From: Xanthostigma xanthostigma
Taxonomy: Eukaryota; Arthropoda; Insecta; Raphidioptera; Raphidiidae
Length of the DNA: 64,000 nt
Direction: 5' to 3'
NCBI GenBank assembly: GCA_963575645.1
Contig: OY754470.1
Span: 2,914,001-2,978,000 of the forward strand
Shown: positions 1-64,000 of the stretch, in pieces
How positions within the stretch are numbered: position 1 is the first letter of the stretch
Layout of the letters: the number at the start of each line of letters is the position of its first letter
Made by a program: the position numbers and the translations under genes
The notes under the pieces: model-generated
What the model saw: the letters and a program-made list of their open reading frames with translations, nothing else
Told to the model about the DNA's origin: nothing
Database searches by the model: none

Positions 1-514
1 AATTAAATATTAAGTATTAATTAACACACGCGAAGAAATGATAACACGAATCGGAAACGCATGCATCTTTGTGTTAATACTTGATAATGACATAACATAT
101 TTCCATAGTGACACATCATAACGCTCGGACCGACCTCAAAATTTGATAAAATTTAATAAAGCTTTGAAAGACTGTTTCTCTTTCATTTTTGACTTTTTGA
201 GTTTTGGTAAAAAAGTTACTTGAAATATTTGTTCGTTTATTTGGTTTCTACACGCTGTTAAAAAAAGAATCAACTTAAAAATCATTTTGTATATATATAT
301 ATATGCATTATACATACATTCTCAGTTCAACTCGGATTTATTTTACTTGAAACCAAATTCAACCAAGTAGAACTATAGAACTTATATATTCGTAGGTAGA
401 TATTATACGATATATAGAAGCTATTCCTCAGCTATCAGAAAGTTTTGGGTTTTAGTAGAGCAGATCCGGGTCTCATGAGTTCTATTCCGAACTAATTCAG
501 TAATAACTTTGTAG
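1..514. other. anonymous AT-rich DNA
   Basis: No gene or recognisable element is seen. A short (AT)n run lies near 290-305. Runs of A and T dominate and no open frame of interest is present. Confidence 0.5.
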
Positions 515-516
515 CC

Positions 517-560
517 AGATAGATAGATAGATTTTATTTTACAGTGACAATACATGTATG
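517..560 (-). repeat. (TAGA)n tract with possible LINE 3' tail
   Basis: Four AGAT units are followed by TTTTATTTTACAGTGACAAT. The reverse complement resembles the end of the LINE 3' UTR at 24700-24737, where ACTGACAATAAATGC runs into (TATCT)n. It may be a very short 5'-truncated LINE tail on the minus strand. A plain microsatellite is the alternative. Confidence 0.3.
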
Positions 561-882
561 AGTCGTCAAGTATATAAAAATACACATAAAAGGCACACAC
601 AATTAATTAAAAAGTTCAGAAAAACTTTGTGCAGTAAATATTATTTTAATTATTATTTTTTAAATAAAGAAAGCGTCCCCAGAACTACCATCTCTCTTTG
701 CATAAATAGCTTTATATAATAATATAATATACACACTTCTACCTGCACAAATAGCTTTATATAGGTACTATTTAGAAAAATATTTGTAATTTAATTAAGT
801 TAGTTTGAGACACAATACTGTTTGTCACGCGGAATCGGCGTAGGTACGTGTTTGCACTGTTTACGACTATTTCTTTTTGCAG
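561..882. other. anonymous AT-rich DNA
   Basis: No gene seen. The string AAATAGCTTTATATA occurs twice (about 704 and 748), a small local duplication. The last 25 bases are pyrimidine-rich and end in TTTTTGCAG, a good splice-acceptor match. Confidence 0.4.
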
Positions 883-990
883 ATCAAGGTGCAAAAGTTC
901 AAGAAAAAATTTAACGATGACCAACCGTATCGCGTATTGAGCCGCAGTTCACCGGTGCAGGCTCCCGCGTTTTTTATTTATGTGCGGTAG
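883..990 (+). CDS. possible terminal exon (unidentified)
   Basis: A polypyrimidine tract ending TTTTTGCAG is followed at 883 by an open frame of 35 codons plus TAG (988-990). It begins IKVQKFKKKF and contains NDDQPYRVLS. Codons are more GC-rich (CCG, CGC, GTG) than the surroundings, as expected for coding DNA. No family is recognised and the partner exon is not visible. A GGTAGT at 986-991 could also act as a donor, making this an internal exon. The tail overlaps the opposing small frame at 974-1165, so at most one of the two is probably real. This is inference from splice-site and composition cues only. Confidence 0.22.
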   Translation: MKVQKFKKKFNDDQPYRVLSRSSPVQAPAFFIYVR

Positions 991-1165
991 TGTCGATATC
1001 GATGCATCTCGCAGATATTTTCGAAGGATTGTCGCTTTCGACAGCGATCATAGATAATTTTTCATTCGGTGCTATGACGCAAAGGGAAGGTTGCAATTCT
1101 TTAAAATATTTGCGTAAATCTTGTAGCTGAGCTGAATTTGTCTTGCTAAGACGACGGATGTTCAT
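974..1165 (-). CDS. small open frame, unidentified protein fragment
   Basis: A 63-codon frame on the minus strand runs from ATG (1165) to TAA. Residues 14-50 have mixed, protein-like composition (LQDLRKYFKEL, then CVIAPNEKLSMIAVESDN) instead of the Phe/Lys/Ile low-complexity bias of other frames in the window. Such sequence looks like the tail of a globular domain. It could be a terminal exon or a decayed retroelement fragment. No motif is recognised, and no clear minus-strand splice acceptor or promoter was found just upstream. It overlaps the possible plus-strand exon at 883-990. Confidence 0.25.
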   Translation of the reverse strand: MNIRRLSKTNSAQLQDLRKYFKELQPSLCVIAPNEKLSMIAVESDNPSKISARCIDIDTTAHK

Positions 1166-2589
1166 ATCAAAACTCGATGAAGGCGATTTGTGACTTTATA
1201 AATAAAACAATTAAACCAAATAAAAATACTGTAGAAATATATCAAACACGTTAAAATTCAGTACCAGGTGGCAGCCAACCGTTGAATTGATGGCAAACCG
1301 GATTCAAGAAATAAAATATTCCATAATAATAGTGCGCGATTTTAAACACGTATTCACTATTCGTGTAATTTGAATTTAATTACCTCGAAGGATAAAGTTT
1401 AAAAATAAGTGTCAAAAGTAGTGCGCGCTTTTACATCTCGTTTTCAGGCATCGTGTGGACATAACAATTGGTGAGTGTTTTAATATCTATTTAAATTGTC
1501 TGCCGTTCTGAGCCTGGGTCAACAAATTCATGTCCCCCGTGTTTTCGAAGCTTGTCTGTTTAAATATATGGCTGTTTCTCTCGGTTGAAATTTCGAATTT
1601 CAACAATATCTTTTATACAGTTGACCCGGCTCGAGGTTTTGGGTTTCGAGATTTTTTTAAGGTCAAACGCTCGAAAAGTGATCACTGATACACTTTGTCA
1701 TTTTTCTAAGAATAATATAATAGTAATGAAAAATAAGTTTATTATCTGATAGTATTGTTTAATATTTATTTTTATTTTTTGACATTCACAAAATCAGTGA
1801 AGACTTGAATTTTTAATACTTTTGTAAACTGCATTTTCAGAATGAACAACGGTCACGCGTCTTTTTGAAAACTTTTTTTTTGTTTCATATTATTATTTTA
1901 ATGTCGTTAAGATAACACACACATTATTGTTGTGATGAACTTGTACCCACGACGCCTATTTTCATTGTGAACATCATTGTGTTGTAGAAAACTTGTAAAC
2001 ATTCGTCTGTTTCTAAAATAAACTCGTTTCCATAGTTGCGGCATCGAATTAAGTCTGCTGTACTTTTTTTTTGCTTGTTCACAAAAGAAAAATGTTGAAG
2101 TGAAAGCATGCTTTCCTTTCTCAAGCTTTTGTCTGCTACAAATCGATGTCTCTAGTGTATATTACCTAACCTAACTATTGTAGAAATAGTTTTTAGTCAT
2201 TGTTCGCAACAACGTTTTTATTTGTTTAATGCTCCCACAAAAGATGGCATAAATGTTCATAGAAAGACGTACTTACTATTAAGGTAGTTCACTCGTGAAA
2301 TGGGTTTTCTTAAGAATTTAATAAAATTGAAACATAAGGTTAATAAAAGTGCCAAATATTTAATTTAAAAAATGTAAAAGCAATCAAAGTGTGCATAATT
2401 ATAATTGCTGGATGTATACCACCTACAAAGAAAACGAGCACATTCCAAAATATCTCGAAAACTAATGCATTTTAAATAAAAAAAAAACTTTTACCGATTT
2501 ATTAAAAAAATGTAGATTTTTAGAATAAAAATATTTTTTTATTTTAAGCCCATTTTCACAGCTCTGCTTATGAAGGAGAAAAGGTCAAG
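1166..2589. other. anonymous AT-rich DNA
   Basis: No gene, RNA gene or assignable mobile element is seen. Content is A/T homopolymer-rich with scattered short frames. Confidence 0.5.
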
Positions 2590-2715
2590 CGTTCGGTAGG
2601 GATTTCGGCTGATCGGACATGTCTCGGCTAGTTCGCCGGCCATACGCGTCGTATAAATACGCCGATCGCGTGCGTACACGACCGGCAACACGATTGGTTT
2701 AAAGAGGGAACATGT
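2590..2715 (+). promoter_or_regulatory. CpG-dense patch with TATA box
   Basis: About 19 CpG dinucleotides occur within roughly 110 bases, in a window where CpG is otherwise sparse. A TATAAATA sits at about 2651-2658 with CG-rich flanks (GCGTCG upstream, CGCCGATCGCG downstream). CpG enrichment continues to about 3020, including GTCGGTCGCGCGCC. This fits an unmethylated promoter or first-exon region on the plus strand. No initiator or transcript can be shown. Confidence 0.25.
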
Positions 2716-3119
2716 TTTCTGTGACAGTATGTATAAAAAGTTGAAGCAACATGCTACGTAATACTTAAACATGCTGCCGCAGAGCCTTGTATTCGTTTAC
2801 TGAGATTATATAAAATCACATTACGTCTGTGGACGTTGTTGTAATAAATGAGCATCGGCGCTCGGATAGCATGCTCAAATTACTGTATTTGAGAAGATTA
2901 AGAGTTGAAAATTATGTTGTAATGCCGCAGTTGTTCGGTTATAGCCGTCCGTTTCCGTTTCCTCACGTCATTTCGTTTTGCAACAGTCGGTCGCGCGCCC
3001 CGCTTCGACTTGCGGTTATTAAATTCTTGTGTTTATCAACGTTTCTACGTGATATTTCATTTCAACTGATTGCAGAAATTCATCAAAGGTCTATGGGCCA
3101 CAAGAGAAAGTGACTCAAG
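2716..3119. other. CpG-enriched intergenic or 5' exon region
   Basis: Moderately CpG-rich DNA downstream of the TATA patch. ACTGATTGCAG at about 3066-3076 is a plausible splice acceptor. No recognised coding sequence is present; the frames here have no family signature. Confidence 0.2.
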
Positions 3120-3125
3120 ATGTCG

Positions 3126-3290
3126 GATCTACGGTGTCCTATGGTTCCGTACAACAACCCTTATTATATTGGACTTCGTTGTCTGTCTGCTCGTATACAT
3201 CCCAGTAGATTTTTTCAGGAAGTATATTTAAGTTGTCGACTTGAAATTTGCCGATCATAAAATCCAGTCTACTCACGCGTAGCCCAAAAG
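3126..3290 (+). repeat. old interspersed repeat K (GTTCCGT...CTGTCTG)
   Basis: The order TATGGTTCCGTACAACAACC, then CCTTATTATATTGGACTTCG, then TTGTCTGTCTGCTCGTATAC, matches a repeat common in insect genomes whose core is a GGTTCCGTRC block followed by CTGTCTGTC. Diverged copies also occur at 9250-9310 and, inverted, at 53400-53545. The class is uncertain. A 46-codon frame starting at 3120 lies wholly in the repeat and is not taken as a gene. Confidence 0.5.
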
Positions 3291-3921
3291 TCAGAATCGT
3301 AAAAATATTTTTTGTCTATTTTTGCAGATTTAAAAATTGAGGATTTTTTCCAAATGTAATGTCATACAAAAAAACACCGCTTAAAGATTCTATATTAAAT
3401 TGTATTTTTTTTATAATTTTTAATTTCGTAGTTTTAGACATATTAGTACAAAATAATGTTCGCTTACCACTAACAAAAAATTACACGGGAAACTGAACCG
3501 GAAAACTTTATTTTTATAATAAATCTTACATAAACTGCATTCCGTTGTGGTCTTTATTTATACGTGTTTGAAATGTTTCATTGGCTACTTGCTAAGCCAT
3601 TTGTGAACAAACGCAACACTAAATTTCAGCTTTAGAAGCCCATGAAATTCCTATCAAATGCAGCCGTTAGTTAATATAAATTATGAGCCATTTCCTGGTA
3701 GCACAGACAGTTGTTCATTAAACACCGAGTGTTTGATTTGATCCGTGATATTGATTTTAATTGTAAAATATCTCCATTTGATTGACGTTGGATTCAAGTA
3801 GTATCTCAATTTGTGACAATCGTGGTATAATTTTTGACAGTAAATAATAATTCAGAAACAACTTATTTTTTATATATATGTTACTGTCTATACCCGAATT
3901 CGGCCAATGACCGAAATAAAT
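3291..3921. other. anonymous AT-rich DNA
   Basis: Nothing assignable is seen between the K repeat and the dyad array. Confidence 0.5.
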
Positions 3922-4080
3922 GCGCAAAACTAGTTTTGACCAACGAATATTTTCCAAACCCGAAATCTTACATTTAAACGGGTATTGAGTGTTATAAAAT
4001 GAGCAAAACTAGTTTTGCGCATTTTCAATTGGACAAAACTAGTTCTGTCCATTTCTGAACGGACAGTACTAGTTCTGCTT
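3922..4080. repeat. array of four ACTAGT-centred 20-bp dyads
   Basis: Four 20-mers share a palindromic core CAAAACTAGTTTTG or a near variant: 3922-3941, 4001-4020, 4031-4050 and 4061-4080. The last three start exactly 30 bp apart, so they form a 30-bp minisatellite. Each unit keeps dyad symmetry, including GGACAAAACTAGTTCTGTCC. The symmetry suggests either a protein-binding site or hairpin-driven duplication. Confidence 0.6.
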
Positions 4081-4651
4081 GTTTCATTCTATCAACGTCC
4101 GAACCCGAATAAAAGTAGGGTTATGTTCTCGTTTATGTACCTATCTATTGAATTGTTCTCATGAAAGTTACTCAACATCTAAAGTCAATAGATAAAATGA
4201 ACTAAAACGCATAAATGCAATTTTTTACTGAATGTTTACGCATCTCAGTCGAGAACATGATTTTTTATTTCAGACTGTTTCGTGTGAAAAATCATAAATT
4301 TCTTTAAAAATCTCTCGTTATATTTATAAGTGGTTATTAATATTTTTCATTAATTTTTTTTAAGCAAAATATAAGGCGTAATTGAAATTTTTACGAAAGA
4401 TTAAACACATTACAGCAAACTAAACTGACTTTTCCACTAAATCATATTAATGTACGGTCCATGAACACGCGTTTATCGTAAACATTATTCTTAAGGCTAT
4501 CGTACACCCAGAAATATTTATATAATGAATCAGCCACTGACGTTTTTGGCAGTACGTTTTAATATTTTTCAAAATCAGCGTAAAAGTCATCTGAAAAAAA
4601 TTGCATAACTAAAATTATGAATCGTAAAAAAAATCGTATTTTATTAATAAA
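4081..4651. other. anonymous AT-rich DNA
   Basis: No gene or assignable repeat is seen. Confidence 0.5.
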
Positions 4652-4720
4652 ACTAGTGGCCCGATCCGGCTTCACCCGGATATGTAAAATATTGAAATGT
4701 GCTGAGAGAAATCCAAAAAT
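4652..4720 (-). repeat. terminus of old repeat E (ACTAGYGGCCC)
   Basis: It begins ACTAGTGGCCCGATCCGGCT, the reverse complement of the GAAGCCGGACCGGGCCGCTAGT end seen at 53640-53662. This is one end of a degenerate interspersed repeat common in insect genomes. The rest of the unit is not traceable here. Confidence 0.45.
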
Positions 4721-5277
4721 AATATTAAAAAAAAATTTGGTCGGAAAATTAAAAAAAAAAATGTTTGGATCTCGACCACAGCGCCACCTATCTACTATGT
4801 AGAAAATTAAATTATTTTATAAATTTGAAATCATAACTAACCTCTCATTAAATAAAGAGGTTACGTAGTGTCAATAACATTTTGTATTAAAAGTGATGTC
4901 ACGTGAAGACTCCAATCTTCAACCACGATCTCATCGATGATCCCGAATCGCAACTCTACAACAAATTGTATGGAAGTCAATAAAATAATTATATATGAAT
5001 TTGATGTCACGATGTGAATTTGGAATTTGCAATTTTAGACAAATTTCCAAAGGCAATTATTTAATAATCTATTTGAGCATAATGAGTATTTATTGATCTA
5101 TAATGCGTATTTATATGTATGATTTACAAGCATCAGTAGGGTACAATAAAACAACAAAATATAAGTATAATTGTTATACTATAATATTATAATAAATTAT
5201 ACATTTACTCAAATAACAAAAGTACGCCCATCGGCCGATTTCACGACAAGTATCTATCAACACAATCAATGTTTAGC
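4721..5277. other. anonymous AT-rich DNA
   Basis: No gene seen. ATGTCACGTGAAG (about 4893-4905) and scattered AT tracts are not distinctive. Confidence 0.45.
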
Positions 5278-5511
5278 ATCTGTTATAATTCAAATCTTTG
5301 ATTATTTTTTCAATTTTTAATAATTTAAAAACTTGAAGCGAATTTTTTCAAATACGAATTAGAAATTAATTATTTTTATATTTTTTAGGTCAGTTCTGAC
5401 GAAGATCCAAATCCGGACCGAAACGTCAATGTATTAATCATTATTTTTTGTTAATATATTTGTCTGAAAAATTGGTCGATAATTTTATTTATTGAAGAAT
5501 CTATTATAATT
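5278..5511 (-). mobile_element. short retroposon D1 with target duplication
   Basis: A 208-bp insertion (5291-5498) is flanked by ATCTGTTATAATT (5278-5290) and ATCTATTATAATT (5499-5511), a 13-bp direct repeat with one mismatch. The left end CAAATCTTTGATTA is the reverse complement of the family's 3' end (TAATCAAAGATTTG). The ribozyme-like stem-loop (5396-5427) points the other way, so the 5' part is inverted relative to the 3' tail. The right part, GTCTGAAAAATTGGTCGATA, is shared with D2, D5, D9 and D11. Confidence 0.7.
5396..5427 (+). ncRNA. hammerhead-like motif (D1)
   Basis: CTGACGA, an extra A, then GATCC-loop AAATCC-GGACC (one A-C mismatch), then GAAACGTC. Core bases match CUGANGA and GAAA, and the last triplet is GUC, the classic hammerhead cleavage triplet. 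Stem III would be the 4-base palindrome ACGU, too short to close alone, so a dimeric form is implied. Activity is inferred, not shown. Confidence 0.4.
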
Positions 5512-6054
5512 ATTTGTGATACGGATACAGAATCAATTGTGAACAAGTATCGGATTATCTGTGTAGAGTTTCGGAATCAGATTCGGAGTTTCTTAGTAAC
5601 TCATTACAAAAATTTACGTACTTTTGCCTCTTAACAAAATTTCTGTAAGCTATAAAGTCTCGCTGGTTGCATTCTATAGTTAGCGTGAATTTATGGCAGT
5701 AATTAGACGCTTCGTGAAATTTGTATTTGCTGCTAAATTATCTGAAGTTTTAATAAATAACAAAGAATAATAATATACACTGTATGTGTATATATATAAA
5801 ATATGTAAATACCATGGAATAAATGCTCTTCTACTAACATTTTCAGTGCAGCAATTTTATTTGAAGCATACGATCAGAAAACTAGAAACGAATATTATGC
5901 TTTTACGTAATTTTAAGTGCTTAAAATAACTTCGTAAATCTTAACTTCTAATATATATCATATGTAAATTTTGAACATGAACAATATTTTTAATATTATT
6001 GATGAGAGACTTTCTGCTTAAACAACCATTTGATCTCTAATATCAAACGTAATT
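5512..6054. other. anonymous AT-rich DNA
   Basis: No gene or assignable repeat is seen. A TA-rich run lies near 5780-5800. Confidence 0.5.
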
Positions 6055-6258
6055 AGATAAAATATAGCGATATCTGATAAAATTTGTTTAACGCTATTAG
6101 TTCAGAAGCAAACAAAAAAAAACTGTTTTAGTACCAAGTAGCGACATCTGTTAGAATTCGCCCAAAGCTATTCGTTCAGACGCCGGACTGCAAACGAAAT
6201 ACATTTTGCAGAATTATATCTATCGCACCCGGGTGAAACCGGGACGGACCGCTAGTCT
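6055..6258 (+). repeat. old repeat E2, 3' part
   Basis: It contains two diverged copies of a roughly 70-bp subunit (AGCGAYATCTG ... GCTATTAGTTCAGA), then TTTTGCAGAATTATATCTAT and the end CACCCGGGTGAAACCGGGAC followed by GGACCGCTAGT. The same order is found at 24180-24790 and, inverted, at 50770-51090. It is a degraded retroelement-like repeat of unknown class. Confidence 0.5.
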
Positions 6259-8393
6259 TACGATAATTCTCGGAGATGATAGACACAAACAAATTGATTA
6301 GTCACGAATTTTATAAACGACACCATCATATCTATGATAGTAGAGACATTATCATGTACTACAGAAGTTTGCAATATTACAGTGATATGACAGAATATCA
6401 CGTATTATTTAGGCACTGTTAAAACCTGAGCTTTAACCTCAAATAACAAAGCAACGTGACTTGCAACAACTACTAACTAACCAAACTGTATCTGTATATA
6501 CGAGGTGCAACAGAAAGTTACGATAAAAATTTTAGTTTTTAAAGAATAGTTTTTTTTTTAATAAATGTTTAATAAATAAACTAGTTTCGTAATTTCCGTG
6601 TTAGTTGAGATTTAAATGTACATATTACGCCAGGTTTCCGCTCAGGGTTCGTTCTGGTAGATTTTGGTATGGCAGCAATATTTGATGATATATCAAAATG
6701 GGGGCTCGTTCCACACTTTTTTAGGATTAGATAATAAAATGATTTTTTTGAAAGTTTTTTCTATAAGAAAAAAATTCCAAAAGTGTGTTTTTTTCACTGC
6801 AATATTAGAATAATTTCACTACGGTGATAGGTCATAACTAAACAACTTTATAGTTAAATAATAATTATTATTATTTATTCTCAATTTGTCTATATCGACT
6901 TAGGATAAGTCCGGAGAATACAATAATTACATATAATATATACAAGTAAAATCAATTAAATATTAGTTGTCAGACATACAACTAATAATAATATAAAATA
7001 ATAGATCGAAATACTAAAACATAAATAATAGAGTTAGAATGGCTGCCTGTAGTTCAATCACGCCCACTGGTTCTTTAGACTTGGTATCAATAACTGACAT
7101 ATACATCTCTTTCCATAGACGTACCTCTCTTTATTCAAGCGCGAAAGTGATGTGCGAACTAGGTCCAGCATCGACGTCTCGTTTGCAGTCCAGCATTAAG
7201 CTATATTCTTAAAATTTTTCAAAACTTAATCTACTCTAGAAACATTCCAGTAACTTTTGATTACACCTTATACACATTATAATATGGAGTTTTATGCGAG
7301 TGGTGTTGTCAAAAAAAGTCGGCATGAATGTTTGAAGAAGTTCTAAGTACTACGGTAGGTGTGCCGATGTAATTAGTGTGAGGGTAATTAACCAGCTACA
7401 GGGCCGCACTGCGAATATTTACCTATTTAAACCGAAGTTATCTTTAACATGGAACTGTAAAATTAAAATGATTTTAGAGGAAACTTAGCTGCGGAAAATT
7501 TAGTTCAAAACAAACATTGTTTGAAAAAATGTCAAGTATATTTTTAAGGGTCAGCTAAAAGAGAAACAATGAGTGCCGATAGTGCAAAAAAAAAATTAGT
7601 TACTAAGTTACTGAATTTTTATAAATTTAATAATAATGACAATTATAACATATTTGCACAGACAAAGAAAGGCAATTATGTAATTATACAGCTATGGATA
7701 CACATCATTACAGTCTTTTGACGTCATTTACGAAATTGTAGGGTTCTGAATCGTTCAAATTTCAGCACACTTTTAACATGCTTTTCCTGCTTAATAAGTT
7801 AGTTTAAGTATATATTTGAATATGTAATAACAGTTTTGTAATTTAATTTTCATTTTTTAAATAATTTTTTTCTTTAAATATTTCACATACACAATTTTCA
7901 TTTGTTTTTTCCCCCTAAAATTCTGTATCTATAAGAAACCATGAAAAATGCTTTTAAACTATTTAACGTTTTTCTGTTCGCTTATAATTGACTAGTATGC
8001 GTTACTTATAAATTAAAATGCAGGTTTTGCATAATTTTGATTGTTTTAAAATAATTAATTTCCGTTCGAATATTCAATTCCAATAAGTAATTTATTTTTA
8101 ATTCATAAACAAACAATTACTGATATTTTGTAATTTAAAACAAAGCTCTTTGTATTATTTTACTTTGAAAACAGACGTTTTTTGAAATCATTTTAAAAAT
8201 ATACATTTTTAAAGCTCATTATATATAGCGGCGTTAGTCTTCGAATTTTATCTACAGTAGAACACATTATTTGAACAATTAATAACCACACAAAATATTG
8301 TCATATTTAATTTTCGTATCAATACTCGCATGTTATTTTTTTAAGTCTATCGATATCCGAATAATACCAAAAAAGTTGCACTCGGCTCAAACT
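6259..8393. other. long anonymous AT-rich stretch
   Basis: No gene, tRNA or clear transposon is seen. ATT/TAA runs lie near 6865-6885. A segment of somewhat higher GC at 7040-7200 has no recognised features. Confidence 0.5.
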
Positions 8394-8394
8394 T

Positions 8395-8422
8395 TGATGA
8401 CCTCAGTTGTCGAGCATCTATA
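8395..8422 (-). repeat. dispersed palindromic motif G
   Basis: TGATGACCTCAGTTGTCGAG followed by CATCTATA matches the inverted form of the TAGACGCTCAACAGCTGAGG motif found complete at 25934-25968. Several copies occur in the window. Confidence 0.5.
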
Positions 8423-8473
8423 CTCCTCAATCTAATCTAATCAGGCTGCAGCCAGCTATAAACGTACACGTTT

Positions 8474-8710
8474 TCTTCATATCCGATCGGAATCACCCCT
8501 ACCTGCCGCACCTATTAAAGAAGTTTCACTTCTAAAATAGTGCTGCCCTGATACCCTCGAGAGATATGTAAACTTTCGGATTCCGCCCTATTCCGTGGTT
8601 TATTCTTTTCTGCTTTCCCTCATCGCTACTTGCATCACGCTTTTTTCATAGTCGATCGGAATCACTCCCGCCTACGTATACCGCGCGTAAGGAATGATTT
8701 TGAGGTTCTG
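8474..8710 (+). repeat. pair of diverged CGATCGGAATCAC repeats
   Basis: Two copies, 8474-8540 and 8641-8710, share TTTTCTTCATAtcCGATCGG or its variant and then AATCACYCC. They are separated by about 100 bp. The source element is not recognised. Confidence 0.4.
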
Positions 8711-8991
8711 CTGTATTTGCAAATGTTAGCCTAATAAACAAAACACGAACAGTCGTGTTTCACGTTTCACATTAGCAGACGGCGTGTGGTTATTGCAGTG
8801 GCATAACAAACAACTAAACCGCATTGTACGGATCCCTATACCACCTTATACCACAATGTTCACTTCGTACTCCCAGAACTTTGTTACACTCGACTTGCGG
8901 TAATTGCATATTCATACACATCGTGCATATGAGTGTTTCGAAACTTGTCTTGACTCTATATAAAACGGACATGCGTTTTCTTATTTATTTT
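8711..8991. other. anonymous DNA
   Basis: No feature is supported. CTCGACTTGCGGTAATTGCA near 8890 resembles the flank of the G motif at 17091-17118. Confidence 0.35.
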
Positions 8992-9010
8992 TATAGACGC
9001 TCGACAGTCA
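8992..9010 (+). repeat. partial motif G
   Basis: TATAGACGCTCGACAGTCAA gives the left half of the dispersed palindromic motif. Confidence 0.45.
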
Positions 9011-9249
9011 ATATCATTATAATTTGCACTGATTTTTCACTCGGCACTTAGTAGAACATGATTAATAACAAATAATAAAACACTTGAAAATTCTATAAAA
9101 TATTTTCTCTCTCGACGATCGTTTCGGGCAATTTAGTTGAGTCTATCGTAAAAAAACGACTGATGCTATTTGAATGAAACTTGTATACAGGCTTATAGTA
9201 AAAAGTGATTTGCATTTTGCTTCGTTAACTTTTTTTGCATCGAACGATT

Positions 9250-9310
9250 TTTTAGGTTTCCGTAGCCAAATAGCATAAAACGGAACTCGTCTTGGCAACT
9301 TATTTTTTAA
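9250..9310 (+). repeat. old repeat K fragment
   Basis: TTTTTTAGGTTTCCGTAGCC, then AAATAGCATAAAACGGAACT. This is the GGTTCCGTACCC-spacer-AAAACGGAACCC block of repeat K, degraded. Confidence 0.45.
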
Positions 9311-10987
9311 ATCTCTGTCCAAAAATTGGTGTAATTTTTAAAAATCCTGTATAATACTTGTCATAAATCAGAGAATGGTATAAACTCGCTTTTCTGTACT
9401 AAAGAGGATAGATCAAAAGCCTATTGGTTGGTTATGAATAAGAAAATTGTTTTTATTCTCATTTCTATAAACAAAAAACTTATAATATTCAAGGGAACAA
9501 TTATTGTAAGTGCAACACTTGCTTAATGCACGTGATCATGAGTATAAAACACGTTTTCGTAACACTTCTGCAAGGTAAATAGATTATTTATAAATTAAAC
9601 GCAATTCTGAATGTACTCTATAGAATATTACAATGAATGGTATTTCTGTAATGTCTTTAGAGACATAAATAGTTAAATGATTTACGAGCAGCTCTTAACA
9701 GAAAAAAATTGTTTCCGGACAGAATATGTTTCACTGAAAGTTTTTTTTCTAATAGACAGCTTACGTGATTTTTTTATCGTTCCAACTTCACTAAATTCTA
9801 ATTAAGATCAAAATTCACTTTTTACAATTGATAATTATAGCTATATGTAACTTTATTTTTTAGATTACATCGATCTACTTTTTATAACGAATTATTATTC
9901 TAGTTTCGTAAAATTTAAAATAAAAAAGTCAGCTATATTTTCAAATTGTTTATTTAACATTCGACAAAATACAGAACCTAGGTCAATAATAGTGCCAGCA
10001 TTTATCTTTCAACCTAAAAGTAAAAAAAAGCCGGAAATGTGAACGGTCAAATAACATATTACATAAAGCAATGTGTTCCACCGCCAAATAGCTAAAGTAA
10101 CATACGACCTGTAACCTTGCATAGAATACTTGCTGCAACTGATTTGTGCAAATATAGATTGGTTGATTTCGTTTATCGTTGATGTAAATAAAATATGTGC
10201 TATTAAATATTTTTAGTAATAAATAAAAAAATCGATGTATTATTTAATTCTAGCTTCGAGAAAAATAATGCCAACAATTAATTATTGATAGATTTGTATA
10301 TATAAACAAAATATTGTATTCATTTTTGTGTCGATATTTTATTCTTATATTTTTTCAATTTCGCTCTACACACAAGTAAATGCGTATTTTTTTTATTCGA
10401 CCATTCTGTCCGTTCTGTTTAATCCAGTAACTTATACTATTATTGTTAGTAATATTTTTATAACGTATTTTTCTATTTGTGAAAAAATTTTCTATGTTTA
10501 TATTTTATAACATGTATTCATTTTCAGAAATGTATTGGATTGATATCTGTTGGGAAATAAATATTTATTATTATTGTTATTATTATTATCTAAAGAGGAA
10601 ATAAGACTATTTAACAAAAGAGCTATCCATAAAAACACTATTTCTGGCGCAGTATGACTTCTTAGAGAAAATACTAACCGTTACCTCCACCATATAGACC
10701 CGCACTTCCACCACATATATGTTCTGTTCTTTCTGTTTAATTTTACTGTATTATTATGACAAAAAAGACCATTTAACAAAAATATTATCCATAAAATTAC
10801 TTTTTTTGCACGACTCCCTATAAAAAAGCTACTTTTCATGTTTGTATAGCGGCAGTAAAATGCCTCTTTTTCGAACTAATGTATAAAGTAAAGCAAAACT
10901 TATATTTAAGTTTTTTATATCGCCTTTTTGTGTTACAAGAAATACAGCTAGTTTTTTTGTGTTAATATCATCATTAATGAAACAGTT
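9311..10987. other. long anonymous AT-rich stretch
   Basis: No gene seen. A (TTA)n-like run lies at about 10556-10592. The open frame at 10328-10510 is Phe/Ile/Tyr-rich low-complexity sequence and is not called. Confidence 0.5.
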
Positions 10988-11209
10988 TAAAATAACTTCT
11001 AACTTTTCTTAATACCACAAAACTTTCTAGTGTATAAAGTCTTAAAATATGTTTTAAATATGAATAATAAAAACAGGAAAATGACCATAAAAATTAGTAA
11101 ACATTTTTAAAGTCATTTTTTCTATTTTTATTATTCTTATGTTAAACACTTTTGAGACTTGAAACATTAAAAAGTTTTGTAGTATTAAAGAAAGTTAGAA
11201 ATTATTTTA
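10988..11209. repeat. imperfect 95-bp fold-back
   Basis: Arms 10988-11084 and 11113-11209 are reverse complements over about 95 bp with many mismatches and small gaps, around a 28-bp spacer. For example AACTTTCTAGTGTATAAAG faces CTTTT..GTAGTATTAAAG-type sequence. It is an old snap-back element. It lacks the hammerhead-like core of family D, and no target duplication was found. Confidence 0.5.
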
Positions 11210-14200
11210 TTGAATTTTATTTATCTTTCTATATATGTACTTCAGTGCTTACTAGATACCATAAAAAAATGAATTAATAATGTTTTCAGGGACGCCCAAA
11301 CTATTGTACTAATTGGAAAAATCCTTTAACTATTTATGAACCTTCTTCTAAGTGACACATTCTATTTTTTAGACTATGACAAAACGGGGACGAGTAATGA
11401 GCGAACATAACAACTTTAGTAGTGTTAGCAAGATCTGATGGAATTTTCTAAAATTATATTCATATAAATAGCGGAAACGGAAATTTATCAATTTATGTTT
11501 CTTTGAGATATAAACCATTTAAATGGAGCGAAAATGTATGCCATTATATCTCATTACACTAGGCTATCACTTTCGGGCAACGTCGAATAAATACTGCCAA
11601 TGTAACTATAAAAAAACCGATACCAATTTGGAAAATACATTTAATCTTTAATATACTAACAGGTACAAATGATCACATTAATATTCTGAACGCTTACAGA
11701 TCGATTCTGTGTGAACGTGTGGCAATATAATATGCACTCAGTGCATACATACATCAAAAAAATTAAGGGATAAATTTTTTGCATGTACAGTGCGTCCACC
11801 AAAAGTGGTACCAGTGAATAATTCGTGTATCCTACTAAATACAAAAAAAAAAGTTTAAATAGTTTTTTGTTCGATTGATTTACTATCGGTAACTGCTGAG
11901 AATTTTTTGTACTTCAAGCTCAACCGGAAACTTTTTTCAAATGGCAACATATATTTTTTTACATTTTCAAACTCTCCATTTTTTTCATGTAGATTCATGT
12001 AGAATTTTCATAATGTTACATAAGAAAATATTCGAGAGAAACGTTATCAATTGAGTGGGGAAAATTCTAGGCTTTATAATTTAATTGTTCTTACAAAGTA
12101 CTTATTATAAAAGAATAATAAATAAATGAATGAATAAATAATAAATTAAAAATGTACTGTCAACGTGCTGCTGGAAATCAATCGCGCTGTATCTATACCG
12201 GGTGTTTTTTTAACTTTGGACATTTTTTATCATCGATTTTTTTATGTGACAATCTTTCGTCTGATTTTTTTTTTAATTTAGCTTGTAGTTTTTTGAAAAT
12301 CGCTAATAAAGAAAAGTTCAGACAAAATTGATTTTTTTTTACAAAAGACAATACCCGATCTCATAAAATGGGAGTTCCCATTTAAAAAACAAAGGTCACC
12401 CCCTCCCACTGCTAAGGGGTGAATTGGTAAGGGTGGGTATTGTGTCCAAACCATTTCTCCCTCCAATTCAACAACTTTCCTTCCGAACTTTTTTTATTCA
12501 ACTCGTTATTTTTAAAAAAAACATCCAGTATAATATAAACAATGTCTATATGGAAGATTCTTCGAATAATAAATATTTGATTGAAAAAAAAAGTTCAAAG
12601 TCGATAAATGTTATGTCAAAACAATTTTGACGCATGTATAGGTTGGGTGCTGGTCGCGTTACCTGGGGGTGAAATATGTATGTGAAGGTACGAAAAGATA
12701 GAGGACGGGATTGGTACGCGTTACACAACCTCATCACCGGGATAACATACGGCTACGAGCATCCCCGGTGTATTTATGTCCACACCCACCGTGCCGTAAC
12801 CCACTATACATATATAGACAACGTACCCACACCCACACACACACGAGGAAATATCTAATATACTCAGACACACATATAGGTCGTGTCCGGAAAAAGTTGA
12901 CTTTATATAATGGTTGTCATTTTGTTCAAATGAAAGTAATTTCGTACAACTGCAACACGAAACAAAAAAAAAAACACGACAGCGGTGGAGAAAATAGCTG
13001 CTGGCGGGGAATTCGATTGGCTGACAGGTAGTGTTAGCTGAGCCGATCGACACGTCTCTTTCTGTTTAGTGTTCACTTGATGTTTACACATATTATGACA
13101 TCATACCAATGTGTCCCCTTTTTTTGTGAGGAGAAATTCTTTTTACGAACACTCGTGGCGTAGTGTGGGACCCCTACCCACTAAAACCCCTCTATCTCCC
13201 CGGAATCGACTTTCGGCATACAATCAGGCTGGCGACTGGTCATTGATCCGCCGCAAGAGACAAAAACTCAAAAAAAAAATGTTTACCCCTCAAATTTTAC
13301 TTTTAGACGCACCCAATCACCTGACTTGGCAGATATAACAAACAAAATTTTGAATCTGAAACCAGCAAAACTAAAAATACTGATAAAACAATTTGTTTAT
13401 GAAAGGCAACTTAATACTAACAATTTTCGTGCCTGTGTGTTAATCAACTAGATTTAATTTTTTTTTTCTTTTTGTAAATGTGATTTTATAAAGTCTTTTG
13501 TACAGGGGCAGGAGGAAGATAAAACTCTAGTTTGCCTAAATTTGTACATTTAGACTTTAAACATTTATTATTATTATTATTACTTTTGTAATCGACTTCA
13601 GGCTATGGATTAAAAAGCTGTCACCAAATAAATTGATTTCAGTTTTATCACTAACTAGCTTTTACTAAGAGAGATTCCTTTCGTTTTACAATCACCTTTA
13701 CTAACCTTCGATCATTTAGAAATCGGTTCAAATAAATAATGCCGCCGACTTCTATTTGAGTATACTAAGGTTATAATATAAATTCAAAATTTAAAGAGTG
13801 AGTCATACAGTTCACAGTACAGTATAAGCGGTATAGTTTTTATGCATGAGACGGGTAAGCTGTTTCATTGCTTTGCCACTCCATTAAGCGAACCGTACTC
13901 GATGATGAGTCACTCTCTGCTACCAATAAAAAGACAGTTGACTTTTATAAACATTTTCAAAAACAATCTGACTTTTCAGATGGGTTAAATTTCAAAAATT
14001 ATTTTCATTTAAAGTTAACCGTTCCTGGACACGATGTACATGTATACGGGTTCGATTCCAGCCGTCAACCGCCACGCCGACCGCTCTGAAACGGCTTCAA
14101 TCCCGCTATATAGCCTGACGTCCAATCGCTTCAATACACTTCGTTTACATTGCACATGAACATAAATCACAAACACTTAAATATTGATTTCTTAATAGCA

Positions 14201-14462
14201 AAACCTACAGCAACGTATATAGTGATCTAAAAGTAAGAAAATTTCAATATTTTCACTTTTATATGACTTGAAAACCTCGTATCATTTCAAATTAATTTTT
14301 GAAGTGAAACATTTTTAGGCGCGCTAGAGGGGATAAATTGGCCTGGTTCAGACGACAGTAAAAACGCTTCCCCTTCAACCGGCAGTTGAGAAGAAAAAGT
14401 GGGGAAACACTGTATAGTTTATTTTTAAATATATAATTAGTAACAGGGTTTTGTGTCTCTAA
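11210..14462. other. anonymous stretch with a GC-richer segment
   Basis: No convincing gene. 12180-12470 holds CCGGGTGTTTTTTTAAC and CACCCCCTCCC/AAGGGGTG blocks typical of degraded repeats. 12640-13330 is less AT-rich, with a CACACCCACAC tract near 12825-12843. Frames on both strands here (such as 12711-13053) have no family signature. A GGTTCGATTCC at 14050 matches a tRNA B box, but no A box lies at a workable distance. Confidence 0.4.
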
Positions 14463-14931
14463 AGGCCGCTGCACTCCAGGCTAGAAATGCTGCTAGAAAC
14501 GCTGCTAGGAGCTCTGCTAGCCGCTAGACTGGGAACGAAGCTGGAAATGACGTCACTGTGGGCTGGCCTGCTAGATTACAAGATAGGTTTTATAATTAGA
14601 ACAGGGGATATTTTCCCTGCTAGATTTGCTGCTAGGTATGAGCAAGAACCAATCAGGAAGCCGTATCTTGTCACGTGAGTACTTGAACAAACACCCACAA
14701 ACCAACACGGTGTCGCATTCTGTTCAGAGTCAGAGAACAGGCACGTTTTTCTCGGTGTTTATATTCGAACTGTCACTGCGCGCGCACCAGATCTATCCAC
14801 AAACCAAGCTTGAAAAATAGTCTCGTGTGAAGCGAGCACTTAACAGCAATCAAGAAAAACAGCGCTAGAAAACTAGTAGGCAAATCTAGCAAGGAATCTA
14901 GCAGCGTTTCTAGCCTCGTGTACAGCGGCCT
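14463..14931. mobile_element. family C MITE, PIF/Harbinger-like (C1)
   Basis: Terminal inverted repeats of about 35 bp: AGGCCGCTGCACTCCAGGCT on the left and, reverse complemented, AGGCCGCTGTACACGAGGCT on the right, both continuing AGAAAYGCTGCTAG. The flanks are TAA (left) and TTA (right). TTA or TAA duplications at C2 and C5 suggest the PIF/Harbinger group. There is no transposase. Internal TGACGTCA, CCAAT and TCACGTG sites are shared with the other full copies. Confidence 0.65.
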
Positions 14932-15449
14932 TTAGAGTGATTCAAGATTTAGGGAGATTTCGATTTGTTGTTAAAGGGAGAATTTTGGAGAAGTTAACCT
15001 AGTGAAAACTAGAGGATTTCGGCCAGTCGCAAAAACTCACCTCCAATGTAAACGTGACTAACGGACGCGGTAAGAGAAGCCAGTAAATCTAGTAAGAGAA
15101 CCGCAAAACGTACTGGATTTAAATTTCGATTTCTTTTTCATTTGCCAATCCTTTCTACCTTTACAAACTCTGGCTTCGTTTTTCTGAATGGAGTTTTGAT
15201 GTAAATGCAAAATGAAACTTCACATTATTTCAAATCAGAATACTTTGCATTTTTTGAATTTTCATTGATGCATTTTTTTTGTTTAGGTACATTTCAGTAA
15301 ATAATCAAACAGATTTCGAATATATATATCTTTTAACATTTTTGAACATTTTTTAAATGTGAGTAAAAATATACTATTTCCTGGTGTTTGCTAGTTCAGA
15401 AATAGAAATAATTCAATTTCTCAAAATATGTTAAGAAGGCTATTTATTT
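14932..15449. other. anonymous AT-rich DNA
   Basis: No gene or assignable element is seen. Confidence 0.45.
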
Positions 15450-15723
15450 ATTCTAATTTTTAAATAAATTTAATTGTCGACCAATTTTTTTCAGACTATA
15501 GGTATATTGACAAAATAAAATTATAAATCAATATTACAAAAGATGACGCGATCCGGATTTGGATCTTCTTCAGATATAATCTAAAAAATATAAAAATTAA
15601 TTAGTTTATATGTACCTATTTTATAGTAGGATAATTAATTATCAAAAATTATGAAAAATTATTAACAAATTTTTTTTTTATTCAGACGTTAATCAAAGAT
15701 TCTAATTTTTAAAAGGTGATTGG
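15450..15723 (+). mobile_element. short retroposon D2 with 15-bp target duplication
   Basis: A 244-bp insertion (15465-15708) is flanked by exact copies of ATTCTAATTTTTAAA (15450-15464 and 15709-15723). The right end reads TTCAGACGTTAATCAAAG, the family 3' terminus, on the plus strand. The hammerhead-like block (15542-15573) and the GTCGACCAATTTTT block are on the minus strand, so the 5' portion is inverted relative to the tail. A long variable target duplication and 5' inversion are typical of target-primed reverse transcription. Confidence 0.75.
15542..15573 (-). ncRNA. decayed hammerhead-like motif (D2)
   Basis: On the minus strand: CTGAAGA, extra A, then a perfect 5-bp stem GATCC-AAATCC-GGATC, followed by GCGTC where GAAAC is expected. 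Stem II is the best preserved of its subfamily, but the second core strand is lost, so it should be inactive. Confidence 0.4.
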
Positions 15724-15920
15724 TAATACTAAAAGAAGTAAAAAACATAATTAACCCATTAAACCGCTTCTCAACTGTTGTTTTTTAATTATTTTAAATT
15801 TAACTTGGTTTAAAAACATTTACGCGTAATAAATACAATCATCTATCACTAGGGTGAAGTTTGCACATCTTTGAATTCTTTTAGCATCGACATTCACTCT
15901 TCAAAAAACATGGATCAAAC
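15724..15920. other. anonymous AT-rich DNA
   Basis: Nothing assignable is seen. Confidence 0.4.
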
Positions 15921-16632
15921 TTTTGACGTGATAACGTCTTATAAATTGATGAATCACCAATATTATAAATTGATAAAACACCGGCTGCATGTACGAAAAA
16001 GTGTAACGTAACGTTCCTAACGTTCGTAACGCGTAACGCATAACGCATAACGCATAACGCGTAACGTTCCGCCTGACCCTGTGCGTGCTTTTTGCTAATT
16101 TCTCGCTCAATTTAAATCAGATCGGTTTGAAACCAGTCTTAAACGAAAGAGGAGAACATTTTACATAGATTTCGTATAACAGAATTTGCCTAAACAGTTT
16201 TTTTATACAAATTTATATAGAAAAATATTTTATACAAATTTATATAGAAAAATAGCTGTATAAATGCATTGTTGTCTATTGCATGGCGCGCGCGCGACGC
16301 GGTCGGTCGTCTTTGTTTGCCGTACATGGAAATTAGAAAATAACGTATGTCTTGTCTTAACATGAAAACGGCTGCATTTCTAATGTTTATTTTTTGACAT
16401 TAGTATTTTGTGATTTGCAAAGCCTTCTAAGTTAACTATTGGAATAACTAATTATTATTAGAACATAATACTTTGTAAGTGGCAAACGTCACTTTTGACA
16501 TTTCTTATCATTCCGACACCAAGGATAAGCGGATTGAAACCAAATTTTGGGAGGTTTAGGTTATGTATTACGGAATACGTTATCACGTAAAACTATCGTC
16601 CGTAAACCGACTTTACAGACAACCAATTTTTT
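15921..16632 (+). mobile_element. Helentron-like non-autonomous element B1
   Basis: The left end TTTTGACGTGATAACGTC carries ACGTGATAACGT (15926-15937). Its inverse ACGTTATCACGT lies near the right end (16577-16588), forming subterminal inverted repeats. A hairpin GTCCGTAAA-CCGAC-TTTACAGAC (598-606/612-620 of the 16 kb line; one G-T type mismatch) lies about 12 bases from the right end, which reads AACCAATTTTTT. Both edges sit in T runs. These are the diagnostic parts of Helentron-associated elements. No Rep/helicase sequence is present. Internal oddities are a TAACGCATAACG minisatellite and a 31-bp duplication (ACAAATTTATATAGAAAAAT unit). Confidence 0.7.
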
Positions 16633-17090
16633 AAAACGCTCTGTGTATAGCTTCAATTTTTCTTCTCGATTTTCATAAATATTTGTAAGTTTAGTATAAT
16701 ATATTGGATTATTATTTATTTAGCAAAGAACTATCCATAAAAATTGAATATATCTATTATATAATATGTTGTGTTCTTTTTAAAGCAAAGATAAATTTGA
16801 AAAAAGTAACTGAAGTAAAATAATATGCTTTCAAGTATTATTATTTATCACATATTTTTTGCCTGTCTCATTCAATATCCAGCTTATTCAATGATATAGA
16901 GGAGATTTTTATGTGTGTTTTTATGTCGTGCGCAAAGGTCAGCGAACAATAAAATAAATAAGAAATAGTAAATACATTACAGACAAAACACGAAAAGCTT
17001 AACACAGTCGGGAACACTTGACTCGCATTAGCTATTGATTAGCTTGATCTCTGTAAGTCACCAACACAACGATTACATTAGATTGCATAT
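16633..17090. other. anonymous AT-rich DNA
   Basis: No gene or assignable repeat is seen. Confidence 0.45.
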
Positions 17091-17118
17091 TGTAGACGCT
17101 CGACAACTGCGGTAATTG
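17091..17118 (+). repeat. motif G, partial
   Basis: TGTAGACGCTCGACAACTGC followed by GGTAAT. This is the left half of the dispersed palindromic motif. Confidence 0.45.
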
Positions 17119-17167
17119 ACGGTCATTGAAGTGTATTACGAATTGTGACTGTTATTTCCATACATTT

Positions 17168-17402
17168 AATACTCCTGTATTGCTAGTAGAGGTCTGGTAA
17201 AAAATGACGACTCAACGGCTCAGACATACGTATACGTCTATCTCCGTCATTTATACTTCAAATGTTATACGCATGTCCGAGAATGGAGCATGAGCTTGCC
17301 CATTTCAGACATCACGCTTGCGCATAACGAATCGAGTATAAATAAGTGAGATAGTTGCTGTCTCTCTTCTACGTACGGGAACTAGTAATATAGGAGTATT
17401 GA
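17168..17402. mobile_element. TIR element H1 (about 235 bp)
   Basis: Left TTAATACTCCTGTATTGCTAG and right CTAGTAATATAGGAGTATTG are inverted repeats of about 19 bp with two mismatches. A left-half copy occurs at 37246-37370 with the same GTAGAGGTCT continuation. It is a MITE of unassigned superfamily. Confidence 0.5.
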
Positions 17403-17880
17403 GTATATGGTTATTTCTTATTCTTTTGATTGTGTGGTTATATCTGTGACGAGTTTCAATCAACGTGAAGTTGGTCATAAAAGCAATTATTTATTGCTGG
17501 TTCCTAGAATTGTGCGATAAACTTAGTGAACTAACACGAATGTGTCACAATACAAGAGAGTTTCACCGTTCCTACCTTGTCAATTGTATAACGTATAACA
17601 AGATTATCGGACATGTTTTCTCTACACAACTTTGACGTAGATCCCTTCTTCTTGTATTATGTTCTGATGTGGAAGTTTGTTGTGGCCAACTTGTAGCACG
17701 CTTATGCCTACAAGAACACGTTACCATTCCGAAGGATAAGGATGGGTGGTGATTATTGAAGATAATTTTAAAGAAATCAATTGAAGTGTAGTAACCCAAA
17801 GAAAGATGATCGGATATTTAAGATCAATACAATTTACTACTCTTCAAATAGCCGGAACCACTAAATATGAAAATATACAT
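17403..17880. other. anonymous DNA
   Basis: No gene seen. The minus-strand frame at 17572-17799 has no family signature. Confidence 0.4.
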
Positions 17881-17945
17881 TTTTCGAAACGTCGGCCATA
17901 AGCGAAACATCGGTAGAGCTTCTTTTAAAATTGTTCCTCAACCAA
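17881..17945 (+). repeat. diverged D4-type fragment
   Basis: TTTTCGAAACGTCGGCCATA and AGCGAAACATCGGTAGAGCT match, with substitutions, the block CGAAACGTTGGCCACTAGCG followed by TAACATTGGTAAAGCT at 18178-18215. It is an older copy lying just left of the D4 insertion. Confidence 0.45.
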
Positions 17946-17966
17946 ACTTTCCCCAAAAAGATAATG

Positions 17967-18259
17967 TCATAATATGTTTTCAGCATAAAGTAGTGTTGAT
18001 CCAATAGAATGTTACGATGGAGGAAGGTTTTGGTTGAGGACCATAATTAAGCTTTACCAATGTTATTTTCATCTTCAGGGTGTCAAGCTGGTCATAATAA
18101 TAATGATCATGTATATTGTTAGAACAATTTACCACCCATTGACCAGCTTGAAGCCCTGAAGATGAAAATAAATTTTTCGAAACGTTGGCCACTAGCGTAA
18201 CATTGGTAAAGCTTATTTATGATCCTCAACCAAAACCTTCCTTCATCATAATATGTTTT
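17967..18259 (-). mobile_element. fold-back retroposon D4 with 14-bp target duplication
   Basis: A 265-bp insertion (17981-18245) lies between exact copies of TCATAATATGTTTT (17967-17980 and 18246-18259). It holds a near-perfect inverted repeat: GGAAGGTTTTGGTTGAGG on the left faces CCTCAACCAAAACCTTCC on the right. Both arms carry CCCTGAAGATGAAAATA, but the left arm lacks about 27 bases including the GAAAC strand. The unpaired left end (CAGCATAAAGTAGTGTTGAT) is the presumed 3' tail on the minus strand. Confidence 0.75.
18156..18186 (+). ncRNA. hammerhead-like motif (D4)
   Basis: CTGAAGA, extra T, GAAAA-loop-TTTTC stem, GAAACGTT. Stem I can form between GCC before the core and GGC after it. 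The base after the terminal U is U, which is permitted for cleavage. Confidence 0.35.
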
Positions 18260-20182
18260 AATAATATAAAACACCCATTGTTGATGTTACAATGCAATAT
18301 TAGAAAAGTTTTATAATCGAGACAGTGTTGATATAATTCGGTACTATAGTCAATCTTGCACTGAGGTTTTAACTGTTGTGTGTCTATTTCTTTTTAGGTG
18401 AACTATTGTTTATTTTGTTAGATACAACGTTTTCAAAATAATTTTTGTTTCCACAACCCTTGGGTAAAGATATCCTCCGTTTCACTCCGCCGTTGGTACC
18501 TAGGCATTGTCAGATCGGCATGATGGATGACGATGAAACACTGAAACATCCAATCGTCCTTCGCCGCACTTCGCCGCGATACTGATAGGAGGCAGTATAT
18601 GTGAATAGATTAGGTATTATGAATTGATTTCTACCAACAATTCTCGGTCGGTCGGCAACATATTATAGAATATATTTTCTGTTACGTTACTGACGCTCCT
18701 TTATCGGCCTTACATACTACGGAAAACACTTGAAGAACAGAGTCTAAATGAAGAAAACATTAATAATAAAGTTGTTAATGGACCTATATCGATTACATTC
18801 ACACGCATACATCAGCTGATTTACAAGGTCGTTACATAAAAAGTCAAATTTCAGCACGACTCCACAAACCAAATAATAGTAAATTAGATTAATGATGCTA
18901 TTCTCTATGGTTCTTAAATGCTGAAATAATAAAATCGTCAATTCAAATGCTGGAACCTAAGAAGTTTTGCTTCTAAAGCGCGAGAGTCTTATGCATACTT
19001 TTTTTTTAGTAGCTGCACCTCAATTAAGATCTTAAAAAACTTCAAACTAGTTTTGTATAGACCTAACTACAGGCTAGCTATACGCGGGGTGATTAACCAT
19101 AGATCTAACTACAGGCCTAGCTGTGATTTCAACGACGTGAAATTTTGTGTTAACGATAATTTTTCAATGGAAGCACAATAAGCGGATTTTTTATCTTTTT
19201 TATGACAAATATGTACTTTAAATTTGTATTAGGGTGAACCAAATTTTATTAATTAAACAGTGATACAAAATCACTAGCCCGTGTACGAGTGTCGAAAATT
19301 GTAAAAATAAATTTAGAAACGAAAATCCGAGCCTGTCTTCTCGCAGTTTATTCTCTGAAAAGAATTCACTTCAAACTGTACTCATTCTAGATATTCTAAA
19401 AGAGCTGGAATACGCTTAGACGTCTATCATAACATGTTATCTTATTTGACTGAGCGTTAAAGGGACGAAAACCCCCACTAAAAAAATGGTCTATTTGTAT
19501 TATGAAAATTGTAATGTTCTTTCTTAATAAATACTTTAATTTAATATTCAACTTGAAATTATTATTTTTTATTTGACGTCACGTAGAACATTAATGATTT
19601 TTAATCTAAACTGATAAACATGTGAAGTTGAATAAAAGCTTGTAAACTAAAGCAAATAAAGCGACCTTGTCGTTTATTTTACGCAAGAAGAGAAAGGAAC
19701 CTTAAGCATGCCTGACTACGGACTATAGAGGAACATTAGAAGTTTATTTAAAGTTTTCATTCACTTTATAGAACTTAGAATATAGGCAGCATAATATGTA
19801 ATAATCAAATTATTTCAAAGTCAGTTCAAAGTTAGTCGAATAATATCTTAAACTACACATTGCGATTTTAAATCAAGTATATCCAGTAAATAAACTTAAA
19901 ATAATGATTATTTAACTTCTTTACAAACACACATTTTTACTTAAACACGTTGCGAACTTTACTGCATCAGTTGAAAATATTATTCAATAATTAAATCTAC
20001 TCTTGTCTACCTCAAGAACCATACTGGAAAGTTTTTTTTTTATTTCTTTAATTCAAGACAATAACATTATGAAAAAAACTTTTAACTCTCAAGTTTTAAG
20101 TTAAGCAAATAAGAATAAATGAGCATCAAGTCTTGTCGCCTCACTGAACAGTAAAAAAAAAGAACTGCGTGGATATAAAAGC
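18260..20182. other. long anonymous AT-rich stretch
   Basis: No gene seen. TAGAYCTAACTACAGGCYTAGCT is duplicated at about 19058 and 19101, a short local direct repeat. Nothing else is assignable. Confidence 0.45.
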
Positions 20183-20954
20183 AGGGCTGCCAACGAGAGA
20201 GTGTCTTTTGATATTTTTAGCTAACCTTTCGCCGCGACTTCTCCCAAGTTTTTTTGGCTTCTCTTCGGCTCCCTTTATACCACGATAGAGAGTTCGTTCA
20301 AAATCGCTTCAATAATTTTTTAATCAAGCCTGAACAAAGCCAAGCAAAAATTCTGTAAACTGCTAATTTTATTTTGGGTGTCCAATATACAGTACAACCT
20401 CTGTAAGTCAAACTTCAAGACGCCACAAATTCGAGTTATTGAGTTTTCGACTTATGAAGGAGATCGACTTAGGCGGATTTTGTAAGGAAATATTCGACTT
20501 GTAAAGGTTAAAATTCGTTCTAACTAATTTTCAGTTGCTATGTTCGAGATACAGAGGTCCAATTTTTTTTTTCGAGTTATGGAGGTAAAATATGTACCGA
20601 AATGGCTTGTAGAGACTCACTGATTATTTCAAGTAATAGAGGTTTTAGGGCTTGAAGGGCAGAGAACAAAATATTTTTTCGAGTTTTGGAGGTTTTCGAC
20701 TTAAAGAGGTTCTGCTATATCTATAATCTTCAATATCCCTAGCGGCGGTTAATTTTTCGTTAAAGCAGAGACCACTAAAAAAACTACATTAGCTCTCTCT
20801 CTTTCTGTATATGAGTCTATGAGATTTGTTTTTCGTTGTCATGGTTACACCGTTCCCGTTTTTTCATTTTTTTCAATTTACTGTACCCTATGTAAAGAAG
20901 TTCCGCTTTCAAAATATCTACCTATAATTTTTTATTGTTGGTGTTGGCAGCCCT
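20183..20954. mobile_element. possible TIR element with AGGGCTGCCAAC ends
   Basis: AGGGCTGCCAAC at 20183-20194 is matched exactly by its reverse complement at 20943-20954. hAT ends often begin CAGGG, but no 8-bp duplication is visible. The Tigger-like MITE at 20390-20717 lies inside. No transposase sequence is recognised. Confidence 0.35.
20390..20717. mobile_element. Tigger/pogo-like MITE T1
   Basis: TA flanks (20388-20389 and 20718-20719) bound CAGTACAACCTCTGTAAGTC on the left and, reverse complemented, TAGCAGAACCTCTTTAAGTC on the right. CAG..ACCTCT ends with TA duplication are typical of pogo/Tigger elements. The inside is built from diverged repeats of GAGTTATGGAGGT-like motifs. It is non-coding. 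Confidence 0.65.
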
Positions 20955-21287
20955 AACTAACCGACTAGTGGTGGCAAGAACTTAATTGCGATTCACTAAA
21001 CTTTTCGTGGTTTGCCGCCATCTTATAGGTATATAGTTGAATAGCGGTAACTACATATATCTCGAGCAAGCCTATATTTACTATGAAGAATGACTGAACC
21101 CGTTAGTTTTTAGTATCGGGTACTCGACACTAAATATTCTCGAACCCAGTCATGTGGTTACGCTGCAGTTTATGTCATGATCGGGAATTCACTTTGTTGG
21201 TTAAATCAAATTTGTAAATAATTAAAATTGTGCGTGTTGATGAATTTTATTCCCAGTGCATAAAAGCCAACTGTGCGTAATTATAAA
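20955..21287. other. anonymous DNA
   Basis: Nothing assignable is seen. Confidence 0.4.
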
Positions 21288-22147
21288 TAGTTGGCAAAAC
21301 CAAAAGTGCACATCCCGCAAGTTTTCCACTGTATGATAAAAAAATAACAATTAAAAAATATTTTTAATAAATTTAAAAAGATTTAAAAATTTAAAGAAAT
21401 AAATAATTAAAAAATGAAAAAATATTTTTTTTAAGTTTGCAAAAATAAAAAAAATTAAGAACTATACATAATATAATATATAATTAATATCAAGTGGAAT
21501 AAAATAAAACAAAATAAAAAGAAAAAAAAAGAAAAAACTCAATGATTTCGTAAGGAATCGAACCCAGGACCTTGCCCTTGGGGATCCAACGGCATAACCA
21601 TTACGCCACGGCGGCCTAATACCTGTAGTGGTGTTATCACGGTATAGAAGTGTAGCACTTGTTTTATGGATTACACTATATTTACACAGCAATTATTATA
21701 TTGTTTTTTTAAACTATTAGCTGTCAAAAATAATAAAATAAAACTGTTTATAAAAATTAAACTACTGAACACATTTTAGTGAATTTAAATAGGGTTCTGG
21801 TCTGATAGTAAACAAAGTGAATAAAATATAACCCAAGGCAATCCGACCAAAATTGCGATCTGTAGAGTCGTGACGTACGTACGTACATACGTACGTACAT
21901 ACGTACAGACCAACCGACAACTGCTGTTTGTGATTTTCAATTACAATTTTAATAGTATTTATGAACTCGAATTGATTTAAAAATGGTTCTATTTTATAGA
22001 TTAGAATCTCCTCTTTTCAAAAAGCTTCAATTTGAATGGATTTCGTGTGAAATTAACTTAGATATAACTTCTTATATGAACGAAAGTCAGCTCTGACGCA
22101 CAAAGCGATAATAAAGCACATACCGCTAGTTTAGCGGTATGTGCAAT
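21288..22147. mobile_element. family A element, copy A1
   Basis: One of three closely similar copies of about 860 bp (also 30649-31502 and 38659-39529). The left end is AATAGTTGGCAAAACCAAAA and the right end is a 13-bp perfect hairpin (22116-22144) followed by AAT. Order on the plus strand: A/T-rich block, tRNA-like module on the minus strand, ACGT/ACAT microsatellite (21872-21906), unique 3' block, hairpin. The absence of long TIRs plus a terminal hairpin recalls rolling-circle elements, but the class is unproven. Confidence 0.65.
21554..21616 (-). ncRNA. tRNA-like pol III module in A1
   Basis: On the minus strand GGCCGCCGTGGCGTAATGGT starts a tRNA 5' half: A box TGGCGTAATGG fits TRGYNNANNGG, and B box GGTTCGATTCC is exact, about 35 bases downstream. 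The D stem GGCG/TGCC pairs. The T stem and acceptor 3' half are broken, so this is a SINE-type promoter relic and not a functional tRNA. Confidence 0.65.
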
Positions 22148-22415
22148 ATATGAATAAAAAAAAAATTAAATAATTTTTATCACACCCAAGTATTCGGGTA
22201 AATGTTTCAACGCGGGTACACACGTACCATGTCGTCCATGTTTGCAGTAAATATCTATATAGGTAACGACGACCATTTGCAGTGATTCATAGTGAACAGA
22301 ATAAACTATGCCACTTCATTATTGTTGACATAAAATACTTTTATTTTGTAAGAATGAACAACGCGAGGAAGGTACAAGACAGTGCAACTGCACTCTCCAA
22401 GCTTAGACGGAAATA
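22148..22415. other. anonymous AT-rich DNA
   Basis: Nothing assignable is seen. Confidence 0.4.
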
Positions 22416-22423
22416 TTTTTTAA

Positions 22424-22764
22424 TAGAGCTGTAACAAACGTATGTATTCGTTACTGAGTAACAAGTACATCGTCTGACTCGAAGTAACGAATCGTTACTT
22501 ACAAATTAATTTTGTTACTCGCATTTGTCGGTTCCATGTCAGTTCGACTCGTTTGATGCGGTTATACGTTATACGAACGAAGTCATACCGTATCACGTAT
22601 GCGACGCGCCTCGATGCGATGGTACATGCTTGATGCTGTTAGTACACGATTGTATGTCGTATGAAAAGTAACGAGTAACGTAACGATACGAAAGTAACGG
22701 GTACTGGTTCTTTAAGTAACTAATACATACGGGTACACAATTTCTCGTTACTTTTACAGCTCTA
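22424..22764. mobile_element. non-autonomous hAT element with 8-bp target duplication
   Basis: Ends TAGAGCTGTAAC and, reverse complemented from the right, TAGAGCTGTAAAAG are flanked by identical TTTTTTAA octamers (22416-22423 and 22765-22772). An 8-bp duplication and TAGAGCTG-type ends are diagnostic of hAT. The 341-bp interior repeats GTAACGAGTAACG-type motifs and has no coding frame. Confidence 0.8.
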
Positions 22765-22772
22765 TTTTTTAA

Positions 22773-24004
22773 TATTAATATTATAAAAACAAACTTTTAA
22801 AAATTACAAATACAAAGTAAACGAAACTAATGAAAAAAATCATTTGTTTAAATTAATTTGAAAGGAAATTGGGCGTAGGAAAAATTATTTAAGTGGCGAT
22901 AGAAAAAGAAGAGCAGGTTACTTTCAAAAAAAAATGTAACAAAAAAACTCTCTGCTTTGAAATGTATGGCTGTGTGCCTTCTTTAAAAATTGGAACAAGA
23001 GAGATGAAATGAGTGGAAATAAAGATGTGTTGTAAAAGTTGGAAGTGCTTGGCTACAATAAAAAAAGGGAAAGAAAAATGGGGGAAAAGTTTGAATGACA
23101 ATAAGAGAATTATAATTTTATTTAAAAGGTTATCCAGACGATTCGCTGTGCATATTATAAATAAAATTAAAGTTTTCAAAGAAAACAAAAAGAGAAAAAA
23201 GTTTCGACTGAAAGTAGTTTTTAAATTTATATTTGATTTGAAACTTCGTAAAGTGAAGGTTTGGAAAAATGTTTGTAGATTTTTTTTAAATCTATTATTC
23301 AACTGTTGATTTACTTTTAATGTTTAAAGTTGCCGTTTTTCTTACAGTGTTGCCACATTAAAGATTTTTCCCCTGGTTCTAGGAATATTTTTATAGATTG
23401 CAAAAAGTATTACTTTATAACAAATCTGGGAAATTTTTACATAATGACTTGAATGAATTTTAAGTTGTAATTGTGGATTGTTACAATAAACTCAATATAT
23501 ATTCGCATATTTTTCTTTTGATGGGGAAAGTCTAGGAAATATTTGAAAAGTGGAATCTAGGGATTTTGTCGACAGACATCTACTTACTTCTTGTATTAAT
23601 CATCCGTCAACACTGTTTTCTGCAAAGATGCTTTTGTTTGTTTAACATATCCTCGAGAGTTGACATTCTTCACGAAGTAAACACTAATTTAATATTCTCA
23701 AACATTGTTTTGTTTGTCCTGTTTTCTGGAGACCCTAATTATTTCTCATTTGCTGTCTTATAATGAGCTGACTGATTACATAAAAAGCTCAACAGAAATT
23801 AATTAACATTTTACTTAAGGGCGTTCTTTTTGTAATTTAGAAATAGGGAAATACATTTTTATTTTAAGTAAATAAAATTTTTATTTTAAGTAAATAAAAT
23901 TTTTATTTTAATTTAAAATTACATCTAAATAAACATGCTAGATTTTCTTTAAACAAAATCTTTTCTAATTTTACACGTAAAAGCTAACAGTATGTGATAA
24001 TCTA
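22773..24004. other. anonymous AT-rich DNA with a purine-rich stretch
   Basis: 22880-23300 has a marked A/G bias on the plus strand and gives long frames on both strands (137 and 98 codons) of Lys-rich or Phe/Leu-rich composition. They have no domain and are judged compositional. A 23-bp unit ATAAAATTTTTATTTTAAGT is repeated near 23858-23905. Confidence 0.45.
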
Positions 24005-24360
24005 TATTATACCTATACATAAAAATCTTGTGTCACGATGTTCGTCTGCGCTAATTCTCGAAACCACTGAACCGATTATAATGAAATTTTGTAAATGTAT
24101 TCTGCTTGGTGCAACTTACGCTATAGAATAGTTTTTATTACATATTTTATACAAAATTACGGAGTTTTGTCAAAAAAAACTGTTTTAATAACATGTAGTG
24201 ACATCTAACATTATTTGCTAAAAGCTATTAGTTCAGAAGCAAACGAAAAAACTGTTTTAATACCGTGTAGCGACATCTGACAGAATTTGCTCAAAGCTAT
24301 TAGTTCAGACATGTCTGCGCTGTAGTCGTTTTCATTGCACTTTGCAGAATTTTCCGATAA
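24005..24360 (+). repeat. old repeat E2, left part
   Basis: CTTGTGTCACGATGTTCGTC, then CCACTGAACCGATTATAATG, then AAATTTTGTAAATG opens the repeat. Two tandem subunits of about 70 bp (ACTGTTTTAATAMC..AGCTATTAGTTCAGA) follow. The repeat breaks at TTTGCAGAATT and resumes at 24738, because a LINE fragment is inserted. Confidence 0.5.
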
Positions 24361-24737
24361 CACTAAATTTATGCGCTAATTTATGCACACCATAACAAAT
24401 CCAATTATTCTTTAGCAGAGGATGGTCATGATCATGATACTCGTCTTAAAAATTACATAAAATTACCTATGGCAAGCATTGATATTTTCAAGTTTTGCCC
24501 ACTGAATTTCGCAGCAGCTCTTTATAATAAACTACCTGTGAGTTTTAAAATTAGTGAAATAAAGGTTTTCAAGAAAAAGATAAAGACTTTTTTACTGGAA
24601 AATGCATTTTATAATGTAAATGAATTCATAGATTATTTTAAATAATATTTTTGTTTTCCGAAATTTTTTGACGTGTCACATAGATCATTTGTATCTCTAC
24701 TGACAATAAATGCTATCTTATCTTATCTTATCTTATA
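24361..24737 (+). mobile_element. 5'-truncated LINE inserted in repeat E2
   Basis: It contains the C-terminal end of an ORF2-like frame, a short 3' UTR and a (TTATC)n tail at 24715-24737. It splits repeat E2, whose halves match the uninterrupted copy at 6055-6258 (GCAGAATT before, CTATCGCACCCGGGT after). The clade may be Jockey- or CR1-like but cannot be fixed from so short a piece. Confidence 0.65.
24367..24645 (+). pseudogene. C-terminal fragment of LINE reverse-transcriptase ORF
   Basis: Ninety-two codons are open from the insertion edge to TAA (643-645 of the 24 kb line). The motif FCPLNFAAALYNKLP, then FKKKIKTFLLENAFYNVNEF, matches the region after the reverse transcriptase domain in many non-LTR retrotransposons: a W/LYNxLP followed by SxxxFKKxLKxFLL. 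The polymerase motifs themselves are lost by 5' truncation, so it cannot be active. The frame is intact, suggesting moderate age. Confidence 0.65.
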
Positions 24738-24790
24738 CCTATCGCACCCGGGTAAAGCCAGACCGAGGGTTCCCCCACGATCTACATATA
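24738..24790 (+). repeat. old repeat E2, right end
   Basis: CTATCGCACCCGGGTAAAGC follows the LINE tail and corresponds to CTATCGCACCCGGGTGAAAC at 6222. Confidence 0.45.
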
Positions 24791-25933
24791 CGATATTTCA
24801 ACTCATTTATAAAGATTAGTGTCCGACCGAAGAATTGTAAAATTATAAAACCAAAAGTTATCATGTTTTTTTACACCATTATCAATTTTGAAAACATGCG
24901 TGATACATTCGTGCGATAAAAAAGTATAGCGGTTTCACAAGTATTTAGCTTTACTAAAGCTGTCCCAGTGTGGTTTTCTATCCCACCATGTGAAAAGCCT
25001 TTATGTTGTGGTTTAACCGGCACGTTTAAAAATCGGCCGGATGAAACGGACCCTCCAGTGGGGTCTAGCCGAGGATGATACTGTGACGTAGTAGTGGTCA
25101 ACCTTTTATCAAACGTGCTTTGGCTTTTATAAAAATCAACAGCGGAACCATTCCACGTTTCTTATATAACCCAGCCATTCTTAGTTGATACCTTTTCATA
25201 CATTAGGATTACACAACCCGTCCCGGTCATCCTTCTTCCTGACCATAATGTTCGCCTAATACCTGCAATATACGTATTATTTACATGTTTTACTTCAACA
25301 GCGCGTAAAGGTTATACGCAAACTTTTTTTTATGCCAATTTGAAATCACCAATTTATTTCAAACATACCCAATATATTAATGCGCTACAAAGAAAGGGGG
25401 ATACAGTAAGCGAAAGTGTACACAATCTCGAAATTCCATTGTTGTACCCTGGCTAAACCATGAGAGTACACTAAGGTCACCGGGTGATGTGATTTGACAA
25501 ATTTGTTGATTATTTAGCTGCCGGAAAACTAATATAAAAAGTATACGACATAAGGAAAATATCAGAAACGCGCTAAAAACGTTCACGCGCAAACCGAGAT
25601 ATATTTACAGAAATAGGTAAACAAAACGCGAAAGAAAAGAAGCAAGATTACTGGAAAAGCAACTGACCGAAAACTGTCTAATAAATAACACGTGTATAAA
25701 TCCGTGACCACAAGATCAAGTTACCTATGTGAAAAGTTTATGTGTCTTTAGTCTATAATTTTGTTCTGTAGCAAAATAAATATGTATATGTTTTACAGTC
25801 ACGGACCTAACATAGTTTGGACTTATGTTTTTGTCAACGCCAGCTCTTAAGGTAGTAGTACTGTCGATACCACAAGTATTAAATGTGTGCTCATTTGACT
25901 TCGTAGTGTTTAGAGAGAGAGAGATTGTGAATT
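24791..25933. other. anonymous DNA
   Basis: No gene seen. A few less AT-rich patches (25015-25080) have no recognised signature. Confidence 0.45.
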
Positions 25934-25968
25934 ATAGACGCTCAACAGCTGAGGTCATCAGCGTCTAT
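25934..25968. repeat. motif G, complete palindrome
   Basis: ATAGACGCT at the left pairs with AGCGTCTAT at the right around CAACAGCTGAGGTCATC. The 35-bp form is the reference for copies at 8395, 8992, 17091, 28614, 32735 and 46501. An E-box-like CAGCTG lies inside. Confidence 0.55.
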
Positions 25969-26487
25969 ATAATAAAAAAACATCAGAATAAAAGATAAAA
26001 AAGAGAAAATCAAAACAATTGTTAACAAAAAAAAGGAGTTGTATAAACTCTATAAATTAACAATAAACAATAACAAGTAACAAAAACAAATAAATAAAAT
26101 CAAAGAAATCGATCAAGACCGGTCTCTTTTAAAAATCGACATTTTCTGGACGTAAAAGTAAAGTTATACTGACAGTAAATCTGTTTCACTCAAAATATTA
26201 GAAATTGCGCATAAAGTTATCGGTACAAATTTTATACGTGTGTTTTTAAAATGTCAGAGTTGCCACATATAATAAATAACGAAATAAAAAGTACATTTTA
26301 GCTCATTACTCTTATCACATGCTCTGAAACTCAATTTTTAAGATATCAAAATGTTTGAAAGATTTTTTTCTTTGTGGTGATACAAAATTCATTGAAATCT
26401 GAACGGTACTTTTTGTAAAATTTAATAAAATCTGTGATTTCTCATAAGATTCAATGTTAAAGACAAAAAACGTTTAATATTAGTAAC
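25969..26487. other. anonymous AT-rich DNA
   Basis: A-rich, no gene or element recognised. Confidence 0.45.
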
Positions 26488-26733
26488 TTTTTTGACGTGA
26501 TAACGTCTTATAAATTGATGAAACACCAGCTGCACGCACGAAAAAGTGTAACGTTCCGCCTGACCCTGTGCGTGCAAGCGAGAGCGCAGTATAAGCGATA
26601 GAGAGTCGGTAAAAATATAGTTTGACAGCTACTAAAATTTAGTTTATGCATTATTAAATATGATATTCGAGCGGAATACGTTATCACGTAAAACTATCGT
26701 CCATAAACCGACTTTACAGACAACCAATTTTTT
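26488..26733 (+). mobile_element. short Helentron-like element B2
   Basis: Same ends as B1 (TTTTTTGACGTGATAACGTC at left; GTCCATAAA-CCGAC-TTTACAGAC hairpin and AACCAATTTTTT at right) but only about 245 bp. The interior has GAAAAAGTGTAACGTTCCGC followed by CTGACC and a GATATTCGAGCGG block just before the right subterminal repeat. It shares that interior with B5 and B6 at 61-62.5 kb. Confidence 0.7.
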
Positions 26734-28613
26734 TATCTCTGTAGCTCTATGAAATCTTAGGTGGTAAGTTTTATTTAATTGTGAACAGTAACACTTTAAC
26801 GGACAGTACTACCTTAACCAGTCAGTAGCTTAGCAGCAAATTTAGTTTGATAGGTAAATCATTGTCGTTTAATTACTTCGAAATTATTTGAACGATGAAC
26901 AAAAAAGATGAATTATTTAAAAGTTTGGAGGTAGGGACATCATAATGCAAATCACAATATGCAAGATCTTTAAAAACCGATAAAAAATTGTTTATAAAAG
27001 TGCAAATTACATTTTAAAGTCGTACCAAAAATCCAGCATAAATTTTATAAAGTTTTTCACTATCCCGGTGACAACTTTTAACGCGTTAAATATTTAAGCA
27101 GTTAATCGACCCAAACCTACACTTCACTTCAATCAACACAATATTGCAGATAAATATTTTACGAAACATAATTTCGCGTAGAAAATGTTTATTTCTTTTG
27201 CGTCTTTCTGGAAATGCAAATATTCATTGCATTAATCAAAAGCCATAATTGGTTGAAATAAGAAAAAAAATAAGATAGAAAGTCGTTTTTTGAGACGCCG
27301 TGCTGTTTAGTGCGATGTTTGTAAGTAAATTTGCAGCCTCAAGCCAAAATAGCATATGTCGTCTTTTTCACGGCAATAAAGAGAGATCGCATTGCCTCAC
27401 GGACTCTGAATTACATAAAAGTTATTTACCAACTTATAAACTATATTCATAAAAATCTATTTTGATCAGTAGGTAATGAAATCTCTTTCAGCTGCATCAA
27501 AAAATGAAAAATTGGTTTACTATTATCAAATTAAAGAACTAAATGATCATTAATTCTATTTTACAAAAAAAAAAAAACTACTTAAAATACTTTGTTTTGA
27601 GACCACAGATACACTCATAAAACTGAGTTACAACACACTAGTTCGTTGTATAATTTTAATACTACGAAATTTTAAATTTTCATCTTCGTGGAATTTTTAA
27701 ACCTGATAATCTGATTAATCTGATAATGTCATTTGTAATTTCAAAAAATATGCGTTATTTATAACCTCAAATTAAAAAAATATATGTTTTTCTGATTGGT
27801 GTATGACAGCTACGAAGTGAGGATGAAGAAGAAATTAAAAACAAATGAGCTGATTAGTTTTAACTGGTTGAAAATACATGCAGTTTGAAATATGCGGCAC
27901 ATGTCACGTTAGCTGGTGTCTACTTCATTTAGCTGGAATTTACAATAACATCAAGAGAAATCAAGTGCTATATTGTAACGGAGTACAAAACCTGACGGCG
28001 GGGAAACCCCGACACGCCACAAAAACACAAACGAACGGGTGTTGATTGGATGAAAGGAAGTGAAAGAAAAAAAACTATACATAATATATACGGTTATAAA
28101 GATATATATCGACTGACTCTCAAATATGGAACTAGAATAGCAAAGTTCATATTGTTGGTAGAATGAAAATGCAGTCGGCGTTTCAAAAATCTATTTTAAC
28201 TTCTGATCGGAAAAACCCATCGCTAAATTGTAGGTATAATGTAATGCTGGGTTGAAGAAAGGGTTATCATAAAACCTTATTTGACAATGACGTTAGATTT
28301 TGAACAGTCGTATTTGTCCATAACAAAAGCTTTGTAGAATTTTTAATTGATTCTGCTCCAAAAAGTAATTGATCGATTGAAACTATATTTTTTTAACTGT
28401 TTATACATTAACGCGTTTTTTTGAACGATTTCCACTTTGAAACGCTATTATTCTACGCATATTGATCAAAATTTAGCTTGAAAAACAATATTTTTTTAAA
28501 TGGATCGTTCATTTGTTTTTGCGTGAGTTCAATCTAATGTTCTACATGACAGAGAGTTTGACTGCTGCTGCGTGGATAAAAACTTTAATTATATAATTAC
28601 AATACTTTATTTT
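26734..28613. other. long anonymous AT-rich stretch
   Basis: No gene seen. 27970-28025 reads TGTAACGGAGTACAAAACCT then a GGCGGGGAAACCCCGACACG hairpin, possibly the edge of a degraded LTR or MITE. Nothing is provable. Confidence 0.4.
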
Positions 28614-28646
28614 AAACGCTGATGAGCTCAGCTGTTGAGCGTCTAT
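28614..28646 (-). repeat. motif G
   Basis: AAACGCTGATGAGCTCAGCT then GTTGAGCGTCTAT is the inverted form of 25934-25968, with both arms kept. Confidence 0.5.
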
Positions 28647-29051
28647 AATTCACACACACTTTATTTTAAGACGTCAGCAGATGGTGGAAGTGCGTAATTG
28701 TGGTGGAAGTAAAGGTGCTACTTATTTAGTCTTTCGGGTCCATGTGTCGAAGACCAAGGGAATAATACCTTCTCCATAAATGATGATTTTTTTAGTGATT
28801 GTCTCGAAGCCTACTGATTTGTTTGCCAGTTGGATCAGTGGTTCTGAAAATGTTTTGTAGCAATATCGACTCAGCCTACAACGGTGTGTGGACAAGTCAT
28901 TTGGATTTTTTCATATTAAAAATTATTTTGAAAAATGGACTTGAAATTCGTGCATGACTCTCCATATTTTTGGTTGTGTTAATTTCAATTTTAAACAGGA
29001 GCTGTCGTTAAAAATAGATAAGTTTTATTTTATGTACCTATTTAATTTAGC

Positions 29052-29107
29052 TTCATAATTATAAAAGCGTGGTTATGGACTACGATCCACGCTTTTATAA
29101 TTATGAA
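29052..29107. repeat. perfect 21-bp-stem hairpin
   Basis: 29052-29072 and 29087-29107 are exact reverse complements (arm starts TTCATAATTATAAAAGCG), with a 14-base loop TTATGGACTACGAT. It could be the core of a tiny MITE or a small-RNA precursor-like hairpin. No flanking duplication is seen. Confidence 0.6.
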
Positions 29108-29496
29108 CATTAATGAATTATTTTCTTTTTTGTCCATTTAAAAGAATTTTTTTGCTTATCATAATTTGCATGGACTTTATGTGCACTGTGCGTCTTTATT
29201 TAATCTATGCTGAAAGAAACTTTCTTGTATTCCCTGTATGACGGCAACTTTCTCACTACATTCAAAAGATTTGTTTTTGCTGAAATAAGCAGTGTCGCAT
29301 AGCTTCATGATATACAGCCAGAGGGAAAGTATAAGTTTTCAGGAACTGAAACACAAATCATGCGGCTTATCATATGCGCTTACCTACAGTGACATTCTTC
29401 ATTTTACCATCATTTCGCACTGCGCATGCGTCACGAATCTGTGGTTTATTAGTCATACACTATTACTATAAGGGTACGAAAATATTTTACAGTAAC
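29108..29496. other. anonymous DNA
   Basis: Nothing assignable is seen. Confidence 0.4.
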
Positions 29497-29499
29497 TAA

Positions 29500-29954
29500 A
29501 GGCTGCTGCACACGAGGCTTGAAACGCTGCTAGGAGTTCTGCTAGCCGGTAGGCTGGGTATGAAGCTGGAAATGACGTCACTGCGGGCTGACCTGCTAGC
29601 ACACAAGATAGGTTTTAAAATTAGAACAGGGCCTATTTTCCCTGCTAGATCTGCTGCTAGGTATGAGCAAGAATCATTCAGGAAGCAGTATTTTGTCACG
29701 TGGGCACTTGACCAAACGCCCACAAACCAACATGGCTTCATTCTGCTCAAAGTCAGACAACAGACACGTTTTGCTCTGTGTTTATATTCAAACTGTCACT
29801 GCGCGCGCACCAGATCTATCCACAAAACAAGCTTGAAAAATAGTCTCGTGTGAAGCGAGCACTTAACAGCAATCAAGAAAAGCAGCGCTAGAAAACTGGT
29901 AGGCAAATCTAGCAAAGAATCTAGCAGCGTTTCTAGCCCTGTGTGCAGCGGCCT
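29500..29954. mobile_element. family C MITE, PIF/Harbinger-like (C2)
   Basis: 455 bp between TAA trinucleotides (29497-29499 and 29955-29957). Ends AGGCTGCTGCACACGAGGCT and, inverted, AGGCCGCTGCACACAGGGCT. It is closely similar to C1 throughout. The frames crossing it are conceptual translations of non-coding DNA. Internal TGACGTCA, CCTAGCAG-type boxes and CACGTG are kept. Confidence 0.7.
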
Positions 29955-29957
29955 TAA

Positions 29958-30648
29958 TACTTCACAACATAATACAAGCTGCACAGTTTCTACGCATGGG
30001 ACGGATATTATTTACATTGCTTCGCTGCTCCATTCAGCAGATCATACTAAAATGATGAGTCACTCTCTACTATTTCCGAATCGTAGTGTAGATTATGTAA
30101 CTGTAGATATCTCATTTTTTTATTTTATTAGTTTAACGTGAACATGGCATGTGCCTTCGTTCTAGAAAACTTTAAAATGAATTCTGAGAAGAAAATTTAT
30201 AAAAATTTGCACCTAAATAAATGGAAACAGCAGCGATACTGTCGCATAGCTACGTATATGTATATCCTAATTAATGCTGTATTAACAAGTTTCCAAAAGT
30301 TGGGAAATAATTTTTAAATTTCAAAAAGACAGAAATGTTTGCAACGGTTTCAAAACTGTATCTAAAAAATAATGTCAAGAGAATAGAATTTATGACAAGA
30401 TAGAAATAAATTGTATCAACCTACGCAAGTTAAACAACTCGAAAGAAATTAGTTTGTCTCTGACTTGTTTCAAAGGATTTAATCATATTTGATAAGACAA
30501 ATTGAACATTTGAGCAGAGCAGTGAATTTCACAACTTTTGAACTTTATTACATGAGACACAATTTTAATAGATTCTTCTAAATAATGTCACTATATTTCA
30601 TTGAACATGATGTTATTACAAACAAGGACCACCGGAGAAAAACTTGAA
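29958..30648. other. anonymous AT-rich DNA
   Basis: No feature is supported. Confidence 0.4.
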
Positions 30649-31502
30649 ATAGTTGGCAAGACCAAAAGTGCACATCCAGCTAGTTTTACATTGTATGATA
30701 AAAAAATAACAATTAAAAAATATTTTTTATAAATTTAAAAAGATTTAAAAATTTAAAGAAATAAATAATTAAAAATTGAAAAAATATTTTTTTTAAGTTT
30801 GCAAAAATAAAAAAAATTAAGAACTATACATAATATAATATATAATTAATATCAAGTGGAATAAAATAAAACAAAATAAAAAGAAAAAAAAAGAAAAAAA
30901 AACAAATGATTTCGTAAGGAATCGAACCCAGGACCTTGCCCTTGGGAATCCAACGGCATAACCATTACGCCACGGCTGCCTAATAGGGCAGTGGTGTTAT
31001 CACGGTATAGAAGTGTAGCACTTGTTTTATGGATTACATTATATTTACATAGCAATTATTATATTGTTTTTTAAAACTACTTAGCTGTCAAAAATAATAA
31101 AATAAAACTGTTTATAAAAATTAAACTACTGAACACATTTTAGTGAATTTAAATAGGGTTCTGGTCTGATAGTAAACAAAGTGAATAAAATATAACCCAA
31201 GGCAATCCGACCAAAATTGCGATCTGTAGAGTCGTGACGTACGTACATACGTACATACGTACAGACCAACCGACAACTGCTGTTTGTGATTTTCAATTAC
31301 AATTTTAATAGTATTTATGAACTCGAATTGATTTAAAAATGGTTCTGTTTTATAGATTAGAATCTCCTCTTTTCAAAAAGCTTCAATTTGAATGGATTTC
31401 GTGTGAAATTAACTTAGATATAACTTCTTATATGAACGAAAGTCAGCTCTGACGCACAAAGCGATAATAAAGCACATACCGCTAGTTTAGCGGTATGTGC
31501 AA
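30649..31502. mobile_element. family A element, copy A2
   Basis: Full-length match to A1 with the same ends (AATAGTTGGCAAGACCAAAA; terminal 13-bp hairpin 31472-31500, then AAT). The ACGT/ACAT microsatellite is shorter than in A1 and A3, as expected of replication slippage after transposition. Few substitutions suggest recent spread. Confidence 0.65.
30918..30980 (-). ncRNA. tRNA-like pol III module in A2
   Basis: Same A box (TGGCGTAATGG) and B box (GGTTCGATTCC) as A1 on the minus strand. The anticodon-arm region reads TTGGATTCCCAAGG. Acceptor pairing is lost. Confidence 0.65.
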
Positions 31503-34300
31503 TATCAGTTGTTTTTTTGCGGGTTCAATTCTCCCCTACGCCCTATAATATCTTTCTTTTTTATATATTTAATGGTGTAAGAAGTATTCACTTCAGCCAG
31601 GTGTAACGACAAACACGCAGATTTTTATTATGTATTGATTTAAAGTTACAATTCTTAGTGATATAATTCTTAGAATATTTCTTTTTTATGGTGTGAAATT
31701 CGAAGTTTTACTTTGGCATGCCTTTCAAAATTTTTCTTATTTTTTTTTGCAATTTAATCGAAAAATCACAAACTCACATTTTTTAAATTTCATACTTGAC
31801 TAAAATATAAACTTTTAAAATGTGTAAATAATACTAAAATATTCTAAATGATAATAATAATTGAAACAAAATGCCTTTTTATTAAAATATCTTGTTTTTC
31901 TTCAATACTCTTCAGTTTGAAAAAAGTGAAAAAATGACTTTTCTGTTTAGTTTGATAGTATATCGTTATATGTACTCGTACTTATTGAGAAAATCTCGGA
32001 ATTTATTGTCTGAAACTTAAGCGAGATAAATAAATGACAGATAAATCAAAAACACTATCGAATGTCTAAAGCTAAAGTTCTTTTTAAGAAATAAAATAAA
32101 ACAATGTTTTGCCATCGTTGCCGCCAACAGTACATTCTCATAGAGTTAAAGAACACAGCGCAGTGACAGTTCGCCGTTTCGCCGTTAGACGGACAAATTG
32201 AATTGGCTTTGAAAAGTGACTTCGACTCTATATAGGGCTGACGAAATCAATACCTACTAATAATTATTAATAAAACGGTAATTATTCTACTGAATTTCGA
32301 CGTCGATGTACAGTGTATGAAATTATTCCGAAATAATAGAGACTGAGTCATTCTTATAGTATGATTCGCTAAATGAAGCGGCAAAGCAATGAAACAACGT
32401 AAAGCATACCCGTCCGGCGTCCATGCATAATAACTATGCCGTTTTGTGTATGTATGGCTAATTACTATTTTGGTACTGCATCAATATCACTTAACTAATA
32501 ACCCTACATTACCTAATTTAAATTTAGAACTTTTATCCTTTTCGTTAAAATCTTTGACTGTAGTACGGTGGAAGTACAGGTAATGTGTGGTGGAGGTGCG
32601 GGTCACACATGGTTAAAACGTCAATACGATATGATGACAAAAATTGATTCACATTTAGGGCTATACATTTTAAGCCTCTCAAACGACATATCGGACATAT
32701 CAGCAACATACTTATTGCGTCAATTACCATATATCTTAGTTGTTGAGCGTCCATAATCTAAAATCTATCTGTAAATTACCATAAACTGAAACATAAAATA
32801 AAAATTTTGAAAAACCCACGACGTCCCGGCGTGCGGTGCCAATATTGTTATTTTCATGTGTGTTACTTTTCATAATTATACCACCGGTTTTATTTCTGTA
32901 GTGTGTAGTTTAAAATTACAGCCGCTTTTTTGCTATTAATGATATTAGAAAGACGCAAGTGAGTTCGTTATAAAGACATTTTTGCATGAAAATTCTGGAA
33001 AAATTACCCATCCTTATACTCTTTTCTAAATCAAAAGAAAGTTTCTCTTTACTCGATCTTTTGCCACGCGAAGACACCAAAGTCATTGACGATATTAAAT
33101 AAAAGATGTTTTTTTTTGTGTATCAAAAACCTTTTTTATATATTATATAGATTCTTCAAGAAATTTAGATATCAGTAGTCTTTATTGACCAAAGAATTTT
33201 GACTTGAACACTATGAAAAAAAAGCTTTATTTGAACTTTAGTCACGTTATACTATCTTGTTTCAGACGAAATGTTTATTTAGGATTTCATTTTTCTTCTA
33301 ATTTGACAGATTTATAAAAAATGAAAACATCACAGTATGTAATTTATTTGAAAAATATTTTTTGTAAAGAAATAATATTTTGATGAAAGTACAGTTTCTA
33401 TAGGGAAAAAAAACGGGTCGGTCAGCTGTGATTCCACTGCAGGGTTTTCCGTACTGTAAACATTTTTTTTTATTAACAATCGTACATTAGAAATATTAAA
33501 TAATAATAATATTCTTTGGATTTCAAATTATACCTCAAAGACCGGTATATCTTTATTTTTTACAAAGTCGTAGTGATTCTGTCAGCTGCCTGTTTCAACG
33601 AAAAAAGTGAGCGGTGAGCCCTGCGTCAAAAAAATATTAGTTCGAAGTATTCTATTAATGGAGTTTATCTTTTGTTTTGTGTGCGAGGCCTCGCGTCTAT
33701 CTCTCACATGGAGCATAAATGTGTGGGGCGTTCCTGATTTATTGACTTTCGTGAACAGATTGCGTTACATAATATTATATTAATCATGCGTTATGAACAC
33801 TCCCCAGCATATGCACTTGAGTGTTTTAGATAGCTAATATCAAGCGGAGCGTGTCAAGGTTGTACAATATTCTTTTCGGCATCCCTTAATTTCCAATCAC
33901 AACTATAAGTTTTGTACACCGATTTTTGCTCATATTTATCGAACACCATTAAAGATAGAAGTTAGTAATTTTGGAACATTCGTTAAAACAAAATTAGCAT
34001 TCAATTCACCAAGCAAAAGATCAGGTAGAAAAGTTAGTTAAAGAATAAATATACACTCCTTGCTCTTTTCTTTGAATATTTTGACGTTCACCCACAAATC
34101 TGACCGATGGCGTTAGTGTAAACGTCACAAAAAAATTTCACAAAATAATAATGTTTTATCGTTACACAATTGCACACAAAACTTCCACTAAATTTAATGT
34201 TTTACAACTATACACTTCACAAAAGGTTAATAAACAACATATAAATAAATTCTCAACAGCAAACTGTAGATATAATACTCGACGTTTATAGGTTAGGTAT
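31503..34300. other. long anonymous AT-rich stretch
   Basis: No gene seen. GCGGGTTCAATTCTCCCC at 31519 weakly resembles a B box. Motif G half-site CTTAGTTGTTGAGCGTCCAT is at 32735-32755. The frames near 32545-32756 overlap that site and lack any signature. Confidence 0.45.
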
Positions 34301-34420
34301 TATGATCTATGCGGCGGCCATTATTTGGCCTTTCACAGCAAACTGACGCGCATCCATTCACGGACATGCGCATGAGACTCAGAGTATAATAAGTGAGACA
34401 GACGTATAAATGTCTGCACC

Positions 34421-34477
34421 GTAGTGTTTAAGTCTTTCTCCCGATCTTTGCTAGCAACATAAAGGGTATTAAATATT
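34421..34477 (+). repeat. 57-bp repeat P, copy 1
   Basis: GTAGTGTTTAAGTCTTTCTC then CCGATCTTTGCTAGCAAC then ATAAAGGGTATTAAATAT recurs almost unchanged at 42513-42569. The 60 bases upstream (GAGTATAATAAGTGAGACAG) resemble part of H1, so it may belong to the same element family. Confidence 0.5.
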
Positions 34478-36271
34478 ATATGGTCTGTATTGATAGGAGT
34501 GTTCATTACAATATTGCAATAATAAATCCGTCGTTGTGTTCCGGAATTGAAAATCAACTGTTCGTGATCCGGGCCTGTTTTGTTCGCCAGATGTACTCAT
34601 CAGGAGCTAGTGCATCCCGTGTATATTTTAATGGATCAATAAATATCACGATGCAGTCATTACGGCGTCACTGCGGTGCAAGATCACAGCTCACAGGTGT
34701 CTCCGATCTCCTTTGGGAGTGAGTTCCACAATGTCTTATCGCTAACACGGCGCGCGGGTGATCCCGTGCGACCTACGGGATATTTGACAGTGTCACAAAA
34801 GTAGTCCCAACTCCAGATCCAACCATAATAACCTGCAGTCACGTATCTCTATCACTGTGGACGTGTTTCACTAGTTTGTTTAGTTTTGTACAGAAAACTC
34901 ACCACTTACAGAATTGTGCTAGATTTAGAAAGCTTAGGTACATTCACTGGCTCGGTGTTCAAACGGGAAACTTTGCACAGAGGGGAGTTTAGTGACGAAA
35001 TAAAGCACAAATTGTGTTCATTTTACTGTGGACTTTTATATGGTATTTCCTCATGCAGAAAATTGATTTTTTGTAATCATAAAAATATCGGCATGGATTT
35101 GCGTGTTCCAGAATCATTTTTCAAAATTTCAGTTGCATTTAACATAAAATTGTTTATTTTGTTTATCATAATTTTTTGAAGTTAACAAAAAATGACAAGT
35201 CAATCATTTTTTGTTTGTTAGCTTTAAAATATTATTATAAACAAAATAAACAATTTTTAAAAACTTTTATAACGTGATCTTGTTAAATATATATGTAAAA
35301 AGGGCTCCATGAAGCAACAAATTTATAGACCAATTATTTAAACATTTTTTATTGTTTCCAATGGAGACGGTTTTTTGAAAAAAAAATATCATTTAGTTAA
35401 CAATAGCCTCACTTTTTTAAAAAGAGAGTTCCGAGAGTGGGACTTTATTATTGGAAAGTTTCTCTACTTTAAGAATCTTTTTTTCAATTTCCGCTATTGC
35501 TTATAGTTTTTGAGTAATTGCCAAAAATCTTAGAGGCTCTTTTTCTTTTCGTATTATTATTATAACGAATCCAATTTTTGTCGGCAAAAAAAAATAAAAA
35601 AAACGTCTTTTTCGGAATATTATAATCGAATAAGCTATTGCTCATATTTTTTTGAGACTTGGATCTATTTTTCTCATGAAACTCATTATTCATTAGGCTA
35701 TAAGATTTTATTACACATTTCGCTCCTAAACTATTGTTTTCTTTTGCCTCTGGTCTCAACTAATCATAATTTCACCCCCCCCCCCCACGAATGTCTTAGC
35801 CAACCCACCATTTTATACACGCTCACTAAAATATGTTCGGATCTGTGATACGATAATTGGATTCCACGTTTTTCGGAACGAGTAAAATCGAAATGTAATG
35901 CATTGTTAATAAATTAAATGAATCATTAAACTCTTTCGTCGAAATCTACGTCGGCTGCCTTTTAATTTAATTAATATTTATGTAAAATATATGTATGCTT
36001 ATAACTTATTGTCGCTGATCCAGAGCTCGTCTCCCCCCGAAGTGAATTTCTGGCTACAGCCCTGGTGGGCAGGACTGTATCGCTACAACTACTCGAATAA
36101 GCTCCATCGTCGTCGATAATTCTGATATGCTTTTATACTCATTGATATCGATGCATATTGTATATTGTGATAGTAAGCAGACATCTTTCTCGTAATAAAA
36201 ATATCTACTAAAAAAAGAACCATTAAAGGAGCGTCTTTTATACTGAATATCAAAAGTTGTAGTAGTTAAAT
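34478..36271. other. anonymous stretch
   Basis: The plus-strand frame 34480-34722 is of mixed composition but unidentified. ATCCCGT-GCGACCT-ACGGGAT at 34759-34779 is a short hairpin. A 12-C tract lies at 35775-35786. No gene is called. Confidence 0.4.
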
Positions 36272-36510
36272 AACGTTGAATATTAAAATTAAATAAAATT
36301 ATCAACCATTTTTTCAGACTGTATAAATTGGCAAAAAATTATAAAATTATAATTCAATATCTCAATAAATGACGTTTTATTGAAATATTGAATTATAATT
36401 GTATAATTTTTTGGTAATGTTTACCTACAGTCTGAAAAAATTGGTTGATAATTTTATTTATTTGAAGATTTCTATTCAGACGTTAATCTAAGATTTGAAC
36501 GTTGAATATT
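36272..36510 (+). mobile_element. fold-back retroposon D5 with 13-bp target duplication
   Basis: A 213-bp insertion (36285-36497) is flanked by exact AACGTTGAATATT (36272-36284 and 36498-36510). Its first about 170 bases are an inverted repeat centred near 36371 (AATAAATGACGTTTTATT). The outer arms carry ATTATCAACCATTTTTTCAG and its inverse. The last part, TTCAGACGTTAATCTAAG, is the family 3' terminus. The hammerhead-like core is absent here, so this copy comprises 3' sequence plus its inverted duplicate. Confidence 0.75.
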
Positions 36511-37245
36511 CATAATTATTTAATTGACAACCTATAAAAGAGATATATTTTCCTTAATTTTCAAGTATGTTTGCATCTTCCATTTTACATTTTCAAGCGG
36601 TCGACATAGGTAGATATAAAACCTGGTGAAGTCTTATTCAATTAATAATTCAAAGACTATTTTTATCATACACCGTACGTTAATTACTTTTTCAGATGGC
36701 GCGGCGGAAAAAAATGTTTATCTGACACAAAGTTCCATTGTGTGATATTTTTTACCGCCAATCAAATAGCAAAAAATTGTAGTTATATAAGCATCGTTTT
36801 CTATTTTGAATTTTTACCCTAATCTTGAGAGTGCCGAGTATTTACTGTTTTTTTTTCAATATTTTTTATTATGTAACTTAAAAAAATCTAAAAATGCAAT
36901 TCTATACAACGATGTTTCAATAAAATACCGTTAGCACAGATTCTAAACAAACATATTTTTGAGTATAAACAAAACTCCACATGAAAAATATTTGTAAAAT
37001 TAAATTTCGTCGAAAAAAGTGAGTTTTTGCTGTAACGCTGATTCTCCGAGCACAAGCGAACATATGTATCTCTTTTGGCTTAGAACAGTGATTCTCAAAC
37101 TATGGGTTATACGTTCTCAGAAAATGCGAAAAACATATATCATTAGAATTAAATTGGTTGAGCGATATGCAATAATTTTATTTATAATGGTCTGGCTCGC
37201 AAGGTCGATCGTACATGAACAGCTTCAGGCTATCGAAACCATATA
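36511..37245. other. anonymous AT-rich DNA
   Basis: No gene or assignable repeat is seen. Confidence 0.4.
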
Positions 37246-37370
37246 CTTAATACTCCTATATTACTAGTAGAGGTCTAGAAAAGGATGACGACCCAACAGT
37301 GCATGCATACATACTTCTGTCTCCGTCATTTAAACCTCAAATTTTATGCGCATGCCCTATTCCTCACTAC
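37246..37370 (+). repeat. left half of TIR element H (H2)
   Basis: AATACTCCTATATTACTAGT then AGAGGTCT, ATGACGACYCAACRG and CTCCGTCATTTA match the left 110 bases of H1. The right end is missing. Confidence 0.5.
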
Positions 37371-37559
37371 AGAGGTCGAGCAAAAAAAGCAACAATTAAC
37401 AGCCCAAGATTTTCGTGTACAACCGACTAAAACTAAATTTGTAACACCACGTCTTAAAAAACTACGCCGCTATTCCTGGTGGTCATGTAGAAAAAACAGA
37501 GGCAAGATGGCAGCGGAGCGTATGAACTAGGAAGTAGTTTTCATGTTAAAAAACTTAAA

Positions 37560-37680
37560 TTAATAAATGTGTTGAATTAAATAATATTCATGTTACAAAC
37601 TTACGTTAATAAATATGTTGAATAAAATAATATTCATATTACAAACTTATGTTAATAAATATGTTGAATAAAATAATAAT
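37560..37680 (+). repeat. 58-bp tandem duplication
   Basis: TTAATAAATRTGTTGAATWA then AATAATATTCAT occurs in tandem with unit starts about 58 bp apart (37559, 37617), then breaks down into AAT repeats. Confidence 0.5.
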
Positions 37681-37756
37681 AATTGTTACCATATTACAAA
37701 TGGATAATTATAGTTTTCGATCATTGTTTGAGTCTGGACTTAACATTGTTTATACT

Positions 37757-37945
37757 ATTTTAAATTAGAAATTCTAAAACAAAAACTATTCCAAAATGAT
37801 TTATTAATATTAGCGCTTTCGACAGTCATGTCTTCTTCAGATATTATTTTCTGTCATTATAATGCAATGACTGAATGTCGAAAGCGCTAATAAATTTATA
37901 AATATTTTAATAAATTATTTTGGAATAGAATTTCTAATTTAAAAT
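37757..37945 (-). mobile_element. fold-back D6
   Basis: Inverted repeat with outer arms ATTTTAAATTAGAAATTCTA and TAGAATTTCTAATTTAAAAT and inner arms TTAGCGCTTTCGACA and TGTCGAAAGCGCTAA. Arms are imperfect, with deletions. A weak 8-bp direct repeat ATAATTAT (37703 and 37943) may be a target duplication. It carries a hammerhead-like motif on the minus strand. Confidence 0.6.
37811..37840 (-). ncRNA. hammerhead-like motif (D6)
   Basis: CTGAAGA, extra A, perfect stem GACA-TGAC-TGTC, GAAAGCGCTA. Stem III is the palindrome AGCGCU and the cleavage triplet would be CUA. Stem I pairs AATAATAT upstream with ATATTAAT downstream (7 of 8). This is the most complete fold outside D12. Confidence 0.45.
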
Positions 37946-38075
37946 AATTATGACTCCAAATTTATTTAATCCGTATCTTTGTTTATAGTTGGAAGAATAA
38001 AAAGGAAGAATCCTGGTGGCATAGGATCGATGAAACAAAGCAAATACTGAAGGTTTTTATTGCATTTTATTGTCT

Positions 38076-38106
38076 GACGTTTCGGCAATCTTTATGCCAT
38101 CTTCGG
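38076..38106 (-). ncRNA. hammerhead-like motif (D7)
   Basis: CCGAAGA (U to C at the second core base), extra T, perfect stem GGCA-loop TAAAGAT-TGCC, GAAACGTC with a GUC triplet. The surrounding fragment (38030-38240) has no visible target duplication. Confidence 0.35.
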
Positions 38107-38239
38107 AGAATTGTTTATAGTAGGCGAAATATTTGATAATAATATCTTTTAATATTTTACTCGCATTATGATGTTTCAGTTGCCAACTGATTGAAAGTCC
38201 CTGGTTTCCAGAAGAATAAACCTGCAGCAGGTTGCACTT

Positions 38240-38658
38240 CACGCGATTTAGTTTAAAACATTAATTCATATCACGTATAATATACTGGGCCGTCAGTCGG
38301 TTCGGTTTGCATGCAGTGAAGTAAGTACAAAGAATGCATTATGCAATAGCCAGACCTAAAACTACTCGTGTTACATTTGTGCAGACAGATCTGTCTGTAG
38401 AAAAATGTCGCCTGAAAGTGTAGATACTCAATAACTCTCTATAGTTCTTTGCTCACAGAGAGAACTACTTACCGCAAAGTGTTTAAATTGAATTCTTCCA
38501 TGTTTGACCTGTACATAGTAGGTACTATGTACTATGCACGCAGGGTGAGTATCACAAACAGAAAGAATGTTTTATTTTATAGAAAAAATAGTGGTTAACA
38601 AATAGCTTAGAAAATTGTCTACAAAAACATAGTATTACTTTTTTCCCGTAAGACTAAA
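38240..38658. other. anonymous DNA
   Basis: Nothing assignable is seen. Confidence 0.4.
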
Positions 38659-39529
38659 ATAGTTGGCAAAACCAAAAGTGCACATCCCGCAAGTTTTCCA
38701 CTGTATGATAAAAAAATAACAATTAAAAAATATTTTTAATAAATTTAAAAAGATTTAAAAATTTAAAGAAATAAATAATTAAAAATTGAAAAAATATTTT
38801 TTTTTAAGTTTGCAAAAATAAAAAAAATTAAGAACTATACATAATATAATATATAATTAATATCAAGTGGAATAAAATAAAACAAAATAAAAAGAAAAAA
38901 AAAGAAAAAAGTCAATGATACCGTAAGGAATCGAACCCAGGACCTTGCCCTTGGGAATCCAACGGCATAACCATTACGCCACGGCTGCCTAATAGGGCAG
39001 TGGTGTTATCACGGTATACAAGTGTAGCACTTGTTTTATGGATTACACTATATTTTCATAGCAATTATTATATTGTTTTTAAACTATATTAGCTGTCAAA
39101 AATAATAAAAAATAAAACTGTTTATAAAAATTAAACTACTGAACACATTTTAGTGAATTTAAATAGGGTTCTGGTCTGATAGTAAACAAAGTGAATAAAA
39201 TATAACCCAAAGCAATCCGACCAAAATTGCGATCTGTAGAGTCGTGACGTACGTACATACGTACGTACATACGTACGTACATACGTACAGACCAACCGAC
39301 AACTGCTGTTTGTGATTTTCAATTACAATTTTAATAGTATTTATGAACTCAAATTGATTTAAAAATGGTTCTATTTTATAGATTAGAATCTCCTCTTTTC
39401 AAAAAGCTTCAATTTGAATGGATTTCGTGTGAAATTAACTTAAATATAACTTCTTATATGAACGAAAGTCAGCTCTGACGCACAAAGCGATAATAAAGCA
39501 CATACCGCTAGTTTAGCAGTATGTGCAAT
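38659..39529. mobile_element. family A element, copy A3
   Basis: Third copy with the same ends. The microsatellite is the longest of the three and the terminal hairpin has one mismatch (AGCAGT for AGCGGT). Contents are as in A1. Confidence 0.65.
38927..38989 (-). ncRNA. tRNA-like pol III module in A3
   Basis: A box TGGCGTAATGG and B box GGTTCGATTCC are intact on the minus strand. The sequence beside the B box (TTACGGTATC) differs slightly from A1 and A2. Confidence 0.65.
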
Positions 39530-39745
39530 TACCAGTACGACGCTTGCGTTCTATCACCTCGCATTCATTCAATCGCTTAGTGAACCGTTCTAGTTCACAT
39601 ATTCGCATGATGCATCAAACGAATCGAACTGACAAGAACTTTTTAAATCAAATTATATCGAAAACCGTTAGTCTTACGAAAAAAGTAATATTAAGTTTTT
39701 TGTAGGCCATTTTCTGAGCTACCAATTTGATAACCACTATTTTTT

Positions 39746-40225
39746 AACCGACTTCAAAAAAGGAGGAGGTTCTATGTTCGACTGTATATTTTTTTTTATG
39801 TATGTTCACCGATTTCTCCGTCAATTATGGACCGATTTTCAAAATTCTTTTTTTATTCGAAAGAGTGCACTTCCAAGTCAGGATCTGATGGTGGAATCCG
39901 GAGAAATCGAGGGAAACTCTCAAATTTCAAAGGCACGCATAATGTTTTTTTATGTATGTTCACCGATTTCTCCGTCAAAAATCTAACACTAAAAAGAGAA
40001 ATAAAATATTTTTAACAAAAAAATTGAACCGACTTCAAAATATGCACTAAAAAGTAAAAAATAATTGCGTACTGAAATGTTTTGGAGTCGGTGTCAGCCA
40101 AAATGAAATCTATTCCGAGAACTAGAGACATGTAAGATTTAAACAATAATAATTATTTTTTACTTTTGAGTGCATTTTTTGAAGCCGGTTCAATTTTTTT
40201 GTTAAAAATATTTTTCATAAAAGTC
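39746..40225. repeat. AACCGACTTC fold-back element
   Basis: AACCGACTTCAAAAAAGGAG then GAGGTTCTATGTTCGACTGT, with TATGTATGTTCACCGATTTC twice (39800s and 39950s), matches a repeat common in insect genomes. A second block is an inverted repeat: 40003-40068 (TTGAACCGACTTCAAAATAT) against 40150-40217. The class is unclear. Confidence 0.5.
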
Positions 40226-40762
40226 ACCGTTAACGAAATTTTCGCAAAAAAACGTTTATTGTGACCTTTTACCCCGCGTAACATTTTTAGCGGCACATGT
40301 ATCGGTGGGGACTTTGGTATATCGTTTGGAATCGCGAAAGGAAGTTTCATGCAAAAATCCAGCTTTCCCCTAATTTTTGTCCATTCCCTGTATTATTATT
40401 ACATTCTAATTTTGAAAAAGTTTGCATAGGTATAGCTAGCTGAATAGGTTGTAATATAATTGACTGCGAAAACATTCTAGAAAATGTTTTACGTTATGTT
40501 GCAACGAACTAGTTACTGGTTATCTGATATATAAACGACGTTTCTCATAACAATATTCTAATATGTGTATATATGTATATTTGTTGAGAAAAACAACCAT
40601 AAAAGTTTGCATATGACATACTACAGCGTGGAGGGAAGAGCCTGTTTTATTTTTATTAGACATGAAGTATTGAAGTGTTTTTAAAACAACAGAACTTCAC
40701 GAAAAGCGTTTACCTCAAAGCATGACATATTATATTGGTAACAAGATTTCAGATGCGCTCTG
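40226..40762. other. anonymous DNA
   Basis: No gene seen. Confidence 0.4.
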
Positions 40763-40998
40763 CATAGGCGTAGCAATGATTTTATCCTAGGGGGAGCCAA
40801 ATTTTCAACACTACCTACCATTACCAGCTGCAACATTTGAAAACTGTTCATAGAAGCAAAATCGATCAACACGACTTTCTGGAGAAATTTCACGACAAAG
40901 AAAATAAAATGTAGATTATTGTAGATTTATCTTGTTATTTGTACATGAACAATTAATATTCTAGGGTGGTCCAGGCCCCCTCTCTTGCTACGCCAATG
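40763..40998. mobile_element. MITE with CATWGGCGTAGCAA ends
   Basis: CATAGGCGTAGCAATG at the left is matched by CATTGGCGTAGCAAGAG read inward from the right. Each end is followed by a G-rich block (TAGGGGGAGCC; GAGGGGGCCTGG). A smaller element with related ends lies at 56873-56960. Confidence 0.5.
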
Positions 40999-41442
40999 GC
41001 GCAGTGGTGTGTCAGTTAATGAAATCATTTATTTTGTTCGACAAATTTCACAAGTAATGTGTCTGGTGTAATTGTAATTAAGGCCACTGCACACTAGGCT
41101 AGTTTTGTTGCTGGAACTTGGGCTGGCTGTCGTGCGGATTAAGAAGATGGAAGTGACGTCACTGCGGACTCGCCTGCGAGGTGACAAGATGGATTTCAAA
41201 ATTCGAACCGCAGCTATTTTTCTAGCTTGTTCGTCTGATTGTTCTGAGCAAGAACCAATCAGAAAAGAGTATCTTGTCACGTGGGCGACATGGACAAACG
41301 TCCACAAACACTGTGCCATAGTGTGTGTTCTGTTCAGAGACAATAAACGTCCTCTTTTGTTAACATTCCATCACTGCGCACCAAACCCATCTACAAAGCA
41401 GACTGCAATACATGCATCGTGCGAAGCCAACACATAAAAGCC

Positions 41443-41575
41443 ATCACAAAAACCAAGAAGGTCCTGAAGAAGACAAGAAATACTGCCGAAACGTAGACCA
41501 ATAAATAATGTTCTAGTGAATAAAAATTGTTTTATTATTTTAGCCTTGTTTCCCGTATAATTTTATCACAAACCA
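41443..41575 (+). mobile_element. short retroposon D8 nested in C3
   Basis: A 109-bp insertion (41456-41564) sits between ATCACAAAAACCA and ATCACAAACCA, an 11-13 bp duplication of C-family sequence. It starts AGAAGGTCCTGAAGAAGACA and ends in A/T-rich DNA (TTTCCCGTATAATTTT). The hammerhead-like motif is near its 5' edge. Confidence 0.7.
41464..41495 (+). ncRNA. hammerhead-like motif (D8)
   Basis: CTGAAGA, extra A, stem GACA..TGCC with one mismatch, GAAACGTA (triplet GUA). GGTC just before and GACC just after form a 4-bp stem I. Confidence 0.4.
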
Positions 41576-41630
41576 GCGCTTGAAAACTAGTAGTTAATCG
41601 AGCGACAAAATTAGCTTCGTGTGTATATAA

Positions 41631-42085
41631 ATAGATAGATCTTAATACCAAAGCTGTTTCAGCGCTTTGAATCGTTTTGAATCGAAACCTCTACGCATAC
41701 ATTTACGGAATATATAATATCGGACGAGGGAGTCTTCATTTCAGCTCAATGAACTGTGTGGAACCTGTTCCACATATCTTCCTCTTGTACATGATGTGCA
41801 TAGTGTATTATTAGAAATTTAATAAAATTCTACTGCAAATCACTTTGTGTATATGGCTTAAAAAAATACAAAACACAATTTTATATACTTATTTATTATA
41901 TAGACGCTACATTAGCAAAAGATTACTCGAGAACCTCTTACGTTAAAATTATACACTTTATTAAGCTTTATATAATATAGTACGGCATGTTATCTGTTGT
42001 ATTTATACAAGTCCTTTTCTATCTGTCTGAATGTTTGCGATTAACTTTAAAACGGCTGGATCGATTTCTGTTTAGTTTTTATCAG
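41631..42085. other. anonymous DNA
   Basis: Nothing assignable is seen. Confidence 0.4.
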
Positions 42086-42260
42086 TTTAAATCTTTGATT
42101 AACGTCTGATTAGAACTCTTCAATAAATAAAATTATCGACCAATTTTTCAAACAATATATTAACAAAAAATATAATTAATACATTAACGTTTCGATCCGG
42201 ATTTGGTCTTCTTCAGAACGGATCTAAAAATATAAAAATATAATTAATATTTAGTTTCTA
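42086..42260 (-). mobile_element. retroposon D9
   Basis: Read on the minus strand it ends CAGACGTTAATCAAAGATTT, the family 3' terminus, at about 42090. The body (ATTGGTCGATAATTTT, AATATAAAAAT) matches D1 and D11, with 5' and 3' parts in the same orientation, so this copy is not inverted. No clean target duplication was found. Confidence 0.6.
42186..42216 (-). ncRNA. hammerhead-like motif (D9)
   Basis: CTGAAGA, extra A, GACC-AAATCC-GGATC (one base lost from the 5' strand), GAAACGTT. Stem I CGTT/AATG gives four pairs with one G-U. Confidence 0.35.
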
Positions 42261-42427
42261 TTTATTTTTAATGTAATTCGTGAAAGATTTTTTTGATATT
42301 GAAATATTGAAAAAATAATAACAGTTTTATCCTGAGAATGCTTTAATCTAATGACGTTATTCGGTCTAGTCAATCTAAGAGCTATTAATGTTTTGTCACT
42401 GTTTGGTCGCATTATCGCATATTATAA

Positions 42428-42510
42428 CTGTGTTCCAACCTGTCTACGAACGGTAATATTATCGTCACAATCATGCGCAGTACCAAAAACGTGTTCCGAC
42501 CGAGATTAGA
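42428..42510. repeat. palindromic MITE F, copy F1
   Basis: TGTGTTCCAACCTGTCTACG then AACGGTAATATTATCGTCAC then AATCATGCGCA. This is the left arm and centre of the F family (see 48054-48166). Confidence 0.5.
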
Positions 42511-42512
42511 AC

Positions 42513-42569
42513 GTAGTGTTTAAGTCTTTCTCCCGATCTTTGCTAGCAATATAGAGGGTATTAAATATA
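42513..42569 (+). repeat. 57-bp repeat P, copy 2
   Basis: Nearly identical to 34421-34477. It directly abuts F1. Confidence 0.5.
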
Positions 42570-42805
42570 TGACTCCAACTTATTTGTACGTCGGGAGGGT
42601 CGCGAATTTAGTACACTATGTTTTAGAGACACTCAGTATATTTGCATTGTCATTGTGTCTTTATCAAATTAGTAAACAACTAACCTGGTGTTAGTTGTTT
42701 GGTATATAAACAATAAATATACATATCTGAGAGTATGTTACAGAATCCAGGAAATACGTAGTGCATGGTTTTGCGTTTTCATTTATGTAATACAATATAA
42801 ACACT

Positions 42806-42843
42806 GTCAAAGCTTTGCTTTGACACGTAAAGCTCTGCTTTGT
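42806..42843. repeat. two adjacent AAAGC/GCTTT hairpins
   Basis: TGTCAAAGC-TTT-GCTTTGACA (9-bp stem) is followed within five bases by AAAGC-TCT-GCTTT. Confidence 0.5.
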
Positions 42844-42859
42844 TATTAAATAATTCTAT

Positions 42860-43180
42860 TTCTATACCTAAATAAAATAAAATGATGTTTTTGTTAGACG
42901 ATTTTATTTAGAATTCTCTTTCAAGTTTAAATTCTACGTCTAAACATCTAAAGGCAATATACAAATACGAATAAGATATCAATCCCGTATTTGGACAATC
43001 AGAGCCCCTAGGCTACAAATGAGATAAACTAGAGCATAAATTTTATTTACAATATTTATATATTGTTACTAAATTTTTCTTCGCTGCACTGGAAATTATT
43101 ATCGGTAAAATACGAAGAAAAAAAAGATTTTAAGCAATAATATAATTATCTTTTGAAGGAGATTTTATCAGAGTATCACT
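42860..43180. other. anonymous DNA
   Basis: Nothing assignable is seen. Confidence 0.4.
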
Positions 43181-43187
43181 TGTGGCC

Positions 43188-43218
43188 AACATTTCGAAAA
43201 ATATATTTTCATCTTCAG
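43188..43218 (-). ncRNA. hammerhead-like motif (D10)
   Basis: CTGAAGA, extra T, GAAAA..TTTTC stem, GAAATGTT. Same subfamily as D4 (GCCCTGAAGATGAAAATA, TTGGCCAC). Only a fragment of the element remains. Confidence 0.3.
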
Positions 43219-43369
43219 GGCGTATGAACATGTATAGTATTCGTTACATTTATATTTATTTTGATTTCTAAATTAAAAATATATACAGATCAGATAAAAC
43301 TAAACAAGGTATGTTATAATGTTTAGTTCATCTTAGTTTACCGAGATGAATGTTGTGTCCAAATTTCAT

Positions 43370-43505
43370 GATGATTGGAGTTACCGTTCAAAAGTTTTTG
43401 TCGGACGGACAAATTTTGAGTTACATTTTGCAACATTTTTCAATGACACTCCACTCCTATTGGCCATAGCGTGATATTATATTCCCTATAGCCTTCCTCG
43501 AACCA
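43370..43505 (+). repeat. old repeat E-type fragment
   Basis: ATTTCATGATGATTGGAGTT, then CACTCCTATTGGCCATAGCG and TGATATTATATTCCC, are phrases typical of a degraded interspersed repeat in insects. The class is uncertain. Confidence 0.35.
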
Positions 43506-44753
43506 GGCAAACAAACAAATTCTTCATCAAAAAAGTATAAACAGAAAAAAGTGATGAAAACTGAAAATTCGCTCTAGGAATCTTTAAAACTGTTCAATTA
43601 CAGGCTAAGTTACGATTTTATTTATTTGAATTAATTGAGCTAACGTCTGTATAATTCATTAAAAAAACAACTCTCGCAGTATGTGGATTTTGTAATACGT
43701 TACTATATATACAGGCATCGGACAACCATGCCATATAATATGTAAAATATATTACAAACAAACTCTTCACCTTTGTATGATGCTCCTTCACTCGCTTCAT
43801 AATTTTAAAAACAAATAGTATAGTTTCCCACAAAATATGTAGGATGTTCCCTTATCAAAATAACCGTTTCAATTAGATATCAAGACATTAATCTTGAACA
43901 TCTGATGCACAGGAGGTTGACTGCACATCGTTTGCTTTAGACGAAATACTGTGTTAGTTCAATTAATATCCATTTGTCATACATTTATGCAAGTGTCAAG
44001 AAGGATTGTGATTTGCAGACTACGTTTCAAACAGGGCTTCAGATATTCCGATTAACCATAAAAGAAAATTTATGATATTTTAACTGTCGGCGTAAATGGA
44101 ACTATAACAATTTTTTTTTAATGAAAACATTCAGGCCAAAGATTTTACCCAGTCCAAATGCTAAAACTGAATAATCGAGTTAGACACGCAAATCAGCGTT
44201 AAAGAAGGAAATGTTGACGGGACTTTCACTGGAAGATAGCTGACCTTATAAGGAGTAACTTAAGCTACTTTTATTTTAGAAAAAGAATTAGGGTTCTATG
44301 CAAAAAAATTCAAACCCATGCTGACAAAGTAACAGCTATTTGGGATAAACAAACTGACACAAAATTTATGAAAATGGATAATTCAGTCTGTCTTCTATAT
44401 AAACTGTACGTCTAGGTCGGAATTCCGGTAAAAATTATTTGATTTCTTACAATGGTAACCCTACTTCCGTTCTTTCAAGATCTAGATCCCCAAGGATTCT
44501 TCGACAACGCTGCACATATGCATATAACAGATGCAGGATTGTATTAGAATTCCAAGAAGCATATGTCGCCAGATGCAGGATCATATATTATGTGACAATC
44601 TGGTTTATTTTCTGTCAAGACGGTTTTGCTTGCAGGATTGACGCAAGAAATCTTGTACTACATATATCATAACGGAGATTGATCATTGTTTAGAGTTTAG
44701 ACAAATCTCTTCATTGCTACACATGCTTGGGTCGTTTCTTATCCACTCATTTA
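43506..44753. other. anonymous DNA
   Basis: No gene is supported. The frame at 44439-44672 has no family signature. Confidence 0.4.
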
Positions 44754-44800
44754 TTGATAGATAGATAGATAGATACATTATTTATTTGAGAATCACAAAA
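44754..44800 (-). repeat. (GATA)n with possible LINE 3' tail
   Basis: Five GATA units then CATTATTTATTTGAGAATCA. Same arrangement as 517-560, on the minus strand. Confidence 0.3.
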
Positions 44801-45395
44801 TACGTGGGTACAAAACGTCAAGTAGTCAATTATTATTGCTATAGTGTTTTGTAAAGTTTAATATAATTCGGTTGACTGAAATGAAGATTTAGGCTTTACG
44901 TAACTTATCTGCAAGTTGACAATAATATAACAGATACTAGAGTAGTATTGCGTTAAAAATTCCCAAAAGTGTTTCCATGTGATTTTAAACATACTGCAGA
45001 TAATGCCGTTATGTATCAGAATCATTACACCATTGCATTGTGGAAATATTGCATGGCGAGCTGATTAAGCTGGTTTCTCTCTCTAAAAATTGTAAACATG
45101 GTACCAAAGTTAGAGGGGGAAGATATATTATTTACAACTTTAGAAGCTTATATCTCGGGAAATATTATTTTAAAGCTATCCCTAAATTATTATTTTTTTT
45201 TGATAATTTCATTGCGCAATTGGGTGGCGACTCACATAAGACACCTGCCTGTAAAATTTAATCTGAATCGAAGGAAAAATGACTGAGTTATATGGCTGTA
45301 ACATACGGACAGACAGACAAACGGACGGACGGACATGAAAAAAATTTTAAGTTACATTTTTCCCCCTTTATAAAGTACTAACTTTCGTAGTGATC
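44801..45395. other. anonymous DNA
   Basis: ACGGACAGACAGACAAACGG at 45305 resembles the CTGTCTGTC part of repeat K. Otherwise nothing is seen. Confidence 0.35.
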
Positions 45396-45582
45396 AATTC
45401 TAATGAAGTCTTCAATAAATAAAAGTATCGACCAATTTTTCAGACAAATATATTAACAAAAAATATAAAAATTAATACATTTACGTTTCGGTCCGGATTT
45501 GAATCTTCTTCAGAACTGATCTAAAAAATATAAAAATTAATTAATAATTAATTTCTAATTGCTTTTTGAATTCTAATGAAGT
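45396..45582 (-). mobile_element. short retroposon D11 with 14-bp target duplication
   Basis: A 159-bp insertion (45410-45568) lies between exact copies of AATTCTAATGAAGT (45396-45409 and 45569-45582). On the minus strand: AGAAATTAATTATT, TATATTTTTTAGATCAG, hammerhead-like motif, GTCTGAAAAATTGGTCGATA, TTTATTTATTGAAG. It is not folded back, and the CAGACGTTAATC tail is missing. Confidence 0.75.
45482..45513 (-). ncRNA. hammerhead-like motif (D11)
   Basis: CTGAAGA, extra A, GATTC-AAATCC-GGACC (one mismatch, one G-U), GAAACGTA. Confidence 0.35.
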
Positions 45583-46144
45583 GCCCAAAAAAGTGTATCT
45601 ATGAAAAACAGCACGGTTATAAACTCAAAAATCTTAATGTAAGGTGTCATGATTTCAAACAACGCGTCTGAATTTAGAAGGAAGCCAGACTAGAACTGTC
45701 AGAGCGAGAACAAGAACAAATGCTTGTTAATCCTGTGAATCTGAGACTAATTGGAGCATATCTTAATTTGATTTACACGAATCAGTCGTCACTCCTGCCA
45801 CTACTAATACATATTCACAGCTGGAAATTTCCTGACACCACATAGCCGTAGATATAACAAAATTTAATACGGGGGCACAAAAAATAAGTATCTACATTAA
45901 GTTTACGTCAATCCCGCACGCATTTGCTGAACAATTGATTAACGATAGCTAAACTATAAAGTTATATACGAAAATTGTTTGTTTATTATTTGCAGTCGCG
46001 AGATACCAAACCAAAATTTATTCGGGCGAAGCTGTACCGGATAAACCTAAGAGTTATATTTGAACAACGGGTGACAATGTTATCAATATGACTAGGAATC
46101 GAATCTTTTTCATTAAAAATGGCATCTGAAATTATAAAATACTA
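45583..46144. other. anonymous DNA
   Basis: CGGGCGAAGCTGTACCGGAT at 46023 is an end fragment of repeat E. Otherwise nothing is seen. Confidence 0.4.
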
Positions 46145-46395
46145 ACGACTCAGGTCCGGCTTTGTCGAATTTGTAGATTGCCATCGTTTTTTCGTCGACT
46201 TACGTTGCAAAATGGCTCTCCACGAAAAGCGCTTTTATTTTAACGCAATAATACATAGCCTATGTCCATCCTGAAGGTTCATTCTAAATAGTAGTGAAAG
46301 AATTTTTCAAATAGGTGCAGTGGTTCCGGAGATTAGTATCCCCCACATACTCACAAAATTCGCACACTCTCTTTATAATATTAATATAGATATTA
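46145..46395 (-). repeat. old repeat E
   Basis: GGTCCGGCTTTGTCGAATTT, GTAGATTGCC, GCTTTTATTTTAACGCAATA, CATCCTGAAGG, GTTCCGGAGATTAGTAT, CTTTATAATATTAATATAG. The same order occurs at 54062-54305. It reads 3' to 5' on this strand. Confidence 0.5.
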
Positions 46396-46500
46396 TAAAT
46401 CGAACAACTATGCGCTGAACACAAAATAAAAACTATACAAAAATTGCCAGACAAAAAGCTCTACAATTGTTGTAGAGAGAGAGAGAGAGATTGCTGAGTA

Positions 46501-46533
46501 TAGACGCTCGACGACTGAGTTCATTAGCGTTTT
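46501..46533 (+). repeat. motif G
   Basis: TAGACGCTCGACGACTGAGT then TCATTAGCGTTTT, preceded by (GA)n at 46484-46490, as also seen next to the 25934 copy. Confidence 0.5.
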
Positions 46534-46947
46534 ATGATTGTCTTTCCAAACGATTTTAAAATTCAATCTTTGATTCTATTTAATTACTACGGACAGCTAA
46601 GCACGTCTGTAATTACTAATTATGAAATGGCATTGCTTTACATTTTCCAAAGCTTTGTTGTTCATAGTTACTTTACTAAAGCAGATAGTACATTTCCTTC
46701 AGTATAAAACAATGGACACAATAACAACAATGTCGCTCTCATTCTCCACTTCTGTCTTCCAATTTCTTTGTGCAAACAGTGTGTTTTTAAATCTCCTAAC
46801 GTTTCACAAACGTCTGCTCTTTACCATGGTACAAAAAAAGAATCAGAGTAGTCGCAGGTCTGGAAAAAATTGACACCTGACTGAGGAGAATTTAATTGAC
46901 AGTGAAACTTTTTTTGGACGACACACGACGTTTTACGACCATGCTAG
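46534..46947. other. anonymous DNA
   Basis: The frame 46622-46873 is hydrophobic and low in information. It is not called. Confidence 0.4.
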
Positions 46948-47548
46948 ATTCAGCGTGTTTTTTTTTCTATAAGCATGATGATTTTGCAAAAGTTCCGAAA
47001 GATTTCGGTTTTCGTCAAAAATCGCATTTTTTAAAGGGGTATGCCTTAAAAAAATCGCAAAAATCGAATTCTTTAATATACTACCTTTAAAATTGAGAAT
47101 GCTTACAAAAAAAATACGCTGTATTCAATGAGCGTAAGCAAACGTCTCTATCTCTTTTAGTTTGGAAACTACGGCCATTTGACGGTTTTGTATGATTTTC
47201 TGAAAACTATAAACGCAAATAACTTCTAAACCAAAAGACATACAAACATTTACTGGTGCTCATTGGATTCAGCGTGTTTTTTTCTATAAGCATGATGATT
47301 TTGTCAAAGTTCCGAAACATTTCGGTTTTCGTCAAAAATCGCATTTTTTTAAAGGGGTATGCCTTGAAAAAATCGAAAAATCGAGTTCTTTAATATACTT
47401 TTGAAATTAAGAATGCCTTACAGAAAAAATTACGCTGAATTCAACGAGCGTAAGCAAACGTCTGTATCTTTTTTAGTTTGGAAACTACGGCCATTCGAAG
47501 GTTTTGTATGATTTGCTGAAAACTATGAAATATAAACCGCAAATATGA
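46948..47548. repeat. 319-bp tandem duplication
   Basis: ATTCAGCGTGTTTTTTTCTA at 46948 recurs at 47267. Both units carry TTCCGAAAGATTTCGGTTTT or its variant, AAAGGGGTATGCCTT, and GGAAACTACGGCCATT. The second unit is slightly shorter. A diverged inverted piece (AAGCAAACGTCTGTATCTT on the minus strand) lies at 59230-59310. Confidence 0.6.
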
Positions 47549-48053
47549 CATGAGCGATTTTTCCTCTTGGCCATAGCTATATCAAAGTTTGTTCATTATA
47601 AGCAACATCCAGTGTATCGTAAGATGGAGCTGTATTATCACTCAGGTTTGTTTTCGCGTTCCGACTTTAGAGGGTTGGTATCTACACTTGTACAGCTGAC
47701 TTGAAGCCCAGCGCCCTTATCTTAACCGTTCTCCTTCCGCCTCATCGCCCCCTCTCCCCCAAAACAACAACAACACGGCAACAGTCTTTTCACTCTGACG
47801 CATCCAATCACTTCATTTCTCCCGTTGTTTATGTTGCTTCAGAGTAGAAACTGTTCTTTCATTCACATACACTTTCTAAAGCTATCTAGCAAAAGCTCTT
47901 TAGTATTCGTATAAAAGTTCCTGGTAGATAATACCATGGTATAAAAAAATATCACGCGTCTGAAAGTGAATTGTACGAATAAACATTTGTATTATGTGTA
48001 AACAATAATTAAACACTATTGTATATTGGTTCTGATCTGCACTATATACATTA
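47549..48053. other. anonymous DNA
   Basis: No gene seen. Confidence 0.4.
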
Positions 48054-48166
48054 GCTCTGTTCCAACCTCTCCTCGAACGGTAACAGAACCGTCAGAATTT
48101 AGTTTTAGCTAATGCGCATGACTGTGACGGTTCTGGTACCGTTCGCAGAGAGATTGAAACGGCCCT
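48054..48166. repeat. palindromic MITE F, copy F2 (complete)
   Basis: The left arm GCTCTGTTCCAACCTCTCCT with CGAACGGTAACAGAACCGTC faces the right arm TGACGGTTCTGGTACCGTTC with GCAGAGAGATTGAAACGG. The centre holds CATGCGC in both senses. About 113 bp. Partial copies are at 42428, 55324 and 59357. Confidence 0.6.
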
Positions 48167-48674
48167 ATTATTTATATAATTCATCCGATTATATCACAGA
48201 TTTCATATCGACGTACTTATTCTAAATTTGATTACAATCGATCCAGTGGTTTGGGTTCCGAGTGACCATATATTTATCTACAGCAATTAAGCACGTTTCT
48301 CGTCATATTTGGGGAGAGCATTTGTATTTGGTTTATATATTTTTCCGTGTCGGAAACTATAACATTTGCTTGCAGAATGAAAGCACTTTTTAGTTCTTGT
48401 TTGAGATGTATACAAAATGTTGCAGTTCTCAAAGACGTCGGTAACAATTTTGTGACTGGGAGCGTCCCATGTTTTTTTTTAAATTTTGTCATATTTTATT
48501 AGTTTAAAAGTTAGTGTGACTTTAGAGCTATCACTTTAAAACAGACTAATGCTTACATACCTTTCATCTATAATTAATTAATAGTTTATTATATATTTAC
48601 AAATTTATTCTTTGTCAATTCTTCTCGATGAATCCTCTTATTACATCTTCAATGTGACGTTTCATAAATGGTAC
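48167..48674. other. anonymous DNA
   Basis: Nothing assignable is seen. Confidence 0.4.
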
Positions 48675-49345
48675 AAAAAAAAATTGGTTGTCTGTAAAGT
48701 CGGTTTACGGACGATAGTTTTACGTGATAACGTATTCCGTAATACATAACCTAAACCTCCCAAAATTTGGTTTCAATCCGCTTATCCTTGGTGTCGGAAT
48801 GATAAGAAATGTCAAAAGTGACGTTTGCAACTGTCAAAGTATTATTTTCTAATAATAATTAGTTATTCCAATACTTAACTTAGAAGGCGTTGCATTTCAC
48901 AAAATACTAATGTCAAAAAATTGAATTAAACATTAGAAATGCAGCCGTTTTCATGTTAAGACAAGACATACGTTATCTTCTAATTTCCATGTACGGCAAA
49001 CAAAGACGACCGACCGCGTCGCGCCATGCATTAGACAACATTGCATTTATACAGCTATTTTTCTATATAAATTTGTATAAAAAAACTGTTTAGGCAAAAT
49101 CTGTTATACGAAATCTATGTAAAATGTTCTCCTCTTTCGTTTAAGACTGGTTTCAAACCGATCTGATTTAAATTGAGCGAGAAATTAGCAAAAAGCACGC
49201 ACAGGGTCAGGCGGAACGTTACGCGTTACGAACGTTAGGAACGTTAGGATTTAGGAACGTTACACTTTTTCGTGCATGCAGCCGGTGTTTTATCAATTTA
49301 TAAGATTGGTGATTCATCAATTTATAAGACGTTATCACGTCAAAA
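48675..49345 (-). mobile_element. Helentron-like non-autonomous element B3
   Basis: Inverted relative to B1: AAAAAATTGGTTGTCTGTAA hairpin end at left, GTTATCACGTCAAAAA at right. Interior as B1, but with a single AAATTTGTATA unit where B1 and B4 have a duplication, and a different ACGTTAGGA minisatellite. Confidence 0.7.
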
Positions 49346-49359
49346 ATATTCCGAAGTGC

Positions 49360-49500
49360 AACTAATAGAACAAAGTCCCCCCACGGCGTTTGTCTGAGCG
49401 CAATAAACTCAAAAACTTCCGAACGGATTTTCATACGGTTTTCACTAATAGAAAGAGTGATAAACGAGAAAGGTTTCCGTATAAATATTTTGTACAAAAT
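49360..49500 (+). repeat. old repeat E-type fragment
   Basis: CAATAAACTCAAAAACTTCC, GAACGGATTTTCATACGGTT and CACTAATAGAAAGAGTGAT are recognisable phrases of a common insect repeat. Confidence 0.4.
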
Positions 49501-50769
49501 GGCTGAACTATGACGGTGTTTTGTCAGAAAAGAACTGGGTTCGTACGCTTACATGGCTAACGCTGGCCAAATCTTTAAAGATACATCAAAACTATGCACT
49601 TTGATAGTTCTGCTGTGTAGATGGGAAGGTCAATATAATATTAATTTATAAGTAAATGTTTATCATTGAAATAACACGTTGCTAAATGAGAAATGCCGTA
49701 AGTGCTGCTGATACTTATCAAAGGCGCCGTTTTCAGGAATAAGGCTCATCTACCTACGTGTTATTGATTTGGCGATTCATAATATATAAAAATTGAAGAT
49801 TTCAGATACCCACCATCTAAAGTCATGCCACTGACTGGTTCCACGGAGCATACAATACAATATATACAAATTAGATCCTTATCCCAAAGGCTTCCTGCTT
49901 TGTTTTAGAAACATGTTTTCCTTTGTATTGTCTTTGTTTTGATAGTTCCAATCGTTATTTGAGTAAATTGAGTGACTCTTTTTAGATGCCACCAAACGAC
50001 TTTTCTGAATGCACAAAGCTTTACTTAAAACCTATTATTCTTTTTTAATTAAAGAAAAGCTGTACTTAATTGAACAGTAGGTAACTTCTTAATGATGTTC
50101 TTGGAAATAATCATTTGTAAAATTATATAAGTACCTATAGATTTTTTTATTTCTCAAACAATTTTTTTTGTTTAAGCATTTTTCAATTATTTTAAACGAT
50201 TTAGAAAAAGCTCTGAAAAAATTAGTTTAGTTAACATTGACTGGTAGACTAGAATATTCTAGGAGATCGCAGAGTTTTCAATGAGAAATAAAATTAAAAT
50301 ATAAAATTAAATATACAATTCAAAAAACTATAAAATATAACATATTTTTTCGTACTTGTATGGTGACGGAGGTAACGAAAAAGAGGTTATCTCGTCTGGG
50401 TTACTCCTTATGAATATTGTGATATATAACAAGCAAATAATGTCACAATTTCAGAGGAAATGATATGGAAATAGCAAATAACAATAACAATATAGCAGTT
50501 CAGGTAGGTAATAGAATAACGTCAAGCTATATCAGAAAACAAATCTATCTTGCAATATAAACTTACACAAATAAAGCTCTGAGTGCATCATGCATTTAAA
50601 CAGTTTCATACAACTCATATAAGTTTACAAGTAGCAGCTTTCGAATTTATTATTTATTGCGTGTTGAAACTCCGTGCTGTGATTCCTAATTATTTTACTT
50701 TTTAACAGCCTTGCAGAAACCTGTTTTTTAATTAATGAATAAAATTATGTGATGTACTGCAGAACTAAT
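49501..50769. other. anonymous AT-rich DNA
   Basis: No gene or assignable repeat is seen. Confidence 0.45.
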
Positions 50770-51090
50770 GCTGGGCTTGAGGCCCGGCATCTGAACTAAT
50801 TCTACCAGATTTGCTTCTGAACTAACAGCTTTGAGCGAATGCTAGCAGATGTCGCTTAGTTGGTACTAAAACAGTTTTTTTTTTTTGTTTGCTTCTAAAC
50901 TAATGTTCCTAACACAGTTTACAATTTTTGTACAAAATATTTAATAAAAACTATCATATATCGTAAGTTGCCCCAAGCAAGACACATTTACAAAATTTCA
51001 TTAAAATCGGCTCAATGGTTTCGGAGATTAGCGCGGCCAAAGTTGTGACACGAGAATGTTATAGGTATATCTAAATATAAAGATACAAAG
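50770..51090 (-). repeat. old repeat E2, inverted copy
   Basis: AGATGTCGCTTAGTTGGTAC, ACATTTACAAAATTTCATTA and TTGTGACACGAGAATG are the reverse complement of the 24005-24300 unit. Confidence 0.5.
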
Positions 51091-53399
51091 ACAACGTTAC
51101 GAATTCAAAGTGGACGAAGCCACCAGCAACAGCTAGTTTATTTAAAAACGCTTATTAAATGTGACAATGTGGACTTGGCTTTGGCATATAACCTTGATTT
51201 TGTTATTTCTTAATTAGTGCGATATAGGAATATTTTCGATATTGAAGACACAAAATAATAGGCTGTCCTACACACAAGGTGGCTTAATTATCTGTATTGA
51301 AAATAAAGTAAATGAGGAAAGTAACGCGCAGAAGTAAGATGAGACTCCTTTAAAAAAGACTTTTTTACACTCTTTTTCAGAATGGCTGTTCAATTAATAC
51401 AAGTACGGCTTCACAATTACCAATTTAGCATAGCAAATACAACAGTGGCACAGATAATCGTATTAAAAACAATCAACGAATTTATAAAGTCGACTAACTA
51501 TTCAACATCACGCGAAACTTTAGACGAAAAACACGTAACTGCTATGCATTATTCATGACATAATCTACTTTTAATAAAGTTTATTGCGCCTGTTTTGGGA
51601 AACAAAGTACTGAACATTATACGAAATATATTGCAGGACAAGAGGTGCATTAATTTCAAAAAGAAAATTATTATAATTCGAAAATCGAAAAAAAAACAAA
51701 AATATTATCTATCCCGATCAATACATTTACTGCATTTTAAATGTGACATACTAAAAACGGTGCATTTGTGGTGGAAGACGCGGTATAGTTATGGTGAAAG
51801 TGGCGGTTATAATTTGTCTGTATATCCGTGATTCACTTGAAAACTACTAAATAGATTTCAATTTTGTTTCCAGAGTTGTATAGATAATTATCCTGGAAAT
51901 GCTTTCGACTATACAACATTACAGTAAATCATGGGGGAACAGGCAACACCGGGCTTAAAACTACAAACTACATAATAACGAATAAACTTAGGTGCTCTTA
52001 GCTTAGCGTTGTAACTTCATTTTGACAATGGCTAAGTGGGAATTACACATACTCGTGGGCAGCAATGGGCATAACAGCTAGTTAAATTTTGGAACAGAAA
52101 TATTTCACTGTAAGAAAACATCTGCTTATTTTTGTTTATTGAATTTAGTAAATGTTGTAAAATCATGTAAAAACTGAGAAATAGAAATACCTATATAAGT
52201 AAAAAATATTTTTGAAAAAAATGAATTAAACATTCCTTGATTAAAAACTTAAACAACTTAACGGCTATTTTCCATACATTTGTCTGACTTGTTTAAAATT
52301 TAGTACTTATTAAAAGACTCTTTCGAGTTTTAAAGATGCATAAAAAAGTTTGGTTAAACAAAATGAATAAACCGACGGAACTATAATACAGGATGAGTTT
52401 TAATAATATTTTGTATTTTGTGAAATTTGTACTTTCAAGAGATTTTATTTTTATTAATTATAATTAATAAATTTTTATTAATTATAATGAATAATTATTC
52501 AGCCTGTGTTAGTTTTTCTAGTTTCAAACTATTGACGTGTGAAATAAACAAGAATAATTGATTTGTAGAATGTATTTCAAAGATAATTTATTAAATTCAA
52601 AAAAAAAAAATTAAACTCGCTAGGCTGTTGTTTTACCATGATATCCAGAAATAATAATTCACACACTTGATTCCTACTCTACTAGTTCATCATAGTTCTG
52701 AACTTGATTTTTTTTTTCAATGAAATGTGAGATATAACTAAAACTTCTCTGGGCAGACATTAATTATGAAAATCCAAGCTTATTATTATCATCTTACCTT
52801 AGCAGTTGGCAGAACTGCATATTATACACACATACATAAATAACGCGCGAGTTCAGAGTTAAGATCTTGTTAAAAACAGTATGCATTAAATAAATAATTG
52901 AATTACAAACTAATGAAAATTCATTGCGAAGTAAGAAGTAATAAAAGTTATGTTGATTAAAGTATCGAGTAACACGAAACAAAATTATATTCATTTTATG
53001 TACAGCGCAGTACTTTTCTTTATTACACCAACACCCGTGTATAATAAATATTAATTTAAATTAAAAGTTGAAAAAAAAAATGGAAAAGAATATTATCTTC
53101 TGCTATACCAGCTGCAAATATGTATTGCCTATTACTGACCAACGAAAAAATGTTATGAAATAATTCTAGTTAAATAACCTGCGTCGTTACGATATCGTTG
53201 TTTATATATGCCCAGAGGTCGTACCGTGCCGTATGCGAGAGTGTATTTTAATAAACGTTTGAGTATACTGCTGTATAAACGCACCGCTAGCGGACGCTTG
53301 TTTTGTAAAGTATCTGTGTATGTGCGTAGCACGTTGTTGCGGTTTGTGCATGTATAGTATAGAATGTATTGTGTATTTAAAAAAATGGTTTTTCATTAT
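51091..53399. other. long anonymous AT-rich stretch
   Basis: No gene seen. A 20-bp ATTTTTATTAATTATAATKA unit is duplicated near 52450-52490. Confidence 0.45.
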
Positions 53400-53545
53400 T
53401 TGTTCTTATAGCGGCCATAGAAATACAGTCTCTGTGACAATTTCAATTCTCTACCTATTACGGTTTATACAGCCCGTTGACACACAAACGGATGGACAGA
53501 CGGACGGACAACGGAGGCTTAGTCCGTTGGGCACGGAACCCTAAA
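53400..53545 (-). repeat. old repeat K, inverted copy
   Basis: Reads on the minus strand GGGTTCCGTGCCCAACGGAC, then TTGTCCGTCCGTCTGTCCAT, then TATAAACCG..TGTATTTCTATGGCC. This is a good match to the common form of the repeat. Confidence 0.55.
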
Positions 53546-53604
53546 ATCAATGCCGTACAAACACGGCTCTTATTCGATAAGAAAGTTCTCTGCAGCATAA
53601 TATT

Positions 53605-53662
53605 ATGACTATTTTTGATGGGCAATCTACAAATCCGGGCGAAGCCGGACCGGGCCGCTAGT
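53605..53662 (+). repeat. old repeat E terminus
   Basis: GGGCAATCTACAAATCCGGG then CGAAGCCGGACCGGGCCGCT then AGT. Confidence 0.5.
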
Positions 53663-53876
53663 ATAGAATAACAGGAGAGCAGAATTAAATCCTGTGACGT
53701 TTTTTAGTGACTCGTCGTGCTGTTAACAGCGACAAATCTAGACAACTTTTGTTTGCACAACTCTAATGGAAGAGTAAATTGATTTGATTGAACGCAGTCG
53801 ACGACGTAATGAACCATAACAGTAAGCACCGCATTCAACATGTCTTCAGTTCAGGATTGTAGCAGGCGTGGTCAAC

Positions 53877-54058
53877 CGTTGTTTGTCAAAATTAAAACAG
53901 GAGCTATTTTTCGTGCTTGTTTTGAACAAGAACCAATCCGGAAACAGTATCTGGTCACGTGAGCGACTAGGACAAATGCCCACAGACAAACATGGCGTGT
54001 ATTCTCTTCAGAACACGCATCGTGTGAAGCGAACACATAAAAGCCATTACGAAACCCA
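53877..54058 (+). repeat. family C internal fragment (C4)
   Basis: AGGAGCTATTTTTCGTGCTT, GAACAAGAACCAATCCGGAA, CTGGTCACGTGAGCGACTAG and CATCGTGTGAAGCGAACACA match the diverged C3 type. Both ends are missing, and the right side is cut by repeat E. Confidence 0.55.
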
Positions 54059-54061
54059 ACT

Positions 54062-54305
54062 GTACCCTAGCGGCCCGGTTCGGCTGCACCCGAATTTGTG
54101 GATTGCCACCGTTTTTTTCGTCGACTTACGTTGCAAAATTGGTTTCCACGAAAAACGCTTTTATTTTAACGCGATAATAACCTATGCTCATCCTGAAGGG
54201 CCGTTCTAAATATTGGTAAAAAAAAATTTTTGAAATCGAATGATTAGTTTCGGAGATTACCTTTTACATCCAAACTTACAAACTTTATTTCTTTATAATA
54301 TTAGT
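54062..54305 (-). repeat. old repeat E
   Basis: CTAGCGGCCCGGTTCGGCTG, GGATTGCCACCG, CATCCTGAAGGGCCG, TTTCGGAGATTACCTTTTAC, TTTATAATATTAGTAT. The most complete E copy here. Confidence 0.55.
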
Positions 54306-54432
54306 ATAACAAAAAAAAAGGTCCTCACATTCTATTTCCGCATTTTACTATTTTTCTAAAATTTTCTAAAATGCTTCGCGGGCCGGATAACATTGCGCTG
54401 CGGGCCGGATTCGGCCCGCGGGCCGCCATTTG
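54306..54432 (-). mobile_element. one end of a hAT-like (Charlie-type) element
   Basis: Read from the right edge: CAGACCTGGGCAAATGGCGG then CCCGCGGGCCGAATCCGGCC. The CAGxxxTGGGCAAA start followed by a GCGGGCC block is typical of many hAT non-autonomous ends. No partner end was found. Confidence 0.5.
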
Positions 54433-55323
54433 CCCAGGTCTGGTATAGATTATAAAGAAAATTAACAGTTGAGCAGCAGCCGGATATCTCTATGCTATAA
54501 ATCTCACAGTATGAGTTCGAATTTTCTGACAAGAAAAAAAACTACACACTACCTGAGTACAGAGATGAAATATATTCATCTGTGAAATAATCTGTTATCG
54601 ACGCCTGGTCGAGAGGCAGACACTTTCCAGTTTCCACATATTTATAAAAAATTACAGTAATTTTACGTACATATGAATTCGATTTCCAAACAGTTTATCA
54701 ACTTAAGTGCCGACATATTTTATGAACGTGGCTGAATTTAAATTTGTCGGCAGAGTTTATCTTTCTTTCTTTACGTCTTTCTCTTTTTGAAATGTATATG
54801 TAAGACAACTTATGAGCCTTTATACCTAATATTTAAAACAAATCTTCAGGAATAACTGACTGACGAATTTTCAGTACTGTTTTGCCTCGATACTAGAGAT
54901 GGGCATATTTTGTTTTATATTCCAAAAACCTCGGTACCGCTTTCGCCATAACGGCCTGATACCGGAATCGAACAATGGTTACATCCAATCGATTCAATTC
55001 CATCCATTTTTAGCTTTTGAAATTTTTAACTGGAACAGTTCCAACAACACTTGGAAACTAATTGCTTTAAAATTTTGCAATATTTATCTTTGGCCTTTCA
55101 AATTTAAAATCAAAACTAAGTAAAAAGAGCTATATAAGGAATTAGTGGAGCATTATTAAAATATGAACAAAATTACGACATACGCAACTGCCTCTATTCA
55201 AAAATGGAAACAAGAAAGGAGAAAAAGACAGCATCAGGAAACAAAATCTAAAATCCGACGTTCATTTCTATTTTTTTAAATTTCATTCGTGTTTTTTTTA
55301 TATAAATCACAATCACCATACAC
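54433..55323. other. anonymous DNA
   Basis: No gene is supported. Confidence 0.4.
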
Positions 55324-55405
55324 TAGCTCTGTTCCAACCTCTCTGAGAACGGTAACAGAACCGTCACAGTCATGCGCGGTAGCTAAAACGTGTTCCAAAA
55401 CCGAC
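55324..55405. repeat. palindromic MITE F, copy F3
   Basis: AGCTCTGTTCCAACCTCTCT with GAGAACGGTAACAGAACCGT and CACAGTCATGCGCGGTAGCT. The right arm is degraded. Confidence 0.5.
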
Positions 55406-56334
55406 ACAAACAGTATCGTTTTATCTACTACGCATGGCATGTCAGTTCTTCGGTTTGGGTACGAGGTATTATGGAAGTTTGCAGATTGCAAGCAATATTT
55501 ACCATTTCATATATTATATATGTATGAATATAATAATATGAACAAATATATTACGGATATTTATTATGTAGGCAAATTTATTACTTGTAATAAGAGAAAA
55601 AACCCTGCACAAAGAACACGTAATGTATCTGAAAAATGTAGCAATTTTATTTTATATAAAATTCGGCATGTAGCATTATATGATTTCATAAGTGATCGTT
55701 GAGATCTTGTCGACTTAGATTGAATATTATAAAAAAAAAGATCGATGTAGAAGTCAGAAAATATTTGCTTTATATAATTTCATTTTTTGTGAATTTTTAA
55801 AAAATGATACCTACAGTAAAATAACTGAAAAATAGCAGATATCTAGGGTAACAGGTTTCATACAGCAGACTGTCAGTGCAAATATTAAATAATGGCATAC
55901 CTATTTCTGAAATCTTCAAAATATTGGAGGGTGACATAAAAAGGAGGTGACATAATTCCGGAAAAGAGTAGAGACAAGTAAAGACATATAAAAAAAATGC
56001 GCGTTAAAAAATAAGGTTGACATATCCAAGGTTTTTGGCCACAGATGATCTGGGATTTTTTATATAGATTGTTCAACACCAAACGTACACAGTGTATATA
56101 TATTATACAAGAGCCTGTACAGTGTAAACTCCAAGTAAAATCAACAAACTTTCTTGTGAAATTTATGGACTACGCACAGTGGTTAAGAGGAGAAAGAGAG
56201 AGAGAGAGAGAAATTCCAGCTTAGGTGTTGAATTTACTGCAAATTAACTGCTGAAGAGAAAGTATAAACTTCTGAACCTATTACAAATATTTAGTCACAG
56301 TACAAAGTGGTCTAAATCATATATCGAACCTGGT
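55406..56334. other. anonymous AT-rich DNA
   Basis: No gene seen. (GA)n lies at 56189-56209. Confidence 0.4.
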
Positions 56335-56705
56335 TCAAGGGACCGCGATCTCTTCTTCGCTTATGGAGGTATTTCAGTAACCCGAGTTTCTAGCTTATAC
56401 AGGATTGGTCGTTCTCACTTAGGTCTACAAAAACTGTACAAAAACAATGTTAGTTAGTTCAGCTATTTATGATTCATTCTTAAATTTCGTTTGAACTATT
56501 AATGCGTTCGACTATCGCTTATAGAGGTACAGGCAAGTAGTAGTCTCAGTTATAGAGGTCCATGAGTGAAAAATGTCTTTCTCATAGAGGTTTCCGTTTC
56601 TCAATTATAGAGGTTTTAGAGGGTTACAAAGACGGTACCTGGCAACTACTCTCACTAAGAGAGTTTTCCCGCTTACCCAGTTCTCACTCACTCAGGTTTG
56701 ACTGC
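56335..56705. mobile_element. degraded Tigger-like MITE T3
   Basis: The right end, inverted, reads TGCAGTCAAACCTGAGTGAG, a good Tigger-type terminus. The left end (ACCTGGTTCAAG) is eroded. Inside, TTATAGAGGT-type motifs recur at least four times, as in T1. Confidence 0.4.
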
Positions 56706-56872
56706 ATTTAATTTTTTAAGTATTCTTCATGGTTTAGGCACATACTCTTCCATTGTTTAGCAGTTAGCTCATATACTTTTATTCTATACTGAGCATAGGA
56801 ATAAAATCGCAATCGAACCATTAGGGTGCAAACATATACTTCTGTCTTTTTTTACGCCGTAAGCACTGGCGT

Positions 56873-56960
56873 ATTCAGGAGGGCAAAACAAGCACGGGGA
56901 ACCCGGCTTAAGAAATTTCTAATTTTCCCCCTCCTGGGCCAAAAACTGGGTACGCCTATG
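56873..56960. mobile_element. small MITE with CATAGGCGTAC-type ends
   Basis: CACTGGCGTATTCAGGAGGG at left faces, inverted, CATAGGCGTACCCAGTTTTT with GGCCCAGGAGGG. About 88 bp. Confidence 0.5.
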
Positions 56961-57341
56961 TTAACGTCATGGAAAAAGAGAAAGTTTTTTAAACAGAGAT
57001 ACTTTATTCAGATTGAATGCAAGTACATCAACCAATCCTATCATCGGAGAAATCAGGGAATTACATCGAAGAAAGAGACACAGATATATTTTCGATACGC
57101 TTTGTTGCTTTCACTCACCGCACATTGAATAGATAGACAATTATTCATATAGTAAATTAATAAATACAGTGTTACCTCTTTATAACGTCCTTCGTTATAA
57201 CGAAAAACTCCCTATAACGTAGAAAATTTTACAGTTTGGTTGGTTTACCTTAAAACCCATAGCGTAACAACCATTCTCTATTACGATGAAATATGTTCAT
57301 ATTTAGGCGTATTTAACAGTGTAATTGTTTTTATACAACAA

Positions 57342-57488
57342 AATGAAGATGAAGAAGATGATAAAGAGGATGATTTTTAACCATCATCAACTATTCAACA
57401 AGCACTTGATGCCTCTAAACTTATCGAAACATTCCTATTGTTTAATGAAGGTGATTCCACCACATCCCAAGAGTCAAGACATGCATAA
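57342..57488 (+). pseudogene. Tigger-like transposase C-terminal remnant
   Basis: The frame NEDEEDDKEDDF, stop, then STIQQALDASKLIETFLLF, ending at TAA (486-488 of the 57 kb line). An acidic stretch followed by an xALxALxxLxxFL-type helix is characteristic of the C-terminus of pogo/Tigger transposases. One in-frame stop and loss of the DDE and DNA-binding regions make it non-functional. Confidence 0.6.
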
Positions 57489-57626
57489 TACTTAATAAAA
57501 TACAAAACAAATATTGGCATAGCAAAAACGCCAAGCAAAGTTAACAGACTACATGGAATAAATTAATTAGGTGAAATTTAGTTATTTTTCTTTCTTCCCT
57601 CCATATAACGAAAACTCTTTATAACG

Positions 57627-58311
57627 AAAAAAAAATTGGTTGTCTGTAAAGTCGGTTTACGGACGATAGTTTTACGTGATAACGTATTCCATAATACATA
57701 ACCTAAACCTCCCAAAATTTGGTTTCAATCCGCTTATCCTTGGTGTCGGAATGATAAGAAATGTCAAAAGTGACGTTTGCAACTTACAAAGTATTATGTT
57801 CTAATAATAATTAGTTATTCCAATACTTAACTTAGAAGGCGTTGCATTTCACAATATACTAATGTCAAAAAATTGAATTAAACATTAGAAATGCAGCCGT
57901 TTTCATGTTAAGACAAGACATACGTTTGCTTCTAATTTCCATGTACGGCAAACAAAGACAACCGACCGCGTCGCGCCATGCATTACACAACATTGCATTT
58001 ATACAGCTATTTTTCTATATAAATTTGTATAAAATATTTTTCTATATAAATTTGTATAAAAAAACTGTTTAGGCAAATTCTGTTATACGAAATCTATGTA
58101 AAATGTTCTCCTCTTTCGTTTAAGACTGGTTTCAAACCGATCTGATTTAAATTGAGCGAGAAATTAGCAAAAAGCACGCACAGGGTCAGGCGGAACGTTA
58201 CGCGTTATGCGTTATGCGTTACGCGTTACACTTTTTCGTACATGCAGCCGGTGTTTTATCAATTTATAATATTGGTGATTCATCAATTTATAAGACGTTA
58301 TCACGTCAAAA
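57627..58311 (-). mobile_element. Helentron-like element B4, nested in T2
   Basis: Same layout as B3 (hairpin end at left, GTTATCACGTCAAAA at right). Shares with B1 the duplicated AAATTTGTATAAAATATTT unit, so B1 and B4 form one sublineage. It interrupts T2 in an A-run, consistent with T-T insertion. Confidence 0.75.
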
Positions 58312-58353
58312 TGCTCGGTCCCTTGAAATTCGTTATAAAGAGGTTACACTGTA

Positions 58354-59356
58354 TATGGTTTAGCTACTTACAGAACACTAGTGTCCTCTTACTTTGGGAA
58401 GCAATTTGTTTATACATGGAGCTAGTAGTCCTTGTAATCTCCACTCTCCATGACCTATCATTAAAATTTACTTATAGAATTAAAGATAAAACCTGCACAG
58501 CGTTACATTAAACGCAGCTTATAAATAAATATATATCTATAGCAGCCAAAATGTTGCCAAAAACTTAAGCCACTTTCCTTGTTACCACCACCGCTACAAT
58601 ACATCTCGTTCCTTGCCACAGAACTATATTGTAAACCTGTCTTCAATTTGAATAAATTTAAAACTGTTTCCATTAATTTTCATCATTGATGGCTACAGAG
58701 CAGAAGTTCCCGTTTGATTTTTTCAGTTCGATTTATTTTTAATTTCAAAAGACAAAAACAAACATTTAATTAAAAAAAACTGACTATCACAATGAAAAAA
58801 ATAACCAACGATTTCAAGCAAGTAAATATAAACTACTTTTGTTGTAAGTCGATTATAAAATTAATATTTAAAAATGTTAAGCTTATTTTTTTCTTCGGAG
58901 CACATTACGAAATTCCAAATTTAACATATGTTTTCTAGGTTTTCATTTATTTTTGCATCTTTAAAAATTTATATAAATTTTTAAAAAAGACGTTACTCTC
59001 ACAAAAAAACGGTTTTAACAAGGAAATCGTAAAAAATTGTGGGAGTTCTTTTCAACTAAAGTTTTTATATTCTTTATCTTTAGCACAGTTATGTTATGTT
59101 CATTTACTGTTAACCAAATGATTAAATAATCAAATGAAACCATTCCTTAAACTTTTGTTCAAACTAATGTCGACAAAAATCAAATAATTTCACATTATTA
59201 AAATTATATTTCTCTTATGTACTTTTATTGAAAATTCTAAACGCATGTACAACTTCTAAACCCAGAGAAGATACAGACGTTTGCTTGTTTTCGTTAAAAT
59301 CAGCGTGTCTTTTACTAAAAGCTTGGTAAAGAAATCGTTCTGAGAGATCTCGATTT
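58354..59356. other. anonymous AT-rich DNA
   Basis: No gene seen. 59230-59310 holds a diverged inverted piece of the 46948 tandem unit. Confidence 0.4.
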
Positions 59357-59489
59357 GAGCTCTGTTCCAATCTCTCTGCAAACGATAATATTATCGTCAC
59401 AGTCATGCGTAGTAGCTAGAACGAATCTGTTTGTATCGGGTTTTGAACTACTACACAAGACTGTGATGATAATATTACCCTTCACAGAG
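59357..59489. repeat. palindromic MITE F, copy F4
   Basis: GCTCTGTTCCAATCTCTCTG then CAAACGATAATATTATCGTC on the left and GACTGTGATGATAATATTAC then CCTTCACAGAG on the right. Arms remain complementary although their sequence differs from F2 (GATAATATTATC for GGTAACAGAACC). Confidence 0.55.
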
Positions 59490-60265
59490 TAGTAAACATT
59501 TTTCTTTATATATTTGGCACACACTACCGTAAAATCATATTCAAAGTTTTATTGTCATCTTAGTAAAGAAAGAACTTCTCAGTTCTTCAGTGTCTGGCAA
59601 GCTTGACTTAAAATTTGCACAGTATGTTACAACTCTAATATGTATAAGTATTGACTCACGGTTTAAATAAATGGCTCAAATAAATGGTATGTTAATGTAA
59701 AAATATGTTTGTACCTATATTCACACATAGTCTTTATGGGGCGATATTGGGTCAGACTTGCCATGTGTATAACTGCTCGAATCAAATCACGTCAGAACAG
59801 ATATGTCATTTCCCATAAAATTTCGATTTTAATCTGCTTAATCTGTATCACGTAACTGTATTCTTAATTAAGTTGGATTATATCAGAACGTGATATTTAT
59901 TTTAGAGGGACAATCCTATTAAATTGGAACGTCTAATATACAGTGAAGTCGTTGATCAAAGCAACTTAAACGCTCTATGCAACTGTGTATAATAATAATT
60001 CGACCCCTGACGGACCGTGAACCAGCACTAAACCATATAAAATGACAACGTTCTTCTCTGAAGTTTTCATATTTAAGTGTCGCCTCTTCTCTTCAGTCAC
60101 ACGCAGTTAAAGTTCGGATGCAAACAAAGAACCAAATTAGTACGATACAGTACTGGTCAAATAAGAAAGAAAACAACTATTTAGCCATAATAATTTTATT
60201 GTTGGATGCACATTTTTGAAGAAATTCTACCAACAAAAACACTAAGGCTGGAAACAGTGCTCGAC
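59490..60265. other. anonymous DNA
   Basis: No gene seen. Confidence 0.4.
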
Positions 60266-60266
60266 C

Positions 60267-60304
60267 GACGGTCAGCGCGTACCGTACGCGCTGATTGTCG
60301 GTTA
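60267..60304. repeat. GC-rich hairpin
   Basis: CCGACGGTCAGCGCGTAC faces GTACGCGCTGATTGTCGG, about 18 bp with two mismatches. It is probably the core of a MITE starting near AAGGCTGGAAACAGTGCTCG (60243). Confidence 0.5.
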
Positions 60305-60963
60305 TGAAAATGCAGTGTTCAAAACTGATGGTAAAAACTAAGTCGCTTGTGTAACGTATGCGAACACAAATGAATCATTTTGCAGCGAAATCTATGATAG
60401 GTGCATTGTGCATACAATTTATATAAACAATTACGAAAGAAAAGACGAAGAAGATATCATTTTGTTTTATTTGTTATTTACATTTTATCTTGTTTTATTT
60501 GTTATTTATATATTATTGACATGTCCTACATCTTATACACGATCTACTGGATTAATAAAATTATTATTATATTATTATTATATTATTGTCATGTTCACCC
60601 AATACTTGTAGAACGGCTAATATTGAAGGTGAATTCTGTACACTGTTTTCAAAATTGTGAGAAGATGAGGAAAATTTGTAGGTTAAATTTTGTTTGTGTT
60701 GTACAAAAGTACGGACGCGCGTACTCGTTCAACGTCGTACCAAGTTCAATCACCGTCATATTTATTAGTACTAATTGCCGTATAAAAGCAATGTAAAGAT
60801 ATATTTTGTATAATACCTAGGTTTTTAGAACTTTTGTCTGCTCGTCTGTGGGTTTTAAATTTCTATGAAATATAAAAAAAAAAATCGTTTTGTATAAAAT
60901 ATATCATCGACACTGGTGGATCTGTAATTAAAATTAGATAACAAATGTTCATTACTCTTTGCA

Positions 60964-61008
60964 GTAGACAGCATGGACATAGTATATTCCTATGTCCATG
61001 GTAGACAG
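60964..61008. repeat. 29-bp perfect hairpin between 8-bp direct repeats
   Basis: CATGGACATAG-TATATTC-CTATGTCCATG (60972-61000) lies exactly between two GTAGACAG octamers (60964-60971 and 61001-61008). Confidence 0.55.
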
Positions 61009-61240
61009 TCATTCGCCATTTTGTATCTAGGTATCATCTCTAACATAGATTTTATGAGAGGTCATTTTTCATATACTCATGAATTATGAAAATTATCTAC
61101 AGAAGAAGTTTCATTTATCTGAATTTACTTCAATACGCCAATTTATCATCTCGTATCAGAAAACAGTCGCGAGGAGAAAATAAAAAATAGACTACGTCCA
61201 TATAGGAAGGAATAAACACGCGCATAAAGTCTCAGATAAT

Positions 61241-61434
61241 TTTTTTTTTTGACGTGATAACGTCTTATAAATTGATGAAACACCAATCTTATAAATTGAT
61301 AAAACACCGGCTGCATGTACGAAAAAGTGTCACGTTCCGAAATCTGTCCCGTTCCGAAATCTGTACCGTTCCAAAATCTGTCCCGTTCCGAAATGTGTCA
61401 CGTTCCGCCTGACTTAAATATGATATTCGAGCGG
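61241..61434 (+). mobile_element. Helentron-like 5' half B5
   Basis: TTTTTTGACGTGATAACGTC at the start, then the B2-type interior up to GATATTCGAGCGG (61422-61434). There the right subterminal repeat should follow, but satellite DNA starts instead. It holds a private minisatellite of four units GTTCCGAAATCTGTCCC (61335-61405). Confidence 0.65.
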
Positions 61435-62303
61435 CAGATATCATCAACCGATTGAGATGAAAATTTGTATACACGTTTAGTTTGAATGATAATGCATGGT
61501 TAGCTGTATGACGTCACTCTAAATCCAAAATGGCAGACTTCTAAAGATGGCGGAAATGCCTTCGGTAATTTTGAAGCAGATATCATCAACCGATTGAGAT
61601 GAAAATTTGTATACAGGTTTAGTTTGAATGACAATGCATGGTTAGCTGTGTGACGTCACTCTAAATCCAATATGGCGAACTTCTAAAGATGGCGGACCAA
61701 TTTTATTATGCTTTCCTACAATATGGATATCAAATGAAAGGGCTTGCTGAGAATAACTCGAAAAATAAAGTGACGTCACTCTAAATCCAATATGGCGGAC
61801 TTCTAAAGATGGCGGACTAATTTTATTATGCTTTCCTACAATATGGGTATCAAATGAAAGGGCTTGCTGAGAATAACTCGAAAAATAAAGTGACGTCACT
61901 CTAAATCCAATATGGCGGACTTCTAAAGATGGCGGACTAATTTTATTATGCTTTCCTATAATATGGGTATCAAATGAAAGGGCTTGCTGAGAATAACTCG
62001 AAAAATAAAGTGACGACACTCTAAATCCAATATGGCGGACTTCTAAAGATGGCGGACTAATTTTATTATGCTTTCCTACAATATGGGTATCAAATGAAAG
62101 GGCTTGCTGAGAATAACTCGAAAAATAAAGTGACGTCACTCTAAATCCAATATGGCGGACTTCTAAAGATGGCGGGCTAATTTTATTATGCTTTCCTACA
62201 ATATGGGTATCAAATGAAAGGGCTTGCTGAGAATAACTCGAAAAATAAAATGACTTTAGTTTAAATCCAATATGGCGGACTTCTAAAGATGGCGGACTAA
62301 GTT
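61435..62303. repeat. satellite-like array, 142-bp and 120-bp units
   Basis: Two starts of a 142-bp unit (61435, 61577; CAGATATCATCAACCGATTG) lead into five complete 120-bp units starting at 61651, 61771, 61891, 62011 and 62131, plus a partial at 62251. Each begins TGACGTCACTCTAAATCCAA (with changes in the fourth and last) and carries AATATGGCGGAC and AAGATGGCGG. Units are nearly identical, so the array is young or homogenised. A 165-codon minus-strand frame exists only because 120 is a multiple of 3. Confidence 0.85.
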
Positions 62304-62332
62304 TTTGACGTCAAGAGGGGTTTAAAAAAAAA

Positions 62333-62538
62333 AGTTTTTGACGTGATAACGTCTTATAAATTGATGAAACACCAGCTGCACGCACGAAAAAGTGTAACGT
62401 TCCGTAACATTCCGCCTGACCCTGTGCGTGCAAGAGAGAGCGCAATAATGTATTAGGAAATATGATATTCGAGCGGAATACGTTATCACGTAAAACTATC
62501 GTCCGTAAACCGACTTTACAGACAACCAATTTTTTTTC
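62333..62538 (+). mobile_element. short Helentron-like element B6
   Basis: AGTTTTTGACGTGATAACGT at the left. GTCCGTAAA-CCGAC-TTTACAGAC hairpin and AACCAATTTTTTTT at the right. About 205 bp, closely similar to B2. A third 5'-end-like fragment (GTTTTTGACGTCAAG) lies at 62301. Confidence 0.7.
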
Positions 62539-62701
62539 TAAATCAAAAGAGACACAGATGTGCACGTGTTTTCTTTGTAATATACAAAAGCACATGAAAA
62601 AATGTTTCGGTAAAGTTGATATTCGGTATTTACACTTAAATAAAGACTATCAAATAAAAAATAGAGAATAGTTACTTCTTACCACAACAAGTTTATTAGT
62701 G

Positions 62702-62736
62702 GATGTACATTTCGAGAGCTATGCTCTCATCTTCAG
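62702..62736 (-). ncRNA. hammerhead-like motif, left arm of D12
   Basis: Mirror of the motif at 62744-62778. Confidence 0.4.
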
Positions 62737-62743
62737 TGTATTG

Positions 62744-62778
62744 CTGAAGATGAGAGCATAGCTCTCGAAATGTACATC
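62744..62778 (+). ncRNA. hammerhead-like motif, right arm of D12
   Basis: CTGAAGA, extra T, perfect 6-bp stem GAGAGC-ATA-GCTCTC, GAAATGTACATC. Stem III is the 8-base palindrome AUGUACAU and the triplet is AUC. TATTG before and CACTA after can form a short stem I with one mismatch. Confidence 0.45.
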
Positions 62779-62875
62779 CACTAATAAACTTGTTGTGGTA
62801 AGAAGTAACTATTCTCTATTTTTTATTAGATTCAAACCACAGTGCTCCTAATATTTTTGTTATAAAGACTATCAA

Positions 62876-63193
62876 GTTTAAAAATACCAAGATACCCACG
62901 CTTTCATTTTCCAATATATATCCGTACTAAGGATATTAGAGAGGTGAGTTTTATTGACATCCGATACGATGTAGATGCGGATTTTTTGACGTATACATCT
63001 GCAGATGTGGATGTGAAAATAATAATATGATTTATGATTGATAAATATTAAATTTTCGTGAAACTATGTAAACGAGATTCACTGTGTCTAGACAAGGACC
63101 CAAAATGTGAGTCATTAGCAATTATTTAATTATACCTACTAAGGGATTAAAAATTTATAAGAATTGTCATGTCGTATATACTATGAAGTTTTA
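62876..63193. other. anonymous AT-rich DNA
   Basis: Nothing assignable is seen. Confidence 0.4.
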
Positions 63194-63539
63194 AGGCCGC
63201 TGCACACGAGGCTAGAAACGCTGCTAGATTTGCCTACTAGTTTTCTAGCGCTGGTTTTCTTGATTGCTGTTAAGTGCTCGCTTAACACGAGACTATTTTT
63301 CAAGCTTGATTTGCGGATAGATCTGGTGCGCGCGCAGTGACAGTTGGAATATAAACACAGAGCAAAACGTGTCTGTTCTCTCACTCTGAGCGGAATGACA
63401 CCATAGCCCTTGTTCTAATTTTGAAACCTATCTTGTGAGCTAGCAGGCCAGCCCGCAGTGACGTCATTTCTAGCTTTTTACTCAGCCTACCGGCTAGCAG
63501 AACTCCTAGCAGCGTTTCTAGCCTCGTGTGCAGCGGCAT
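63194..63539 (-). mobile_element. family C MITE, internally deleted (C5)
   Basis: TTA duplication (63191-63193, 63540-63542) and ends AGGCCGCTGCACACGAGGCT on both sides. Inverted relative to C1 and C2. About 110 bp are missing, including the CCAAT and CACGTG region. TGACGTCATTTC is kept at 63458-63469. Confidence 0.7.
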
Positions 63540-64000
63540 TTACACTTTACAACATTATAACTTATAGTTATGTCTTCGGGATTTTATTTACATATAGGTA
63601 AATAACCAGTCGTCGAAAGGTAATTTTATATGAAACAGGTAAAAGGTAGAAGAGCATATGCGGAAACGTATTAAGTGTTTTTTTTTTGTATAAATACCCT
63701 TCGTTAAAAAACCAGAACAAAACCGATAATTAATATAAAAATATCAATTTTCATTTGTGATTAACCACAGATAAAGCCACAACTTTTGATTACTATACTT
63801 CCAAAATTTCATGTTATAATTCTGCGATTTCAATTACTTGATCACAGTAATTGGCGCAGTAACACTGTTTTATCGCGACGAAAAAAGAGTTACTGAGAAA
63901 TAGATTGTTCATAAAAAAAGGTCAACCGTCAACTAAAGGAAATGCATTACGCAAACGAAAATCGATCAAAAGATGTTATAGGTTTGTGATATGGGATTTT
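63540..64000. other. anonymous AT-rich DNA
   Basis: No gene or element is seen to the window end. Confidence 0.4.

Follow-up and report, generated by a model that had tools for sequence, protein, structure and literature searches.

Probable relics of Penelope-like elements carrying minimal hammerhead motifs in the genome of Xanthostigma xanthostigma

Minimal type I hammerhead ribozymes (HHRs) of Penelope-like elements (PLEs) were, as reviews relate it, reportedly described by Cervera and de la Pena in 2014 and by Lunse, Weinberg and Breaker in 2017. Such minimal HHRs, which have no helix III, are described both in the pseudo-LTRs (pLTRs) of PLEs and dispersed in non-coding DNA (PMC7761336, PMC6155905), and accounts of PLEs include double hammerheads, a palindrome and a tandem arrangement (PMC6466107). 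Self-cleavage of dimers has been reported for the PLE motif (PMC7761336, PMC6466107), and the hammerhead of an anole PLE is reported not to cleave without the protein of the element and to be dispensable for insertion in vitro (PMC11167929). An additional nucleotide in the core reportedly weakens a viroid hammerhead (PMC11014351). A related group, the metazoan retrozymes, is described as small tandem repeats whose hammerheads are canonical and make loop contacts, giving RNAs of ~170-400 nt (PMC7229834).

Here we analyse a stretch of 64,000 nucleotides from Xanthostigma xanthostigma (contig OY754470.1, referred to below as the window). Direct reading shows at ten loci (Table 1), as the first-pass annotation had stated, a core of hammerhead type in which a single additional base precedes stem II; a covariance model finds all ten and a descriptor seven. 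Very probably these loci are old and likely inactive insertions, either of PLEs themselves or of short non-coding elements that the PLE machinery mobilised, and the motif in them is the minimal type I hammerhead known from PLE pLTRs. Judged from its sequence, this is a known kind of element, the leftovers of PLEs, with a genuine ribozyme-type motif. In its layout A9 is separated from stem II by an extra base; stem I is weak, stem II covaries, and where stem III would stand there is only a short palindrome (ACGU, AUGU or AUGUACAU, AGCGCU). In the lack of stem III, the short palindrome, the pLTR location and the thousands of dispersed copies the motif resembles the minimal PLE hammerheads as the reviews describe them, which are reported to cleave as dimers; it differs in that the stem subfamilies are peculiar to this genome.

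Table 1. Cores and insertions in the window. E values are from covariance model R1; plain decimals are single-test values for the direct repeats.
Feature	Position	Strand	Value
GATCC-family insertion including 13-bp flanking direct repeats, 1 mismatch (5278-5290 / 5499-5511)	5278..5511	+	0.21, repeat by itself not significant
Minimal hammerhead core, GATCC family, one stem II mismatch, ends GUC	5396..5427	+	E 1.3e-5
Insertion round the 15542 core, perfect 15-bp target-site duplication	15450..15713	-	0.017
GATCC-family core, GAAA strand lost	15542..15573	-	E 1.6e-4
Decayed GAAAA-family copy, CTGA core lost	17854..17899	+	E 0.042
GAAAA-family head-to-head insertion, left arm without the motif's 3' half; 16-bp direct repeat, 1 mismatch	17967..18261	+	0.033
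Minimal hammerhead core, GAAAA family, ends GUU	18156..18186	+	E 1.3e-10
Head-to-head GATCC-family relative from which the hammerhead core is deleted; 13-bp direct repeats	36272..36510	.	0.03
Hammerhead-type core, GACA family, palindrome AGCGCU, ends CUA	37811..37840	-	E 0.043, 17.8 bits
Minimal hammerhead core, GGCA family, C for U at position 4, ends GUC	38076..38106	-	E 3e-7
Minimal hammerhead core, decayed, with mismatched stem II; stem I GGUC/GACC, ends GUA	41464..41495	+	E 3.3e-8
Minimal hammerhead core, GATCC family, stem II apparently one base short, ends GUU	42186..42216	-	E 1.8e-7
Minimal hammerhead core, GAAAA family, ends GUU	43188..43218	-	E 6.5e-9
GATCC-family insertion, perfect 14-bp target-site duplication (45396-45409 / 45569-45582)	45396..45582	-	0.007
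Minimal hammerhead core, GATCC family, one stem II mismatch, ends GUA	45482..45513	-	E 9.7e-7
Head-to-head PLE pseudo-LTR insertion, 14-bp target-site duplications (62640-62653 / 62862-62875)	62640..62875	.	0.013
Opposite-strand copy of the 62744 core, head-to-head	62706..62736	-	E 7.9e-5
Minimal hammerhead core, GAGAGC family, same as the core in PLE repeats of this genome	62744..62774	+	E 1.1e-7

The descriptor (C[TC]GANGA followed by one base, a stem II of four or more perfect pairs, and GAAA) matched the window six times, where 200 dinucleotide shuffles averaged 0.035 matches (maximum 1); with one stem II mismatch permitted there were eight matches, the shuffles averaging 0.195 (maximum 2). 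Both counts take in the two strands of the palindrome at 62.7 kb, so that the eight matches correspond to seven of the ten loci and the opposite strand of 62744. With neither the extra base nor a mismatch there was no match in the window. The three loci that were too decayed for the descriptor (15542, 41464 and 42186) were found by R1, a model built from copies outside the window, whose training copies include L031, L051, L084, L090, L079 and L087 and are thus not independent of the families of the window. Nine loci scored at E<2e-4 (27.5-51.7 bits), the tenth and weakest being 37811, and the annotated loss of the GAAA strand at 15542 was confirmed by direct reading. When R1 was run on eight chosen of 30 loci in viral contigs, all preselected for the core, scores reached 24.9 bits; several of these chance matches exceed 37811, and the other nine loci lie above them. 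Beyond the ten loci, the window holds the minus-strand core at 62706-62736, the decayed copy at 17854-17899 and the core-deleted relative at 36272-36510. Rfam gave no hammerhead family for the window, whether at the gathering score or at E<=5; a likely reason is that its curated models call for a third stem. Seven monomer windows folded no better than shuffles. Matches to Rfam miRNA families near 62.7 kb coincide with the palindrome of the 62744 locus.

In the 623-Mb genome a search for one exact form of the motif gives 3,695 occurrences, a reversed control just one, and more than ten stem subfamilies are present. Covariation of stem II, proposed in the first-pass annotation, is borne out by an alignment (A2) of 18 hand-picked representatives, seven from the window and 11 from elsewhere, in which both stems covary, and by the first 100 genomic matches listed, 94 of which have at least four stem II pairs. 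Stem II was demanded by the descriptor in 16 of the 18 representatives (the exceptions being 41464 and 42186); stem I was demanded in none and played no part in finding copies. Stem I covariation goes beyond the first-pass annotation: of 54 stem I cells in these representatives 94.4% are paired, the shuffles giving 45.7%, and two-sided changes number 31, against 9.7. Among the matches listed, 84 of 88 distinct copies could be scored; 62 of the 84 have at least three stem I pairs and 22 have 0-2. A further alignment, A4, omits the longer-palindrome copies L085, L095, L049 and L153, which had misaligned in A3. In viral contigs, none of the 31 pattern matches (30 loci) has four stem II pairs, and they are taken as chance.

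The NUH rule likewise stood: N17 among those 84 copies is T in 66, C in 16, A in two and G in none, and it is never G at the nine window loci with an intact end. As scored, N17 in the window is C at 5396 and 38076, T at 18156, 42186 and 43188, and A at 37811, 41464 and 45482; at 62744 it is A if the palindrome is read as AUGU or C if it is read as AUGUACAU. The motif has the CUGANGA ... GAAA ... NUH core and the covarying stems I and II of a minimal type I hammerhead.

Retroposition is supported for at least five elements by target-site duplications that exceed random placements (five of 11 elements tested, single-test values), which upholds the description as tiny retroposons to that extent; the direct repeats at 5396, 38076, 37811, 42186, 43188 and 41464 are not significant against random placements. 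Three loci lie within inverted repeats, at 18009-18254, 37756-37946 (around the 37811 core) and 62649-62831, and head-to-head inverted copies are seen at 62640-62875, 17967-18261 and 36272-36510. Head-to-head inverted pLTRs, solo pLTRs and target-site duplications are likewise described for Penelope families of Adineta vaga (PMC3846280), in a paper from which the word hammerhead is absent, the duplications there being 8-10 bp against 13-16 bp in the window. A repeat beside 41464, with copies near 14.5, 29.5 and 63.2 kb, has inverted ends and seems to be an element of its own.

The 62744 family is the pLTR of a PLE with an open frame for reverse transcriptase (RT) and GIY-YIG in the same genome. 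At locus L069 of this genome two hammerheads (4951 and 2232) stand in direct repeat, 2719 bp apart, on either side of an 804-aa open frame (4893-2479, all on the minus strand) with matches to RVT_1 (E 3.1e-11) and GIY-YIG (E 1.2e-5). Window positions 62732-62868 are 97.8% identical to its 5' repeat, 62732-62862 are 98.5% identical to its 3' repeat and 62736-62649, inverted, is 98.9% identical to the repeat; the frame overlaps the repeat, so that its first 22 residues match 62802-62867 (tblastn E 3.4e-6). The repeat of the 62744 family flanks an RT and GIY-YIG frame. More widely, in 22 of 30 loci the GIY-YIG match is followed, 294-867 nt downstream, by an HHR on the same strand (one of them shared by L048 and L050); in eight of the 30 an antisense HHR lies upstream, head-to-head. 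In the eight loci outside the 22 there is no HHR within 1.5 kb downstream, and one of these, L076, has none in a wider 7-kb stretch. Four of the remaining seven GIY-YIG loci have a downstream same-strand HHR, with L155 doubtful, which brings the total to 26 of 37, or 27 of 37 counting L155.

Of the window's families GAGAGC alone could be linked to PLE coding sequence. Near the GATCC, GAAAA, GACA and GGCA copies no sign of RT or GIY-YIG appeared in Pfam scans with stops as X at E<=1 (E<=5 in one scan), which covered both strands of 3001-7992, 14501-19492, 29001-45992 and 59001-63992 and the plus strand of 53000-55000. Sub-threshold Pfam matches included a hantavirus ITAM motif (0.044) and TRAP_alpha (2.1). 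A match to LTN1 over the 38076 core (E 8e-4) was rejected as below the LTN1 cut-off, and a protein search with the translated stretch gave nothing at E<=1. At L155 a GIY-YIG remnant is followed, 1.2 kb on, by a GAAAA core, perhaps by chance. These four families are probably either solo PLE repeats or separate PLE-driven mini-elements.

A sharper form of the second of these branches would make the non-coding families separate short SINE-like elements, in effect minimal-hammerhead retrozymes, that parasitise PLE enzymes, leaving GAGAGC as the only true PLE repeat of the window; we would give this somewhat less than an even chance. It gains from the large copy number, from the absence of coding similarity to three PLE proteins at 28 genomic loci, which represent several families but not GACA, from the GATAC tandem at L077 (three units, spaced 216 and 220 bp, 97.6-100% alike, each with a core), and from L032 and L090, where apparently complete copies a few hundred bp long have 12-13-bp direct repeats identified by eye. 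Parent PLEs may nevertheless exist and have been missed, since 150 of 521 GIY-YIG candidates were scored, and solo pLTRs and partial tandems are also described as usual in PLEs (PMC3846280). The fuller proposal that the GAAAA, GATAC, GATCC and GGCA families are SINE-like non-coding parasites of PLEs, a few hundred bases long, with a minimal dimer-acting hammerhead as hallmark, thousands of copies and sometimes ~218-bp tandems, is a tentative and rather doubtful one.

The first-pass reading of the loci as retrozyme-like elements, if taken as new ones, is not supported as it stands: the 62744 family is a PLE pLTR, and minimal type I hammerheads have already been published in PLEs and as dispersed copies. 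That the loci are canonical animal retrozymes, small elements spread via circular RNAs made by type I hammerheads, is improbable. Small size, the L077 tandem and the type I arrangement would suit it, and metazoan non-LTR retrozymes are indeed described as small non-coding units with a type I hammerhead whose helix III is weak in some (PMC7229834); yet no canonical type I hammerhead in small tandem repeats was found in the window, where the cores are minimal, with neither an Rfam hammerhead nor stem III, the one tandem lies elsewhere, and the 62744 family is a PLE repeat. Most improbable of all is an unrelated foldback or DNA transposon stem-loop that resembles a hammerhead by accident: the three inverted repeats would fit it, but both stems covary round a nearly invariant hammerhead core in the 18 representatives, no scorable copy has G at N17, and the motif sits downstream of GIY-YIG genes.

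If the loci are relics of PLEs or of elements moved by them, an active element would have had tandem repeats transcribed together, two copies of which could pair via the palindrome into a double hammerhead; this would cleave after NUH and separate unit RNAs, and the PLE enzyme would then nick DNA and copy the RNA into the nick, with frequent 5' truncation and template switching leaving solo and head-to-head repeats such as those in the window. Dimer self-cleavage of the 62744 copy itself is unlikely, because its two cores face each other and would make the RNA fold into a single long hairpin. In the PLE Poseidon PAc of Anolis carolinensis, C3 and G8 are reported to precede an ATG, with the cut 26 bp on (PMC11167929); at 18156 the extra base turns A9-U-G into ATG, and the predicted cut would fall 25 nt on. 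Unlike Poseidon PAc, the core ATG of L069 meets a stop after three codons, and the 804-aa frame begins 58 nt after C3.

The first-pass annotation picked out a real ribozyme-type motif from raw sequence where Rfam gives no hammerhead. Were the GAAAA, GATAC, GATCC and GGCA families a class of parasites, they would be a missing link of PLEs and retrozymes. The purpose of the PLE hammerhead is, according to one review, still a mystery (PMC7761336). This genome, which has over ten stem subfamilies, PLEs whose hammerheads come in pairs and relics by the thousand, is a natural data set that could help to test the role of the PLE hammerhead.

All ten hammerhead-type cores proposed by the first-pass annotation are present as described on direct reading of the window, with C(T/C)GANGA followed by one extra base, stem II and GAAA, then a short palindrome and NUH, and the claimed loss of the GAAA strand at 15542 is borne out. 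A descriptor allowing an insertion before stem II gives matches far above shuffles: set to a single inserted base and a stem II of four or more perfect pairs, it gives six in the window against a mean of 0.035 in 200 dinucleotide shuffles, and eight against 0.195 when one stem II mismatch is tolerated. Without the extra base and without mismatch, the descriptor has no window match. Seven of the ten loci pass it, 15542, 41464 and 42186 failing, and Rfam lists no hammerhead anywhere in the window.

In the 623-Mb source genome (28 contigs) the exact pattern CTGAAGATG-N(8-16)-CGAAACG occurs 1838 + 1857 times, against 0 + 1 for a reversed control. This pattern constrains one stem II pair and leaves the others free; at least four stem II pairs are found in 94 of the first 100 among the matches listed, and all four positions are paired in 23 of 29 distinct strings (shuffles: mean 5.7, maximum 13). 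Viral contigs, searched with a pattern one base longer, yielded 31 matches in 30 loci, none with four stem II pairs.

Stem II had been claimed to covary, and an alignment of 18 hand-picked representatives (seven lie in the window and 11 in other parts of the genome, and some share a family), trimmed to the core with three pairs of stem I and four of stem II, GAAA and the base before the cut (N17), agrees. Stem I, which played no part in finding the representatives, shows pairing in 94.4% of its 54 cells where shuffles show 45.7%, and 31 two-sided changes where they show 9.7 (each value reached by 0 of 500 shuffles); stems I and II jointly are 94.4% paired against 52.8%, these shuffle comparisons being open to inflation by kinship among the representatives; slid controls, which retain relatedness, give 21-41%. 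The rule that N17 is never G likewise holds: among the matches listed, the 84 scorable of 88 distinct genomic copies carry T66, C16, A2 and no G, and are not 84 independent tests because two large families supply most of them, while 46 distinct motif instances from own-genome loci and the window, 42 scorable, carry T24, A10, C8 and no G. Among the matches listed, the preceding base, U16.1, is absent from 4/88 distinct genomic copies, and contiguous stem I pairs number at least three in 62/84 and fewer in 22/84.

A covariance model built from 13 copies, all outside the window, picks up nine of the loci at E between 1.3e-10 and 1.6e-4 and the tenth, 37811, at E 0.043, which confirms family membership rather than rediscovering the motif, because the same families are among the training copies. 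Its chance score reaches 24.9 bits in eight viral loci preselected for holding the core; nine window loci exceed this and 37811 does not, so that 37811 is supported mainly by its own pairing (four stem II pairs, six stem I pairs by eye, palindrome AGCGCU).

Features of the window. Direct repeats were sought as target-site duplications at 11 elements, each against 300 random placements (values in brackets, uncorrected for the number of tests); model E values are from the covariance model.
Position	Feature	Direct repeat
5396	core, GATCC family	not above random (0.21)
15542	core, GATCC family	15 bp, stands out (0.017)
17854	decayed copy, model E 0.042	
18053	damaged left arm, model E 0.12	
18156	core, GAAAA family	16 bp with one mismatch, stands out (0.033)
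36272-36510	GATCC-family relative, head-to-head, hammerhead deleted	13 bp, stands out (0.03)
37811	core, GACA family	not above random (0.35)
38076	core, GGCA family	not above random (0.10)
41464	core	not above random (0.75)
42186	core, GATCC family	not above random (0.60)
43188	core, GAAAA family	not above random (0.71)
45482	core, GATCC family	14 bp, stands out (0.007)
62704-62743	minus-strand core, model E 7.9e-5	
62744	core, GAGAGC family	14 bp, stands out (0.013)
14457-14932, 29499-29964, 63184-63547	separate repeat family, about 360-480 bp, inverted ends (GCCGCTGCACACGAGGCTAGAAACGCTGCTAG)	
41080-41456, 53886-54059	diverged copies of the GCCGCTGCACACGAGGCTAGAAACGCTGCTAG-ended family; one adjoins the 41464 core	
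15921-16294, 49015-49345, 57967-58311	dispersed repeat family, 85-91% identity; shorter pieces near 26.5, 61.2 and 62.3 kb	
38657-38800, 21285-21428, 30647-30790	144-bp repeat, 96-99% identity within the window	
61642-62310	~120-bp tandem repeats, readable on the minus strand as an open frame of 222 aa	
38013-38141	weak match to Pfam LTN1 (E 8e-4, under cut-off) that overlaps the core at 38076; either chance or perhaps exonisation of an element in a seed protein	

Three papers (PMC7761336, PMC6155905, PMC7229834) place minimal type I hammerheads without helix III in the pseudo-LTRs of Penelope-like elements (PLEs), describe thousands of such hammerheads across metazoan genomes, for the most part scattered through non-coding DNA, and allow their cleavage as dimers. 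Searching the genome for GIY-YIG yielded 37 matches from 150 scored of 521 candidates, and in 22 of 30 fetched loci (two of which, L048 and L050, have one hammerhead in common) a same-strand hammerhead with one extra base lies 294-867 nt downstream. The other seven matches include four with a hammerhead (L153, L154, L158, L159), one with a GAAAA core 1.2 kb away (L155) and two with none. Downstream of GIY-YIG, L153 and L159 carry a CTGATGA-T-GACAAC stem with the palindrome ACAUGU and represent a further PLE subfamily. At L069 an 804-aa open frame (RVT_1 and GIY-YIG) is flanked by two directly repeated, identical hammerheads spaced by 2719 bp, whose core is that of 62744. The 5' repeat shares 97.8% identity with window 62732-62868 and the 3' repeat 98.5% with 62732-62862; an inverted copy, 98.9% identical, lies at 62736-62649. 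By this sequence identity the 62744 element is a PLE pseudo-LTR, arranged head-to-head, a form also described for Penelope in Adineta (PMC3846280).

Self-cleavage is unlikely, judged from sequence and predicted folding, for seven of the copies in the window: at 62.7 kb the opposed cores are predicted to form a near-perfect 183-nt hairpin (-145.9 kcal/mol), 15542 lacks its GAAA strand, stem II is damaged in 5396, 45482, 42186 and 41464, and position 4 is C in 38076. The core is kept in 18156, 43188 and 37811, and the lowest-energy folds of the first two include hammerhead stems I and II; none of seven windows folded was clearly more stable than shuffles. The PLE double hammerhead is stated to require a palindrome and tandem arrangement (PMC6466107), and the anole PLE hammerhead to cleave only with its protein and to be dispensable for insertion in vitro (PMC11167929).

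The extra base is T in 38/46 distinct instances, A in 7/46 and C in 1/46, and in the T families A9-T-G10.1 reads ATG. In the anole PLE, according to PMC11167929, the ORF begins at stem II with its start codon preceded by G8 and the cut 26 bp on. The predicted cut at 18156 lies 25 nt from the A of ATG. This likeness suggests that the extra base may derive from a start codon overlapping the core. Such overlap is not universal, since the core ATG of L069 meets a stop after three codons, and where the extra base is A (GATCC in the window; L039) the core has no such ATG.

A GATAC family, whose tail resembles by eye that of 38076, has copies of a few hundred bases that appear complete and, at L077:1000-1900 elsewhere in the genome, a tandem of three units at spacings of 216 and 220 bp, 97.6-100% alike, with a GATAC-type hammerhead in each, the most retrozyme-like arrangement among those seen. 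For the window families other than that of 62744, no coding partner was found within the window stretches scanned or when three PLE proteins were searched against 28 genomic loci; these families may be PLE-driven non-autonomous mini-elements, or solo repeats of PLEs yet to be found.
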